A DNA stretch of 64,000 nucleotides, taken from Polytrichum commune (taxonomy: Eukaryota; Streptophyta; Polytrichopsida; Polytrichales; Polytrichaceae). The stretch is from NCBI GenBank assembly GCA_950295325.1, contig OX485809.1:31386144-31450143 (forward strand), read 5' to 3'. The position numbers were made by a program, and so were the translations under genes. Under the pieces are notes generated by a model, which worked only from the letters and a program-made list of their open reading frames with translations, ran no database searches and had not been told where the DNA came from. Below, one piece after another: positions 1 through 64,000 of the stretch (position 1 is its first letter; every line of letters starts with the position of its first letter).

Positions 1-1578
1 TTCCACAGTTTTAAGTAGAAGTTTGTTTTTCAATTAACCCCAGGATAGTAGGAGCTCATTGTAGTCCATTTCATCTTGGCTCATCCCAAAAGAATAGGGT
101 TAACTTGTCATTTCAGATGTCAATGGAGTTTGATGACAAGGAAAGCAGATGAGACCATGGGTTTAGTCCCAAACCCTGAGTTTATGAGAATAAACACAAG
201 TTACCCAAGTCTTCTTAATGCTTAAATTACTATACACAAAGAGTGGCGTTGGGCTATTAAAAATTTGTTAGCTTGTCCTACTAGGATGGCTGGGCTAAGC
301 TAGCCTTGCCTAGGTTGATCCATAATTGAGGACAGCGTGCCCCATGTGCATATTGTATTTTAGGTCATAAAATTCTCTCAAAGTTTGAGAGGTGAAAAGA
401 GGAGGTCCCAAAACTTTCACCCAACTCTTAAAATAGCTTTGAAACATGATGAACTAACAAGCTCTTAATAAAAAGAAGTTCATAAAGAAGAATCAAACCC
501 ACGGTTTTGTCCCTCTAATTGCACAATGAAGATGAACTTCTCTTGAATGCTACCCAACTAAGCAAAGTTACAAAAACAGACTAGGTATGTACCACCATAG
601 AAAATAATTTTGTGTTTGAAGCCATCATGCATAAGAAATAATTTTTTTTCAAGATTATTAATCCAACTACACCATTTATGGTATTTAGTGTCACTAACCA
701 TGAGGAGTTACGCCAAGTATAAATTTTACCTGATAATCTAAGATTTCACTGAGTAAAGTTATTATGTTCTACAATGTCCAAACTACATATTTGACCTTTA
801 TTGGTAAGAAATAAAATTGTTTATCAAGAATCTATAGCATTGCGTAATATTAAATAGTAAGTGACAATATATAACAGGGATGGTGTAGATGAATCGGAGT
901 AGATTCTTGAATGTGGAGATTCATGCGAATGAGAAACCAACGTGCATAGAGTTACAAGGAGCAATGTAAATAGGCCTGGGGTGAAAGAATGCGGACTATG
1001 ACAAGAAAATATTCCTTCTATTTGTATGCATTATCATGGAGCAACAAGAAAGATTCTTGCATCTATGATGGCAAGCTTAACATTACTAAGCCTCATGCTC
1101 CCTCACCCATTCTAAAGAAAAAAAGATGCAAGTTTGTGTCATAAGACTTCTTCATGAGAATAAATATGAAGCCATCGTTTTTGGAGAATCATTGCATGTG
1201 TATCCCTGGCCCTTGACTGAATGATTCACCTACTTAGGATAAGTTGCAAGTGGAGCTTAACAATTTTATGAGAAACAGTGATAGTACATGTACAATCTCT
1301 ACATACATGCTTAGTAATTCCCTTGCAATGCCATCTGTTTATATCGCATGTGTTGTACTCATTTGCTTGCTTTAAATAACATGGAGATATTGATGGTCAA
1401 GCAACCTGCACTAAAACATTAACTTCAATTGAAATTAAAGGACATTTGTGATGTTTGCTTGACATGAAACTGTGAATTTCAGAGGCACAGTTTGACAACA
1501 CCATATCAAAGCCATGTGCCAATGCACTTGCACCGATCCGCTAATTAAGGAGGATAAGAAAACAAATAACCAAAACTA
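1..1578. other. gene-free AT-rich stretch
   Basis: I see no convincing coding region, RNA gene or well-defined repeat here. Open frames are short and have no recognisable domain. Confidence 0.5.
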
Positions 1579-1949
1579 GGGGCCAGTTCACATGGGGTCC
1601 CAAGTTCCAATGTGGAGGCAAAGTCTCAACTTTTGAGCCTCAAGGAACCATTAAAGTATGGGTTATATCCATGAAAGTGAGATCTTGATTATTGTATGCA
1701 GAAAAATTTACGGGATTTGGGTTGAGAGTTTGGTCTAGCTTTTTGCATGAGTCAACTTTCAATACAAGTCCCAAGCCTCGGCTCCAAAAAGTGTGGTTCT
1801 GTAGGCCCCCATGTCATACTTGGGACTTAGGAATTGGGACCCTATGTGAAGTGGCAAGTCTCAACTTCCATGCACCCAATGTTAAGATTGCATGGATTGA
1901 CCTAAAGTAACTTGGGATTTAGGACTTGGAACCCCATGTGAACTAGCCC
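1579..1949. mobile_element. MITE-like element with about 30-bp terminal inverted repeats
   Basis: The left end (GGGGCCAGTTCACATGGGGT and onward) returns as an inverted, slightly diverged copy at the right end (about 1920-1949). The arms match at roughly 26 of 31 positions. The element is about 371 bp long and has no coding capacity, which is typical of a non-autonomous DNA transposon. The flanks could be read as a TA target duplication, but this is ambiguous, so I do not assign a superfamily. The short frame at 1692-1910 lies inside it and is not considered a gene. Confidence 0.55.
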
Positions 1950-3270
1950 TAACATCAATGTTTGTGTTACAATGACGTGAATGGGAGCCCGGTTCTCCTT
2001 ACTTGATCATGCTTCAAGGTAGGGGCACTTCCATGATGGAAAGTATCCCACCACGCATCCGATATCTAAGTAAAACGGAACTTAGTCCAAGTCCAAATCT
2101 ATAACATGCTAAATTTTATCCTAGGATCCTTCGATAGAATTGTATGGTAGGATCCTATGATAGAATATGCAAATTTGATGATAACAATATTATAGCAATT
2201 GTTTACATTATATTCTCATCACTTAGTTTATAATTATATGTATTTTCATAATTTAAAAAGTAGATATTTTATTTTTCTCATCACATTTTATTATCACAAC
2301 ATTCAAGTTTCAATGAAGATTCACACAAATTTTGTAAAATTTAGACATGTATCGACGGCTCCGCCGATATAATTGAAGCACCCCAAAAGTCCAAGTTTTA
2401 AGAATATGTCCAAATATTCTTGAATATGAGTTATGCCCACCTTATGCACTTGTAGTCCCCCACCTTTCCACACTTTGAAAGATTTCTTATATCACATTCT
2501 TATTTTGGGGTTTACTTTTATTTTTAATTATTTAATTATTATTCATTTTGAAAATCTAGTTGGACATGTGCTCATCTTTCCTTGACTCCACCACCACAAG
2601 CTTCATTGTATATACATTACAGTTGTAATGAAGTAGAGTTCAACAAATATGGAACTTAAGTATATGTGTGTGTTTTAATATGTCCATGATACTTGTCTAG
2701 TTCCAGGTAATTCCAATAGGTTATAGGACCACATGGCTCCACCTTGCGAACATTTCAACAAAGGTGTTAATCCGGGATCTCTTTTAGAGACTTTTTCATG
2801 CACTCAACATCAAAAAGAAAGTACCTCTACAAGTGGGAGAAGAGTTAATAAGATAGTTTGTACAATCTTCAATATGCTTCTAGATGTTCTTCACAACGAG
2901 TGGGAGTATTGTCATGAGGTTTATGAATTAGTTTAGGCATTGTAGTTGAATGTAGAATTGACCCTAGACAATGCACAAAATGGATATTAATTATGATTGT
3001 GGTTGACAAGATATGCATAGGGCTAGGGTTTTCTTTTCTTGGCAATATAAATATATTATGTGCAAATGATGCCCTTATGGAAAATTGGACACGTACAGAA
3101 ATTTATAACAAAGGCATACATATATAGGAGATTATAAAAAGTTAGAGCTTAAGCTAGAGATAATCATCCAACATCTCCATATATTAATGTTATCTTACAC
3201 AATATTAACAATTTTGGGACTTTCAAAAGTAAAAAATCTGGAAAGAAAATGGGAACCATATGTATATCAT
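1950..3270. other. gene-free stretch
   Basis: AT-rich DNA without a supported gene. Around 2113-2153 two near copies of a GGATCC-centred block followed by GATAGAAT occur in tandem; nothing else stands out. Confidence 0.4.
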
Positions 3271-3279
3271 TATAAACTT

Positions 3280-3460
3280 GGGAACAAGAAAACATTCTGC
3301 TGAGAACATGGGAATGACTCATTGGGAACATGTGAATGCATCATTGGGAACATATCATTGGTGACATGGGAACACATTATTGGTAAATTTAAACACTTCA
3401 TGATTGAACACATGCTTGGGAACATGGAAACACACCATTGGGAACACGGAAACATGAAAA
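3280..3460. repeat. degenerate minisatellite with ATTGGGAACAT core
   Basis: The phrase ATTGGGAACAT, or close variants (TTGGTGACATGG, TTGGGAACACGG), recurs about eight times at irregular 20-40 base spacing. The short minus-strand frame covering it is simply a translation of the repeat and is not treated as a gene. Confidence 0.5.
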
Positions 3461-3479
3461 CAAATTTGAGTAAGTTTCA

Positions 3480-5640
3480 AGCATGAAAATTTTAAATATG
3501 AACTTTCCATGTAGTTTGGCTTTTGAGATGTGTTTCAAATGAATGTACAACATGACAAAAGGTGCTAGGGACAAGAAACCCTGTCAATCAAGCATATACT
3601 GTAAACATTTTTAGCACTTATCTACACTATTTCACAATGCAAGTACATTGTCTACCTTACTATGCCGTGATCGCCCTCATTTGGAGGTTCCTTGTGATCG
3701 CCTTCTTCTAGTTTGTGGAGGTTCTTTGCTGTCATCACCCTCCTCTGTTTGTTGTGACCACCCTCTTGTTGTTCACCATCTCCTGAGGTATGTCAGATTA
3801 CACCAAACTGCAATGACTTGTTTATAAGTTGCATAAATATCTTAAAGCATACATGTTATGAGGACACTTATGTACTTATTAATTTATATGTGAGGTCATT
3901 GCCAAAGCATACATGTAGCCTTGTATTTGCCATCTACAATTAGAAGTTGTCACCCAAATTGACACACAAGTTCTATGCATTCGCCAAATACTCCCTTTGA
4001 TTCATCTAAATGTAACCACCCTAAACTCCACAAATAATCTGAAGTTTTCCACCTTTGACTGCTTGTGTAGTCAACATGTACAACAAAACCTACTACTTTT
4101 CAATAGAAAATAATAAAGGCTGCTCCCATCCTTTTGGAGGGTGGGTTCCATTTAGGAGGATGATAGAGAATGGTCTTAAGCGGTTATAGCACCATAATTG
4201 GAGTTAGAGAGCAGTCTATCGGACATGCTAGGACTGCCCTTTGGATTAAAGCCTCGGTCCACACTAATGTGTGGCTTGGCACACCCACTTATCAAAATGG
4301 ATCCAAAAGCCTCCCCATGCATCCTTCATCAAAATGGTAGTCAACCAAAAACTCAAAGAGAATAACTTAAACAATCAGTCTCAGGAAAAACACAAGAATT
4401 AAGCCAAATATTGTGATTAGAAAGGATTGGGTGGTTCAAATTAATTTCTTAGGTATGGTGAATGGTATCCCTAACTTAGTATCTGACATTACAACGGAGC
4501 ATAGTTTGAGAAGTATAATAAATTTTAATTTTTTTTTCCAGCATAGTTGTGTTGTGGCCTTACTGATATTAGTTGTACTATAGCCACTTTCCTCATTATT
4601 TTTGAAGTTCATATGAATATCTTATTCATTATCAATGTGTAGATTCTTGTGTTCCTTAACCTTTCATATAGGTCTCTTCAATTATGTCGAGTATTGAGCC
4701 TGGAATGGATATCATGACATGAATTGTTTCGAGCATGTGGTTCAATCTCGTTCAAACACATGTCTATTGCGTATTTGTTCTTGAAATGATGGTTTTCCAT
4801 CTCAGTTAACTCAATCTCAAATCATTTCATTCCTTTGGTTTCAACAAATCTTAATGTAATGTAAATGATGAAACCATAAGTACCATTGATTCTTGAGATT
4901 AGAGGTATAAATTAATATTACCACTTGCACCAACACAACTAGAATGAACATGATTTACATCGTGTTCAAGCCTATATATGCAATGGATCTCATTGAATGC
5001 TTGGTTGTTTAGTTTTGGGTGACCCACGAATACCTATAGTTCATAACCTATGAGGGAGGAAGTACCCCTTACGGTGACGCTTGGTCAAACATGATCACGG
5101 TAAAGAGGAACGGGCTCCCATTCACGTCATGGTAAAAGAAACCCAGATGTTGCTTTTATTTTATTTATTCATAACTTGTCGCTCACCAGTGCTGAGGACA
5201 CTTCCAACAACTCCCTTGACCTTTTCTATCCAAGCTGATAATTTTCATCCAGAACATGTAGTTCACATCCATGAGCGGACTGATTAATATTATGTCCTTT
5301 AATAGATGAAAGTTGGTGGATGCTTGTTGTTATCACAGATTGTCATCCACTCTCTTCTCGCCGATTAAATATGAAGTCCATATCCGTTTGGTAAGGCTTG
5401 ATAACTGGGTTGATAACCGGGAAGTACATGTCTAATACCTGGGCAATACAGGTGGTCATTCCAGACAGCTTCAACTGATTCAGGAGTTCTTCGACGTAGA
5501 AGCTCCGTTTGATTGCCACGAGGAAGCCAAGTCAAGGGAAAGTGTGGCTGCTGTGGTGATCTGCCGACCTCCCGTTGCTACTTGCTTTCCACGGATGCTT
5601 TCACATTCCCATTCCCACATGGCAGCAATTTGGAGATCGA
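3480..5640. other. gene-free stretch
   Basis: No coding region with a recognisable product. A loosely repeated pyrimidine-rich phrase (GATCGCC / TCACCCTCCTC) occurs at 3668-3780. Short frames at 5081-5287 and 5480-5833 show no domain and are not supported. Confidence 0.4.
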
Positions 5641-5867
5641 CTATTATATATTGCACCTCTTCATCACAACAGAACGCATTCCATCGTCGACCACAAATGC
5701 TCATCGTATCCTCAGCATTCATAGACGCTGTAATTAGTTCAAATTCACATTCTCTTTCGCAGTATAGAGAAATTAGCATAGTTTTGCTGTGATTTGAAGC
5801 AGAGGTAGTGTTCCTGAGCATCATCACCCGCATTCTTCAGTGCTCATATATATATACCTTGGCAGAA

Positions 5868-6566
5868 ATGGCCGCGATGATGGCGCAAATGACCTCAACC
5901 TCTGCTGTTCTGGGTGGTCTTTCTCCTCTCACCGCTAGGAAATTGGCGCTCAACACATCCCGTGTCGTATCCACACCCTACACATTGACCAGTTTCTCTG
6001 CGGGCCGAGTTCGTTGTGAGGCCGGGAAGGGGTTACGGGAGGTTGTTGACGAGAGCACCAAGAAGGAGATCACCGAAGCCGAGATTCTGAAGAACCAGGA
6101 GACTAATGAGTCCGAGCAGCGATCTTACTTCGGCGCCAAGCCCACCGCAGGCTTCGACCAAGCCGTGGGCTTCACTCCCCGCCCCGAGATCGAGAGGCGG
6201 CCCGAGACCGGCGACAAGTCGTTCTTCAGCGTCTTCGCGTTCGACGGTGCGGCCCCGGAGGTCATCAACTGCCGCCTGGCCATGTTGGGCATGGTGTGGG
6301 CATTCGTGGCGGAGAAGGTGACAGGGTTGAGCGTGGCGGAGCAGCTGTTCAACCCCAGCACCAGCGGATTGGTGTACTTCGTGGGAGCGGTGCAATTGTT
6401 CACATATGCATCTATCGTGCCCATCATGAATGGCGAGTCCACCGATGCTCGGAGCTTCGGTCCGTTCACAGCTCGCGCGGAGCGATGGAACGGGCGGTTG
6501 GCCATGTTGGGATTCCTGTCGCTGGTCATCACCGAGGCAATCCGCGGCGCGCCTATCTTCCACTAA
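5868..6566 (+). CDS. ELIP: early light-induced protein, copy 1
   Basis: Encodes a 232-residue thylakoid protein of the ELIP branch of the chlorophyll a/b-binding superfamily. The family is known to bind free chlorophyll and carotenoids under light stress or desiccation. Residues 1-50 form a Ser/Thr-rich chloroplast transit peptide ending near VRC-EA. Helix 1 starts at about 131 and carries E131, N134 and R136 of the pigment-binding signature. Helix 2 spans about 167-187. Helix 3 starts at about 205 and repeats the signature (E205, N208, R210). I chose the ATG at 5868 because identity with copy 2 begins exactly there, although the frame is open 60 bases further upstream. There is no intron, whereas flowering-plant ELIP genes usually have two. 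It converges with the inverted copy at 8239-8937. Confidence 0.95.
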   Translation: MAAMMAQMTSTSAVLGGLSPLTARKLALNTSRVVSTPYTLTSFSAGRVRCEAGKGLREVVDESTKKEITEAEILKNQETNESEQRSYFGAKPTAGFDQAVGFTPRPEIERRPETGDKSFFSVFAFDGAAPEVINCRLAMLGMVWAFVAEKVTGLSVAEQLFNPSTSGLVYFVGAVQLFTYASIVPIMNGESTDARSFGPFTARAERWNGRLAMLGFLSLVITEAIRGAPIFH

Positions 6567-8238
6567 ATTGCATCCACAGTGTAACATATTAAGCTAGGCA
6601 CGAATTTTGGCAGTGTGGATAGTCTGTATTGAGGACCTGAATTTGTATTCAAATATGAGAGTCTTGCGAAGTGTTGGATATGAGGAACTAGTTCAATCTT
6701 CTAGATGAATTGTGTGAACCATTTATGGCGCAGCAACTGCTGCCACTGAGATGAGCTAACATCTCTCCTGTAATTCCCCTGTGTATAATGGATCTTCCTT
6801 GAACAGTAATCTATTCAATTGTCACATTGTTATTGAAGTTGAAAATGTAATACTTAGTACCCTTCTCCTATACCCACTTACAAGTTCCACTTGCTCATGT
6901 AATTATCACATTCTGAACATAATTCGTATTTTGGAAATAATGTATTACACACTGGTTAAGTATATTCTAGACAACTCATTCTTTATTTGTGAGAACAATA
7001 ATATCTGCTCGTCGTTTTTCCGGAACATCCTAAATATATATCAAAGCACAACATCCTGAAATTGAGAGGCAACGTTGTTTGCTGAAACATAACAAACTTA
7101 GAAAATAAGAGGATATAAATTTCGTGTAGTTATGAAACAATTATATATGAATTAGACAGGAGGAATTAAGTGTGTCTGAAATAGGTGAAAGCTCCAAGTT
7201 AAATTGTCTAGTGTGATAAATGATTCAGAATTGTGGTGAAGAATCGTAGACAATGAACAAGTGAAAAATGAAATAACTTAATGGCTATCAGCTCCAAAAT
7301 TCAAGCAAATCTAAATGGCGTCAAAATACTATTTTATATGGTGGTAATTGTCTCCATTCCGTTAGCTTACAAAGCTTGACCTGGAAAGTCCTGATTCAAT
7401 AACACGAGATATATAATTCTCGACTTCCATTTTTTTTTCCTTTTTTTCTGATAGCAAAAGGAAAATATGACAACGGATCAACTGCATGACAGATGAGAAA
7501 TATTGTTGCACACTTAATGTATGATTGACATGCTTTTGGTTAAACATTACCAAGTACAATAACATCAACTGGTTCGCAATCTGTCAAACATTGTCGATGT
7601 GATTATGACCTAACCATGTAAACAGTGATTTATGCTCCATGGTAAGCAAGTGTTATTTGAGGGTGGGAATTGCGATTAAGTAGAACAACTAAGTTTACTC
7701 ATCATAATATATTTACTAAGGTGCTTGAAAAATTCAAAGTACGTACTTGCATAGCTCTGTACAAGAGAGAAGCTTCTTAAAAAGGAAAATTTTCACAGCC
7801 GACAGAAGTTTCAATCTTATATATGTGGCCGAGGATTAATTTACCCTTGTCATGCCATGGATTTTTTTTCTATTTTCCTTTCGCAATTTTTTTTTGGCAA
7901 GTACGCATGGAAGAAGTGAATTAGTGTAATGAATCAAGTTCAATTACCAAACATAATCGCCACTACGATTGACATGTAGCTGATATATAAAAATAATATA
8001 TGATATGGTGAAATTATGAATAGCAGTAACAACTGCAATAACAGGATAATCATATCAATCGTCATGATACAATTGTCTTGAATAGTGTATAGTCCACATC
8101 TATTTTGACACAGCCACTATCGCCGGCAATATAAGCTTCACTACACGCTCTTTACAGCTACAAGCTCGATTTACAAAATTGTTCAAAATTGTTACAATAT
8201 CTCTCTTGGTACACTCTCCACATGAGCAATCTCGTCAT
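6567..8238. other. spacer between convergent ELIP genes
   Basis: AT-rich 1.67-kb spacer containing the 3' regions of both ELIP genes. The sequences after the two stop codons are unrelated to each other. I see no further gene, and no clean polyadenylation signal can be singled out among the many A/T tracts. Confidence 0.5.
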
Positions 8239-8937
8239 TTAGTGGAAGATAGGCGCGCCGCGGATTGCCTCGGTGATGACCAGCAACAGGAATCCCAACA
8301 TGGCCAACCGCCCGTTCCATCGCTCCGCGCGAGCTGTGAACGGACCGAAGCTCCGAGCATCGGTGGACTCGCCATTCATGATGGGCACGATAGATGCATA
8401 TGTGAACAATTGCACCGCTCCCACGAAGTACACCAATCCGCTGGTGCTGGGGTTGAACAGCTGCTCCGCCACGCTCAACCCTGTCACCTTCTCCGCCACG
8501 AATGCCCACACCATGCCCAACATGGCCAGGCGGCAGTTGATGACCTCCGGGGCCGCACCGTCGAACGCGAAGACGCTGAAGAACGACTTGTCGCCGGTCT
8601 CGGGCCGCCTCTCGATCTCGGGGCGGGGAGTGAAGCCCACGGCTTGGTCGAAGCCTGCGGTGGGCTTGGCGCCGAAGTAAGATCGCTGCTCGGACTCATT
8701 AGTCTCCTGGTTCTTCAGAATCTCGGCTTCGGTGATCTCCTTCTTGGTGCTCTCGTCAACAACCTCCCGTAACCCCTTCCCGGCCTCACAACGAACTCGG
8801 CCCGCAGAGAAACTGGTCAATGTGTAGGGTGTGGATACGACACGGGATGTGTTGAGCGCCAATTTCCTAGCGGTGAGAGGAGAAAGGCCACCCAGAACAG
8901 CAGAGGTTGAGGTCATTTGCGCCATCATCGCGGCCAT
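8239..8937 (-). CDS. ELIP: early light-induced protein, copy 2
   Basis: Inverted, intronless twin of the ELIP at 5868-6566 with exactly the same length (232 residues). By eye I find two differences in 699 bases: a silent GGT/GGC change near the start and Ser218 (copy 1) to Leu218 in helix 3. The transit peptide, both ExxNxR pigment-binding signatures and the three helices are otherwise identical. Similarity stops at the ATG and at the stop codon; the leaders and trailers are unrelated. Upstream (higher coordinates) lie a TATATAG box and two CACGTG G-boxes, fitting the light- and ABA/stress-responsive control known for ELIP genes. Both copies are intact and presumably functional. Confidence 0.95.
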   Translation of the reverse strand: MAAMMAQMTSTSAVLGGLSPLTARKLALNTSRVVSTPYTLTSFSAGRVRCEAGKGLREVVDESTKKEITEAEILKNQETNESEQRSYFGAKPTAGFDQAVGFTPRPEIERRPETGDKSFFSVFAFDGAAPEVINCRLAMLGMVWAFVAEKVTGLSVAEQLFNPSTSGLVYFVGAVQLFTYASIVPIMNGESTDARSFGPFTARAERWNGRLAMLGFLLLVITEAIRGAPIFH

Positions 8938-9141
8938 GTTGATGAACCCTGGGCAGTTCTTGTTCAATGCAAAACTACTGCAGACCCTGGCAATAACGAC
9001 GAAACCAAAACTCAGCTACTGTTTGGTGATGCGGAATACAACTACACAAAGACTGTGGTTTGATCAACAGAGATGGAGCTTGGAGAATGTGAAGGAAGCA
9101 CGATTGTGTGTATGTCAATGCATACGACGCGGACTGTCAAC

Positions 9142-9148
9142 TCTATAT
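9142..9148 (-). promoter_or_regulatory. TATA box of ELIP copy 2
   Basis: TATATAG on the minus strand, about 205 bases upstream of the ATG at 8937. This would give a leader of roughly 170-180 bases. Confidence 0.55.
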
Positions 9149-9208
9149 ACTCGCACTACCGCTTACTCGTGACGACCGATGAGCAGACGAGCAGGGGAGT
9201 CATCGAGT

Positions 9209-9214
9209 CACGTG
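9209..9214 (-). promoter_or_regulatory. G-box / ABRE core upstream of ELIP copy 2
   Basis: Perfect CACGTG, read as CCACGTGAC on the minus strand, about 60 bases upstream of the TATA box. G-boxes bind bZIP factors such as HY5 and ABFs in plants; their use here is inferred. Confidence 0.5.
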
Positions 9215-9498
9215 GAGGTACAGTTTGTGGAGCAGAGATCGACGGTCCACATGAATCAGGGAAAGGCGTCGACATGGCGAAATTTGGAAGCCGGGGCGGA
9301 GTTGGCCGACCAAGTGTCCCGAAGTGGAAAGTGCATGCCACTAGTCCAACATTCTCAGGCGCACGTTGCATGGCTCCGGCCCAGCTCCATCACATCCGAT
9401 GATCCGACCGTCACAGATTCATGCACACAGAAGACTACGGTAGATGGGCCTTAAATGGTTAGTTTTTCTGACTAGCCCAGTTCTCCTAGGATATGAAA

Positions 9499-9504
9499 CA
9501 CGTG
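9499..9504 (-). promoter_or_regulatory. second G-box upstream of ELIP copy 2
   Basis: Another CACGTG about 350 bases upstream of the putative TATA box, with an ACGTAAC element a few bases away. Its role is inferred from position only. Confidence 0.3.
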
Positions 9505-10008
9505 CTTAGGACGTAACGGTTTGCAAGTCCGAGGCTAGAGCCGCTTTCCTCATAAGGTAGATGAGGCTAATGTGGACACCTCCAGCCTTGTGGAATCATC
9601 CAGCCAATGGACTTGAGCATTAGAAGCTTGAGCATGTTAGTAATTACGAAGCAAAATCAAAGAATTTGTATTCTCTTAAATGGGAGTGGAGATAGGTGTT
9701 GATCTAGGCTATGGAATCAAAGATTCTCTGCTTCTCAATGTGGTGTTATAGGGTGTAACTCTTCCTGCGGTCAATATTGTGCAAGTGGAAGACATCACTA
9801 GCAAATTCTACATGAGTCATTTGCCAATGAAAACCAAGTTTAATGGCAATATTGACTGTGTCAATCTCTAAAGTGGTCATAGGTAAGATAAAATGTTGCC
9901 GAATTGGCATTTCATTATGGAATATACACAATACAAGTTGGTCGGCACCTCACATCCACATGCCACCTCCTAATTGGCCAAGTCGCTGCATCCTAATTTG
10001 CCTAGCTC

Positions 10009-10596
10009 CCCGGGTATGCAGCTCCCATATTATACAAAGGGGCATCGGATTAAAATGGCTTAAAGGACAACTTTTGTAAAAAAATTATCAAATTATACAA
10101 AATTAAAAGGACCAAAAATTTGGGTGAAGACCAAATTAAATAAAATGAGATGTAGAAAAATTTGGGTTCCATATTAGTTTATTTAAAAAAAACTCCACAA
10201 CGTATATAAAGAATTGAAACACCTATTTTTTAACCTATGCCTATGCATAATTTTAAAAGATCCTCATGGGTAGTTGCCTCCAATTAAAATTAAAAGTCAT
10301 TGGCAATGGTTTATTTATAATAAAAAACTCTTAATTTTTTAATAAAAAGCCCAAAAAGTTGCGTAGTTTGACCTATGGTACATGTATTACAAAACCTCAT
10401 ATAATTAGGTTTTTAATGCAATTTTATGTTTCAAGGAATATTCATTTACTATATATAATTACATTTTTTGATCCCTTGTTAGAAGGGCTACAAGAGTTTC
10501 CTACATGAAAACAAATTATATCACTTGAGATTGGACTAAAATTCATTATAAATGATTATAATCGAGGCCATGTAATACATGAGTTGCGTACCCGGG
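10009..10596. mobile_element. non-autonomous TIR element A (hAT-like)
   Basis: A 588-bp AT-rich element. Its left end CCCGGGTATGCAGCTC matches the inverted right end CCCGGGTACGCAACTC at 14 of 16 positions. It is flanked by an imperfect 8-bp duplication, CCTAGCTC at 10001-10008 and TCTAGCTC at 10597-10604, a size typical of hAT elements. The interior has no coding capacity and closely resembles element B at 12901-14263, for example in the shared block around ACCAAAAATTTGGGTGAAGA. This is a short transposon family with at least two members in the window. Confidence 0.7.
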
Positions 10597-10604
10597 TCTA
10601 GCTC

Positions 10605-12900
10605 GCCCACAAAAATCAAGCATATTAGGGCTCAATGGGTAGCACTCCTTATTATGAAGGATGGTGGGTGTAGTTTGGATTTTGTGAAGGTGACTAACTC
10701 AAATATCATGAATGTGGTGGCTAAATTAACATGTATTACTCATCCATCAAAGTAGTGTGATTATATTGCTGATTAGGAGCCAAAACTAGGGGTTTGATTA
10801 AAGAGGCTAGCCAAATTAGCCTCATCTACCTTAATTTCTAGAGCTACCATATGAATAACAATCATAGCTTCATTTTCATTATCAAAGTGAAAGTAACTTC
10901 ACTTTCACATCTCATGCTCATTAAATAGTCATATAGGTTTCGCCCCAATTATGTTGAGTATTGAGTCTAGAATGATGATTATCATATTTTGAACACGTAC
11001 TAAATCCAATCTCTTTTAAACACTTGTCTTTTTGATATCCAATCTTAGAGCCACATCAAATCCCATACCACTCAAATATAAGTGTCCTATTAAGAAAAAT
11101 AATTGAACAAGGGTTGTCTATATATGTTAAGGGTGAGTCTATATAAGGCCCAAGACCAAAGGAAAGTATGAAATTGTGTGATCTGATTTGGTGCTTTTAT
11201 GCACGGATGTTTGTTTGCCTTTACTTTTTGTAACTTAGAGCTTACTTGAATCTCCTAACGATGTGAAGCACGCAATTGAGTATGAGATGGTTAACAAATC
11301 CAAATTGAGTTCAATTTTGGAGCTCATATTATATAAATCTTGGTTATTATCAAAGTTAAGATTCTCATGCTCATTAGAGGGCCATATAGCCTCCCTCTTT
11401 TTGGAATCCGTTCTTAGAGCCACACCTAATCACGTACCTCTAAAAATTGATGTCCATTTATTATTAGTAAAGGCATTAGACATGTCTACATATAAAAGAT
11501 TGAAGTGATGCTCTTGTGACACCACTTTCCCACCAAATCTTTAATGATCTCCACTGAATGTTTTTTTCAATAAATAAATAAAATAAACTCCTAGTTTGCA
11601 TCCAATCATGAGACTGCCTAAAATGAGGTCCATCAAAATGATTATGGACTCCAATATCTTTTGACCCCGGACCCTAATCATGTAAACCAACCCTTAACCC
11701 TTAAAGGTCAAAAGCTTGATAGGATGGTTTCATTTGGGCCACATGACATGTTTAGTAAAAATTGTCAAAGTCATAGTCACGGGTCCAACCTCATTCATTT
11801 GGCTGATCAATTACATCTCTACTAGCAACTTTAAATCTACTTACATTGCAGGATGTCAGATTAGGCTTCCATCATCATGATATATGCATATACTGGCTAA
11901 TTAGTGAGAGGAGAAAGGATGGCGAGCCATAGAAGTGGCAAGTGATCCATCTACTTGAGTTGGTAGATGGTCATAACCCATTGATTCATAGACATGATCT
12001 AAAAGCTATGGATGATATCATGTCTTCATGAATAAAAATATTGCGAGTTTAAATAACTATTTTGTGCTTGGATGAGCAATCGGTTTGTGTTTTCTCTAAA
12101 AGGAGAGGATTTTTGTGTAGGATACTGTTAATAAACTCTCAATTACTAGTCTCCAAATTTTTGTTGTGAAAGTGACTTACAATACTAAATAGAAAACATT
12201 GCCAAGAACCCAAATCTAGGCAAGGTTGCCATCTCAAGCATAAAGAGAAAACAAACCCAAGTGCCACAAAAGATAATTTGGTTTTTTGATCATATTTCAA
12301 AGTAACTGATGAGCTAATCTCAAGACTAGGTTAGGTCTTGTAGGTTAACATTTGACATCTCATATCAAAGCTTCGTGCATATGTCAACAATTTCCAAATT
12401 TTAATTTGCAAATTCCAAGAGTATTAAAGTATTTGTGGCATGTGGTTGTAGTTTGGCATGAGTACATATAAATACACAACCTAACTAGAAGAAACAACAA
12501 AATCTTTTCTATGTAACCCTGTGTAAGTAAACTACATGAAAAACTTAAGGGTCCATCTAATGCAACAACACTAAAGAAAATATGAAAATGATCCCTACGA
12601 CCACTAGCATCCCAGAGGCTTGACAAAACCATGTCCATAAATTCCTATCACTGCACATTGAGTCTTCATAGACATTTTGTATCTCACTCACTTGACGTGG
12701 CACCTATAAAGATACAAGAACCCCACATGTCACGTCCAAATACAAACTCACAATTTGCAAACCTACTGTAGAGGATTCTAGCTACTGATACAAACATGTG
12801 ACCGTGTAGGCCGCCACAAGTCGTAATAGGTGTCAACTCCAAGCTGTGCTATTGACGAGTAGATATTGGGTGTCTATTATAACCCTTAGCATGGCTCCTT
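10605..12900. other. gene-free stretch
   Basis: AT-rich sequence without a supported gene or RNA. Short frames at 11235-11508 and 12384-12638 show no recognisable motif. Confidence 0.4.
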
Positions 12901-12915
12901 CTTGGGTATGCAACT

Positions 12916-13674
12916 GGGGCCATTCACGGTTGGGACACTACTTTTGGGTGTCTAACGGTTTAAGGATTTTTTTTGATAACTTCACATACTTGGTATAATT
13001 GGATTTGTATTGTGGAGCATATTTTGGATCATACCTACATTTCATCCTCCATATTGAGTACAACGACAAAGTTAATTTAGAAGGAATAGGGTCATCTATG
13101 ATATCCATTTGATTCCTTAAAGGACATTCAGGAGTGTTGTCTTACTTCCTGACCTTAGGATCAAGGAACGAAAAGGACAACAAGAATTAATTGAAATGAT
13201 CCCAATTTTTTTCCTCACAATTATCGTTCAAGTGTGTACCAATAGAACCAAATATGTATTGAATAGCAATTGCCCAACTTTACATGTGGCACCAAACATG
13301 TCCAAATATACATATACTCACGGCCACACGTAAAAGGAATGTCTAGTATTAGAATTGGACAAAAAAATTTATATGAATGGACACATGACACTTTTACCAA
13401 GGTACCAAGATACATAACATGAAATAATTGACCACCAATGCACACCTAAATAGCAAAAAAATGCCACTGATGTGGCCTAGGGTTTAGGATTTAGGGTTTA
13501 GGGTGATTATTAAATAATAATAAAAATCTTTCTTGATAAAGCTTATGAACTATCTACTTATTTATGTAAAATTTATTGATCAAATAATAATAAATCATGA
13601 TGAAAACCAAGATCAATGCGACAAAGTCCTTAAGTCCTTTGTCCCAAAAGTAGTACCCCAACCGTGAATGCCCC
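12916..13674. mobile_element. nested non-autonomous TIR transposon
   Basis: A 759-bp element inserted into element B. The left terminus GGGGCCATTCACGGTTGGG and the inverted right terminus GGGGCATTCACGGTTGGG continue as diverged inverted repeats for about 35 bp (TACTTTTGGG is shared). It is flanked on both sides by CAACT (12911-12915 and 13675-13679), a 5-bp target duplication. The interior includes a short tract of TTTAGGG repeats and no coding region. Confidence 0.7.
13481..13503. repeat. short interstitial telomere-type tract
   Basis: Three to four TTTAGGG-like units, the plant telomere repeat, inside the nested transposon. Similar tracts lie near 50761-50785 and 51452-51472. They are too short to be true telomere remnants. 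Confidence 0.5.
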
Positions 13675-14263
13675 CAACTCCCATATTATATGCAGGGGGC
13701 ATCGGCATTAAAACAACTAAGAGGATGGCTTCTCTAAAATTATATCAAATTTTATATAAAAATAAAAGGACCAAAAATTTGGGTGAAGACCAAATTAAAT
13801 AAAATGAGATATAAGAAAATTTGGGTTGCATATTTATTATTAAAAAAATTCCACAACATATAAAAAAAATTGAAACACTTATTTTTTAAAACCTTCTAGA
13901 GCATCTAGTTTTGAATGATCCACACGAGTAGTAGCCTCCATTTAAAATTTAAAATTAAAATCCATTGGCAATGTTTTATGTATAATAATAAAATAATAAT
14001 TTTATTATTATTAAAAAGTCCAAAAATGTTGGATAGTTTGGCCTATGGTACATGTATTTAAAAAAAAAATCATATAATTAGGTTTTTCATGCAATTATAT
14101 GCTTCAAGGAATATTCATTTCCTACATATAATTATATATTTGGATTCCTTGTTAGAAAAGCTACAAGATTTTTCTACATTAAAAAATCACTCTATATTGG
14201 ACTAAAATACATTATAATTGATTATAATTTGGGCCATATAATTCATGAGATGCATACCCGGGG

Positions 14264-15284
14264 GCTAATTGTATCCATTACATAGTTCGCAGTGCTCCCT
14301 GGCTGTGGCATGGTCATCAATTACGGGTTGATACAAGTGATAATAAGATTATCCATCTAGATTCAACCGGAGATTTGGTCAAGAGATGGTTGTTTTGCAT
14401 ACAACAATTACCATGTTTGGTAAGCTTTCGGTGCATGCTTGGAGTCGGTGTGGAAGTTTGAACGAAAAATATTCTATATTGGTTCATTGAGAGCCAAACT
14501 TATTTTGACATCTCATCGCATGCTAAAATGAACTACTTTAAGAGTAAATCTAAACTTATTCACAAAATTTGGACGTAATGATGTTTCATATGTGTATTTT
14601 TATTGACGGACCCTATGATAGAAATGACAACAACCAATGCTAGATGTGAACTACATATCTTGTTGCATGCACGTTATGTTGTTTGTGAAATAATACACAT
14701 CTACAGAGAAGACTTGACCGTATTGCTCCTCAAAGTATGTATAATTGGGAATTCTCATCACTTTCAACTGAAGACTCCAAACCAAACTCCAGTAAAAGTG
14801 TCAAGATAACTCGAATTAATTTGCTTCCTCATATCCAATCAAGAAGTCTACACATTTTAGCAAGATCGCCTTGAATGACCACTATGAAATCACTGAAGCC
14901 TGGCACATGAAAATGCATACAAAGAGATGATTACATGGATGGGGGGCACTCGCACAACATGATAGTTCAAGGAAAGCTGTGTGTCCAATCTGACTGGTCC
15001 CAGGGTTCGTTGCCTTGCACTGTCCTCATTGTCGACTCGCCCAGAGTACTGGGTAAGTAGCCAATGTGAATACATTGTACCTCAATACGTCGCTGTGTTA
15101 AGATCATCAGCACAACCATTACTTTATCTGAACTCATTAATTCTTGTACCCATTATGAATGTAATGTAATTGCAATACTGTTCTATAATGACATAATATT
15201 CTTATAAACATTATTCTTAGTTTTATTGTGTTGAAATGAAATTGATTCTGGGAAGTCGAAAAGGCTAATGGGATTGAAAATACA
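14264..15284. other. gene-free stretch
   Basis: No gene with a recognisable product. A few short frames (14603-14809, 14890-15169) carry no motif. Confidence 0.35.
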
Positions 15285-16010
15285 TCAGGATGGTTTCAAG
15301 TCATTTAATACTCTAGAGTGGTGTAATGCGGTAGCCTCCGTGAGATAGAGGCTAATGTTAATTTGTTGATCTAATTGAAAAAAAGACTTGAAGTTTCTTG
15401 GAACCACGTTCTCAAATAATGATAGAAACTTATCTCTAATGGGGTTGTATAGGGGACATTCCAACACGAAACGTGCCTCATTGTCACTTGCATTGTAGGA
15501 GAAAAAGTGGCGTAGTATAGTATCTCTGGAGATAGGGATACTCGTCCATCATCCAATTTCAATGGCAAGTGTATGGTTCAAGGTGCGGTAGGCAACAATG
15601 ATCTTGTGTTGTGATGGAGTCAATGGTTGCTTCAAGTACAGTTCACATTCGTATTTAAGAAACTCTTGAGGTGGAGGTAATCTAGTTTCTTCCCAGAAAG
15701 ATGGAAAGTGTTCCACTCTTGAACAAAAAAAACCTTCTTGATATCAACATATGTTGTTTTTGATGTGGTTGAATTATAATGGGTTTCTCAATGAAATAAA
15801 CCCCATGATGTCTTCCAATTGATTGTCGATTCGTATCAAGTGTTAAAGCCTTGTTCGGCCATGTGTTGGGATAGTGAGGCCGCTTTACTTACTACAGTGA
15901 CTAGCCAAAAGGGGATAGGTGGGTGAGCTCTTGTTGAAAGCCCATAGTTAGCATTGAGAAGTTGGCAGTAGTAGCTGGGTACAACAAGATACTAGAAAGA
16001 CCATCCAGCT
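15285..16010 (-). pseudogene. LINE-type non-LTR retrotransposon relic (C-terminal end)
   Basis: On the minus strand about 15285-15520 reads as the zinc-knuckle tail that follows reverse transcriptase in plant L1-type LINEs. It has an acidic spacer, then FVLECPLYNPIRDKF, the usual Cys-Pro-Leu-Tyr...Arg-x-Lys-Phe pattern, continuing to 15285. The upstream part (to about 16010) is in other frames and interrupted by stops, including DVSLKLDGLSSILLYPATT-like text that may belong to the same relic. No full RT motif remains. It lies directly downstream of the minus-strand gene at 16164-16805 and may have displaced that gene's later exons. Confidence 0.5.
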
Positions 16011-16163
16011 TCAAGCTTACGTCACTATTGAATCCACATGGCCTTCTAATATGACCTACGTGGATCTGTCAACGACTACAGCGCGAATACATTATTTTAA
16101 ATTCATTTACTCATTTCTCATTCTTTGCGCATTCGAAGAGTCCTTAGAATTTACGGGTCGACA

Positions 16164-16805
16164 AAATTCTATGACTCACCAAGTTTCTGAACTCGTCCGC
16201 CAAAAAACTTTGTAATGCAAGACCGATGGGCTCGGCTAAGTTCCAGTACGCAACTGCAGCAGAGTCGCAGGAGTGGGTCCTCTTGTCCTGAATGACTTTC
16301 CCAACAGATCCTGTGACAATTGGATGGATGTGTGAATGTTAGAGGAGTTAATGGAATGTGCTCGGGATTCAAACAACGTGAGTTGCAAGGTTCCATGACA
16401 GGTACGTACATGTAGCTGCATTTCGAACGCAGTTCTTGCAGATTCATTTCAATTTATTAGGTATTCCTCACTAAATAATCTAAAGTAAACAGACGTTGAA
16501 TGATTTTCTTACTTGAGAGAGAGGAGCGGTTCTATTTTTTAGTGGAAGCATACAATCACAATACATCACAACAAACATGCATACCTGCACTGTGGATGAG
16601 CTTGCTTCCGTGAATTAGCCGGAGCAACCACAGAAACTTCGATCTCACTTACAGCGGGCGATGCAGGTGTCGAGTTCATGTTTGTACTGTTTCCAATGCC
16701 CTGCTTTGTACCTTTTTCTTCGCCGCTGGCCATTCCATCATCCCGCTCAGAACCTCCGCCGTTTGGCAGTGAACCAGAATCGTTACAGGTTTGCGATGTT
16801 GCCAT
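16164..16805 (-). CDS. unrecognised gene, first three exons (3' end not found)
   Basis: Model on the minus strand: exon 1 16805-16585, exon 2 16434-16406 (29 bases), exon 3 from about 16333 to about 16174. Exon 1 starts MATSQTCNDSG and ends in TGCAG/GTATGC. Exon 2 follows a CTGCAAG acceptor. Exon 3 follows a pyrimidine-rich TTGTCACAG acceptor and runs to a TTG/GTGAGT donor. Joined, they read through QCRTAFEMQLHV and RSVGKVIQDKRTHS to FLADEFRNL without a stop. The more obvious GTACGT donor of exon 2 would give an early stop, so I preferred the next one. A TATAAATA box lies 120 bases upstream. The start is Ser/Gly/Asn-rich and probably disordered. I do not recognise the family. No later exon is visible before the LINE relic, so the gene may be truncated. 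Confidence 0.45.
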
Positions 16806-16924
16806 GACCAAAATGCGCTACTTCTTTTCAACCGGATGGAAGGACTAATTCGATCAAGAACAGCACACCAGATAAGCCAAGGCCAATTCAACCCCTCTAC
16901 CTCCAACCCTGCATGCTTTGGTCT

Positions 16925-16932
16925 TATTTATA
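16925..16932 (-). promoter_or_regulatory. TATA box of the 16.8-kb gene
   Basis: TATAAATA on the minus strand, 120 bases upstream of the ATG at 16805. Position and sequence fit a plant core promoter. Confidence 0.5.
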
Positions 16933-19000
16933 CTTACAGAACCATCATCTTTCTTTCATGGCTCGTCCTCGGAGAAACATCGAAGCAGACCTTATATTTG
17001 GCCTCGACAGGCCTGTGTAAGTAAGTCTGCTGTCGAGATCATGAAGGTCTCTCGAAGGCAGGGTTAGCACAACACAATGCGATGAGCCTCGAAATGCGAG
17101 ATACTTATGAATAGATCCAGGGCACGGGACCAGGCATGCTATGATTTATTGACTAATGTCGTTCTCAGCAGCCACTCAGGAGCAGAAGCCAGGTGTGACA
17201 ATGCTGGTTCTTCAGTGCCCCTGCGATGATATTTCAGTATGTGCCGACTGCCGTGTTTCTTGGTTGCCATTGTCAAAATAATATTTTCTGGAATTTCTTC
17301 GCAGCAGAGATTTCAGTTGAAATACTGTATTGCCGTAAGCTGGTAAGCAGGTCTACGCACAACCCGCTATGCCGCCATCGACGCCAATCAGTGCAAACGA
17401 TGTTGTAAACTATCCAATTCCAGCACTTGGGCATCAGACATCACAAAATCAACAGACTGCCAGTGGTAGCTCCAAATTTGGGGAAGCAGATTCCGCTCGG
17501 TGTAGGTAAGTATGTTTCCATGCAGAATCTATTTCGATGTTGTTGAAAACGTTTCATCTACATTCCTGATTCAGATTGCACCCGTAGCTTTCCAGAGAAT
17601 TGTCGAAGGCATTGATTAGCTATGGGAGTGAGCTTCTTAGATGATGACAAACTTTTTGTTTGCATAAGAGGATCCCTTGGTCCTCTCCTCTCCACTATCA
17701 TAGCTAACCGTATCCCTTATCTTATGTTAAGAGAAGTAAAGAGGAGTTAACTTAGTTCTCTACTGATGCCTTTCCAGTTCTCTTCTAGTACGTACTATAT
17801 ATCTAAATCAACAGATTTTGGAACATGTGTTTGGTACAGCTACTTGTTGATGAGCTATTCATCGAGTTTTAGATGAGCTATGCGTCTACATTTAGAAGCC
17901 AAATTATGTACCATGTTCATTGTCGTTAGGAACAACATGTTGCTCATGAATATGTTGCTCATTTAATTTATTGAATGCCAAGTAAGGTATGTGGGTTCAT
18001 TTTTCTTGTTTTCCAAGTTCTACCGATTAGATTTACACAACAAAATTTGTGTTGCATTAGCAAATCGAGTACTATGAAGCATCAACAAAAATCAAATTGA
18101 AACTTGGATGTCCATTGATTTAGTTATGGTTATTAAATGGTTATCAAAAGTGCATGTTTGTTGATTGTTTAATTGAATATATATATATATATAGGTTCTC
18201 CAAACTACATTCATTGTTGAGTGTCCAATAGTTAATAAAATGTGAAGACAAAGTGGTCGACTCTTGGTCAAAAGGCCAAATTTTCAGTTTTCAAAAATTC
18301 GTTGGAAATACTCCTTTCACAAAATATTTAAGTTAGGTTATGATGCACCTTTTGATAGTTGGGATTGAGGAGAAAACTTCATTTGTAGATTCTACACTCT
18401 TGAAAAAATTAAATTGAGTGTCCAAAATGCAAACCAAATTTTAGGGATGCTTCAATCATGTGCATGTTGTGGTTTTCTCCCTTTGAATTTCGTTACCTAC
18501 TAATGAAGACATACTACCTCTACCACAAATGAAAATTTCGATGATATTTGATGCATATAATTTATTTATTTCCAATTTTATTTCAGGGTTTGAGCTCCAA
18601 ACAGTTGAAAATTACTCCTATGCAGAGCTTTGACTTTTTAGAAACATGCATAGGTATTAAGGGGTCTAAATACGTATCTTGATTGTGTTTGTTTTTTGAT
18701 CCTCAACTAACCACGCACCAATCAAATATAGGTGTCCCATTAAGAAACGTAACTGAATTTACACTGGTATACCTTAGATTTCATCTTTGGAAGAGGTTAA
18801 CATTCGAATACTTTTGGAGATGGCAGAATTTAATCTGGAGAAAGGCAGACGTGAGGTGATCAAAGTCTGAGTCGACTAGGCTGCAGTTGCCCACGCTCTT
18901 GCGTTCTGCCATCACAATGAAACGATGTGCTAAAGTGGAGGAAAATGGAACTCATTCCGAAATTTTCGAAACCAAAAGGGTAGTGGATTATGGCAGTAAA
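16933..19000. other. gene-free stretch
   Basis: Upstream region of the 16.8-kb gene followed by AT-rich DNA with no supported gene. It contains an (AT)n microsatellite at about 18177-18194. Confidence 0.4.
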
Positions 19001-20136
19001 GGCACATAAATGTAGAATACACCAGCCCATGGTTTGCTACAACTGATAGGGATGAGAATTCCATTGCACAATCCACCATAGTTTTAAATTCTGAGGAATT
19101 GTGGTACAATCTTTGGAGGGCTTAAGACTACGGTTCCAAATACAAGGAACTCCAATATCCTAACCTAATCAGCTCAAGATAAACTCCATTCGAATAAGAC
19201 TAGTTCAACTGTCAATGACGATTAACAGCTGGTCTTGATAATTGTGCAGCACGCCATGCAAAAGTTTTACCAATCTTCTCAAATGTGTGAAGAGAAATAA
19301 AATTTGTATCCTCAACTAAACAGAAATAGCTACTGAACGTCCCAGGTTCCTCGTCCACGATTCCAAGAAAATCCGGATGAATGTCTCCTATCGAATGTGC
19401 AACTATCAACCTAACCATATCTCGCACCCAAACCGAGAATCACCACACTCGGATCACTATTTCCTTGTTCGCAACTAAAAGTCCGGTTCTCACATTACAG
19501 AACTATTTCCTCTGTAAATGCTTTGACATACCAAACTATCGCCTATGAATTCCTACCAGGAATATTTAGGTTCTACAGGAGTTAGACGCGTTCAACTCTG
19601 GCTAAAATTACATCGTAGAAGTTCTATATAAACATATTGGTGAAAATGTAAAGAATCGTAAAGACCTGTGCGCACTATGGGGGAAATTAGCAGATAAGAA
19701 ATGCCATTCACACGACAAGGTTCTGGATGTTTTGAATAGAAATTCAGACTAATCGGATACAATTATGTATCCGATAATTGATTGCTCCCACAAGTAGGAT
19801 AGTGATTGGTGAACAAATCTAATTAGGTTTCTCCTCGCAGCATTACGCAGTGCAATATACATGGTTTCAAGATTCTCTCCAAGCCCCTCCTCCTCATCAA
19901 TTAGAACCGCGAACACAAATACACCATTCCTGCATTTCACACCTCACCACAATCTCTCTTGTGCAGAATCTGAACACACATCCAACCATGCAATCCGAGA
20001 ATTGACGCGGGGTATAGCCTGGGAAAAGGTGTGCTCGACGATCATAAATGGTGTTACTTCGCAAAACAGTAACGTTGCCTATACAAGTAAAATTGATAAT
20101 CAATTTCGAAGTCCGCTGCCGGCAAGCTCGACGAAT

Positions 20137-20898
20137 CTACGAGGAGGGAGTGGCGACGAGGAAGCCGCAGATCTGGACCTGCTTCTTGTTGTCGAAGCCC
20201 AACACGCGGACGTAGCAGTTGGGGTAGGCTTTCTTGCACTCCTGAATCTCGCGCAACACCTGGGCGGAGTCGTTGCATCCGAACATCGGCAACTTCCACA
20301 TGGTCCAGTAGCGCCCATCGTAGTAGCCGGAGCCCTGGAAGTTGTCGCGGGAGATGATGCCCACCTGGTCGAACTCAAGGCAAGGGATGAGGTTCTTGGT
20401 GATCATGTATTCCACCTGCTTGGCGATGGCGTCATCGGACAAGGGGGGCAAGTACGACAGGGTCTCGAACTTGGTGTTGTTGTACGGGTTCCACACCTGC
20501 CATCAATATCATCCACATTTTAACAGTTAGACAAAAGTCAACGGGTATTTCCGAAGTAGACATGCATTGAATTATCTACTCCGTAGTACATTACCAACCA
20601 AATTGCGATCAAGTAGCTAGCAGAGAACCCATTCTCCTGTCCTGCCGACCGGGGACGGAAGGAACAGGGTACAATGCAGGAGGACATTTCCCTTGGTGGG
20701 GGTCAGTACCTGCATGCACTGCACGCGGCTGCCGTTCTGCACATTGGTCAGCTTCTGGGCATTGCTGGAGAAGACGGTGGCTCCCTTGAGGCCGGTGAAG
20801 GCCTTCACGCTGCTGGACTCCGAGGCAGCGACGCTGGATGAAGCTGCAGCGAACGCAGCGGGGGCCACGACAGCGGAGGCAGCCACAATTGAAGCCAT
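20137..20898 (-). CDS. RBCS: Rubisco small subunit, copy 1 (exon 1 20710-20898, exon 2 20137-20496)
   Basis: Nuclear gene for the small subunit of chloroplast ribulose-bisphosphate carboxylase, 182 residues. Exon 1 encodes 63 codons: an Ala/Ser-rich transit peptide (1-61, ending RVQC) and the first mature residues MQ. The 213-base intron has consensus GT/AG ends and sits at the intron-1 position of land-plant RBCS genes. Exon 2 is uninterrupted and starts VWNPYNN. It contains LSYLPPL and the diagnostic [18 protein letters not shown] segment (residues 120-137), and ends at residue 182. The mature length of 121 fits land plants. The second intron usual in flowering plants is absent. I chose ATG 20898 because it begins a typical transit peptide; the frame stays open further upstream. 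Confidence 0.95.
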
Positions 20899-21240
20899 TG
20901 AGAACGCTGTTCGATCTCGCAACGCTGCTAGAGAGCACAGAGGAAGACCGAAGGCAAATGAGAAACGCAAGCAGCTGTGAGAGAGTGGGATAAACTGCGC
21001 ATGAGCGGCAGTCTCTTAACTGAAAGCAACAAGGATCGGCAGCCACACACAGAGCCGACGATGGAGATAAAAGCGCAGTGGATTATCTCCGCATTAGCCT
21101 CCACCTCACCAGACAGGTAAGGTAGGCCGTCGATCCGAGCTCTCCACCGGCTTTGCCCGCAGGAAATCCACTTCCTGGCCTGCTTTTACGGCTCTCCATT
21201 TGCCTTAATTTGGCACGCGTCAGATTAGCGTAAACTACAC
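20899..21240 (-). promoter_or_regulatory. RBCS copy 1 promoter region conserved in all three copies
   Basis: About 340 bases upstream of the ATG are nearly the same in all three copies, much more so than the rest of copy 1. The block contains paired GATAA motifs (I-box-like, one per strand, near 21065-21085). I-boxes are known light-response elements of plant RBCS promoters. I see no clear TATA box. Conservation ends where the MITE begins. Confidence 0.5.
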
Positions 21241-21242
21241 CA

Positions 21243-22541
21243 ATGCCCCCTTCCCACCTGACTTTACCAAATAACCAAAGTAGTTCCTAAAAACTGGGTA
21301 AAGCTCCCTTGGTTATAGAAGAGGCATCCGGTTATCCCAATGTATCTACAAGAACTTGCTCCAGAGATTGTCGAGTAGGTTTTAGTTAAGTATCTTTTAC
21401 ACATGTTCATTGTTTTATCTACTCAGCAATGAGTGTTGCATAGTTTTTGTCCGGTCCCCAAATGACTTATTACTCATCTATCTTACCATCGGTTTTTGTT
21501 AATGAAGTTCCTCGTGCCCTTATAGCTAAGATGAAAAGAAACCAATCACAAGGGCGGGAGGCAACACTTTTAAAGGTCCTACATTCTTGCCTCATGTCTA
21601 GGTACCAATGGGAGGGTTAGTGCTTGAGGCTTAAAACCTTCACTTTTAAACCAAGCCACATCATTGGTCAACTAGGCTTGGCACTAGATGATGTCCATGG
21701 TGTGAAGGCCGGTTTGTTAGAACCAACTTTTAGTCTTAGCTAAAGTTAGGTGGGAAGGGGACATTATCATCGGTTTTTGTTAATGCAGCTCCTCGTGCCC
21801 TCATAGCTAAGACTAAAAAGCAACCAATCACAAGGGCAAGAGGCAACACTTTTAAAGGTCCTATATTCTTGCTTCATGTTTAGGTACCGATGGGAGGGTC
21901 GGTGCTTGAGGCTTAAAACCTCCACTTTTAAGCCATGCCACATGATTTGCCAACTAGGCTCGGCACTAGATAATGTCGATGGTGTGAAGGCCGGGTTGTT
22001 AGAATCCACTTTTAGTCTTAGCTAAAGTCAGGTGGGAAAGGGGCATAAGCCTAAAAGTTGGTTCAAAAAACACGGCCTTCACACCATCGACATCATCTAG
22101 TGCCAAACCTAGTTGACAAATGATGTGGCTTGGTTTAAAAGTGAAGGTTTTAAGCCTCAAGCACTAACCCTCCCATTGGTACCTAGACATGAGGCAAGAA
22201 TGTAGGACCTTTAAAAATGTTGCCTCCCGCCCTTGTGATTGGTTGCTTTTCATCTTAGCTATAAGGGCACGAGGAACTTCATTAACAAAAACCGATGGTA
22301 AGATAGATGAGTAATAAGTCATTTGGGGATTGGACAAAAACAATGCAACACTCATTGCTGAGTAGATAAAACAATGAACATGTGTAAAAGATACTTAACT
22401 AAAACCTACTTGAAAATCTGTGGAGCAAGTTCTTGTACGTGCGTTGGGATAGCCGGATGCCTCTGCTATAACCGAGGGAGTTGTACCCGGTTTTTAGGAA
22501 ATACTCTAGTTATTTGGTAAAGTCAGATGGTGAGGGGGCAT
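21243..22541. mobile_element. foldback element with an extra internal direct copy
   Basis: A 1.3-kb element whose left arm (about 21243-21760) returns inverted at 22050-22541. The ends share GCCCCC and TGACTTTACCAAATAAC. Between the arms, 21769-22048 is an additional direct copy of the inner half of the left arm, giving an A, A', inverted-A structure. No coding region. It sits inside the MITE that precedes RBCS: the MITE start ACTACAC remains at its left edge and MITE interior resumes on its right, with about 170 bp of MITE missing compared with copies 2 and 3. Target duplication not identified. Confidence 0.7.
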
Positions 22542-22989
22542 TACAGTCACTTACCAAGTGATTTTCCATCCAATTTGAAGCATCCATGACAATATTTCAT
22601 CACAAGTTGGTGACAAGAGAAGGTAGGGTTTTGGCCAATGGATGAACTCATCCATCATCCCTAACAATATTTGTTCACTTATTTGTAGGAAGTATCATCC
22701 TAAATGCGAACCTAACATTATTTGTCATTCCTTAGAAAAGAAAATTTGGGCATCATAGATTGGCAATGTTGCCTTTACTGTCACTCACTAAGTGATTTTT
22801 TACCCACATTCTAATCATCCATGAGAGTATTTCAATGCTAGAATGATTTGGATGCAGAATATACCAAACATTGCTTCAATAATTATTGACATTTGGATGA
22901 ACTAAAAGTAAGTTGGGAAGACAACATTTGCAAACTTATGCATAAGAAGTGTCATTAGAAATGTTACCATAGTAACACTAAATACAATA

Positions 22990-23003
22990 TCTAGTGTAGT
23001 GAT
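22990..23003. repeat. right end of the interrupted Harbinger-like MITE (copy 1)
   Basis: ATATCTAGTGTAGT is the counterpart of the right terminal repeat seen at 30183-30196 and 36122-36135. It shows that the MITE was already present before the segment was multiplied. Confidence 0.5.
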
Positions 23004-23010
23004 GTCATCA

Positions 23011-25390
23011 TACTTATGCTAAGGCAAGTAGGAATTATTGCATATGAGGATATTTTTCATCTGTCCGTGTTGAAAAACATGACCCGTAGAGAGATCTATG
23101 GCTAGTTCATCTTTGTTATATTTTTGTAGAGTAATTTGATAATTTGAAGGACTTCTGGTGTCAAATCAATTTAGAACAATAACTTCTAGATCACATATCA
23201 TATTGTGTTGTTTGAGATTTGTTGGATGAATGAGGTACGCTCGTATGTAGCAATTCCCTTCTCCCTGAGTCTTAAATTGTTTTTTTTTTTTTTAAATAAA
23301 ATTTATTGGCAAACTTCTCATATGTTTTAATAACAAATGTTGGAACAAAATTATTAACAAATCCAAAATCAAGGTTGTAGCCATATTCCTCAAAAAATTG
23401 GAGGTCATATGAATATCTTAGTCATTATCAAATTGAAGATTCTTTTTAAGTGATCAAATATATGTGCCCAATTATGTTGACTACTACTAGGATTGCTAAC
23501 ATATTTTGAGCACAACTAGTATTCCACAATTGTAGAATTGTAGGATATTCCACATTGAAGCACATGATCGAATGTATACAAGACTGTTATCAATGAAGTG
23601 AGATGCATGTTGATGTCAAGATGTTTATTGCACTATAATGTGCCACCTGCATTTCAAGTGTGTCTACTCCACCCAAGGGAGGTACTTCGTCATATTAGGA
23701 AACTAAATGAGAAATTTATATAGTGAGGTCCTTCCAAAAGGTGGGTGTTTAGGAATAATAATATAAATAATAATAATAATAATAATATGGCATGCTCATA
23801 GGTTGATGTGAGTTAATGATATAATCGATTTTTTAAAAGTAGCATAGGATGCTTATGTGAAAGACCCGTGAACTGTGGATGGAAATCCTTGGACGTGATA
23901 ACATAAAATTAACTGGCCTATGGGTTCACCCCCTAAGAACCTAGAAAGTGGTTTCAAGTCTTTTTTCTTCTAAATGTAATTTTCTTAGTTATTTTCATTA
24001 TACTTTGAAATAATAAATCCTTACATGATTTTTTTTGAGGTCTTATTTTACATCTTGTACATGGTCTTTGGTTCTTGCAATGTGGATGATGAGTTCAAGA
24101 GGTAGCAGGAGACAAAAGCGTTTCAAACAATGTCAAATCCGCCTTTTGTAATTTTAAAAGTAACATTAGGGCTCAAAAGCTAGGAAGCAAGATGTAGGCT
24201 ATTCTTGCTTAACACATCTAAGAGAGTACTCCGTGTTTCATGTAGTTGCTCATGTTGCTAGTAGTAATTGTAAGGGGAATGTAGGTGGTGAAGAGGTGTA
24301 CAATAACTTTGTACAAGAACTTCCACCATTGTATTTGAAACATACATTATGTGCTCAAATGAACACATTAGTTGTGTAAACCTTATTTGTTCTGATTAAA
24401 TTCATCCATATACATACACACTCCTACATGGGGAACTCACTTATACATGTAAGGGAAAGAACTCTAAAATAAAACTAAATTGACATCAAACAATCAAATT
24501 TAATCTCTACATGCTTAGCAGACTAAGCACTCCATGTAGTCCACTTGATTACCATGTTGGAGACTACTACTTACTAAGCTAAGGCAAGGTGTTTGTATCT
24601 ACGCCCTCATCCTCTCTATCATCCTCTCATGAAGCTTGTGTATTGTGAGGTTCGCATGTGCTATTCGGTTACTATTCTCAATTGGATACCTATATTTGAT
24701 TGGTGCATGGTTAGGTGAGGACCAAAGAACAAACACCACAAAGACACATGTTCAAAAGAATTTGGATTATGTCTTCGGATCTTATTCCGTACTCCACACT
24801 CAATAGTGAACACAATTGGGAGGACCTATGTATACCGTTAGAGAATCAACAAACATGCACTTCTGACAATCATAACTAAATCAAATGAGGTCCGATTTTC
24901 AATCCAATTTTTACTGATGCCTCATGATAGTTTTGCTAATGCAACACAATTTTTGTTGGGTAAATCTAACATGTAGAGGTTGTAGAACATGAAAACACAC
25001 CAAATAACACCCGCATACCTTAGGTCCAAGCAAGTCATTGATGGGTTCTCAGTTGGCAAGGACCCTTCCATTTAGTCAAGACCACTTCTCATCTATAGCC
25101 CTAGAGATAACTTCCAGTGTACACAAAATAAAGGATAGAGCTATATGAGGATTTCCGGACAACCAATCAATGGGCACTGCAAGAGCAGTGTCTGGGGAGA
25201 ATTTTTGGGCATAATCGGTCAAAATCCTAGTGTTTCCAAGTACACCTGTTTACATGTTGTGATCTGTTGGGCTCTCTTCACTAATTTTAGTTACATTGGA
25301 TAGATTCCTCTAAAATCGTCGGTATGTTTTCTGAAGTCTTGAACTTCAGCCGGTTATTTTCTCACACTCACTCTGGTTTTATTCAAATCT
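23011..25390. other. upstream spacer of RBCS copy 1
   Basis: Non-coding sequence alignable with 30.2-32.1 and 36.1-38.0 kb. Contains an AAT microsatellite (23755-23789), which is shorter in copy 2 and nearly absent in copy 3. No gene seen. Confidence 0.45.
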
Positions 25391-25528
25391 AGCAGTTGGT
25401 TCTCCCCATTCATTGTGCGAGAATTGCATTTGGAACCTCTGGTGTCCGAAGCAATACTTATCAGAGCAAGTGCCCAGTTGGCATTCATCAAAAACACACA
25501 TGTTTATGTCATCCAGGTCCATTTAAAG

Positions 25529-25600
25529 GGGGCATTGTGACAATCGAACTCGCAACCTCTCCCACCCACATCGAGAACCATACTACTAGACCAAGTGCCC
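25529..25600 (-). repeat. tRNA-Pro-like sequence (SINE head or tRNA pseudogene), copy 1
   Basis: On the minus strand, 72 bases resemble plant tRNA-Pro(UGG). It has a GGGCACTTGG start, an A-box region with TAGTAGTATGG, a TGTGGGT anticodon-loop region, a B box GAGTTCGATTG and an AATGCCCC end, so most of the acceptor stem can pair. It continues into unrelated sequence, as in tRNA-derived SINEs. The SINE 3' limit cannot be set because all three copies are homologous around it. Confidence 0.55.
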
Positions 25601-26299
25601 TTGATGAGAGATAACCATGGACACACTCTTATTTTTTAGTCTGCCGTCCGTATCACATATCATAAATTTCAGCATTCACCTACACCTCTGCCAATAGGAT
25701 TAAAGCAGCGGCCGTGATAAAATACAATTTGCATCTCTTTACAGAGCATATTATACCATTTCTTGTTGGGTAGCCATATGGAAATTTGACACCTACCACT
25801 AAGGTATATAACCCTATTATAGGTACTTGCAACCCCACAAACAATTCTTCCCATTTGATCGCATTCTTCTTTCTCATTATAATAGGCGTAAGCCACATGA
25901 TACTATTTGAAGGTTACATGTTGTTTATTGACACTTCAACTTTGCAAACAACTTTACAACTTTTAATTTGTATTGTTGACTTGCAAAACTCTAAAAGTTA
26001 GAGATACAAGGGTGGACACTTTCTGTTGACAAGAGCTTTGCCATTTCTGCCATCACAGGCATGTTGCAGATAAAGCTGCATCTCACAGCTACAGACATAT
26101 TTCCAATGGTCGTGCTTTGACAACCCCATAATTGTGTCAGTAGATTGTAGATTAAAATGTAGTGTGAAGTACGCTAGGGTTCCAACTATATATTGATATT
26201 AGCAGGGTATGCGTCCAACAACTTCAATCTAGAGGAGTATTATAAGAACTGAATGGATGATTTAGTCCGACATTTCAGAACTTGGGCAACTAACCAACT

Positions 26300-26790
26300 A
26301 ATTCAACTATAGTTGTTCGTGATTTGACTTGCCAAAGAATGTAGTTAACTATAGTTATTCTGAATTTGGTCTACCAAAAAATCTAGTTAACTATAGATAT
26401 GTACATCTAATTAACTAAAGTTGAGCACAACCTGTTCACGGGATTGTGTTGAAGTGTTGTAGTGCGTGTCACTAGTGTGTTATTTGTGTTGGTGGGTGTA
26501 CATGGAGGTTGTTCCGAAACCCAACACTATGAGTAATCATGTAAACGCGTTGCTTGATGGTCCTCAGTGACCCGAGCATATAAAAGACACTCAACTAAAG
26601 CACACCAAGAAGCGAACTTCTTGTATATAATAATACTTGGATTTTTTCTAGTTAACTATAGTTATCCTTAAATTTGGTCTTAAATTTTTTAATTAACTAT
26701 AATTGTTCTCCAAATCGGTTTGAAATTTTTCTAGTTAACTATAGTTGTTCCCTAAAATGTATTGAAAATATACTAGTTAAGTATAGTTAT
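26300..26790. repeat. cluster of TAGTTAACTATAGTT palindromic repeats
   Basis: Eight close variants of TAGTTAACTATAGTT occur in two groups (26.30-26.43 and 26.65-26.79 kb), separated by an unrelated 220-bp block. The core is two overlapping perfect palindromes, TAGTTAACTA and AACTATAGTT. Most copies are followed by GTTC or ATTC. This is the spacer between RBCS segments 1 and 2. Confidence 0.6.
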
Positions 26791-28727
26791 TTTGGCAATT
26801 TTCCAAGGTCTGCAACATTCCATTCAAAGATTCAGACATAGCACACCTAAAATAAGTCGTCCGAAGATTTACTCTTTACCCTGTCTTTACACTATTGCAA
26901 TAGGTAGACTCCCATTTCATTGCAAAATGTGAGTGGCAAGATGGTGCCTTCTAGAGGTCAAACCAATTTTGAATTGGTCATATTCAAGAGGGTGAAATTC
27001 TAAAGTTCTCTTTGCCTTTCAACATTTTGTTTCTTTGACGTGGGTTTCAGGTTCATGACAAAGTCCTTCAAAGAAATGTTATCTCATGAGACCTACTTAT
27101 AACCCTCCATTCTATATTGTACACAATTGTAACACAAGGATTGCAAGTCAATATTGGGCCGCAAAGAAAAGGTTTTGTTGCTCTGTATCCAGTAATGAGT
27201 ACTACACCTTTTCTATACAAAATTCAAGCCAACTTCGACTGTAGTCTGAAGCAAAGACAGTAGTAGTACACAGATTTCAGGGAGATTTCAATGAAATGCA
27301 AGATACTGTATCACCTCTGAATGACTAAGGTACTGTCAGATTAGCAGATAATAGCCATGTACCAGTCCCTCACGAATAATGCAAACAATAAGTCAACAGC
27401 TCTGCCTTCTAGCAATCGACCACAATGATTCAAAAGATGCTCAAGACCCATTATGCAAATATAATCTTACCTTGTTAGGAGCGTTGCAGGTGGCTGGAGA
27501 TTTAGCCTTCATCTTCCTCGCATCCATGCACTATTTCCCGCTCAAACTCGTGATGCCGAATTTGGCCTCCTTCACATACTTCCACAATTATAGGTGCTCA
27601 CATTTTATCCACCAGCATTAAGGATCGCCTTGACCCTCCAACCCACACTAAATCTCATCACAGAGAGCTTCAGTTCAAGCCGTCTCGATTTTCAACTTGG
27701 GGATGGATTCCATTGCTGCTATTCTCAGAGAAGATTAACCCTTAAGGACGACCAACATATTTATGTCATCGAAACTCTTCATCACGAAACTTGTCTGCTA
27801 AGTTTTATGACGACACTGAGCACATTGTAAGTCCAACCAACAAAAATGATTCTCAGAGGGACCACACTCTTGTTGCACTGATGTTTCCACATTCGGAGAA
27901 TATTTCCAATTCAGCCTCCCAGCCTCCCCATCCAGCAATCCATAAATCCTGTAAGTACATCTCGCATTCTACATGCAATTATCAATCTGCCATCCTGTCG
28001 CGCCCGAAAAGGCAATTATGCACAGCAAGTTCGAGGCATAGGCTAAAGGTATGCACTTTCCATTGGCATGAGCTACACCACTTCTTCGAGGACAAAGTCC
28101 CATTTTCGCAAATACAAAATCATATCCCAGAATCTTGCTTTGACCTGCCATGTTATCGCCTGTAAAACTGTCCAAGAAATATGCAGGTTCGACTCTGGCT
28201 CGAATTACTCATAGACGTTGCTAGTAAAATTGCAATAAAATTGTATAGAGTATTGGTTCTATACTCACCTTGTACGGATATTTTACCGGGTTATAAGTGC
28301 CATACTAAAATACAGGATTATGAGATTCCAGACTATACGGTAACGAGTATTTGTCAGAGAATGAACTGCTGCCGGTAAGGAACTAAGTGATCTCGAAGCA
28401 CTGTTTTGTTAGGTTATTCTCCAAAACATGGTTGCAGTGGAATAAATATACGTGGTTCCCAGATTCTCTCCACGCCCCTCCTCCTCATCAATTAGAACCG
28501 CGAACACAAATACACCATTCCTGCATTTCACACCTCACCACAACCTCTCTTGTGCAGAATCTGAACACACATACAACCATGCAATCCGAGAATTGACGCG
28601 GGGTGTAGCCTGGGAAAAGGTGTGCTCGATGATCATAAATGGTGTTACTTCGCAAAACAGTAACGTTGCCTATACACGTAAAATTGATAATCAATTTCGA
28701 AGTCCGATGCCGGCAAGCTCGACGAAT

Positions 28728-29477
28728 CTACGAGGAGGGAGTGGCGGCGAGGAAGCCGCAGATCTGGACCTGCTTCTTGTTGTCGAAGCCCAACACGCGG
28801 ACGTAGCAGTTGGGGTAGGCTTTCTTGCACTCCTGAATCTCGCGCAATACCTGGGCGGAGTCGTTGCATCCGAACATCGGCAACTTCCACATGGTCCAGT
28901 AGCGCCCATCGTAGTAGCCGGAGCCCTGGAAGTTGTCGCGGGAGATGATGCCCACCTGGTCGAACTCAAGGCAAGGGATGAGGTTCTTGGTGATCATGTA
29001 TTCCACCTGCTTGGCGATGGCGTCATCGGACAAGGGGGGCAAGTACGACAGGGTCTCGAACTTGGTGTTGTTGTACGGGTTCCACACCTGCCACCAAAAT
29101 CATCCACATTTTAACAGTAAGACAAAAGTCAACGGGCTTTTCCAATGTGGACATGCATTGAATTATCTAGTACATAACCAACCAAATTGCGATCAAGTAG
29201 CAGAGAACCCATTCTCCTGTCCTGCGACCAGGGACGGAAAGAACAGGGTATAATGCAGGAGGACATTTCCGTTGGTGGGGGTCAGTACCTGCATGCACTG
29301 CACGCGGCTGCCGTTCTGCACATTGGTCAGCTTCTGGGCATTGCTGGAGAAGACGGTGGCTCCCTTGAGGCCGGTGAAGGCCTTCACGCTGCTGGACTCC
29401 GAGGCAGCGACGCTGGATGAAGCTGCAGCGAACGCAGCGGGGGCCACGACAGCGGAGGCTGCCACAATTGAAGCCAT
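28728..29477 (-). CDS. RBCS: Rubisco small subunit, copy 2 (exon 1 29289-29477, exon 2 28728-29087)
   Basis: Same 182-residue product and exon structure as the copy at 20137-20898, with a 201-base intron. The transit peptide equals that of copy 1. The only amino-acid difference I see from copies 1 and 3 in the mature chain is Ala instead of Val at residue 177 (GFLAATPSS). Splice sites, start and stop are intact. The promoter carries the conserved GATAA pair (29643-29647 and, on the other strand, 29660-29664). A 386-bp MITE begins 334 bases upstream of the ATG. Confidence 0.95.
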
Positions 29478-29807
29478 TGCGAACGCTGTTCGATCTCGCA
29501 ACGCTGCAAGAGAGCACAATGGAAGACGGAAGGCAAATAAGAAACGCAAGCAGCTGTGAGAGAGTGGGATAAACTGCGCATGAGCGGCAGTCTTAACTGA
29601 AATCAACAAGGATCGGCAGCCACACACAGAGCCGACGATGGAGATAAAAGCGCAGTGGATTATCTCCGCATTAGCCTCCACCTCACCAGACAGGTAACGT
29701 AGGCCGTCGATCCGAGCTCTCCACCGGCTTTGCCCGCAGGAAATCCACTTCCTGGCCTGCTTTTACGGCTCTCCATTTGCCTTAATTTGGCGCGCGTCAG
29801 ATTAGCG
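29478..29807 (-). promoter_or_regulatory. RBCS copy 2 conserved promoter region
   Basis: 330 bases shared with the other two copies up to the MITE insertion. Contains two GATAA motifs on opposite strands, 150-190 bases from the ATG. No clear TATA box. Confidence 0.5.
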
Positions 29808-29810
29808 TAA

Positions 29811-30196
29811 ACTACACTAAATATGATATTTAGTGGTCACCAATTCTAATTGTTTTGCTCAATACTAATTGTAAACCACGGTGTGGTGTCACCAACACTA
29901 ATTGTTATCCCAACATGTATATTACTTGTGATTCCTTGAAAATATTTTGGACATTCTAGATCTATAGTGTTGCAATTACTGTCACTTACCAAGTGATTTT
30001 TCATCCAAATTACAAGCATCCATGACAATATTTCATCAGAAGTTGGTGACAAGAGATGGTGGGGTTTTGGCCAATGGATGAACTCATCCATTATCCCTGA
30101 CAATATTTGGTCACTTATTTGTAGGAAGTGTCATCCGAAAAGTTACCGCAATGACATTAAATACAATATGACACTAAATATCATATCTAGTGTAGT
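29811..30196. mobile_element. Harbinger/Tourist-like MITE upstream of RBCS copy 2
   Basis: 386-bp element with about 25-bp terminal inverted repeats starting ACTACACTAAATATGATATT, inverted at the right end with one change near the start. Flanked by TAA on both sides (29808-29810 and 30197-30199), the target duplication typical of PIF/Harbinger elements. The termini also contain the palindrome CACTAAATAT...ATATTTAGTG. No coding capacity. Confidence 0.7.
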
Positions 30197-32049
30197 TAAG
30201 TCTGGCTGAAAGAGTGTCACTTGTCCAGGTCATATGAATATCTTATTCATTATCAAATTGAAGATACTTTTTCAATGAACATATATGTGTGTCCAATTAT
30301 GTTGACTTCTACACCTAAGATTGTTCATACATTTTGAGCACAATTATTGCACAAGTATAGAAATTTAGGATATTCCACATTGAAGCACATGATCGAATGT
30401 CTACAAGAGTGTTATCAATGAAGTGAGATGCATGTTGATGTGAAGAAGGTCATTGCGCAATGTTCCACTCATATTTGAAGTTTGTCTACTCCACCCAAGG
30501 AAGGTACCTCGTCGTATTAAGAAAGTACATGAGAAATCTGTGCAGGAGGGTCCTTCCAAAAGGTGGGTGTTTAATGTAATAATAATAATAATGATCATAG
30601 TATTGGGTGCTCATAGGTTATTGTGAGTTTATGATAAAATCGATGTTTTAAAGTAGCATAGGATACTTACGTGAAAGACCTGCGAATTATGGATGGAAAT
30701 CCTTATAGGATACAATTGTAAATTAAGTGGCCTATGGGTTCAACCCCTAAGAACCTAGAAAGTAGTTTTAAGTCTTTTTCTAAATGTATTTGCCTTAGGT
30801 TTTTTCATTTCCCTTTGAATTGACAAATCCTTACATGGTTTTGTTTTTGAGATCTTATTTTATGTCTTGTACATGGACTTTTGTTCTTGCAATGTGGATT
30901 ATGAATTCAAGAGGTAGCAAGAAACAAATGTGTTTCAAACCATGTCAAATCCATCTTTTGTGATTTTTAGAGTAACATTAGGGCTCAAAAGCTAGGAGGC
31001 AAGATGTAGACTATTATTGCTTAGCACATCTAGGAAATTGCATCATTTAGTTGCTCATGTGGCTAGCAATAATTGAAGGGGAATGTAGGTGGTGAAGAGG
31101 TGTACAATAACTTTGTACAACAACTTCCACCGTTGTATTTCGAACATAAATTATGTGCTCAAATGAACACATTAGTTGTGTAAACCTTATTTGTAACGGA
31201 TTAAATTCATCCATATACATACACACTCCTACATGGGGAACTCACTTATATATTTAAGGGAAAGCACTTTAAAATAGACCTAAATTGACATCAACCAATC
31301 AAATTTAAGCACTAGATGCTTACTAGACTAACCACTCCGCGAAGTCCACTTGGTTACCATGTTGGAGACCATTGGGTTTTAAGCTAAGGCAAGGTGCTTG
31401 TATATGCGCCCTCATCCTCTTTGTCACACCTCTCATGAAGCTAGTGTATCGTAAAGTTAGCGGGTGTTATTCGGTTTCTTTTCTCAATTGGATACCTATA
31501 TTTGATTGGTGCGTGGTTAGGTGAGGATCAAAGAACAAACACCACAAAGACACATGTTCACAAGAGATTGGACCATGTCTCCAGGTTCTACTACATACTC
31601 CTCACTCAATAGTGAACACACTAGGGAAGACCTTTGTATGCAATTAGAGAATCAACAAACATGCACTTCCAATAACCATAACTAAATCAAATGAGGTCCG
31701 ATTTCAATCCAATTTTTACTAATGACTCCTCATAGATTTGCTAATGCAACACAATTTCTGTTGGGTAGATCTAATAGGTAGAGGTTGGAGATCATGGAAA
31801 GCGCACCAAATAACACCCACATACTCTCTTAGGTCCAAGCAAGTCACTGATGGGTTCTCAGTTGGCAAGGACCCTTCCATTTAGTCAAGACCACTTCTCA
31901 TCTATAGCCCTAGAGATGACTTCCACTGCGCACAAAATAAAGTGTTAAATAGAGCTATATAAGGATTCCCGGACAACCAGTCAATGGGCACTGCAAGAAC
32001 AGTGTCTGGGGAGAATTTTTGGGCAGAAACGTTCAAAATCCTAGTGTTT

Positions 32050-32530
32050 CCAAGTCCACCTGGTTACATGTTGTGATCTGTTGGGCTCTCTTTGCTAATT
32101 TGAGGTATATTGCATAGATTCGTCTAAAATAATCGGTGTGCTTTCTGAAGTCGTGAACTTCAGCCGGTTATTTTCTCACGCTCAACTGCTTTCATTTGCA
32201 AGTAGCGTTCGGTTCTCCCCATTCATTGTGCAAGAATCCCATTTGCAACCACTCGTGTCTCAAGCAATACTCATCAGAGTCCAAGTCCAAGTCCACCTGG
32301 TTACATGTTGTGATCTGTTGGGCTCTCTTTGCTAATTTAAGGTATATTGCATAGATTCGTCTAAAATAATCAGTGTGCTTTCTGAAGTCTTGAACTTCAG
32401 CCGGTTATTTTCTCACGCTCAACTGCTTTCATTTGCAAGTAGCGATCGGTTCTCCCCATTCATTGTGCAAGAATCCCATTTGCAACCTCTCGTGTCTGAA
32501 GCAATACTCATCAGACCAAGTTGCCAGTTG
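32050..32530. repeat. 237-bp tandem doubling in copy 2
   Basis: The block starting TGGTTACATGTTGTGATCTG (32061) repeats from 32298 with a few changes. Copy 3 has the same doubling (37988 and 38219, period 231; a 6-base GTCCAA difference). Copy 1 has a single unit (about 25250-25480). Confidence 0.75.
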
Positions 32531-32578
32531 GCAATTATCAAAAATAAAAAGGTGTATATCATGAGGATCATTGCGGAG

Positions 32579-32650
32579 GGGGCACTGCGAGAATCGAACT
32601 CGCGACCTCTTGCACCCAAAGCGAGAATCATACCATAAAGACCTCACCGA
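32579..32650 (-). repeat. tRNA-Pro-like sequence, copy 2
   Basis: 72 bases on the minus strand with TGGTATGATTCTCGC, the Pro anticodon loop TTTGGGT, the B box GAGTTCGATTC and the end GTGCCCC. It matches plant tRNA-Pro(UGG) well in the D, anticodon and T regions. The first seven bases no longer pair with the 3' end, so it is not a functional tRNA gene. Confidence 0.6.
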
Positions 32651-32654
32651 GGTT

Positions 32655-32955
32655 TAAAGAGAGAATAAAATACAAGACCCCGAAGGGAGAAGCCGACCCA
32701 GCCCCACACGTGGCGACCGGGACGGGCCCGGCGAACCGGTGGAAAGGAAGAAAACAAACAGTAAAAACCCCAAAACGGGGGAGGGAAAACCCCGGGGACA
32801 GCCACGTGTGCCCCTGAGGTGCCAGCCAACGGGCCGAGGGAAGGGGAGAGGCCGCGTCAAACCAACATGGCCCCCAAGGACGGGCCCAGCCATCCAGGCG
32901 GGAAGGGAACCGCGGGAAGGCGATGGGGGGCGCGGGAGGCCGGAGTCCGAGCGAG
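32655..32955. other. GC-rich insert between RBCS segments 2 and 3
   Basis: About 300 bp of strongly GC- and purine-rich sequence in an AT-rich neighbourhood, placed exactly between the tRNA-Pro-like end of segment 2 and the start of segment 3. It begins with an A/T-rich phrase ending TACAAGACCCC. A comparable GC-rich block starts at the same point after segment 3 (38.58 kb). The minus-strand frame through it is compositional and not treated as a gene. Confidence 0.45.
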
Positions 32956-34665
32956 CCAATTTTGAATCGGTCATATTCAAGAGGGTGAAATTCTACAGTT
33001 CAATTTGCCTTTCAACATTTTGTTTCTTTGACGTGGCTTTCGGGTCATGACAAAGTCGTTCAAAGAAATGTTATCTCATGAGACATACTTATAACCCTGC
33101 ATTCTATATTGTACACAATTGTAACACAAGGATTGCAAGTCAATATTGGGCCACAAAGAAAAGGTTTTGGTGCTCTGTATCCAGTGATGAGTAATACACC
33201 TATTCTATACTCTTTCTAGACAAGGGAGATTTCAATGAAATGCAAGATACTGTATCACCCTCTGAATGACTAAAGTACTCTGAGATTGGCAGATAATAGC
33301 CATGTACCAGTCCCTCACGAATAATGCAGACAATAACTCAACAGCTCTGCCTTCTAGCGATCGACCACAATGATTCCAAAGATGCTCAAGACCCATTATG
33401 CAAATATAATCTTACCTTGTTAGGAGTATTGCAGATGGCTGGAGATGTGGCCTTCATCTTGTTCGCATCCATGCAATATTTTCTGCTGAAACTCGAAATG
33501 CAGAATTTGGCCTCCTTCACAGTTATAGGTACTCAAATTTTATCCATCAGCATTAAGGATCGCCTTAACCCTCCAACACACACTAAATCTCATCACAGCG
33601 AGCTTCAATTCAAACCGTCTCGATTTTGAACTTGGGGATGGATTCCATTGCTGCTATTCTCACAGAAGACTAACCCTTTGAAGACCAACATATTTATGTC
33701 ATCGAAACTCTTCATCACGAAACTTCTCTGCTAAGTTTCATGACGGACACTGAGCTCATTGTTCAAGTCCAACCAACAAAAACGATTCTCAAAGGGACCA
33801 CACTCTTGTTGCACTGATGTTTCCACATGCGGAGAATATTTCCAATTCAGCCTCCCTGTCTCCCCAGCCAACAATCCATCACTCCGATAGGTATATCTTG
33901 CATTCTACCTGCAATTATCAAATTCTACCGTCCTGTCGCGCCCGAAAGGGCAATTATGCCCAGCAAGCTGGAGGCATAGGTTCAAGGTATGCACTTTCCG
34001 TTGGCACGAACTACACCACCTCTTCGAGAACAAAGGCCCATTCTCGCGACTAGAAAATCATGTCCCAGTAAGTTGTTTTTGACCTAGCATGTTATCGCCT
34101 GTAAAACTGTCCCAGGAATATGCAGGTTCGACTCTGGCTCGAATTACTCATAGACGTTGCTCGTAAAATTGCAATACAATTGTATAGAGTATTGGTTCTA
34201 TACTCACCTCGTACGGATATTTTACCGGGTTATACAGTGCCATACTAAAATACAGGATTATGTGATTCCAGACTATACGGTAACGAGCATTTGTCAGAGA
34301 ATGAACTGCTGCCGGTAAGGAACAAACTGATCTCTAAGCACTGTTTCGTTGGGTTCTCCTCCAAAATATAGCGCAGTTGAATATATATACGTGGTTCCCA
34401 GATTCTCTCCAAGCCCCTCGTCCTCATCAATTAGAACCGCGACCACAAATACACCATTCCTGCATTTCACACCTCACCACAACCTCTATTGTGCAGAATC
34501 TGAACACACGTACAACCATACAATCGGAGAATTGACGCGGGGTGTAGCCTGGGAAAAGTGTGATCGATGATCATAAATGGTGTTACTTCGCAAAACAGTA
34601 ACGTTGCCTATACAAGTAAAATCGATGATCGATTTCGAAGTCCGAAGCCTGCAAGCTCGACGAAT

Positions 34666-35416
34666 CTACGAGGAAGGAGTGGCGACGAGGAAGCCGCAGA
34701 TCTGGACCTGCTTCTTGTTGTCGAAGCCCAACACGCGGACGTAGCAGTTGGGGTAGGCTTTCTTGCACTCCTGAATCTCGCGCAACACCTGGGCGGAGTC
34801 GTTGCATCCGAACATCGGCAACTTCCACATGGTCCAGTAGCGCCCATCGTAGTAGCCGGAGCCCTGGAAGTTGTCGCGGGAGATGATGCCCACCTGGTCG
34901 AACTCAAGGCAAGGGATGAGGTTCTTGGTGATCATGTATTCCACCTGCTTGGCGATGGCGTCATCGGACAAGGGGGGCAAGTACGACAGGGTCTCGAACT
35001 TGGTGTTGTTGTACGGGTTCCAAACCTGCCACCAAAATCATCCACATTTTAACAGTAAGACAAAAGTCAACGGGCTTTTCCGAAGTGGACATTCATTGAA
35101 CTATCTTTCACATAACCAACCAAATTGCGACCAAGTAGCAGAGAACCCATTCTCCTGTCCTGCCGACCGGGGACGGAAGGAACAGGGTACAATGCAGGAG
35201 GACATTTCCCTTGGTGGGGGTCAGTACCTGCATGCACTGCACGCGGCTGCCGTTCTGCACATTGCTCAGCTTCTGGGCATTGCTGGAGAAGACGGTGGCT
35301 CCCTTGAGGCCGGTGAAGGCCTTCACGCTGCTGGACTCCGAGGCAGCGACGCTGGATGAAGCTGCAGCGAACGCAGCGGTGGCCACGACAGCGGAGGCTG
35401 CCACAATTGAAGCCAT
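34666..35416 (-). CDS. RBCS: Rubisco small subunit, copy 3 (exon 1 35228-35416, exon 2 34666-35025)
   Basis: Same 182-residue product and exon structure, 202-base intron. The mature chain equals that of copy 1. The transit peptide differs by Pro13 to Thr and Thr51 to Ser. Exon 2 begins with the synonymous GTT (Val) instead of GTG. Start, splice sites and stop are intact, so all three genes in the array appear functional. The MITE starts 334 bases upstream, as in copy 2. Confidence 0.95.
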
Positions 35417-35746
35417 TGAGAACGCTGTTCGATCTCGCAACGCTGCAAGAGAGCACAATGGAAGACTGAAGGCAAATGAGAAATGCAAGCAGCTGTGAGA
35501 GAGTGGGATAAACTGCGCATGAGCGGCAGTCTTAACTGAAATCAACAAGGATCGGCAGCCACACACAGAGCCGACGATGGAGATAAAAGCGCAGTGGATT
35601 ATCTCCGCATTAGCCTCCACCTCACCAGACAGGTAAGGTAGGCCGTCGATCCGAGCTCTCCACCGGCTTTGCCCGCAGGAAATCCACTTCCTGGCCTGCT
35701 TTTACGGCTCTCCATTTGCCTTAATTTGGCGCGCGTCAGATTAGCG
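35417..35746 (-). promoter_or_regulatory. RBCS copy 3 conserved promoter region
   Basis: Counterpart of 29478-29807 and 20899-21240, with the same paired GATAA motifs. The strong conservation of this block, against divergence elsewhere in copy 1, suggests it holds the main control elements. Confidence 0.5.
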
Positions 35747-35749
35747 TAA

Positions 35750-36135
35750 ACTACACTAAATATGATATTTAGTGGTCACCAATTCTAATTGTCTTGCTCA
35801 ATACTAATTGTAAACCGCGGTGTGGTGTCACCAACACTAATTGTTATCCCAACATGTATATTACTTGTGATTCCTTGAAAATATTTTGGACATTCTAGAT
35901 CTATAGTGTTGCAATTACTGTCACTTACCAAGTGATTTTTCATCCAAATTACAAGCATCCATGACAATATTTCATCAGAAGTTGGTGACAAGAGAAGGTG
36001 GGGTTTTGGCCAATGGATGAACTCATCCATTATCCCTGACAATATTTGTTCACTTATTCGTAGGAAGTGTCATCCGAAAAGTTACCACAGCGACATTAAT
36101 TACAATATGACACTAAATATCATATCCAGCGTAGT
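35750..36135. mobile_element. Harbinger/Tourist-like MITE upstream of RBCS copy 3
   Basis: Exactly the same length (386 bp), termini and TAA flanks (35747-35749 and 36136-36138) as the MITE at 29811-30196. It was inherited through the segment duplication rather than inserted independently. Confidence 0.7.
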
Positions 36136-38499
36136 TAAGTTTGGCTAAAAGAGTGTCATTTGTCCAAGTCATATGAATATCTTATTCATAATTAAATTTG
36201 AAGATTCTTTTTCAATGAACATATATGTGTGTCCAATTATGTTGACTTCTACACCTAAGATTGTTCATACATTTTGAGCACAATTATTGCACAAGTATAG
36301 AAATTTAGGATATTCCACATTGAAGCACATGATCGAATGTCTACAAGAGTGTTATCAATGAAGTGAGATGCATGTTGATGTGAAGAAGGTCATTGCGCAA
36401 TGTTCCACTCATATTTGAAGTTTGTCTACTCCACCCAAGGAAGGTACCTCGTCGTATTAAGAAAGTACATGAGAAATCTGTGCAGGAGGGTCCTTCCAAA
36501 AGGTGGGTGTTTAATATAATAATAATCATAATATTGGATGCTCATAGGTTGTTATGAGTTTATGATAAAATCGATGTTTTGAAGTAGCATAGGATACTTA
36601 CGTGAAAGAGCCGCAAACTATGGATGGAAGTCCTTATAGGATACAATTGTAAATTAAGTGGCCTATGGGTTCAACCCCTAAGAACCTAGAAAGTAATTTG
36701 AAGTCTTTTTCTAAATATAGTTTTTTAAGCTTTTTTCATTTCCCTTTGAATTGACAAATCCTTACATGGTTTTGTTTTCGAGATCTTATTTTATGTCTTG
36801 TACATGGACTTTTGTTCTTGCAATGTGGATTATGAATTCAAGATGTAGCAAGAAACAAATGTGTTTCAAACCATGTCAAATCCATCTTTTGTGATTTTTA
36901 GAGTAACATTAGGGCTCAAAAGCTAGGAGGCAAGATGTAGACTATTATTGTTTAGCACATCTAGGATATTGCATCATTTAGTTGCTCTTGTGGCTAGCAA
37001 TAATTGAAGGGGAATGTAGGTGGTGAAGAGGTGTACAATAACTTTGTACAACAAACTTCCACCATTGTATTTCGAACATAAATTATGTGCTCAAATGAGC
37101 ACATTGGTTGTGTAAACCTTATTTGTTACGGATTAAATTCATCCATATACATACACACTCCTACATGGGGAACTCACTTATATATTTAAGGGAAAGCACT
37201 TTAAAATAGACCTAAATTGACATCAACCAATTAAATTTAAACACTAGATTACCAGACAAACCACTCCGTGAAGTGCACTTGGTTACCATGTTGGAGACCA
37301 TTGGGTTTTAAGCTAAGGCAAGGTGCTTGTATATGCGCCCTCATACTCTTTGTCACACCTCTCATGAAGCTAGTGTATCGTAAGGTTAGCGGGTGTTATT
37401 CGGTTTCTTTTCTCAATTGGATACCTATATTGATTGGTGCGTGGTTAGGTGAGGATCAAAGAACAAACACCACAAAGACACATGTTCACAAGAGATTGGA
37501 CCATGTCTCCAAGTTCTATTACATACTCCACACTCAGTAGTGAACACAATAGGGAGGACCTTTGTATACAATTAGAGAATCAACAAACATGCACTTCCAA
37601 TAACCATAACTAAATCAAATGAGGTCCGATTTCAATCCAATTTTACTAATGACTCCTCATAGATTTGCTAATGCAACACAATTTCTGTTGGGTAGATCTA
37701 ATAGGTAGAGGTTGGAGATCATGGAAAGCGCACCAAATAACACCCACATACCCTCTTAGGTCCAAGCAAGTCACTGATGGGTTCTCAGTTGGCAAGGACC
37801 CTTCCATTTAGTCAAGACCACTTCTCATCTATAGCCCTAAAGATGACTTCAAGTGTGCACAAAATAAAGTGTTAAATAGAGCTATATAAGGATTCCCGGA
37901 CAACCAGTCAATGGGCACTGCAAGAACAGTGTCTGGGGAGAATTTTTGGGCAGAAACGTTCAAAATCCTAGTGTTTCCAAGTCCACCTGGTTACATGTTG
38001 TGATCTGTTGGGCTCTCTTTGCTAATTTGAGGTATATTGCATAGATTCGTCTAAAATAATCGGTGTGCTTTCTGAAGTCGTGAACTTCAGCCGGTTATTT
38101 TCTCACGCTCAACTGCTTTCATTTGCAAGTAGCGTTCGGTTCTCCCCATTCATTGTGCAAGAATCCCATTTGCAACCACTCGTGTCTCAAGCAATACTCA
38201 TCAGAGTCCAAGTCCACCTGGTTACATGTTGTGATCTGTTGGGCTCTCTTTGCTAATTTAAGGTATATTGCATAGATTCGTCTAAAATAATCAGTGTGCT
38301 TTCTGAAGTCTTGAACTTCAGCCGGTTATTTTCTCACGCTCAACTGCTTTCATTTGCAAGTAGCGATCGGTTCTCCCCATTCATTGTGCAAGAATCCCAT
38401 TTGCAACCTCTCGTGTCTGAAGCAATACTCATCAGACCAAGTTGCCAGTTGGCAATTATCAAAAATAAAAAGGTGTATATCATGAGGATCATTGCGGAG

Positions 38500-38571
38500 G
38501 GGGCACTGCGAGAATCGAACTCGCGACCTCTTGCACCCAAAGCGAGAATCATACCATAAAGACCTCACCGA
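38500..38571 (-). repeat. tRNA-Pro-like sequence, copy 3
   Basis: Identical in all recognisable parts to the copy at 32579-32650. Marks the right end of RBCS segment 3. Confidence 0.6.
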
Positions 38572-38575
38572 GGTT

Positions 38576-38884
38576 AAAATTGAGAAAAAATTACAAGCCC
38601 CAACAAAGGGGGAAGGTCAAGCCCAAGGGCACCAGGCACCTGGACAGGACTGGGGAGCCCCGACAGGGGCCAACCCAACGGTCGAGAAACAAACGAGGGA
38701 AGGAAAAAGGTCCCCCCTGGCGGGAACGCCGAGGGGCGGGAGCAAGGAACGAGTACCACAAGCATGCCACCCGTCCCTCCCTGAGAGGGCAAGGCGCAGG
38801 GTGGCAGGAGACGCGCGCGGGAGCCACGCGGGAAGCGCAACGAGGGAGCGCCAGGGGAGGCCGCTCGTGAGAGCGTCGGAGTCT
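38576..38884. other. GC-rich insert between RBCS segment 3 and the gene cluster
   Basis: About 300 bp, GC- and purine-rich, starting with an A/T-rich phrase ending TACAAGCCCC directly after the tRNA-Pro-like sequence, as at 32655. It ends at the stop codon of the next gene. The minus-strand frames are rich in Gly, Pro and Leu and are considered compositional. Confidence 0.4.
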
Positions 38885-40358
38885 TCAGTCGTAAACATCA
38901 AGAAATGAATAGTCTTCAATGTCGGGGGGCAACTCAAAATTGAATCTGGCTTCCCCCAAGTTCGCCGCCCAACGGTAAACCCCGTAGAGAGAACTAGAGG
39001 TGGGTACCCCAGTAACTCGAAACAGTTGGAGGCAATCCTCTTTGGTGAGGATGCGCGGAACTAGAGAAGCAACAGATTCCGGGGGAAAGAGACGTGCCAA
39101 ACGCCTCTCAGCGAGGGATTCCAGAAGGAATTCTTCTACCTCGCGGTTGACAGCTTCATCGAGGGCAGCTTCAGTAAGACCCATGCGTTGGTACGCGAAT
39201 CGGTTGGGGTTAAGACGCGGGCTGTTATCTGCAGGGGCGTGAGGGCCAGCAGTGGGTTGTCCAAAGATGTACGGATAAGTGAAGGTGACCCTATCAGCGT
39301 ACTGTGCAGGCCCTGTGTCTACATCAACCGGCGGTGGGGTACGATCCTCCTCCTGATTGTCCGTGAGTGGGCGTTCCCTGTCATCATGAGACGAGGGTAG
39401 GCAGCCCTCGGTAGGTGTGGAGGTTCCTGCACTTGGTGATCGTGGTGGCGGACAGGTGTTCTCTCTAGCTCGGGGGCGAGGTCCAAAGGAGCATTTCACC
39501 TTCGCCCTACTCTTGGGACGGGCGGGAGGCGTACTTGCGTTCCTGGTGAGGTCGATTTCTTTTAGGAGCTCCTCGATTTCTTTGGACGGGTCGTCTTCGG
39601 GTGTGGGGGCGCTGAGCTGATCCACTTCATTCGTTGGGGTAGCGATTGGGGGGGTCTGGAGCTGCTGGGGCGCGGCGGAGCGTCTCTTCAGTGGTCCGAA
39701 CCCGCATTTCGTTTTGGGGCGGCTGGTGGGTCTGGTGTGTGGGGCCAAGCTGCCATTGTAAGGTTGTGGTTGGGGTCCTTGTTCGCGTTGATTGGATCGC
39801 TGCGGGTTTACCTCTTGAAGCGGCCTGCGATTCTGGAGGTGAGTTTGCTCACCATCTCTTGTTGTGTGGTCATTCTCCTGATCCGAGTTGTGCTCCCCCG
39901 TCCAGGCGTTAGTTTGTTGCGTGAAGGTTTCGCTGTCACGTTGCGTTTGTGTTGCCAGGTCCTGTGTGTGTAAGGTAGTTTCCAGGGGGGGGAATCATTT
40001 CGGGTTCGGAGTCGCGTTCAGGCTCCCTGTTCCGGGTAGTGTTGGCAGTCGAATTGCCCTCGTCCTGTGTGTTGGACGGAGGGCTTGATGTGTCATTGTC
40101 TGGGGGGTCCGGAGGGCGCCAATTGTTGGCAATTTCTTGTATAAAGTCCTGCACCCGTGTTGGGAAGTCCGGCTGAGCCATGAATTCGGCCTCAGTGTCT
40201 GGTGAGGGGGAGAGACGGTGTATTCGTATCGGAGGTGTAATCCAGGCTCCTAGTTCGCGTGGGAGGAATTCCTGATGAGGTGTGGTGTTCCATTTAATGC
40301 CGGTGTTGCTCGCTCTGCCAAAAACACTATATTCGTTAAATTGAGACTTTTTGGGCAT
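38885..40358 (-). CDS. unknown gene, probably one reading frame broken by one extra C
   Basis: From the ATG at 40358 (MPKKSQFNEYSV) the frame runs to a run of eight C on the minus strand (39985-39992) and then stops at 39936. Reading one base out of phase from that run, the sequence stays open all the way to the stop at 38885. With seven C it would be a single 490-residue protein. The N-terminal part is polar; the middle is rich in Pro, Gln, Arg and Ser. The C-terminal part (39748 to 38885) includes two similar motifs, RPKTKCGFGP and RAKVKCSFGP, about 60 residues apart, and an acidic/hydrophobic end FSLDVYD-like. I recognise no family. Either a natural indel or a homopolymer sequencing error. 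The leader contains the repeats at 40485-40695. A start fragment of a second copy lies at 49.8 kb. Confidence 0.5.
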
Positions 40359-40484
40359 TTTGAGACATTCACAGAAATAAGAACAAGGATAAATGGAACA
40401 CGTATTGGAGAAAGTTGTAAGATGCAAACACTTTGAAGCGGGTGTTTAGAACAAGAACCCCATTAATAACTCATATTTGGGATT

Positions 40485-40695
40485 GTTTAGGGCGGGCAAT
40501 CCAAACCTTAGGCCAAGTTGAAGGGGAAATCTTAAAACATTCATATTATCGCACAAAAACTTGTATGAATATGGTTTAGGTAGGGCAATCCAAACCATAG
40601 ATCATATTGAAGGGGAAATATGTGAACCAATATAATATAACATACAAAATATTCCAAACTCATATTTGTGATGGTTTAGGTAGGGCAATCCAAAC
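40485..40695. repeat. three-unit tandem repeat carrying decayed 22-base palindromes
   Basis: Three units of about 90-100 bp. Each has a 22-base core at 40485-40506, 40574-40595 and 40674-40695: a GTTTAGG-type left arm, GG centre and CAATCCAAAC right arm. The core has the length and arm layout of the strong palindrome found elsewhere in the cluster, but the arms no longer pair fully. Units also share AAGGGGAAAT. They lie just upstream of the gene starting at 40358. Confidence 0.6.
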
Positions 40696-40861
40696 CTTAG
40701 ACCATATGGAAGGGGAAATCATGTGACACTTATATTATTGCAAAAAAAAACATACAAAGTGTGGCATGTAAAATGCATAGCATGCTAACACCACACATCC
40801 ATTGGATAGTGCGACCCAAAATGTTCTTGCCTATGGCCCAAAACCCTACGCCTACTATGGC

Positions 40862-41693
40862 CTATCTAGCCTCGGAGACTACCTCTTTTTCTTTTGCTTC
40901 ATTTTCTTTTGCTTTTTTTACTTTTGCCTCTTTTACTTTTGCCTCTTTTTCTTTTGCCTCTTTTTCTTTTGCTGCGGCTTCTTTTGCTCGCATTGCTTCA
41001 ACATTCCTGAAAATCTCCGCCCCGCGACTATAGCCATTCTTGGGGTGACCGCCATCAAAAACACATTTTGGATTCCGTCGGCCGCCCGAATTATACGACG
41101 AAGAATTCGAATACGATGAAGTGGACTGTCTTGCATTTCTGGTCATGGAGTAGAAACGCTCCAACTCGACGGACGCACTAGCCCGCATAGGTTTACGGGT
41201 GGGAGCAACCTGCAACGCGTCAATGCAAGAACACATGTGTTAGTTTAGGGAGGAAGACCCAAACGTGTCACACGTTCAATTTTTAAGTGCGGGATGATTG
41301 TAATGCGCGGTTAACCATGTTTTGGGGGGGGGGGTTCACCTTGTCACCAGGGGCGTTCCCGTCGGAGTTGGCGAGGAGGGGCAAGGCGTCCCGCAAAGGG
41401 ATAGGAAGGGTGCCACTCTTCGTGGGCCGAGCGTCCATCCGCAGCCGCCGTTGAGGTGTAATACTGCCGCCGGGCCGAGAGGGGGACGTCCGGATGCATT
41501 TGCGATTTATGCCCTTGAGCGGCGACGGGGACAGAGATGGCCGGAAGATTTGCTTGGGTGGGGGGCTATCGACGACGCCGGCGTTGATAGGCTCCTTGGA
41601 GTAGTCGATGGTGGACGCGGCATCGTAGACGGTCTCGTAGAAAAAGCTCCCCAAGTTTGATTCACTGACGATCTCAATCGAGGGCTCCAAACG
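40862..41693 (-). CDS. gene with lysine/glutamate-repeat tail (exons 41340-41693 and 40862-41209; 5' end uncertain)
   Basis: Two minus-strand exons with consensus sites. A long pyrimidine tract and GCGCCAG acceptor precede RLEPSIEIV at 41693. A donor AAG/GTGAAC lies at 41340. The acceptor TTGCAG at 41209 is followed by VAPTRKP and continues to the stop at 40862. Both junctions are phase 0 and the intron is 130 bases. The last 50 residues are almost only Lys, Glu and Ala (KEAKVKEAK-type), predicting a charged single helix or coiled coil. The region before holds a Ser/Asn/Tyr-rich stretch. No recognised domain. An upstream exon is likely; alternatively a frame from ATG 41777 reads through the acceptor, which I consider less likely because that part looks like a polypyrimidine tract. 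Confidence 0.45.
41243..41264. repeat. decayed 22-base palindrome inside an intron
   Basis: GTTTAGGGAG, centre GA, AGACCCAAAC: same length and arm layout as the strong palindromes, with several mismatches. It lies in the 130-base intron 41210-41339. Confidence 0.5.
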
Positions 41694-41812
41694 CTGGCGC
41701 AAAAAAGGAAACAAAACAAAACCCAAGGGGAGGGGGGGAGGGGGGAGCATGTGAAAATCGATATACAATTGAGGCATAATATATCACACACAATGGCACA
41801 CCATGTAGTATC

Positions 41813-43486
41813 TCAAATGAGTTTATTATATTTCGCGTGAGCGTACAACTCTCTGTACATATAGTCCTTCGGATCCATGTATCTTTCGCCTATCGGATTA
41901 CAACTAAGGAACCGGGGCACGGGTAGTCCGCTCCCCACGAGCGTTTGAATGTACTTAAGTAGGTCTAACAAAAAGCGGTCTCGGACCTTCTCGACCGTCC
42001 ACGTGGGGCAAACTATGAAGTTCGAGGTCGGGTTCAAAATGTTTTTGGAAGCGCTGTCGTCCACCATCAACGTGTTGTCACGGGTGGGGCGAACGTCGTA
42101 GGGACAGCTGACCATGGTCGGACGCTGGTCCCATACGACTGGCTTCAAGACCTTAAGAAATTGGTTTACGGCGGGGTTGTTGGGCTTCTTCACAACCCTG
42201 CCCTCGGGGGTGTATAATGTTTTACAAGAATCCTGTCCTAGGACCAAGCACGGGGGTTGGAGTCCCTTGAAGATGAACTCCACGACGGCCTGGGTATTCT
42301 CGGACTTCATGGAGCTCCAAATGATCACCCACCATTTGGATAGGGCGCCCTGTAGGAAGCGCCGAAGGGATGGGCGGAGGTACACTAGCTTGCTTTTGAT
42401 GTATGCGGGGGGTCCATCGTAGTTGGCGTCCTCGGGCTTGCAGAAAGGCACCGTAGGGACCCTCGGACAATGCACGCACTGGACAAGGACCCCGTTGAGG
42501 TCTAGCACGAGGAACCGGGTCTTGGGAGGCGAAGGTGGCGAGGGCAAAATCGGGGGGACCACCGCGCTGTCCTCCACACTCCTCGGAGAGGATCGGTGGG
42601 GAGCTGCGACGCTATGCTCCGAACCCTGCGGCGACGAGCGAGAGAAGGCGGACGAGGACTATGTTATGCTATGTCCATCTCAAGCAGAACGGAAATTTTG
42701 TGCAAACACAAGAAGAATTGGACCATTGGTGGCAACAAAAACATACAAGGGGAACAACATACATTGGGACACGGATGCAAACATATGGGCGCCAAAAATA
42801 ATAATTTTATTTTTACAAATCTCTATGTACAATTTGATTGGGGGGGACCGCGGTGAACGAGGGCATTCACACTACCCTAATTCTACATCTACAAAATTGG
42901 TTGCGCGCCGCCAAGGTCGAGCGTAGTCGAGTGCAGGTGAGACGAAGGGGATCGCGGGGGGGCACGTTGGGGGGAGGGGGAGCAAGTGTAGAGCATGGGG
43001 GGGGCAGGGGGTGTGCATTTCCTCCTAGCAAGGGGGACACGACCACGCCAACAAGACAATGACCCAGGAAGTTTGGGTCGGTCGACCCAAACTGGGGAGG
43101 GCTCAGTGTATTACCTCGCCCTGGTCATGTCTCGACGATGTGGAAGCCTCCACCGTCCCCGCTGCCCCGCCTCTCTCGCCACCGCCTTCTCCGACGACGT
43201 CAGGAACCTTCTCCTGCAAACGATCGGCATCGGGCCCTTGTCCTAAACCAATCTCCGCATGTGCATCATGCATGCGTTCATCGATTTGGTTAGGAGTAGA
43301 GGTATCACCAGGCCCTTGCAGGCCTTCAACATCTAGCATGGCCGTGTCTAGTTGACACCCATGTTGGTCAAGGGAGGACTGCGCTGCAACGGGGTTTGGG
43401 TCGCCCGACCCAAACTGTCCTGCATCTGGAGAGGGCCCTTCGGACACTCCAGTGGATGGTGGGTTTGGGTCGGTCGACCCAAACAT
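41813..43486 (-). CDS. FCP1/NIF-like HAD phosphatase-fold protein (exons 43115-43486 and 41813-42625)
   Basis: Model of 394 residues. Exon 1 (124 codons, ATG 43486) is Gly/Asp/Ser/Pro-rich. It ends GAG/GTAATA, and exon 2 follows a pyrimidine-rich CCGCAG acceptor; the join is phase 0. The second exon contains the FCP1-homology landmarks: FLVLDLNGVLV (Asp166 of the DxDxT motif, second Asp replaced by Asn168), LRPSLRRFL then VIIWSSM (about 218-230), and LMVDDSASKNILNP with the metal-binding Asp pair (313-314). In the family, the first motif takes the phosphate from phospho-Ser. The Asn change makes catalysis uncertain, so a binding or degenerate role is possible. The start is uncertain: the ATG is only 15 bases after the stop of the upstream gene and lies at a palindrome that would be translated (FGSTDPN). 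The intron holds another palindrome. Confidence 0.55.
43071..43092. repeat. 22-base palindrome in the intron of the FCP1-like gene
   Basis: Perfect arms GTTTGGGTCG and CGACCCAAAC around a GT centre, 22 bases inside the intron from the 5' splice site at 43114/43115. Confidence 0.85.
43394..43484. repeat. two 22-base palindromes within the exon 1 model of the FCP1-like gene
   Basis: Copies at 43394-43415 (centre CC) and 43463-43484 (centre GT), both with perfect arms. In the exon model they encode FGSGDPN and FGSTDPN. The motif has no stop codon in any of the six frames, so it is tolerated in coding sequence. Confidence 0.8.
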
Positions 43487-43501
43487 CCTGGGGTCGTCCG
43501 C

Positions 43502-46500
43502 TTAGTGAGGGGGCGCCATGACTATGGGGGGCCGAAGTGGTGGAGGGCCCAAAGGGGAGGAGGCTCCAGAGACGCGCCAGATGTTGGGGTCATCCACTTG
43601 CTGGACCGGCGCGTACGGAACTTGGTGGGGCCGAATCAAGTGCTGGAAGCTGAAAGACGATTGCGGCACAGGCTGCTGAGGGATGCTCTGCGGAGGGAAG
43701 CCGGGGGGCAAGTGCGGGAAGGAGCTGGAGGGAGCCACCACCAAACCCTGCGCCCACATTCCTTGTATCACTTGTGATATCAATTCGGCGTGGGACGGAG
43801 GTTGGGCCATCGCCCTCTGTCGCTCCTGCTCCAACAGGAGAGCCCTCAGCTCTGCTACCTCGTTCCGCATTGAGGGCTCTTCAGCGGCAACCTTCTGCAG
43901 ACGGACGCGTTGCTCCTCATCCCTCCTCATCTTCTCGTTCGCCTCCTCCACAGTCAGGACCTCGGGTTTCACCCTAACCATGCCAGCGAACGCTGTCGGG
44001 GAGGGGGGATCTGATCTGAGCCGTTTGGCGAGCTCAATATCATCGTCGTCCTCGCTGCTTATGGCAATGGTCTCCTCCACGGAGTAGTCGCCATACAGCT
44101 TCTTCCCCTTCAACTTCCTTCTCTCCCTGAACGTGGCGGTCGCGTCCCTGGAGTACATGTCCCGTGCATCGTCCACAGTCAGGACGGGCACGAGCTTACT
44201 CTGCGGGGTTGCCGCCCGCATCGCCTTCTTCCGTTGAGGGGCTTCGGATTGTTGCGTGAAGCCCGTTGCCCCTTCCTCGACGTCGCCTTCCTTCTCCGCC
44301 TCCTCGTGTTCCTCTGCTTCCTCCTCCTCCTCCTCAACCTCGCCACCTTCTGTGCGGGACGGATTGCCCGGATGCAACCCGACCAGAGGTTCGGGAACTT
44401 GGGTCGTGGCCCTCATGGCCATTTCCTCCGGGTTGATGCGCCTCACCCTATCAAGAGGGTTTTCGCCACCCTGAACAACCTCGTCGACGTAGCTACCCGG
44501 GATCCAATCGAGGATGTCCATCTTCTTCGCCAGCGATTTTTGCACCCTATAAAATGGCAGATCGCCATCCTCTATGTAGGAGTATATATTCAGCCCCGAC
44601 ATCTACACAATCCAAGTTATAGGGAAATTAGAATTTGTCGAGGCAGTCACATATACAAGACTAAGTGAAATGTGTAGTTTGGGCCGGTCGACCCAAACCT
44701 GCAAAAAGCCTAGTTTGGGTCGGTCGACCCAAACCTGCAAAGAGCCTAGTTTGGGTCGATCGACCCAAACTGCTTACGAGCTATAGAAAGTCACTTACCA
44801 TAGCAGCATAGACAGGTTTTGAGCCTCCGAAGACGTTGAAGATGCAGTCCCCTCTCCTCGTCAGCGTTCTCATCATTCTCATGTAAAATTCCATCCGCAG
44901 CTCATCTAAAGGATAGTTCGCGTATTTAGCCTCGTCGTAGAGGCACTTGTTGGCACCCAACCCTTCTGGAACTTGGAAGAGTTTGTCCATCCGGGATATA
45001 GGGTGGTTCGGCACCTTCAACAACTCCGCTTTGTACACGAAGTACAAACACAAGACGTTGACGAACTTGGTCTTCTTGTCCCTCAACGTCGTGTAAGCCC
45101 CCTCCGCCGGTGCGGCGATGTAGTGAGACTTGGAGACTGCATACTCCGGCTGCAGTTTCCGGACAAGCTCGTACACCTGCTCCGCCCTCCTATCCTCGAC
45201 TATCCAAAGCCAGATATCTACCTCCCTGAACTTAGGGCTTGCATAATCGACGAACTTAGATAGGAAGGGGTCATAGAAGAGGGTGCTCATTGTGCCCTCA
45301 AATGAGCTTCCAGGAATATTCCTGAAATCAATCATCCCAAAAGGAAAGCGGTCCCTTGCTTTCGTCCTTATCGCCATTCTGGCGTCCTGACCTGGCCAGC
45401 CCTGAATTTTCAAAGGCTCGAAGGTGACAAGGTTGAAGTAAGCGTCCCCTTCAAACTTGACAATCTTCTTCTCCTTGATGAAGTTCGAGAACGCACGCGT
45501 TGTGTGATCCGGAAGCGCCCGGTTCTTCCCACCCTTCACCATCTTGGCCCGCAAGAAGTCGTCCCCCGCTTCCCTTATTAGAGCCGCCATGGAGGCACTG
45601 GTGAACTTATATTCATCTTTGAATGCTCTCCAGTTAGCCTCATGAACCTCGCCGTCCACGACAATATTCCTCTCTGGCACCAATTTATGCAGCTCCTGCA
45701 CGATAGTCGTTTTCTTTTTCCTGTTCTCCGTCCATTCCTTCATGGTGTAGCATGAAGGAACGAAGGATTTGGGCTTTTGGAAGACAATCTTCGGGTGCAC
45801 CCAACACCTCTTCGCCGTGGGTGCCACGTGCAGGATGTGCGATGCCGCCTTCTCCACCTCCGTCTCTGACAGACCTTGAAGAGTTCTAAAGAACTCTCTC
45901 ACGAGAGGCTTCATCTGCTTGAAGCGCGAGGCCAGGCTAAAGAAAGCGCCAGTGTCGGGGTCGATTAAATCCCCCGTCTCGTGCTTTTCAAACACGGTTT
46001 TCCACTTCCTCCAAACTGAGTCCGATGCTGTAATCAAGTAAATCTCCCCCTTGAGGTCGCTGTATTTCTTTTGCTTGTGGCTCGAATTATCAATGGAGGA
46101 GAATTTGTTGATCATTTGGTATTTGAAATCCTGCACGTGAACAAAACAGAACATTTGAATGCGTGTTAGATATGTACATGTGATTTCCAAACCATATCAT
46201 GACCAACATCTACAACAAGAGTTTGGGTCGATCGACCCAAACTAAAAAAAAACACAAGACTGCAACAGTTGTTTGGGTCGATCGACCCAAACTAAATAAA
46301 CAAGGCTGCACCAGGAGTTTGGGTCGGTCGACCCAAACAATACTCACCTCCCACTTGGGATTCTTGTCCTTTGCATTCTCCCTCTCCTTGGGAGGCCTAC
46401 CATAGAACTCCCACACCTCCCGCGAGGCCATGATATTCCTTATCCAGGAAGCTTGGTAAGCCCTCTTCTTGTTTCCCATATTGAAGTACCGGGAGATGTC

Positions 46501-47673
46501 GCTGAGCTTGGTCTCGTTGTCAGACCACACCACCAGTGCCTTCCAAACCTTCAGCTTTTCCTTCTGATTGTTGGGATCATCCCACTCATTCATGAGTTGG
46601 ATTTTCTTGGATGCCTCCACGCTGTGTTGGCCGTCTATCAGCCAAAAATCGCCCTTCTGAATTGTTGGCCACATTTCAGGTGTAGGCATTTTCTTGAGAC
46701 CCTGTGGCATCACTACAATCGTTTGCATGTCGTCTTTAAACTGCTCGCAAACGATCTGCGCGATTATCCAGTCAACGTAGGCGTCCTCCTTTGCCCGGAC
46801 ACACTTCTCCGGTGGCGCTAGATGGCACTGGCTGATATTCACGTCGAACTTGAAATCCCTGCCCATGAAAAAACAGTGGGAGCATTTCATCGTGAAATTG
46901 TTCACAATTTTCTGCAGCTCCCCTGCATCCACCTCTTCGCCTGGCTTCGGCATGCGCATCTCCGGTGAGACTGGCTCGTCAGTCATCACAGATGACTCTC
47001 TCGCCCTCTTGGATGGAGTTGTTTGACGGCTCCCAGAAGGTGTAGGTGTCTCACTATTCGTAGGTGTTTGGGAGGGAGTGGTCCTACGCGAGTCAGCCGG
47101 TACTGGTAGCGGCATCCTCACCGATTGAGGTCTTGACGACCCTGCTCCTTCCTCTGTGGGAGCTTTCCGCCTCACAGGTTGCTGTGATTTGGTTTTGCTT
47201 TGCAGGCCCCTGTTCAGCACGGTTATTGCATGTTTTAGTTTTGTGAACCGGCTTGAGACCTTGGTATTCGATGTACTCCCATCGATAAATATTGTCTCCG
47301 GCTTGATAACTTCCGGTTCGACACAGGACTCTCTTGCATAGAGTGCGTCGAAAGGCTCGGAGAACTGGTGCATGAACATATGCGCGTTCTGCACAGCCGA
47401 GTTCTCGAGGATGACGTCGGTATAGTCTCCAAGAGACTGTACCGATGCGACCTCCCATCCCGCAAGAGTCGCCCAGGTGTGTTTCTCCATGGTTCCCACC
47501 TTGACAACAAAAATCATTTTGTATGTTGAGGCTTTGACTACTTGAATAGACCAAGCGAGGACAAGCCCGTCCTTAGGGGAATAGGAGTCATCCTGCGGGG
47601 TTTCGTGCTCCTGCCACAACATGTCCGGCGCAGGCATGAACCACCTTTCGCCGGGTCTTTTCTTTGGAGCCAT
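43502..47673 (-). CDS. ParB/DGQHR-like plus methylase-like protein (exons 46348-47673, 44799-46130, 43502-44602)
   Basis: Three minus-strand exons, 1326, 1332 and 1101 bases, both introns phase 0 with consensus ends (GAG/GTGAGT...GTGCAG and ATG/GTAAGT...GTGTAG). Product 1252 residues. Residues 160-245 are Ser/Thr/Pro-rich and disordered. Residues about 275-405 hold DFWLIDGQHSVEASKK (DGQH 347-350), resembling the DGQHR/ParB-like core of DNA-associated bacterial proteins. Around 845-920, DELRMEFYMRMMRTLTRRGD and FNVFGGSKPVYAAM, then a GLNIYSYIEDGD segment spanning intron 2, resemble motifs X, I and II of beta-type N4/N6 DNA methylases. A clear DPPY/DPPW catalytic motif is not visible (FYDPFL at 727-732 is the nearest). 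The tail has an acidic stretch (973-996), a Glu/Arg-rich probable coiled coil and a Pro/Gln-rich end. The ATG directly follows a TTCTTACAG acceptor, so a 5' leader exon is likely. Confidence 0.6.
44677..44770. repeat. three 22-base palindromes as a 36-bp tandem repeat in intron 2
   Basis: Copies at 44677-44698 (GT centre, one arm mismatch), 44713-44734 (GT) and 44749-44770 (AT) start exactly 36 bases apart, with the spacer CCTGCAAA-AGCCTA repeated. They fill the middle of the 196-base intron of the methylase-like gene. Confidence 0.9.
46221..46338. repeat. three 22-base palindromes in intron 1
   Basis: Copies at 46221-46242 (AT centre), 46271-46292 (AT) and 46317-46338 (GT), all with perfect arms, spaced 50 and 46 bases. 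They lie within the 217-base intron of the methylase-like gene; the last ends nine bases from the 5' splice site. Confidence 0.9.
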
Positions 47674-47699
47674 CTGTAAGAAAATAATGTGCAAGGTTA

Positions 47700-47721
47700 G
47701 TTTCGGTCGTTCGACCCAAAC
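47700..47721. repeat. 22-base palindrome in the leader of the methylase-like gene
   Basis: Arms GTTTCGGTCG (one mismatch) and CGACCCAAAC, centre TT, ending 27 bases before the ATG at 47673, just upstream of the putative acceptor. Confidence 0.75.
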
Positions 47722-47960
47722 ATCTATGACATGAATAGGTTTAGGTGGATTGTGTATTTTTATATTTCAGCATCATTTGTAATGATAATAAGAATGTTGT
47801 GATTATTGGGTGGATTTGCATTTTATATTGTTTGTGACATGCAGGATTCCTTGATACTTTTCCTTGATACATTCCTTGATTATTATTTTGGGTTGATGTG
47901 AATTTTATATTGATGCAAAATATCATGGATTTCTTTATGAGTTTATAATTAGAAGACTTT

Positions 47961-48084
47961 GTTTGGGTCGCTCGGCCCAAACATGATGCTTTGTTTTGTG
48001 TTTGGGTCGAGCGACCCAAACAAGGGGCTGTGTTTGGGTCGGTCGACCCAAACAATAGGCTGTGTTTGGGTCGTCTCCCCAAAC
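47961..48084. repeat. four 22-base palindromes upstream of the methylase-like gene
   Basis: Copies at 47961-47982 (centre CT, one mismatch), 48000-48021 (AG), 48032-48053 (GT) and 48064-48084 (imperfect, one base short). Starts are 39, 32 and 32 bases apart. Confidence 0.85.
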
Positions 48085-48239
48085 AGTATTATTTTAATAT
48101 ATTTTTTAAACTTGGCATGTAGCATATACAATGCTTATGCATTGTGTATGCTACAACACCGTGAATCTACAAACACATATTGGTTAAAATAAAATACAAT
48201 ACCTTTCAAAGATGTTGTGCAGACAATTTGGAGTAGAGC

Positions 48240-48640
48240 AGGTTGTTCTTCCAATAATTCTCAATATCAAACAAACTGTGAGAAAGTTCAATGAGAAACT
48301 TTCAAACAACTATCAACTCTCTCAAACAGCTCTTGGATCTCTCAACCAACTCCTGAATCTCACACAGAACTACTGAATCTCTCAAAAGACTTCGAAATGT
48401 CTAAACTAACTCCTGAATCTCACACACAACTACTGAATCTCTCAAAAGACTTCGAAATGTCTAAACCAATTCCTGAATCTCACACACAACTACTAAACCT
48501 CTCAAAAGACTTCGAAATGTCTAAACCCACTCCTGAATCCCTCACAAAACTACTGAATCTCTCAAACGACTTCGAAAACTCTCAAACAACTCTTGATACT
48601 CTTAAAGAACTCTTGAATTTCACAAGCACTCCTAAAACTT
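48240..48640. repeat. 60-bp minisatellite (CTCTCAAA/CTGAATCT type)
   Basis: Units of 60 bases containing CTCAAAAGACTTCGAAATGT and CTCCTGAATCTCACACACAA are repeated about three times (48370-48560) with decayed copies on both sides. Because 60 is divisible by three, the plus strand shows an open frame (48397-48846) with a 20-residue repeat of MSKPTPESHTQLLNLSKDFE type. I do not count this frame as a gene: it has no domain and lies in the presumed upstream region of a minus-strand gene. Confidence 0.65.
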
Positions 48641-48699
48641 CCAGTACAAACACCTGGACCTCCCAAACAGAAGCTTTATCTCCTACACAATGTTCTACT

Positions 48700-49200
48700 A
48701 ACTTCCCTCAGCACTTTCCAACACTCTTCAACAGTCTTGGACTAATTTCCTTCACACTCACGCTCGAAAACCCTCCTCCGTATGTTTCTGTTTCTTTCAA
48801 AATAAACCCTAACTTCCAAGATTGCACTGCGGCTATTCTATTGTAGAGCAAGAGGAAGGAGGGAAATAGAAGAATTAGAAGAAAGCAAAACGCGGGTGAA
48901 TGTGAAGAAAACCCACACCAAGCCTGAATCGCCGTGGCGCTTTGCGAAAGCGGCGCTTCAGGAGAGGCGGCGCTTCCAAGCAAAGCGCGGAGCGTAAGCT
49001 TGGCGCGGAGAGAGAGAGAGAGAGAGAGAAAGAATGAAAAAATGTGACGGTTGGGGTTTTGTTTGCCTCGGGAATTGGCCCCCAACCGCATGAATAGGGT
49101 GCCCACAGGTTTAGGGCACCCACGGAAACAGGGTTACAGGGAACCCTAAAACCTAAAGCTTGACTCTAAACCCTTAGCGGGCCTACCTCTTTAAGAGTAC
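48700..49200. other. spacer with GC-rich hairpin and (GA)n tract
   Basis: At about 48934-48986 GCGCTTTGC and GCAAAGCGC face each other about 35 bases apart, with GGCGCTTC repeats between. A (GA)n microsatellite follows at 49011-49028. No gene is supported. This could include the promoter or first exon of the minus-strand methylase-like gene, but no TATA box is evident. Confidence 0.35.
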
Positions 49201-49375
49201 ATAGGCTATTTGCCTCATAGCATAGGTTGCATTCTACAATATCAACTTTTTGTAAGTTGAAAACCTTTTGAGTTTGTAAGTTCCTCGCCAATTGCCTTCA
49301 AAACTAATTTTTAGTAGGTTAAAATCCTTCATATCTTTTAATGTTGTAGGTTTTAAAATCAAAATTTGAGTACTA

Positions 49376-49446
49376 AGTGGGATCCTTGGCAGGAATTGAA
49401 CCTGGCTAAGCCTTTCACCACGTTTGAAGGCCAAGGATTAACCAAG
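49376..49446 (-). repeat. possible tRNA-derived sequence
   Basis: Minus strand reads TGGTTAATCC, then CCTTCAAACG (anticodon-loop-like) and the B-box-like GGTTCAATTCC before GGATCCCA. The 5' and 3' ends do not pair as an acceptor stem. At best a decayed tRNA or SINE head. Confidence 0.25.
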
Positions 49447-49779
49447 TCTTTTTTAAAGAGTTGATTATAAGTTATGAAAGGTTGCTAAAATTCAAATGAG
49501 TTCAAGGGTGAAAGTTCTCACCATGTTCTCATTCAACCTCTACTCTTCCTGCAAGATATAGCCTAAAGATATGTACTTAGGCCAACTAATTTCCCAATTT
49601 GAAGAAGGATGAATGGCTAAAATCCTCTCTTTTAAAAAAAATTTAGGCAAAATTTCCTAAATGTTTTTTATCACATAGGTTGATATCCTATGTTTTTAAA
49701 TTGTCCATAGGCTCTTTGTCCTACACTTTCAAAATTTTATAGGCTAAGTCACTAATTTTGTAGGCTGCATTTGTTTTAA

Positions 49780-49975
49780 TCGGTATATTCATTAATTTGG
49801 GATTTTTTCGGCATTTTGAGAAAGTTACAAATATAAGAACATGGATAAAATCGCACGTACATTGGAGAATGTTGTAAGATGCAAATACTTTGAAGCGGGT
49901 GTTCATATCAAGAACGCAATTAAGATCTCATATGAAGATGGTTTAGGTAGGACGACCCAAACATTACACTATGTT
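49780..49975 (-). pseudogene. 5' fragment of a second copy of the 40.36-kb gene
   Basis: About 190 bases match 40325-40515. They include the ATG (49814, reading MPKKSQINEYT before a stop), the leader phrases ATAAGAACA and GTAAGATGCAAA, and a palindrome counterpart at 49941-49962. The rest of the gene is absent, so this is a truncated duplicate. Confidence 0.6.
49941..49962. repeat. partly decayed 22-base palindrome
   Basis: GTTTAGGTAG, centre GA, CGACCCAAAC. The right arm is the strong consensus; the left arm matches the decayed form at 40574 and 40674. This copy links the two classes of the motif. Confidence 0.65.
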
Positions 49976-49989
49976 GTTGTGGTTCATAT

Positions 49990-51890
49990 ATTAATTTGAG
50001 AGAAGAGAAAATCTCAAATTAGCAAATTTTAGGGTTTAGGTTCTTTTGGACCCTGCTCTAAACCCTTATTAGTTTTTTCAAAAGAACTATGGAGTACCCT
50101 AAGGTGCTACATAAAATGTGTTATTCTACAAAACTAACCATTTATATAGCCAGCGCATTCTTACAACAAAACTTTATGCTAAACTAATACTTATCCCCTA
50201 CTTACATGACACCATACCCTAAATTTTCCAAAATCATTGAAGGCATTGGTTTCTCTTTTGTTTGAGCATGTTAGAAAAACCATATAATTGCGTTATATTT
50301 AACGATGTAACCATTCACATTTAGTCTTTACCAATGATGCCAACAATTCACACGATATTGAATGAAAAAAAAAAGATTACACACACCCCCCAACATGTGG
50401 AACAATTTAGAATAATTGAGTGTGGAGCCTAATAAATGAATACCTTCCCCAACTGCATTTTGCAAGGGTTTTGAAATGCACGATCCTTATTTGAAAATGC
50501 GAACATGCTCAAGTTTTAAGTACATCCCTTAGATCGTGACTTTCACGAATCACATAGTCGCCAATAAATCATGGTTCATGATATATTTAATATATAGATT
50601 GTGATATAAGAGTAAATGGGATAAGCACAACATCAAATGAAGCCATTCAAGCAATCATGTTGTTATTCCCTGTTCCTTCCATGTATATTAGATGATGGCG
50701 CAAGATAAAATAGATGTTGTTTGTATATGGGGGCATCAGTGAACCACAACTACATTTGGTGTTTAGGGTTTAGGGTTTAGGAGATAGGAGATAGGAGATA
50801 GGGTTATAACATATTAATCTATCCAATGTCAATGTATAACATTGTCTTACTCGTGAGAAGAGTCTTATAGGAAGGTTATAGTGAAGACGATGTTGATTAT
50901 GTTAATTTGTTATTTGAGACGTTTAAACGCGATATATTGATTGGTCGTGTGTTTAATAAATATATTAAACGACTAATATGTTCATATTTAATATAAACAT
51001 ATATTTAATATATAGAATGTCATGTAAAAGTAAATCGAAGAAGCACAACATCATGTTGTTATTCATTGTTCTCTCCACATGTATTAGATAATGGAGGAAG
51101 ATATAACAGATATTGTTTGCATAATATTATGAAGAAGAGTCTAATCGGAAGGTCATAGTAAATACAATCTTGATCATGTTAATATGTTATATGGGACGTT
51201 TAAACATGATATCCTAATTGGTTTTGTATTTAGTCAATGCGTATTTCATGTTGTGGATGTTATAAGGGTTTAGGGTCCAATCTTGGATGTTTTGCTCTCA
51301 CACATTAGTAAACTTGAAGTGAACTTGAGGATGGATTCAAGTAACATTAAAAGATTGAACTAGAAAGGGACATTGGTAGTTAGTATCCCCTTAACAACGT
51401 CCACATACGTTCGTCATTGCCACTCTTGCATGCGAGATAATAGAGCAAGGTTCTAGGGTTTAGGGTTTAGGGGGGACAAATAAATAATTCTATTCATCAT
51501 GACAATGGCCTCAAGCCTTGGAAACTCTCTCATAATTGCAGCCTCCAAATGGCCCAAACCCCACCTAAATAGGTTTACACTTGAAAGCATTGAATGGAGT
51601 TGTGTTTGGGTCTACATATTGGTTAAAATATACCTTGATGATATTTGAAAAAATTAATGTGGCCGCCACCCTTCCTCCCAATGGCGTATGTCATATCCAC
51701 ACAAAACAAAACAAATAGATTAAATAACATAGACTAAGTCATATGACGGCTGGGGTATCAGAGGGGCATTGATAGATGCGCATTTTTCTACTATAAATAG
51801 AAAACGGGGAATTATGTCAGGAGGTTTGAAATAACCTCTGCAAGAGAAGAAGGCGGGGAAGGCATCCAATGACTAAGTCTGGGAAGCGGA
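49990..51890. other. gene-free stretch
   Basis: AT-rich DNA with two short TTTAGGG tracts (near 50761 and 51452) and a loosely duplicated block (50580-50720 resembles 51000-51130 around the phrase CACAACATCA). No gene seen. Confidence 0.4.
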
Positions 51891-51899
51891 GGTGGATAG

Positions 51900-51906
51900 T
51901 ATAAAG
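51900..51906 (+). promoter_or_regulatory. TATA-like box left of the retrotransposon
   Basis: TATAAAG followed by a GC-rich then pyrimidine-rich leader-like sequence. It could be the promoter of the plus-strand gene whose start codon lies at 63882, now separated from it by the 10.8-kb insertion. Inferred from position only. Confidence 0.3.
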
Positions 51907-52147
51907 GGGCGCACCCCCCAAAAGTCGGTCCTTTTTTTCTCTTCTCCCGCTGTGGAATTCGTAGAGAGAACTCTTAGTAGGAGCTGTACTTCAAGGTTCG
52001 TGCATGCTGCCGTTCATGAGCACTTATCCATAGCATGCAAGTTCATGAGCACCTATCCACAACATGCAAGCCCACCGTGAACTTTGCAATGAGCTCAAAT
52101 TCAACACACCACGCAATATCCGCCGCATTATACGCCGGATTTTGTGG

Positions 52148-52152
52148 TGTAC
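52148..52152. repeat. target site duplication, left
   Basis: TGTAC, repeated exactly at 62987-62991 on the other side of the retrotransposon. Confidence 0.9.
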
Positions 52153-52853
52153 TGTGAGCCCAAAAGGGTGCCCACATTTAGTCTTAGACCCTTGAAACGT
52201 TAGTTGATGCACTTTGAAGTAGCATGTTACTTCACAAAAATATAAAAAGAGTGAAATGTTAGTCTTAGAAGTACCATGTTGTAAGAGGCTAGGATGTGAG
52301 TTGTTATTGTGTTTTTACCTTCGGAAGGATTTGAGTGAATGAGGATAGGTAAGAAGAACTTGGATTGAGTAGTTAGTGAGTAGGCTAGTACAAATGGATG
52401 GAGACAACCAAAGTGACTCAAGAGGCAAGTGCATTCGAATTGGGATGAATGGAGGATCACATGGAGCGCACAAGTGGACCACCTCATCATGGCCATTTAA
52501 TGGGGAAGGCCCAAGGAAGAATGCAAGGTGGAGGATAAGCAAATTCTCAAAGCACCAATCAAATCACGAATTAAGCATCGTGGTTTGAATTAAGTGGTGA
52601 GCGACGATTTGGGAAAGTAAGGGGAGAAAGTTATGGCGGCGGAAAGCGAAGGAGGCTAAGTTTGGGTTGAAGCATCCCAAGTTTGGTAAAGTGTGGTAGG
52701 TAGAAAGCCAAGGCTAGTTAAATGTTCGAATTAGGATCCTTGTTGATCATTTGAGGGAGGAAGACTTAGAAGATAGGATTGGCGCCTACTAAGTAGGAGG
52801 AAATCTCAAGGGCTTATCGTGAGCCTTGAGGGTGCTCACCCCCTCAAGCTTAC

Positions 52854-52860
52854 TATATAA
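52854..52860 (+). promoter_or_regulatory. LTR TATA box
   Basis: TATATAA in a CTTACTATATAATCCCTC context, about 700 bases into the LTR, placing the U3/R border near 52885. The same box occurs at 61876-61882 in the 3' LTR. Confidence 0.6.
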
Positions 52861-53372
52861 TCCCTCATTCTTCCCTCACTCATCCTCTCTTTCCTTTGTG
52901 CTCCAAGGCACCCCACGAGTTATAAGTGTGGGTGTGGGAAGCCATATTGGAGCACATGTGTGTGCTTAGTTTTTAGTTTGAGAGCCAAGGCTTGTTAGCC
53001 TTGAAGAGGGCTTGACCTCTTGGTAGAATTAGTGTTGACGTGAAGGATTTTAAAGTTAATTCATGATTCCAATTTATGGTACTTAAAGTTCATGTTTTGA
53101 ATACACGTGGTTGCAAGTTCCATGTTTAAGAGTTGAGCACTTGATGTTGTGATGAGTGCAAAAATATACTTGTGTGGATTAGTTGGTCTTAGTGAAGTTA
53201 GGAAATTCTCTCTCCCCCTCTCCTCTCTAGGATTTTAGGATCTTAGGATTAGAGAAGAATTGTGTGATTAGAAAGGGGTTGTTAGTAGAATTAGGGAAAT
53301 TAGGTAGGAAGATTAGTTAAGGGCTTGAATAATTAGTGAGGTAGTTGGGGATTACAACTACAAAGTTGTGGG

Positions 53373-53605
53373 TTCATGAAGGAGCTGGGTTTGTTTAGTT
53401 AGAAAGTAAAGAGCTGGGTTTATGAAGGACCTGGGTTTGTTTAGTTAGAAGCTAAGGAGCTGGGTTCATGAAGGAGCTGGGTTTATGAAGGAGCTGGGTT
53501 TGTTTAGTTAGAAGCTAAGAAGCTGGGTTTATGAAGGAGCTGGGTTTATGAAGGAGCTAGGTTTATGTAATTAGAAAGTAAAGAGATGGGTTCATGAAGG
53601 AGCTT
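53373..53605 (+). repeat. internal minisatellite of the LTR
   Basis: Repeats of GAGCTGGGTTTATGAAG alternate with TTTGTTTAGTTAGAAGCTAA. The same array is present base for base in the 3' LTR (about 62395-62627). Confidence 0.7.
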
Positions 53606-53964
53606 AGTAGATAGCCTACCTAATTAGCTTATAGACAAGTAGTTAGTTACATTATGCTAGTTAGTGTTATGTGTGGCTTTCACAAGTAAATGTATTTGAG
53701 ATTGACTATAGAGAATAGTGTTTTTTTAACACTTGCATCCTCTCTTTAAAAATAAACCACGTGCACAAATTAATGGAGAATGTGGAGCACTCTCGCGATG
53801 GCAAGACAAAGGAAGCAAAGACCAAAGTTAAATCCAAGACCACTTGAAGGGTGAACCTTGCACTATGGACTCATCCAAGTCCAAATCCAATACCGCGGAG
53901 GAATGTGAGCCCAAACCCACTACTCGGACTACGGACGCTTAAGGGTGGGGGGTTTGGCCTCACA

Positions 53965-53990
53965 TAATTAGTGCGTCTGCCGGGAGCGAA
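53965..53990 (+). other. probable primer-binding site region
   Basis: The bases right after the 5' LTR (TAATTAGTGCGTCTGCCGGG) fall where the tRNA primer binds. They partly resemble the GGCGCCGT-type sites of plant Ty3/gypsy elements that use tRNA-Asp or tRNA-Arg, but the match is imperfect and the primer tRNA is not certain. Confidence 0.4.
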
Positions 53991-54873
53991 GCGGAAGGTA
54001 GTTACAAGACTTGGAGGCGACTAGGGGACTTGGAGGCAACTAGGAAAAATTGGAGACACAAACTTGAGAGAAGGGAAGGAGCACCCGAAACTCGGTAAGT
54101 ATTCTCTCTTTGGGTTACATTTGAATTCATTGTATTTCAACTATTCCTTGGAATGAATTGCATTGTCAATTACGCAAATTCATTTTTAAGGAAGGAGCGC
54201 GGCGAAGGTACGTCCTCAACCTTTTTGGGGATTTGCTAAGAACTTAAAAGGAACCTATAACCGAGTAGCTCATTAAAACATTAGAGGGTAAATTCACCTT
54301 AGGACATTGAACTTTGACACTCACCTCGGGGTGAGTCTCAAAGTTTTGGGAGTTGTCATTTCATGCTCTAGATTAAATTAATATTTCACAAAGTTTATGG
54401 TGTTGTTACATTGAGTCACGATTGAGGGGAGTGCTAACTCACAGGGGGATGCGATTGCTCAAGGTATGTTTATTTCTTCAAAGTGAACTCATTAACTAAT
54501 TAAGGAATGCCTTTTGTACTCGTGATTGTTGTTATCCGTTGTAGAGGGTAATTCCCGAATTGTGGATGGTGTGAGAAGTTGAAGGGTGAAGCCTCGACTT
54601 TTAACATAATCTACTCGGAAGGTCACCCCCTCACAATCGGTATTGTGGTGAGTGTTAATTTGCGGGAAGGTGCGGAGGTGATGCTCCGACTTAACCAAAA
54701 AATTAACATGAACATGCCTATCCCCTATTGGGATTCTTTCACCTAAGTGGGCTTGCAGGTTCTTTTCCTCACCTCCTAAAAAAATTATAACCACACCAAG
54801 ACAAGTGAAAATATTAAGAGGGGAATTGCTAGGATTATGTGTGGTCAAGTGAGGGTCGATCGATTCTTATGGA

Positions 54874-57800
54874 ATGCAAGGTAGGACTCGCTCACAAAAA
54901 CCAAGTTTGATAGTAGGACTAGAGAAATCTACTCGAAAGAGGCGGTCCTCTAAAATCAGTGATAGATTAGAACAAGATAATGTTAGAATAGAGAGTTGTT
55001 TGAACGTCGAACCTAGGACTAGGTCAATTCTAGACACCTTAGAACTTGGAGCTCAACTTGAAGAGGAGATCACTCCCTCCAAATTGAGTGGTGAAACTTC
55101 TTCGGAAAATTACACACTTAGAGAAGAATTCCCGGTAGAAGTTGATAGGGGATTGTTGAATAGTTCACCGGTCACCATGGCCGAGGAACGGGGGATGGAT
55201 CCACCACCCATACCCCCAATTCCGCCCATACCTCCTATACCTCCAATAGACCCATTGGTTAGGCCAAGAGGCCTACCAATTGTGGTTCCACAAAATTTAG
55301 CAGCGATGGATATGCCATCTCATCTCCCTAAATTTTATGGGACCAAGGATGAGGACCCCTCTCGGCACATGGAACGGTATATCGAACGGTTGGCTAGCTT
55401 CCTCATAACCGACCCGGGTTATTGGTTAGTGTGGTTTCCTACCACTCTAGAGGGGGAAGCCTATGAATGGTATCGGGATCATGCCGAGGGACATTTTAGG
55501 GGATGGGAACAATTACAAAGGGAGTTTCTTAACGAATTTAGGCCGGAAGTGGGTCAAAGTACCGCATTAAGGGCATTGTCGTCATTGAAGCAAGGAAGGG
55601 AGGAAGAAATTTCGGCTTACATTAGGAGGTTTGATTTAGTGTGCACTAGATTTGTGGGTACCATGCTCAACGACGACACGCTAAAGCAATTTTTCATTCA
55701 AGGGTTTTTTAAGTCCGGAACTATTAGGGGTGTTCTAGAAAGGAATCCCTTGACCTTGGCGGATGCCAAGCGTGCGGCTAGAGATATTGAAAACTTGGAT
55801 AAAGATCACGAAAGGCTATGGAGAAGGGAGGATGAATTGATCCCACAATTCATCCCCATACGCCCTAGGGTGGTAGCGGTAGAACCTGCTAAGTATGAGA
55901 ACCAAATTCCATATGCCATTGTGGACACCGGTCCCCGACCTTTAGCGGTTAGGGAACCGGCACCTCTTTTGGCACTACCGGCCCCTAGAACGGATCCACA
56001 CTTGGAGGAGGTTGAGAGAAGACTAGGTGCTAGCCAACTAGGATTCCAAGAGGCTATGATAAAACAAATGCAAAGCCTCACGGATCAAATGTCATTAATG
56101 ATCCGGAGTCAACAACCGGGGCCTCCACCCCCGGTTGAGTCGGGTAGGCATTCTTCCGGATTATGGTGTGTCCAATGTGGCCAACCGGGCCACACGCGTC
56201 AATTTTGTAGAAGTGGACAAAACCGTGACCAAAGAGGAAACGGTAACCCACCTCAACAAAATCAACGAGGTCAAACGCCACCTCACTATGGAAATGGAAG
56301 CAATAGAGGACCACAACCTAGAGGGCAAGGTGGCCAAAATTTAGAGAAGAAGGAATTTCATCCCTTTTGTGGAAGGTGGCACGCTCAAGGACAATGTTGG
56401 TCCGAAGGTCAAGAGTTTAATTGTAGCAATTGTGGAGGAAGTCATCCCTCGGATACGTGTCGCCAACCGGACAAAATAATTAATGTCCCTTACCCGGTGG
56501 CTAATCCACAACAACAAGCAAGGGATAATATGCGAGGTGCTAGGCCACAAGGAGTACCGGCCAATGAACTTAGGCCACCTAACTTATACTATGACCATAG
56601 TAATGCTAGGCAAACTTTTCATCCACCGGCGGGCTTGCAAACTACAACCGGTTACATTCCAATACAAAATAGACAAGGAGTTCCACCTAATGGTAGTAAC
56701 GGGAGACAAGCGCCTCCAACGGATCCGGGACCATCTAACTCCCAAGATGTTAGGTTCATGGATGGAGTGTTGGAGGCCACATGTGATGACATGCTTCCTC
56801 TTCCAACGAGAATTGGAGAGGAGCAAAGTCAATGGCCTCCTCACACCAATGCTATTACATATGAGTTAGTGAAGGGTAAGGGTGTGGTTGAAGAAGCACC
56901 TGCACTAGCGGTAACTACTAGGGCTAGAAGAGGGGATGCCCCGTTGGAGGTAGGAATAGGAGAGCAAGGAAATTACTCTTCGGATGAAGAGATTAATCTC
57001 TCCGAGTTGGATAGGGTAGCTAGAAGAGCTACTAAGGATGTGGAGAGGGAAAATATAATTTTACAAGATAGGGAGAGGACTAATGCGGTACATGACTTGG
57101 ATAATAGCGATGTGGGTGAATGGGAAGGACCGGGGGTTCCCGTAGACGAATTCGACGTAGTGGGTAATTCTAAGGTGGAAAGATCTACCGGGTACGACTT
57201 GTGGGCGGACCTTAGTACACTCAAGGCGGATATTACTTTCGGCCAACTATTGGAAATTTCACCCACGGCAAGGAAAACATTAAAGGAGGGAATGCCGGTA
57301 CACAAGAGGATGAGGAAGGTGAAAGCTAAAATAGCCGCTAGGATCCAATCACAAGGTGGAAGACACGTGAAAGCTATAGAAATAGAAGTTGTTATAGTAG
57401 ATAAGGTGGTTCCTAATGTGCTAGTCGACGGAGGGAGTAGTCTAAATATACTACCGGAGGATACTATGAAAAAATTGGGACTTGGACTCACGGGGCCTTC
57501 ACCTTTGGTCATAAATATGGCAAATCAAAGTTCGACTACGCCTTTGGGGATGATCAAGGATTGTAGAATGACTACGGGAGGTGAGGAGTACTTGGTCACC
57601 TTCCATGTCATTAAAATGCACTCCAACAAGGACACCTTCCCCATTTTGCTAGGTAGGCCTTGGTTGCGGATGGCGAATGCTATGGTCAATTGGGGTGGAC
57701 CTAAACCATCCATCACTTATGGTCCGGAGGGTAATAGGGTCATAGTGTCCATTGGTTCATTAGAAGGATGGATGGAGAAGGAGATGTATTTGCCATTGGA

Positions 57801-60800
57801 GAAGGAAATTGATGACTTAAACGAGAATGAGATTGGCAAGGCATTGGTGGGAGTCGTCCATCCCGAAGGTCAAAGGGTTGTTATAGATTCGGGCTCGGGA
57901 AGTCTAGGTCCTAATTTTTACAATTATGGGGATAATGGGGATTATGCCCAATGGCTAAGGGAGTACCCCGAGTCCGAGGTTGATGTAATGGTTACATTTC
58001 ACCAAGTAGGCTTAGGGAGTGAATTTCCTAGTGTTAGTTTAGGAGAGGGCTCATTGTTGGAGCCATGTGAGGTGCTCACCGAGGAAGAGTGGGTTAGCGG
58101 TGGGTTAACACCTTGGGTAGATGACGTGGAAGAGGGTGAGGTTAGTTTAATTCATGTAGATGGGACTCAAGAGGAGGATGTGATTATTGAGTCATCGAAA
58201 TTGGAGGAGCCTTTCAATTTCAAGACCACGTCTACGGGGATAGTTGTAGGTCAAGATGTGAAAGATTACCCCAATGTGCCTTCCGATTGGTATCGGAACA
58301 AAGAGGAACAAGCACATGTGTCGGAAGCGGATTGGCGGTACGTGGATGTGAAATTAAAGAATGGAAAAACCCGACAAATGAAGATGGGCTCCAAATTGGG
58401 GGAGAAAGAGGTTAGGGAGTATAGCAATTTGGTGGATGAGTTTAGTGATACTTTTGCATGGTCCTACGATGAGCTTAAGGGAATTCCTAGGGAAATGGTA
58501 GAGCACCGGATTCCTTTAATTCCGGGGGCGAGGCCAATTAGACAAAAGGAGAGGAGGATGAATCCTCAATTGCAATTGTTGGTGAAAGCGGAATTGGAAA
58601 GGTTATTGAAGGCCGGGTTTATCAAGCCGGTGGAAATCACGGATTGGGTTTCTCCTATGGTCTTAGTAAAGAAAAAAAATGGGAAATTAAGGGTTTGTGT
58701 CGACTATAGGAAATTGAATTCGTGCACACAAAAGGATCACTTCCCCTTACCTTTTATCACCTTGTTGCTTGAGGAGGTTGGAGGTCATTCGCGATATACC
58801 TTTATGGATGGGTATGCGGGTTATAATCAAATTTCCATAGCCCTCCAAGATATCCATAAAACGGCTTTTACTACACCTTGGGGTACTTTTGTGTGGGTAG
58901 TGATGCCATTTGGGTTATGTAATGCCCCGGCTACTTTCCAACGATTAGTAATGTATATCTTCACCGACTTGTTGTTCAAATCCATGACCGTCTTTGTGGA
59001 CGATTTTAGCACACAAAGTAATGTGGATGATCACCTACATTGTGTTAGGGAGGCATTGGTTAGGTGTAGGAAGATGAGGTTAGCATTGAACCCGGATAAG
59101 ACATTTTTGGGAGTGAATAAGGGAGTGTTGTTGGGTTATGTCGTTAGTGAGAAAGGTAGAGAACCCGATCCGAATAAGATTGCGGCCATAAGCGACTTGG
59201 CAACTCCAACCAATTCCAAGGGGATCTCTAAGTTGTTAGGACATGTGGGATGGTACCGGGAACTTATTCCTAATTTTTCAAAGATAGCGGTGCCCATTAC
59301 CCATTTGCTCAAAAAGGATGTCAAATTCGAGTGGACGGATGCTTGTCAAAAAGCCTTTGAGGAATTGCGGGATAGGTTGAGCACCTATCCGGTGTTGATA
59401 CCACCCAATTGGGGTAAACCTTTTCACGTCTATTGTGATGCTAGTAATGTGGCAATAGGGAGTGCGCTTTGTCAAGCAACGGGAGAAAAAGAGAAGGATC
59501 AACCTATAGCTTATGCGAGTAAGCAATTGACCCCCGCCGAAAGAAACTACTCTACAACGGAGAGGGAGTGCCTAGCCATGGTGTTTTCCGTTAAAAAGTT
59601 TAGGCATTACCTCATGTGCAACCCGGTTGTATTTTTTGTTGACCACATGGCTATCAAGTATCTAATTAACAAGGCGGAGTTAAGTGGTAGGTTAGCTAGG
59701 TGGGTTTTGTTATTAGAAGAATTCGACTACACGGTGGAATATAAACCGGGTCGTATGCATTTACAAGCGGACCACTTGTCTAGGTTGTCGGAGGAGATAG
59801 GAAAAAATCCGGTAAATGATATGTTAGTAGATGATAGCCTCTTTGTGGTCACTTCTACACCGGAGTGGTATGCGGGCATAGTGGAATTTCTAACAACCCA
59901 CAAGTTGCCCAAAGAGTGGACAAAAGAAGAGAGAAGGAAGGTGAGGGTAAATAGTAGGCAATTTGTTGTAGTGGGCCATAGGTTGTTTAGAAGGGGGTCC
60001 GATGGTATTTTACGACGATGCGTGTCAAAAACGGAGGTTGAAGCGATTTTAATCGCTTGCCACGATAGCGCTTGCGGCGGTCACTTCTCGGGTCAACTCA
60101 CCGGGCAAAAAATACTTAGAGCGGGCTACTTTTGGCCTACACTATTTAAGGACGCCCATGACTATGTAAGGAAATGCGACGCTTGCCAACGGTATGCCCG
60201 AGACGACCTTAGAATGGAGATGCCTTTACATGTATCATTACCCTTAATTCCTTTCGAAAAATGGGGCATCGACTATGTGGGTGAGGTCCATCCCCAATCT
60301 TCAAAAGGAATGAAATATATTGTGGTGGCAACCGAGTACCTCACCAAGTGGGCGGAAGCCAAAGCGGTGAAGACCGACACGGCGGAACACGCGGCAACAT
60401 TTATGTACGAAAACATAATTTCGCGGTTCGGGGTGCCGAAGATCCTAGTAAGCGATAGGGGTACTCACTTTTTGAATGACTTGATTCGAGAGATGACAGA
60501 GAAATTTAAAATTGATCACCGGAAGACTACTCCCTACCACCCACAAACCAATGGACAAACGGAAAGGGTTAACGAAATTTTGGTGAGTATACTACGTAAG
60601 ACGGTTATAGACTCGAAGCGGGATTGGGATACGAAACTAACGGCGGCACTTTGGGCATACCGTACAACCTATAAGGTAACTACGCGTGCTACACCATTTT
60701 CCTTAGTCTATGGTCTTGAAGCGACACTACCAATCGAATATGAAGTCGAGTCACTTAGGGTGGCCGTGAGTACGAGACTTACCGAAAGTCAATCCTTACG

Positions 60801-61113
60801 AAATCGCCTAACCGATTTGGAAGCACTTGACGAAGGGAGGAGAATGGCGGCTCAACATATTGAGGCAATCCAAAGAAGGAGAAAGATTACTTTCGACAAA
60901 CGACATAAGAGAAGGGCCCTAACACCGGGAATGATGGTCATGATTCAAGACGCACGAAAGCTTGAATTTCCGGCGAAATTCAATGCGGTATGGTTAGGAC
61001 CTTACCTTGTCTATGAGGTCTTTCCTAATAATTCAATTCAATTGGAAACGTTGAATGGTGAGCTCTTTCCTACCCGTACATCGGGAAGTAGATGTAAGGA
61101 GTACCGAGCTTGA
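54874..61113 (+). CDS. gag-pol polyprotein of the LTR retrotransposon
   Basis: 2079 residues in one frame. A Pro/Ile-rich linker lies near 110-125. The Gag core is about 165-262 (capsid-type helices with EWYRDHA and FLNEFRPEVG). A CCHC zinc knuckle CVQCGQPGHTRQFC lies at about 432-445, with a further Cys-rich segment near 498-530. The aspartic protease active site is VDGGSS near 848-860, with DGG in place of the usual DSG or DTG. Reverse transcriptase spans about 1230-1420, with the catalytic FVDD near 1373 (YVDD in many relatives). RNase H starts near 1518 (YCDAS). The integrase HHCC zinc site lies at 1730-1771, and the DD35E triad is formed by Asp in GIDYVG, Asp in VSDRGT and Glu in QTERVNE, with exactly 35 residues between the last two. 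No frameshift or stop between gag and pol; all catalytic positions are present, so the element could be active. Confidence 0.95.
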   Translation: MQGRTRSQKPSLIVGLEKSTRKRRSSKISDRLEQDNVRIESCLNVEPRTRSILDTLELGAQLEEEITPSKLSGETSSENYTLREEFPVEVDRGLLNSSPVTMAEERGMDPPPIPPIPPIPPIPPIDPLVRPRGLPIVVPQNLAAMDMPSHLPKFYGTKDEDPSRHMERYIERLASFLITDPGYWLVWFPTTLEGEAYEWYRDHAEGHFRGWEQLQREFLNEFRPEVGQSTALRALSSLKQGREEEISAYIRRFDLVCTRFVGTMLNDDTLKQFFIQGFFKSGTIRGVLERNPLTLADAKRAARDIENLDKDHERLWRREDELIPQFIPIRPRVVAVEPAKYENQIPYAIVDTGPRPLAVREPAPLLALPAPRTDPHLEEVERRLGASQLGFQEAMIKQMQSLTDQMSLMIRSQQPGPPPPVESGRHSSGLWCVQCGQPGHTRQFCRSGQNRDQRGNGNPPQQNQRGQTPPHYGNGSNRGPQPRGQGGQNLEKKEFHPFCGRWHAQGQCWSEGQEFNCSNCGGSHPSDTCRQPDKIINVPYPVANPQQQARDNMRGARPQGVPANELRPPNLYYDHSNARQTFHPPAGLQTTTGYIPIQNRQGVPPNGSNGRQAPPTDPGPSNSQDVRFMDGVLEATCDDMLPLPTRIGEEQSQWPPHTNAITYELVKGKGVVEEAPALAVTTRARRGDAPLEVGIGEQGNYSSDEEINLSELDRVARRATKDVERENIILQDRERTNAVHDLDNSDVGEWEGPGVPVDEFDVVGNSKVERSTGYDLWADLSTLKADITFGQLLEISPTARKTLKEGMPVHKRMRKVKAKIAARIQSQGGRHVKAIEIEVVIVDKVVPNVLVDGGSSLNILPEDTMKKLGLGLTGPSPLVINMANQSSTTPLGMIKDCRMTTGGEEYLVTFHVIKMHSNKDTFPILLGRPWLRMANAMVNWGGPKPSITYGPEGNRVIVSIGSLEGWMEKEMYLPLEKEIDDLNENEIGKALVGVVHPEGQRVVIDSGSGSLGPNFYNYGDNGDYAQWLREYPESEVDVMVTFHQVGLGSEFPSVSLGEGSLLEPCEVLTEEEWVSGGLTPWVDDVEEGEVSLIHVDGTQEEDVIIESSKLEEPFNFKTTSTGIVVGQDVKDYPNVPSDWYRNKEEQAHVSEADWRYVDVKLKNGKTRQMKMGSKLGEKEVREYSNLVDEFSDTFAWSYDELKGIPREMVEHRIPLIPGARPIRQKERRMNPQLQLLVKAELERLLKAGFIKPVEITDWVSPMVLVKKKNGKLRVCVDYRKLNSCTQKDHFPLPFITLLLEEVGGHSRYTFMDGYAGYNQISIALQDIHKTAFTTPWGTFVWVVMPFGLCNAPATFQRLVMYIFTDLLFKSMTVFVDDFSTQSNVDDHLHCVREALVRCRKMRLALNPDKTFLGVNKGVLLGYVVSEKGREPDPNKIAAISDLATPTNSKGISKLLGHVGWYRELIPNFSKIAVPITHLLKKDVKFEWTDACQKAFEELRDRLSTYPVLIPPNWGKPFHVYCDASNVAIGSALCQATGEKEKDQPIAYASKQLTPAERNYSTTERECLAMVFSVKKFRHYLMCNPVVFFVDHMAIKYLINKAELSGRLARWVLLLEEFDYTVEYKPGRMHLQADHLSRLSEEIGKNPVNDMLVDDSLFVVTSTPEWYAGIVEFLTTHKLPKEWTKEERRKVRVNSRQFVVVGHRLFRRGSDGILRRCVSKTEVEAILIACHDSACGGHFSGQLTGQKILRAGYFWPTLFKDAHDYVRKCDACQRYARDDLRMEMPLHVSLPLIPFEKWGIDYVGEVHPQSSKGMKYIVVATEYLTKWAEAKAVKTDTAEHAATFMYENIISRFGVPKILVSDRGTHFLNDLIREMTEKFKIDHRKTTPYHPQTNGQTERVNEILVSILRKTVIDSKRDWDTKLTAALWAYRTTYKVTTRATPFSLVYGLEATLPIEYEVESLRVAVSTRLTESQSLRNRLTDLEALDEGRRMAAQHIEAIQRRRKITFDKRHKRRALTPGMMVMIQDARKLEFPAKFNAVWLGPYLVYEVFPNNSIQLETLNGELFPTRTSGSRCKEYRA

Positions 61114-61174
61114 CTAGGCAACTTACCCTTGGAGCAAGAGATGTTTGGATTCATCCCCCGATGGTCGCCAATTA

Positions 61175-62986
61175 TGTGAGCCCAAAAGGGTGCCCACATT
61201 TAGTCTTAGACCCTTGAAACGTTAGTTGATGCACTTTGAAGTAGCATGTTACTTCACAAAAATATAAAAAGAGTGAAATGTTAGTCTTAGAAGTACCATG
61301 TTGTAAGAGGCTAGGATGTGAGTTGTTATTGTGTTTTTACCTTCGGAAGGATTTGAGTGAATGAGGATAGGTAAGAAGAACTTGGATTGAGTAGTTAGTG
61401 AGTAGGCTAGTACAAATGGATGGAGACAACCAAAGTGACTCAAGAGGCAAGTGCATTCGAATTGGGATGAATGGAGGATCACATGGAGCGCACAAGTGGA
61501 CCACCTCATCATGGCCATTTAATGGGGAAGGCCCAAGGAAGAATGCAAGGTGGAGGATAAGCAAATTCTCAAAGCACCAATCAAATCACGAATTAAGCAT
61601 CGTGGTTTGAATTAAGTGGTGAGCGACGATTTGGGAAAGTAAGGGGAGAAAGTTATGGCGGCGGAAAGCGAAGGAGGCTAAGTTTGGGTTGAAGCATCCC
61701 AAGTTTGGTAAAGTGTGGTAGGTAGAAAGCCAAGGCTAGTTAAATGTTCGAATTAGGATCCTTGTTGATCATTTGAGGGAGGAAGACTTAGAAGATAGGA
61801 TTGGCGCCTACTAAGTAGGAGGAAATCTCAAGGGCTTATCGTGAGCCTTGAGGGTGCTCACCCCCTCAAGCTTACTATATAATCCCTCATTCTTCCCTCA
61901 CTCATCCTCTCTTTCCTTTGTGCTCCAAGGCACCCCACGAGTTATAAGTGTGGGTGTGGGAAGCCATATTGGAGCACATGTGTGTGCTTAGTTTTTAGTT
62001 TGAGAGCCAAGGCTTGTTAGCCTTGAAGAGGGCTTGACCTCTTGGTAGAATTAGTGTTGACGTGAAGGATTTTAAAGTTAATTCATGATTCCAATTTATG
62101 GTACTTAAAGTTCATGTTTTGAATACACGTGGTTGCAAGTTCCATGTTTAAGAGTTGAGCACTTGATGTTGTGATGAGTGCAAAAATATACTTGTGTGGA
62201 TTAGTTGGTCTTAGTGAAGTTAGGAAATTCTCTCTCCCCCTCTCCTCTCTAGGATTTTAGGATCTTAGGATTAGAGAAGAATTGTGTGATTAGAAAGGGG
62301 TTGTTAGTAGAATTAGGGAAATTAGGTAGGAAGATTAGTTAAGGGCTTGAATAATTAGTGAGGTAGTTGGGGATTACAACTACAAAGTTGTGGGTTCATG
62401 AAGGAGCTGGGTTTGTTTAGTTAGAAAGTAAAGAGCTGGGTTTATGAAGGACCTGGGTTTGTTTAGTTAGAAGCTAAGGAGCTGGGTTCATGAAGGAGCT
62501 GGGTTTATGAAGGAGCTGGGTTTGTTTAGTTAGAAGCTAAGAAGCTGGGTTTATGAAGGAGCTGGGTTTATGAAGGAGCTAGGTTTATGTAATTAGAAAG
62601 TAAAGAGATGGGTTCATGAAGGAGCTTAGTAGATAGCCTACCTAATTAGCTTATAGACAAGTAGTTAGTTACATTATGCTAGTTAGTGTTATGTGTGGCT
62701 TTCACAAGTAAATGTATTTGAGATTGACTATAGAGAATAGTGTTTTTTTAACACTTGCATCCTCTCTTTAAAAATAAACCACGTGCACAAATTAATGGAG
62801 AATGTGGAGCACTCTCGCGATGGCAAGACAAAGGAAGCAAAGACCAAAGTTAAATCCAAGACCACTTGAAGGGTGAACCTTGCACTATGGACTCATCCAA
62901 GTCCAAATCCAATACCGTGGAGGAATGTGAGCCCAAACCCACTACTCGGACTACGGACGCTTAAGGGTGGGGGGTTTGGCCTCACA
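61175..62986 (+). repeat. 3' LTR
   Basis: Same length as the 5' LTR. The only difference I noticed is T instead of C in the AATACCG(C/T)GG phrase (about 62917 versus 53895). The expected purine-rich tract is not directly adjacent: the bases before the LTR read GGTCGCCAATTA, and a purine-rich GGAGCAAGAGATG lies 32 bases upstream. Confidence 0.95.
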
Positions 62987-62991
62987 TGTAC
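62987..62991. repeat. target site duplication, right
   Basis: TGTAC, matching 52148-52152. Confidence 0.9.
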
Positions 62992-63049
62992 TTGGGCGAA
63001 CCTTCACCTTTACACTAGTGTTGGCGGGTTTTGAGTCTGACCCTATGAG

Positions 63050-63682
63050 GTTTGGGTCGACCGACCCAAACCTGTCCACTAGTGTGTTAGGGTTTATGTC
63101 TGACCCTTAACAGGTTTGGGTCGGTCGACCCAAACCCCAACCCCAGTGTGTTAGGGTTTTTGTCTGACCCTTATCAGGTTTGGATCGACCGACCCAAACC
63201 CCTACGTGGTGTTGGTGGATGTACCCTTGTGAGGTTTGGGTCAGTCGACCCAAACCCCTACCCCAGTGTGGTAGGGTTTTTTTTTCTGACCCTTGTCAGG
63301 TTTGGGTCGACCGACCCAAACCACTACCTGGTGTGGGTGGATGCACCCTTGTGAGGTTTGGGTCGGTCGACCCAAACCCCTACCCCAGTGTGTTAGGGTT
63401 TTTTCCTGACCCTTATCAGGTTTGGGTCGACCGACCCAAACCCCTACCTGGTGTGGGTGGATGTACCCTTGTGAGGTTTGGGTCGGTCGACCCAAACCCC
63501 TACCCCAGTGTGTTAGGGTCTTTTTTCTGACCCTTATCAGGTTTGGGTCGACCGACCCAAATCACTACCTGGTGTGGGTGGATGTACCCTTGTGAGGTTT
63601 GGGTCGGTCGACCCAAACCCCTACCCTAGTGTGTTAGGGGTTCAGTCCGACCCTTATGAGGTTTGGGCCGGTCGACCCAAAC
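63050..63682. repeat. higher-order array of eleven 22-base palindromes
   Basis: Copies start at 63050, 63114, 63178, 63234, 63300, 63356, 63420, 63476, 63541, 63597 and 63661. Arms are GTTTGGGTCG and CGACCCAAAC; four copies have a single mismatch. The two-base centre alternates AC, GT, AC, GT through the first ten, then GT. Distances alternate between 56 and 64-65 bases in the regular part, giving a 120-122-bp unit. The flanks of the two members differ: CCCCTACCCCAGTGTGTTAGGG follows GT copies and CACTACCTGGTGTGGGTGGATG-like text follows AC copies. The frames running through the array (for example 63180-63530) are translations of the repeat, not genes. Confidence 0.95.
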
Positions 63683-63881
63683 CTGCACCAAAATAATTCC
63701 TGGAACTTGTTTTGGACTTGCACACAGTGTTGGGAGTTCACATTGTAGTTGTGTTGGAAATGTCTTCATCCTCGGTGTCCCCATTGATCATGGTGTCTTG
63801 CATTTTCCGATATTTGATTCTTTTGGACCCTTACATTCTTTCCATGTGTGTTGAGGTTTCATGTGCATGTGTGTAGGCGCA

Positions 63882-64000
63882 ATGGAGGGAGTTGGTGGAA
63901 GAGGGGATTCCTTCTCTGACGACATGGGCAACACCCAATCTCCGTCTGGGGATGAGCTAGACATTGTTGGGGAGGATAGTTTTGATGACAGTGCAGATGA
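63882..64000 (+). CDS. start of an unrecognised plus-strand gene (runs off the window)
   Basis: ATG at 63882 opens a frame of 39 complete codons to the window end, starting MEGVGGRGDSFSDDMG and rich in Asp, Glu, Gly and Ser. A GTGTGTAG acceptor-like sequence lies five bases before the ATG, so a 5' leader intron is plausible. The palindrome array would then sit in that intron or leader, as at the methylase-like gene. Product unknown; too little sequence to judge. Confidence 0.35.
   Translation, partial: MEGVGGRGDSFSDDMGNTQSPSGDELDIVGEDSFDDSAD

Follow-up and report, generated by a model that had tools for sequence, protein, structure and literature searches.

A 22-bp palindrome arrayed in promoter regions and introns of a high-copy DNA transposon of Polytrichum commune, a candidate site for a transposon-encoded protein

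Why should one 22-bp palindrome recur in the introns, the leader and the upstream regions of a gene cluster in the nuclear genome of Polytrichum commune? Two readings had been offered from the sequence alone: a site read by a dimeric DNA-binding protein, or a self-spreading palindrome of the kind known from organelle genomes. We therefore asked to what kind of DNA the palindrome belongs, how it is conserved between copies, and which protein might recognize it.

Results

The palindrome is frequent

We analyzed a stretch of 64,000 nucleotides, here called the window, for the palindrome GTTTGGGTCG-N2-CGACCCAAAC (10-N2-10 geometry, termed m1). Allowing up to three mismatches we recovered 25 copies (17 exact, seven with one and one with two mismatches), and none in 100 shuffles of the window. 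This agrees with the original prediction of a repeated palindrome with at least 25 strong copies, and the copies lie where they had been placed. The arms had been described as strictly conserved. Conservation is indeed very strong, but it is not strict. An additional copy bearing a deletion was seen by eye at about 48063-48083, and five degenerate relatives have four or five mismatches (three listed in Table 1, and those at 40800 and 41243). At the same threshold, no m1 site was found in the remainder of the window including its RBCS and ELIP parts, together with 10-kb flanks (56.7 kb in total), nor in the nested LTR retrotransposon; no copy had originally been noticed in the RBCS, ELIP or retrotransposon parts.

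Genome-wide (407.8 Mb) the search returned 9,231 exact m1 sites, while the reversed control gave none. The motif was not found in viral contigs, nor in bacterial or archaeal contigs. A random scatter without link to the genes of this locus, which would have spoken against the prediction, was not observed among the first 100 of the 9,231 sites. All 100 fall within six fetched loci by construction, because the loci were fetched around them; the informative part of this check is therefore that all six loci carry genes of the S1 or M families described below. In total, 35 loci were read across the genome.

The sites belong to a DNA transposon

The palindrome was originally tied to one gene cluster and its neighbor. 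The link holds, but both are parts of a single high-copy DNA transposon, which we term S1 (Table 1). Copies A, B and C share their left end with the window copy, and both ends were read in two copies, the window copy and copy A. In these two, AACACTATATTCGTTAAATTGAGACTTT is present at both ends in inverted orientation, flanked by 4-bp target duplications (CAAA in the window copy, ATAA in copy A), as expected of a cut-and-paste DNA transposon. Copy A, located on contig C1, aligns with window positions 40321-52153 at 97-98% identity and with 62987-67481 (extended window coordinates) at 92-97%, and the gap between them corresponds to the LTR retrotransposon. The inverted termini, the target duplications and this alignment together place the cluster and the array at 63 kb in one element. 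Target duplications of 4 bp, as in S1, are also made by transposons of the Sola superfamily.

Table 1. Features of the S1 locus (window coordinates unless stated otherwise)
Feature	Position	Strand	Remarks
S1 DNA transposon	40323 to extended window 67481 (L021:3624), 3.5 kb past window end		~16.3 kb without nested LTR element
Left terminal inverted repeat, 28 bp, AACACTATATTCGTTAAATTGAGACTTT	40323-40350	+	Reverse complement of right end
Three degenerate palindrome relatives near left end (40485, 40574, 40674)	40485-40695		Four mismatches each
NIF/FCP1-like phosphatase exon of S1	41813-42658	-	PF03031, E = 3.4e-13; present in copies A, B, C
Intronic palindrome	43071-43092		Splice sites read by eye
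Two palindromes (43394, 43463)	43394-43484		Inside open stretch 43103-43501, kept in copies A, B, C
Exon 3, ParB/methyltransferase-like gene	43502-44602	-	Copy comparison; junctions by eye
Intron 2, three palindromes, 36-bp spacing	44677-44770		Counterparts in copies A (3), B (3), C (2)
Exon 2, C-terminal half with amino-methyltransferase-like fold	44803-46130	-	Predicted structure
Intron 1, three palindromes	46221-46338		Nearest 10 nt from exon-1 end as placed
Exon 1: beta-rich N-terminal domain, low-confidence linker, ParB/KorB-like domain	46349-47673	-	Predicted structure
5' leader palindrome, left-arm variant	47700-47721		Counterparts in copies A, B, C
Array upstream of ParB/methyltransferase-like gene	47961-48083		Three copies and a deleted one
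Two-mismatch palindrome	49941-49962		Inside internal copy of left-end sequence (49784-49966)
Nested LTR retrotransposon	52153-62987	+	LTRs 99.9% identical; not part of palindrome system
11-copy palindrome array	63036-63683		Directly upstream of transposase-like gene
Transposase-like gene, start	63882-64000	+	Continues in L021 to 3089

The plus-strand gene behind the 11-copy array matches DUF7869 (PF25273, E = 1.4e-41, L021:1578-3089) and is taken as the S1 transposase. The open stretch that contains two palindromes (Table 1) is probably an exon. At least 95 copies of the exon-2 protein, a lower bound, were scored at 92-100% identity among 1,228 candidates in the genome, and 72 of these 95 contain no stop by table count. 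S1 also carries an internal direct repeat of its left end (49784-49966 compared to 40328-40510, 80% identity, 9.46 kb apart).

The gene with the intronic palindromes encodes a candidate DNA-binding protein

The S1 gene that harbors the intronic palindromes lies on the minus strand, and its product models as a ParB/KorB-like domain plus an amino-methyltransferase fold, the two placed on one chain by predicted splicing. For the ParB-like model, the RK2 repressor KorB fills six of the first seven Foldseek rows (best probability 0.99, E 0.045); neither model had a Foldseek match at E 0.001, the best values being 0.045 and 0.12. Pfam gave no significant match for exons 1-3, and a sequence search of the PDB gave nothing convincing (one chain at E 0.0024, without any stretch passing). 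No match of the S1 protein was found in viral contigs. KorB and ParB act at palindromic operators or parS sites. S1 resembles them in its palindromic sites and would do so in its predicted ParB-type domain with a DGQH motif; it differs in being a plant nuclear transposon with a 22-bp site, and in a domain that is, by predicted splicing, continuous with a methyltransferase-like one.

In the predicted structure, exon-2 residues 225-442 adopt a methyltransferase fold like that of MTA1/METTL3-14 and bacterial amino-methyltransferases, ending at a glycine-rich FNVFGGSK segment. In contrast to these enzymes, S1 has, as read by eye, DFRNIP at the place where the catalytic motif [DNS]PP[YFW] is expected. 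With the DPPY-type motif apparently replaced by DFRN, the methyltransferase-like domain is perhaps without activity.

The arms are conserved and the center is free

When the window copy is compared to copy B, the m1 arms are the best conserved DNA that we measured. In ten aligned sites 198 of 200 arm bases are identical, compared to nine of 20 center bases. Identity is 220/399 for the remaining aligned intron bases and 2,901/3,748 for exon bases; exon-2 codon positions 1, 2 and 3 are identical in 393/443, 410/442 and 247/442 cases, and all these figures, the exon-2 part included, come from a global alignment which the palindromes themselves help to anchor. Copy B has four sites in intron 1, compared to three in the window. 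Compensating base changes were considered as a proof of selection on the dyad and rejected as such: they are not in excess in m1 (p 0.59-1.0) or in S2 sites (p 0.93-0.996, see below), and are borderline in motif 3 (p 0.16 and 0.03).

The palindrome can also be followed in database relatives of the S1 protein (31-93% identity in the match lists; source labels jgi, ena, lgn, ncbi or src), where peptides that read through the splice donor encode it. The anchor was present in 37 of 44 proteins for intron 2 and in 32 of 42 for intron 1, and of these 20 and 22, respectively, were usable, with tails of 12 residues or more. Loose patterns recognized a palindrome-encoding tail in 15/20 (intron 2) and 18/22 (intron 1), strict patterns in 14/20 and 15/22; the value for shuffled tails was 0.01. 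A symmetric variant, GTTTCGGTCG-N2-CGACCGAAAC, prompted by the read-through peptide of P0025, had no copies in the genome.

A distant sister family has its own palindrome, likewise 10-N2-10

With P0044, a protein 38% identical to the window protein, as query we obtained at least 80 scored copies from this genome, out of 1,208 candidates. Eleven loci of this sister family, S2, were examined, namely three returned by the search and eight chosen from 80 listed rows to span subgroups. They are 35-37% identical to window exon 2, and all eleven carry another palindrome, TTTACGAACG-N2-CGTTCGTAAA, again 10-N2-10, some copies of which have one or two mismatches. Exact copies of this motif number 2,909 genome-wide; the control gave none. 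The distance from the end of the exon-1 match to the start of the first site in intron 1 is 8 nt in 11/11 loci, and in 9/11 sites lie 22-27 nt past the exon-2 match. The same distances for m1 in the window are 12 and 33 nt.

With up to three mismatches, counts of m1 and S2 motif are 25/0 in the window element, 36/0 in the copy A element, 40/0 and 26/0 at the copy B and C loci, and 0/80 in the S2 loci. This replacement of m1 as a set suggests that each family's own protein recognizes its own DNA. Together with fixed arms around a free center and the missing excess of compensating changes (m1 and S2), the same-geometry palindrome at corresponding places of the sister family supports the original interpretation as half-sites of a dimeric binder. 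The window remainder with flanks has no m1 and three S2-like sites (up to three mismatches), located at 73052-73166 of the extended window (L021 ~9195-9309). One of the three shows the symmetric change TTTACGGACG-N2-CGTCCGTAAA, the other two closely resemble it, and together they perhaps represent a further family.

Other families share m1 or use further palindromes

m1 is also present in a second family, M, whose transposase-like open reading frames have a weak SWIM match below the cut-off (E 0.076). Loci D, E and F, which cover M and a third family, contain 17, 7 and 18 m1 sites and no S2 motif (up to three mismatches). Arrays of m1 lie between M transposase reading frames in loci E and F, and also ahead of an M gene with a DGNHR and a DLTCSTG segment in locus F; locus D shows DGNHR only and ends there. 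In M as in the third family, palindrome arrays thus lie near methyltransferase-like genes. Since M carries arrays of a second palindrome, CCCTGTGCGTTAACGCACAGGG, the relation of motif to family is not one to one. In the third family (locus D), GGTGTCTCGG-N2-CCGAGACACC (motif 3) is arrayed in units of 138-139 bp adjoining a methyltransferase-like gene. With arm position 6 left free, motif 3 has 324 matches in the genome and the control none. The same gene follows a motif 3 array on contig C3, the other of the two loci at which the surroundings of motif 3 were looked at.

Three fragments of the third-family methyltransferase-like gene match the M gene (30-48% identity, E 2e-6 to 4e-6 in a small database). 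A profile comparison of the ParB-like domains of S1 and M was not significant (E 0.025, probability 2%; reversed 0.35), and their methyltransferase segments did not match, so that a protein common to both m1-bearing families is no more than a possibility. A diverged relative of the M transposase (47-69% identity by fragment) adjoins S1 copy A (locus C1:2106001-2136000, positions 25149-29719) and has none of the four palindromes tested.

Discussion

We consider it fairly probable, judging from sequence, that m1 is recognized by a dimeric protein which the transposon itself encodes and which regulates the element or lifts its silencing, most likely the ParB/KorB-like and amino-methyltransferase-like protein. 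What was observed is that m1 is a component of transposons, that its arms surpass in conservation all other DNA measured between two copies, that the 10-N2-10 geometry is kept, and that the sites are changed as a set between protein lineages. From this we infer the identity of the binder, its binding as a dimer, and expression or loss of silencing as the outcome. The S1 protein would bind the m1 arrays of both promoter regions as well as the intron sites of its own copies, and once bound it would switch on or un-silence, or autoregulate, the transposase gene and its own gene. A more specific version resembles plasmid self-marking: a ParB-type clamp with an inactive adenine-methyltransferase-like domain would load at family-specific 22-bp palindromes, spread over its own copies and keep host silencing off, while protein and palindromes co-evolve and families ignore each other. 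We regard this version as rather doubtful.

Other functions have to be weighed, and none of the arguments against a transposase, host-factor or RNA role is decisive. Transposase binding sites used in transposition would fit the position of the largest array, immediately ahead of the transposase-like gene, as well as the degenerate relatives near the left end. However, good copies cluster in promoter regions and introns rather than at the termini, and the M family has the same motif despite a different transposase, which makes such sites improbable. That sharing between two families with different transposases, and the arrays upstream of two genes, would instead suit a host dimeric transcription factor whose sites were captured for transposon expression. 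We hold this to be unlikely to a similar degree, because at matching intron positions the sister family bears another 22-mer with the same 10-N2-10 layout, which would call for a second host factor, and because the 56.7 kb around S1 are devoid of m1. Hairpins in the RNA, with a role in splicing or transcript stability, might account for the short distance of the first intron-1 site from exon 1 in all S2 loci examined and the window; the lack of excess compensating changes in m1 and S2 (borderline in motif 3) and the arrays in promoter regions render them quite improbable. The self-spreading palindrome, despite its high copy number and the copies inside an apparent exon, is scarcely credible: at the loci that were read, m1 is confined to particular transposon families and keeps corresponding positions, and the sister family has another motif in place of the whole set; this confinement likewise disfavors a simple satellite or a MITE terminus.

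The closest functional parallel to a site of a transposon-encoded regulator would be VANC21 of Arabidopsis. This protein binds arrays of a motif that lie in introns and further non-coding regions of the VANDAL element encoding it, and removes methylation (PMC5735166). The VANDAL repeats stand in tandem within introns and ahead of the transposase gene; they turn over, and their motifs differ between related families (PMC5735166). Layout and lineage-specific motif change thus look alike, while the candidate proteins look different. Here the site is a 22-bp dyad with a free center; S1 has a DUF7869 protein and a 4-bp target duplication, with DUF7869 as sole match and no MULE-type transposase recognized; and the candidate protein has predicted ParB-like and methyltransferase-like folds. 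In an open-access literature search we found no paper with the motif strings, none on DUF7869/PF25273 and none joining ParB, transposable elements and bryophytes, and no comparable system among the titles listed.

If the proposed role of m1 is correct, plant transposons would have a second, independently built system of sequence-specific control or anti-silencing. Its site families of fixed geometry would offer naturally occurring switches of specificity (m1, S2 motif, motif 3), the arms race of transposons against silencing by the plant would become testable outside Arabidopsis, and new DNA-recognition proteins would be at hand with their likely targets already listed.

Two further observations concern the surroundings of the sites. 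In the window, about 60 bp separate the nested LTR retrotransposon from the first palindrome of the array; in locus D (C1:460001-480000, ~15424-17744) a member of the same retrotransposon family is located within an m1 array. A preference of this family for insertion into palindrome arrays is possible. Outside S1, the window contains three RBCS-containing segments that are 94-96% identical and partly in tandem (19854-38615).
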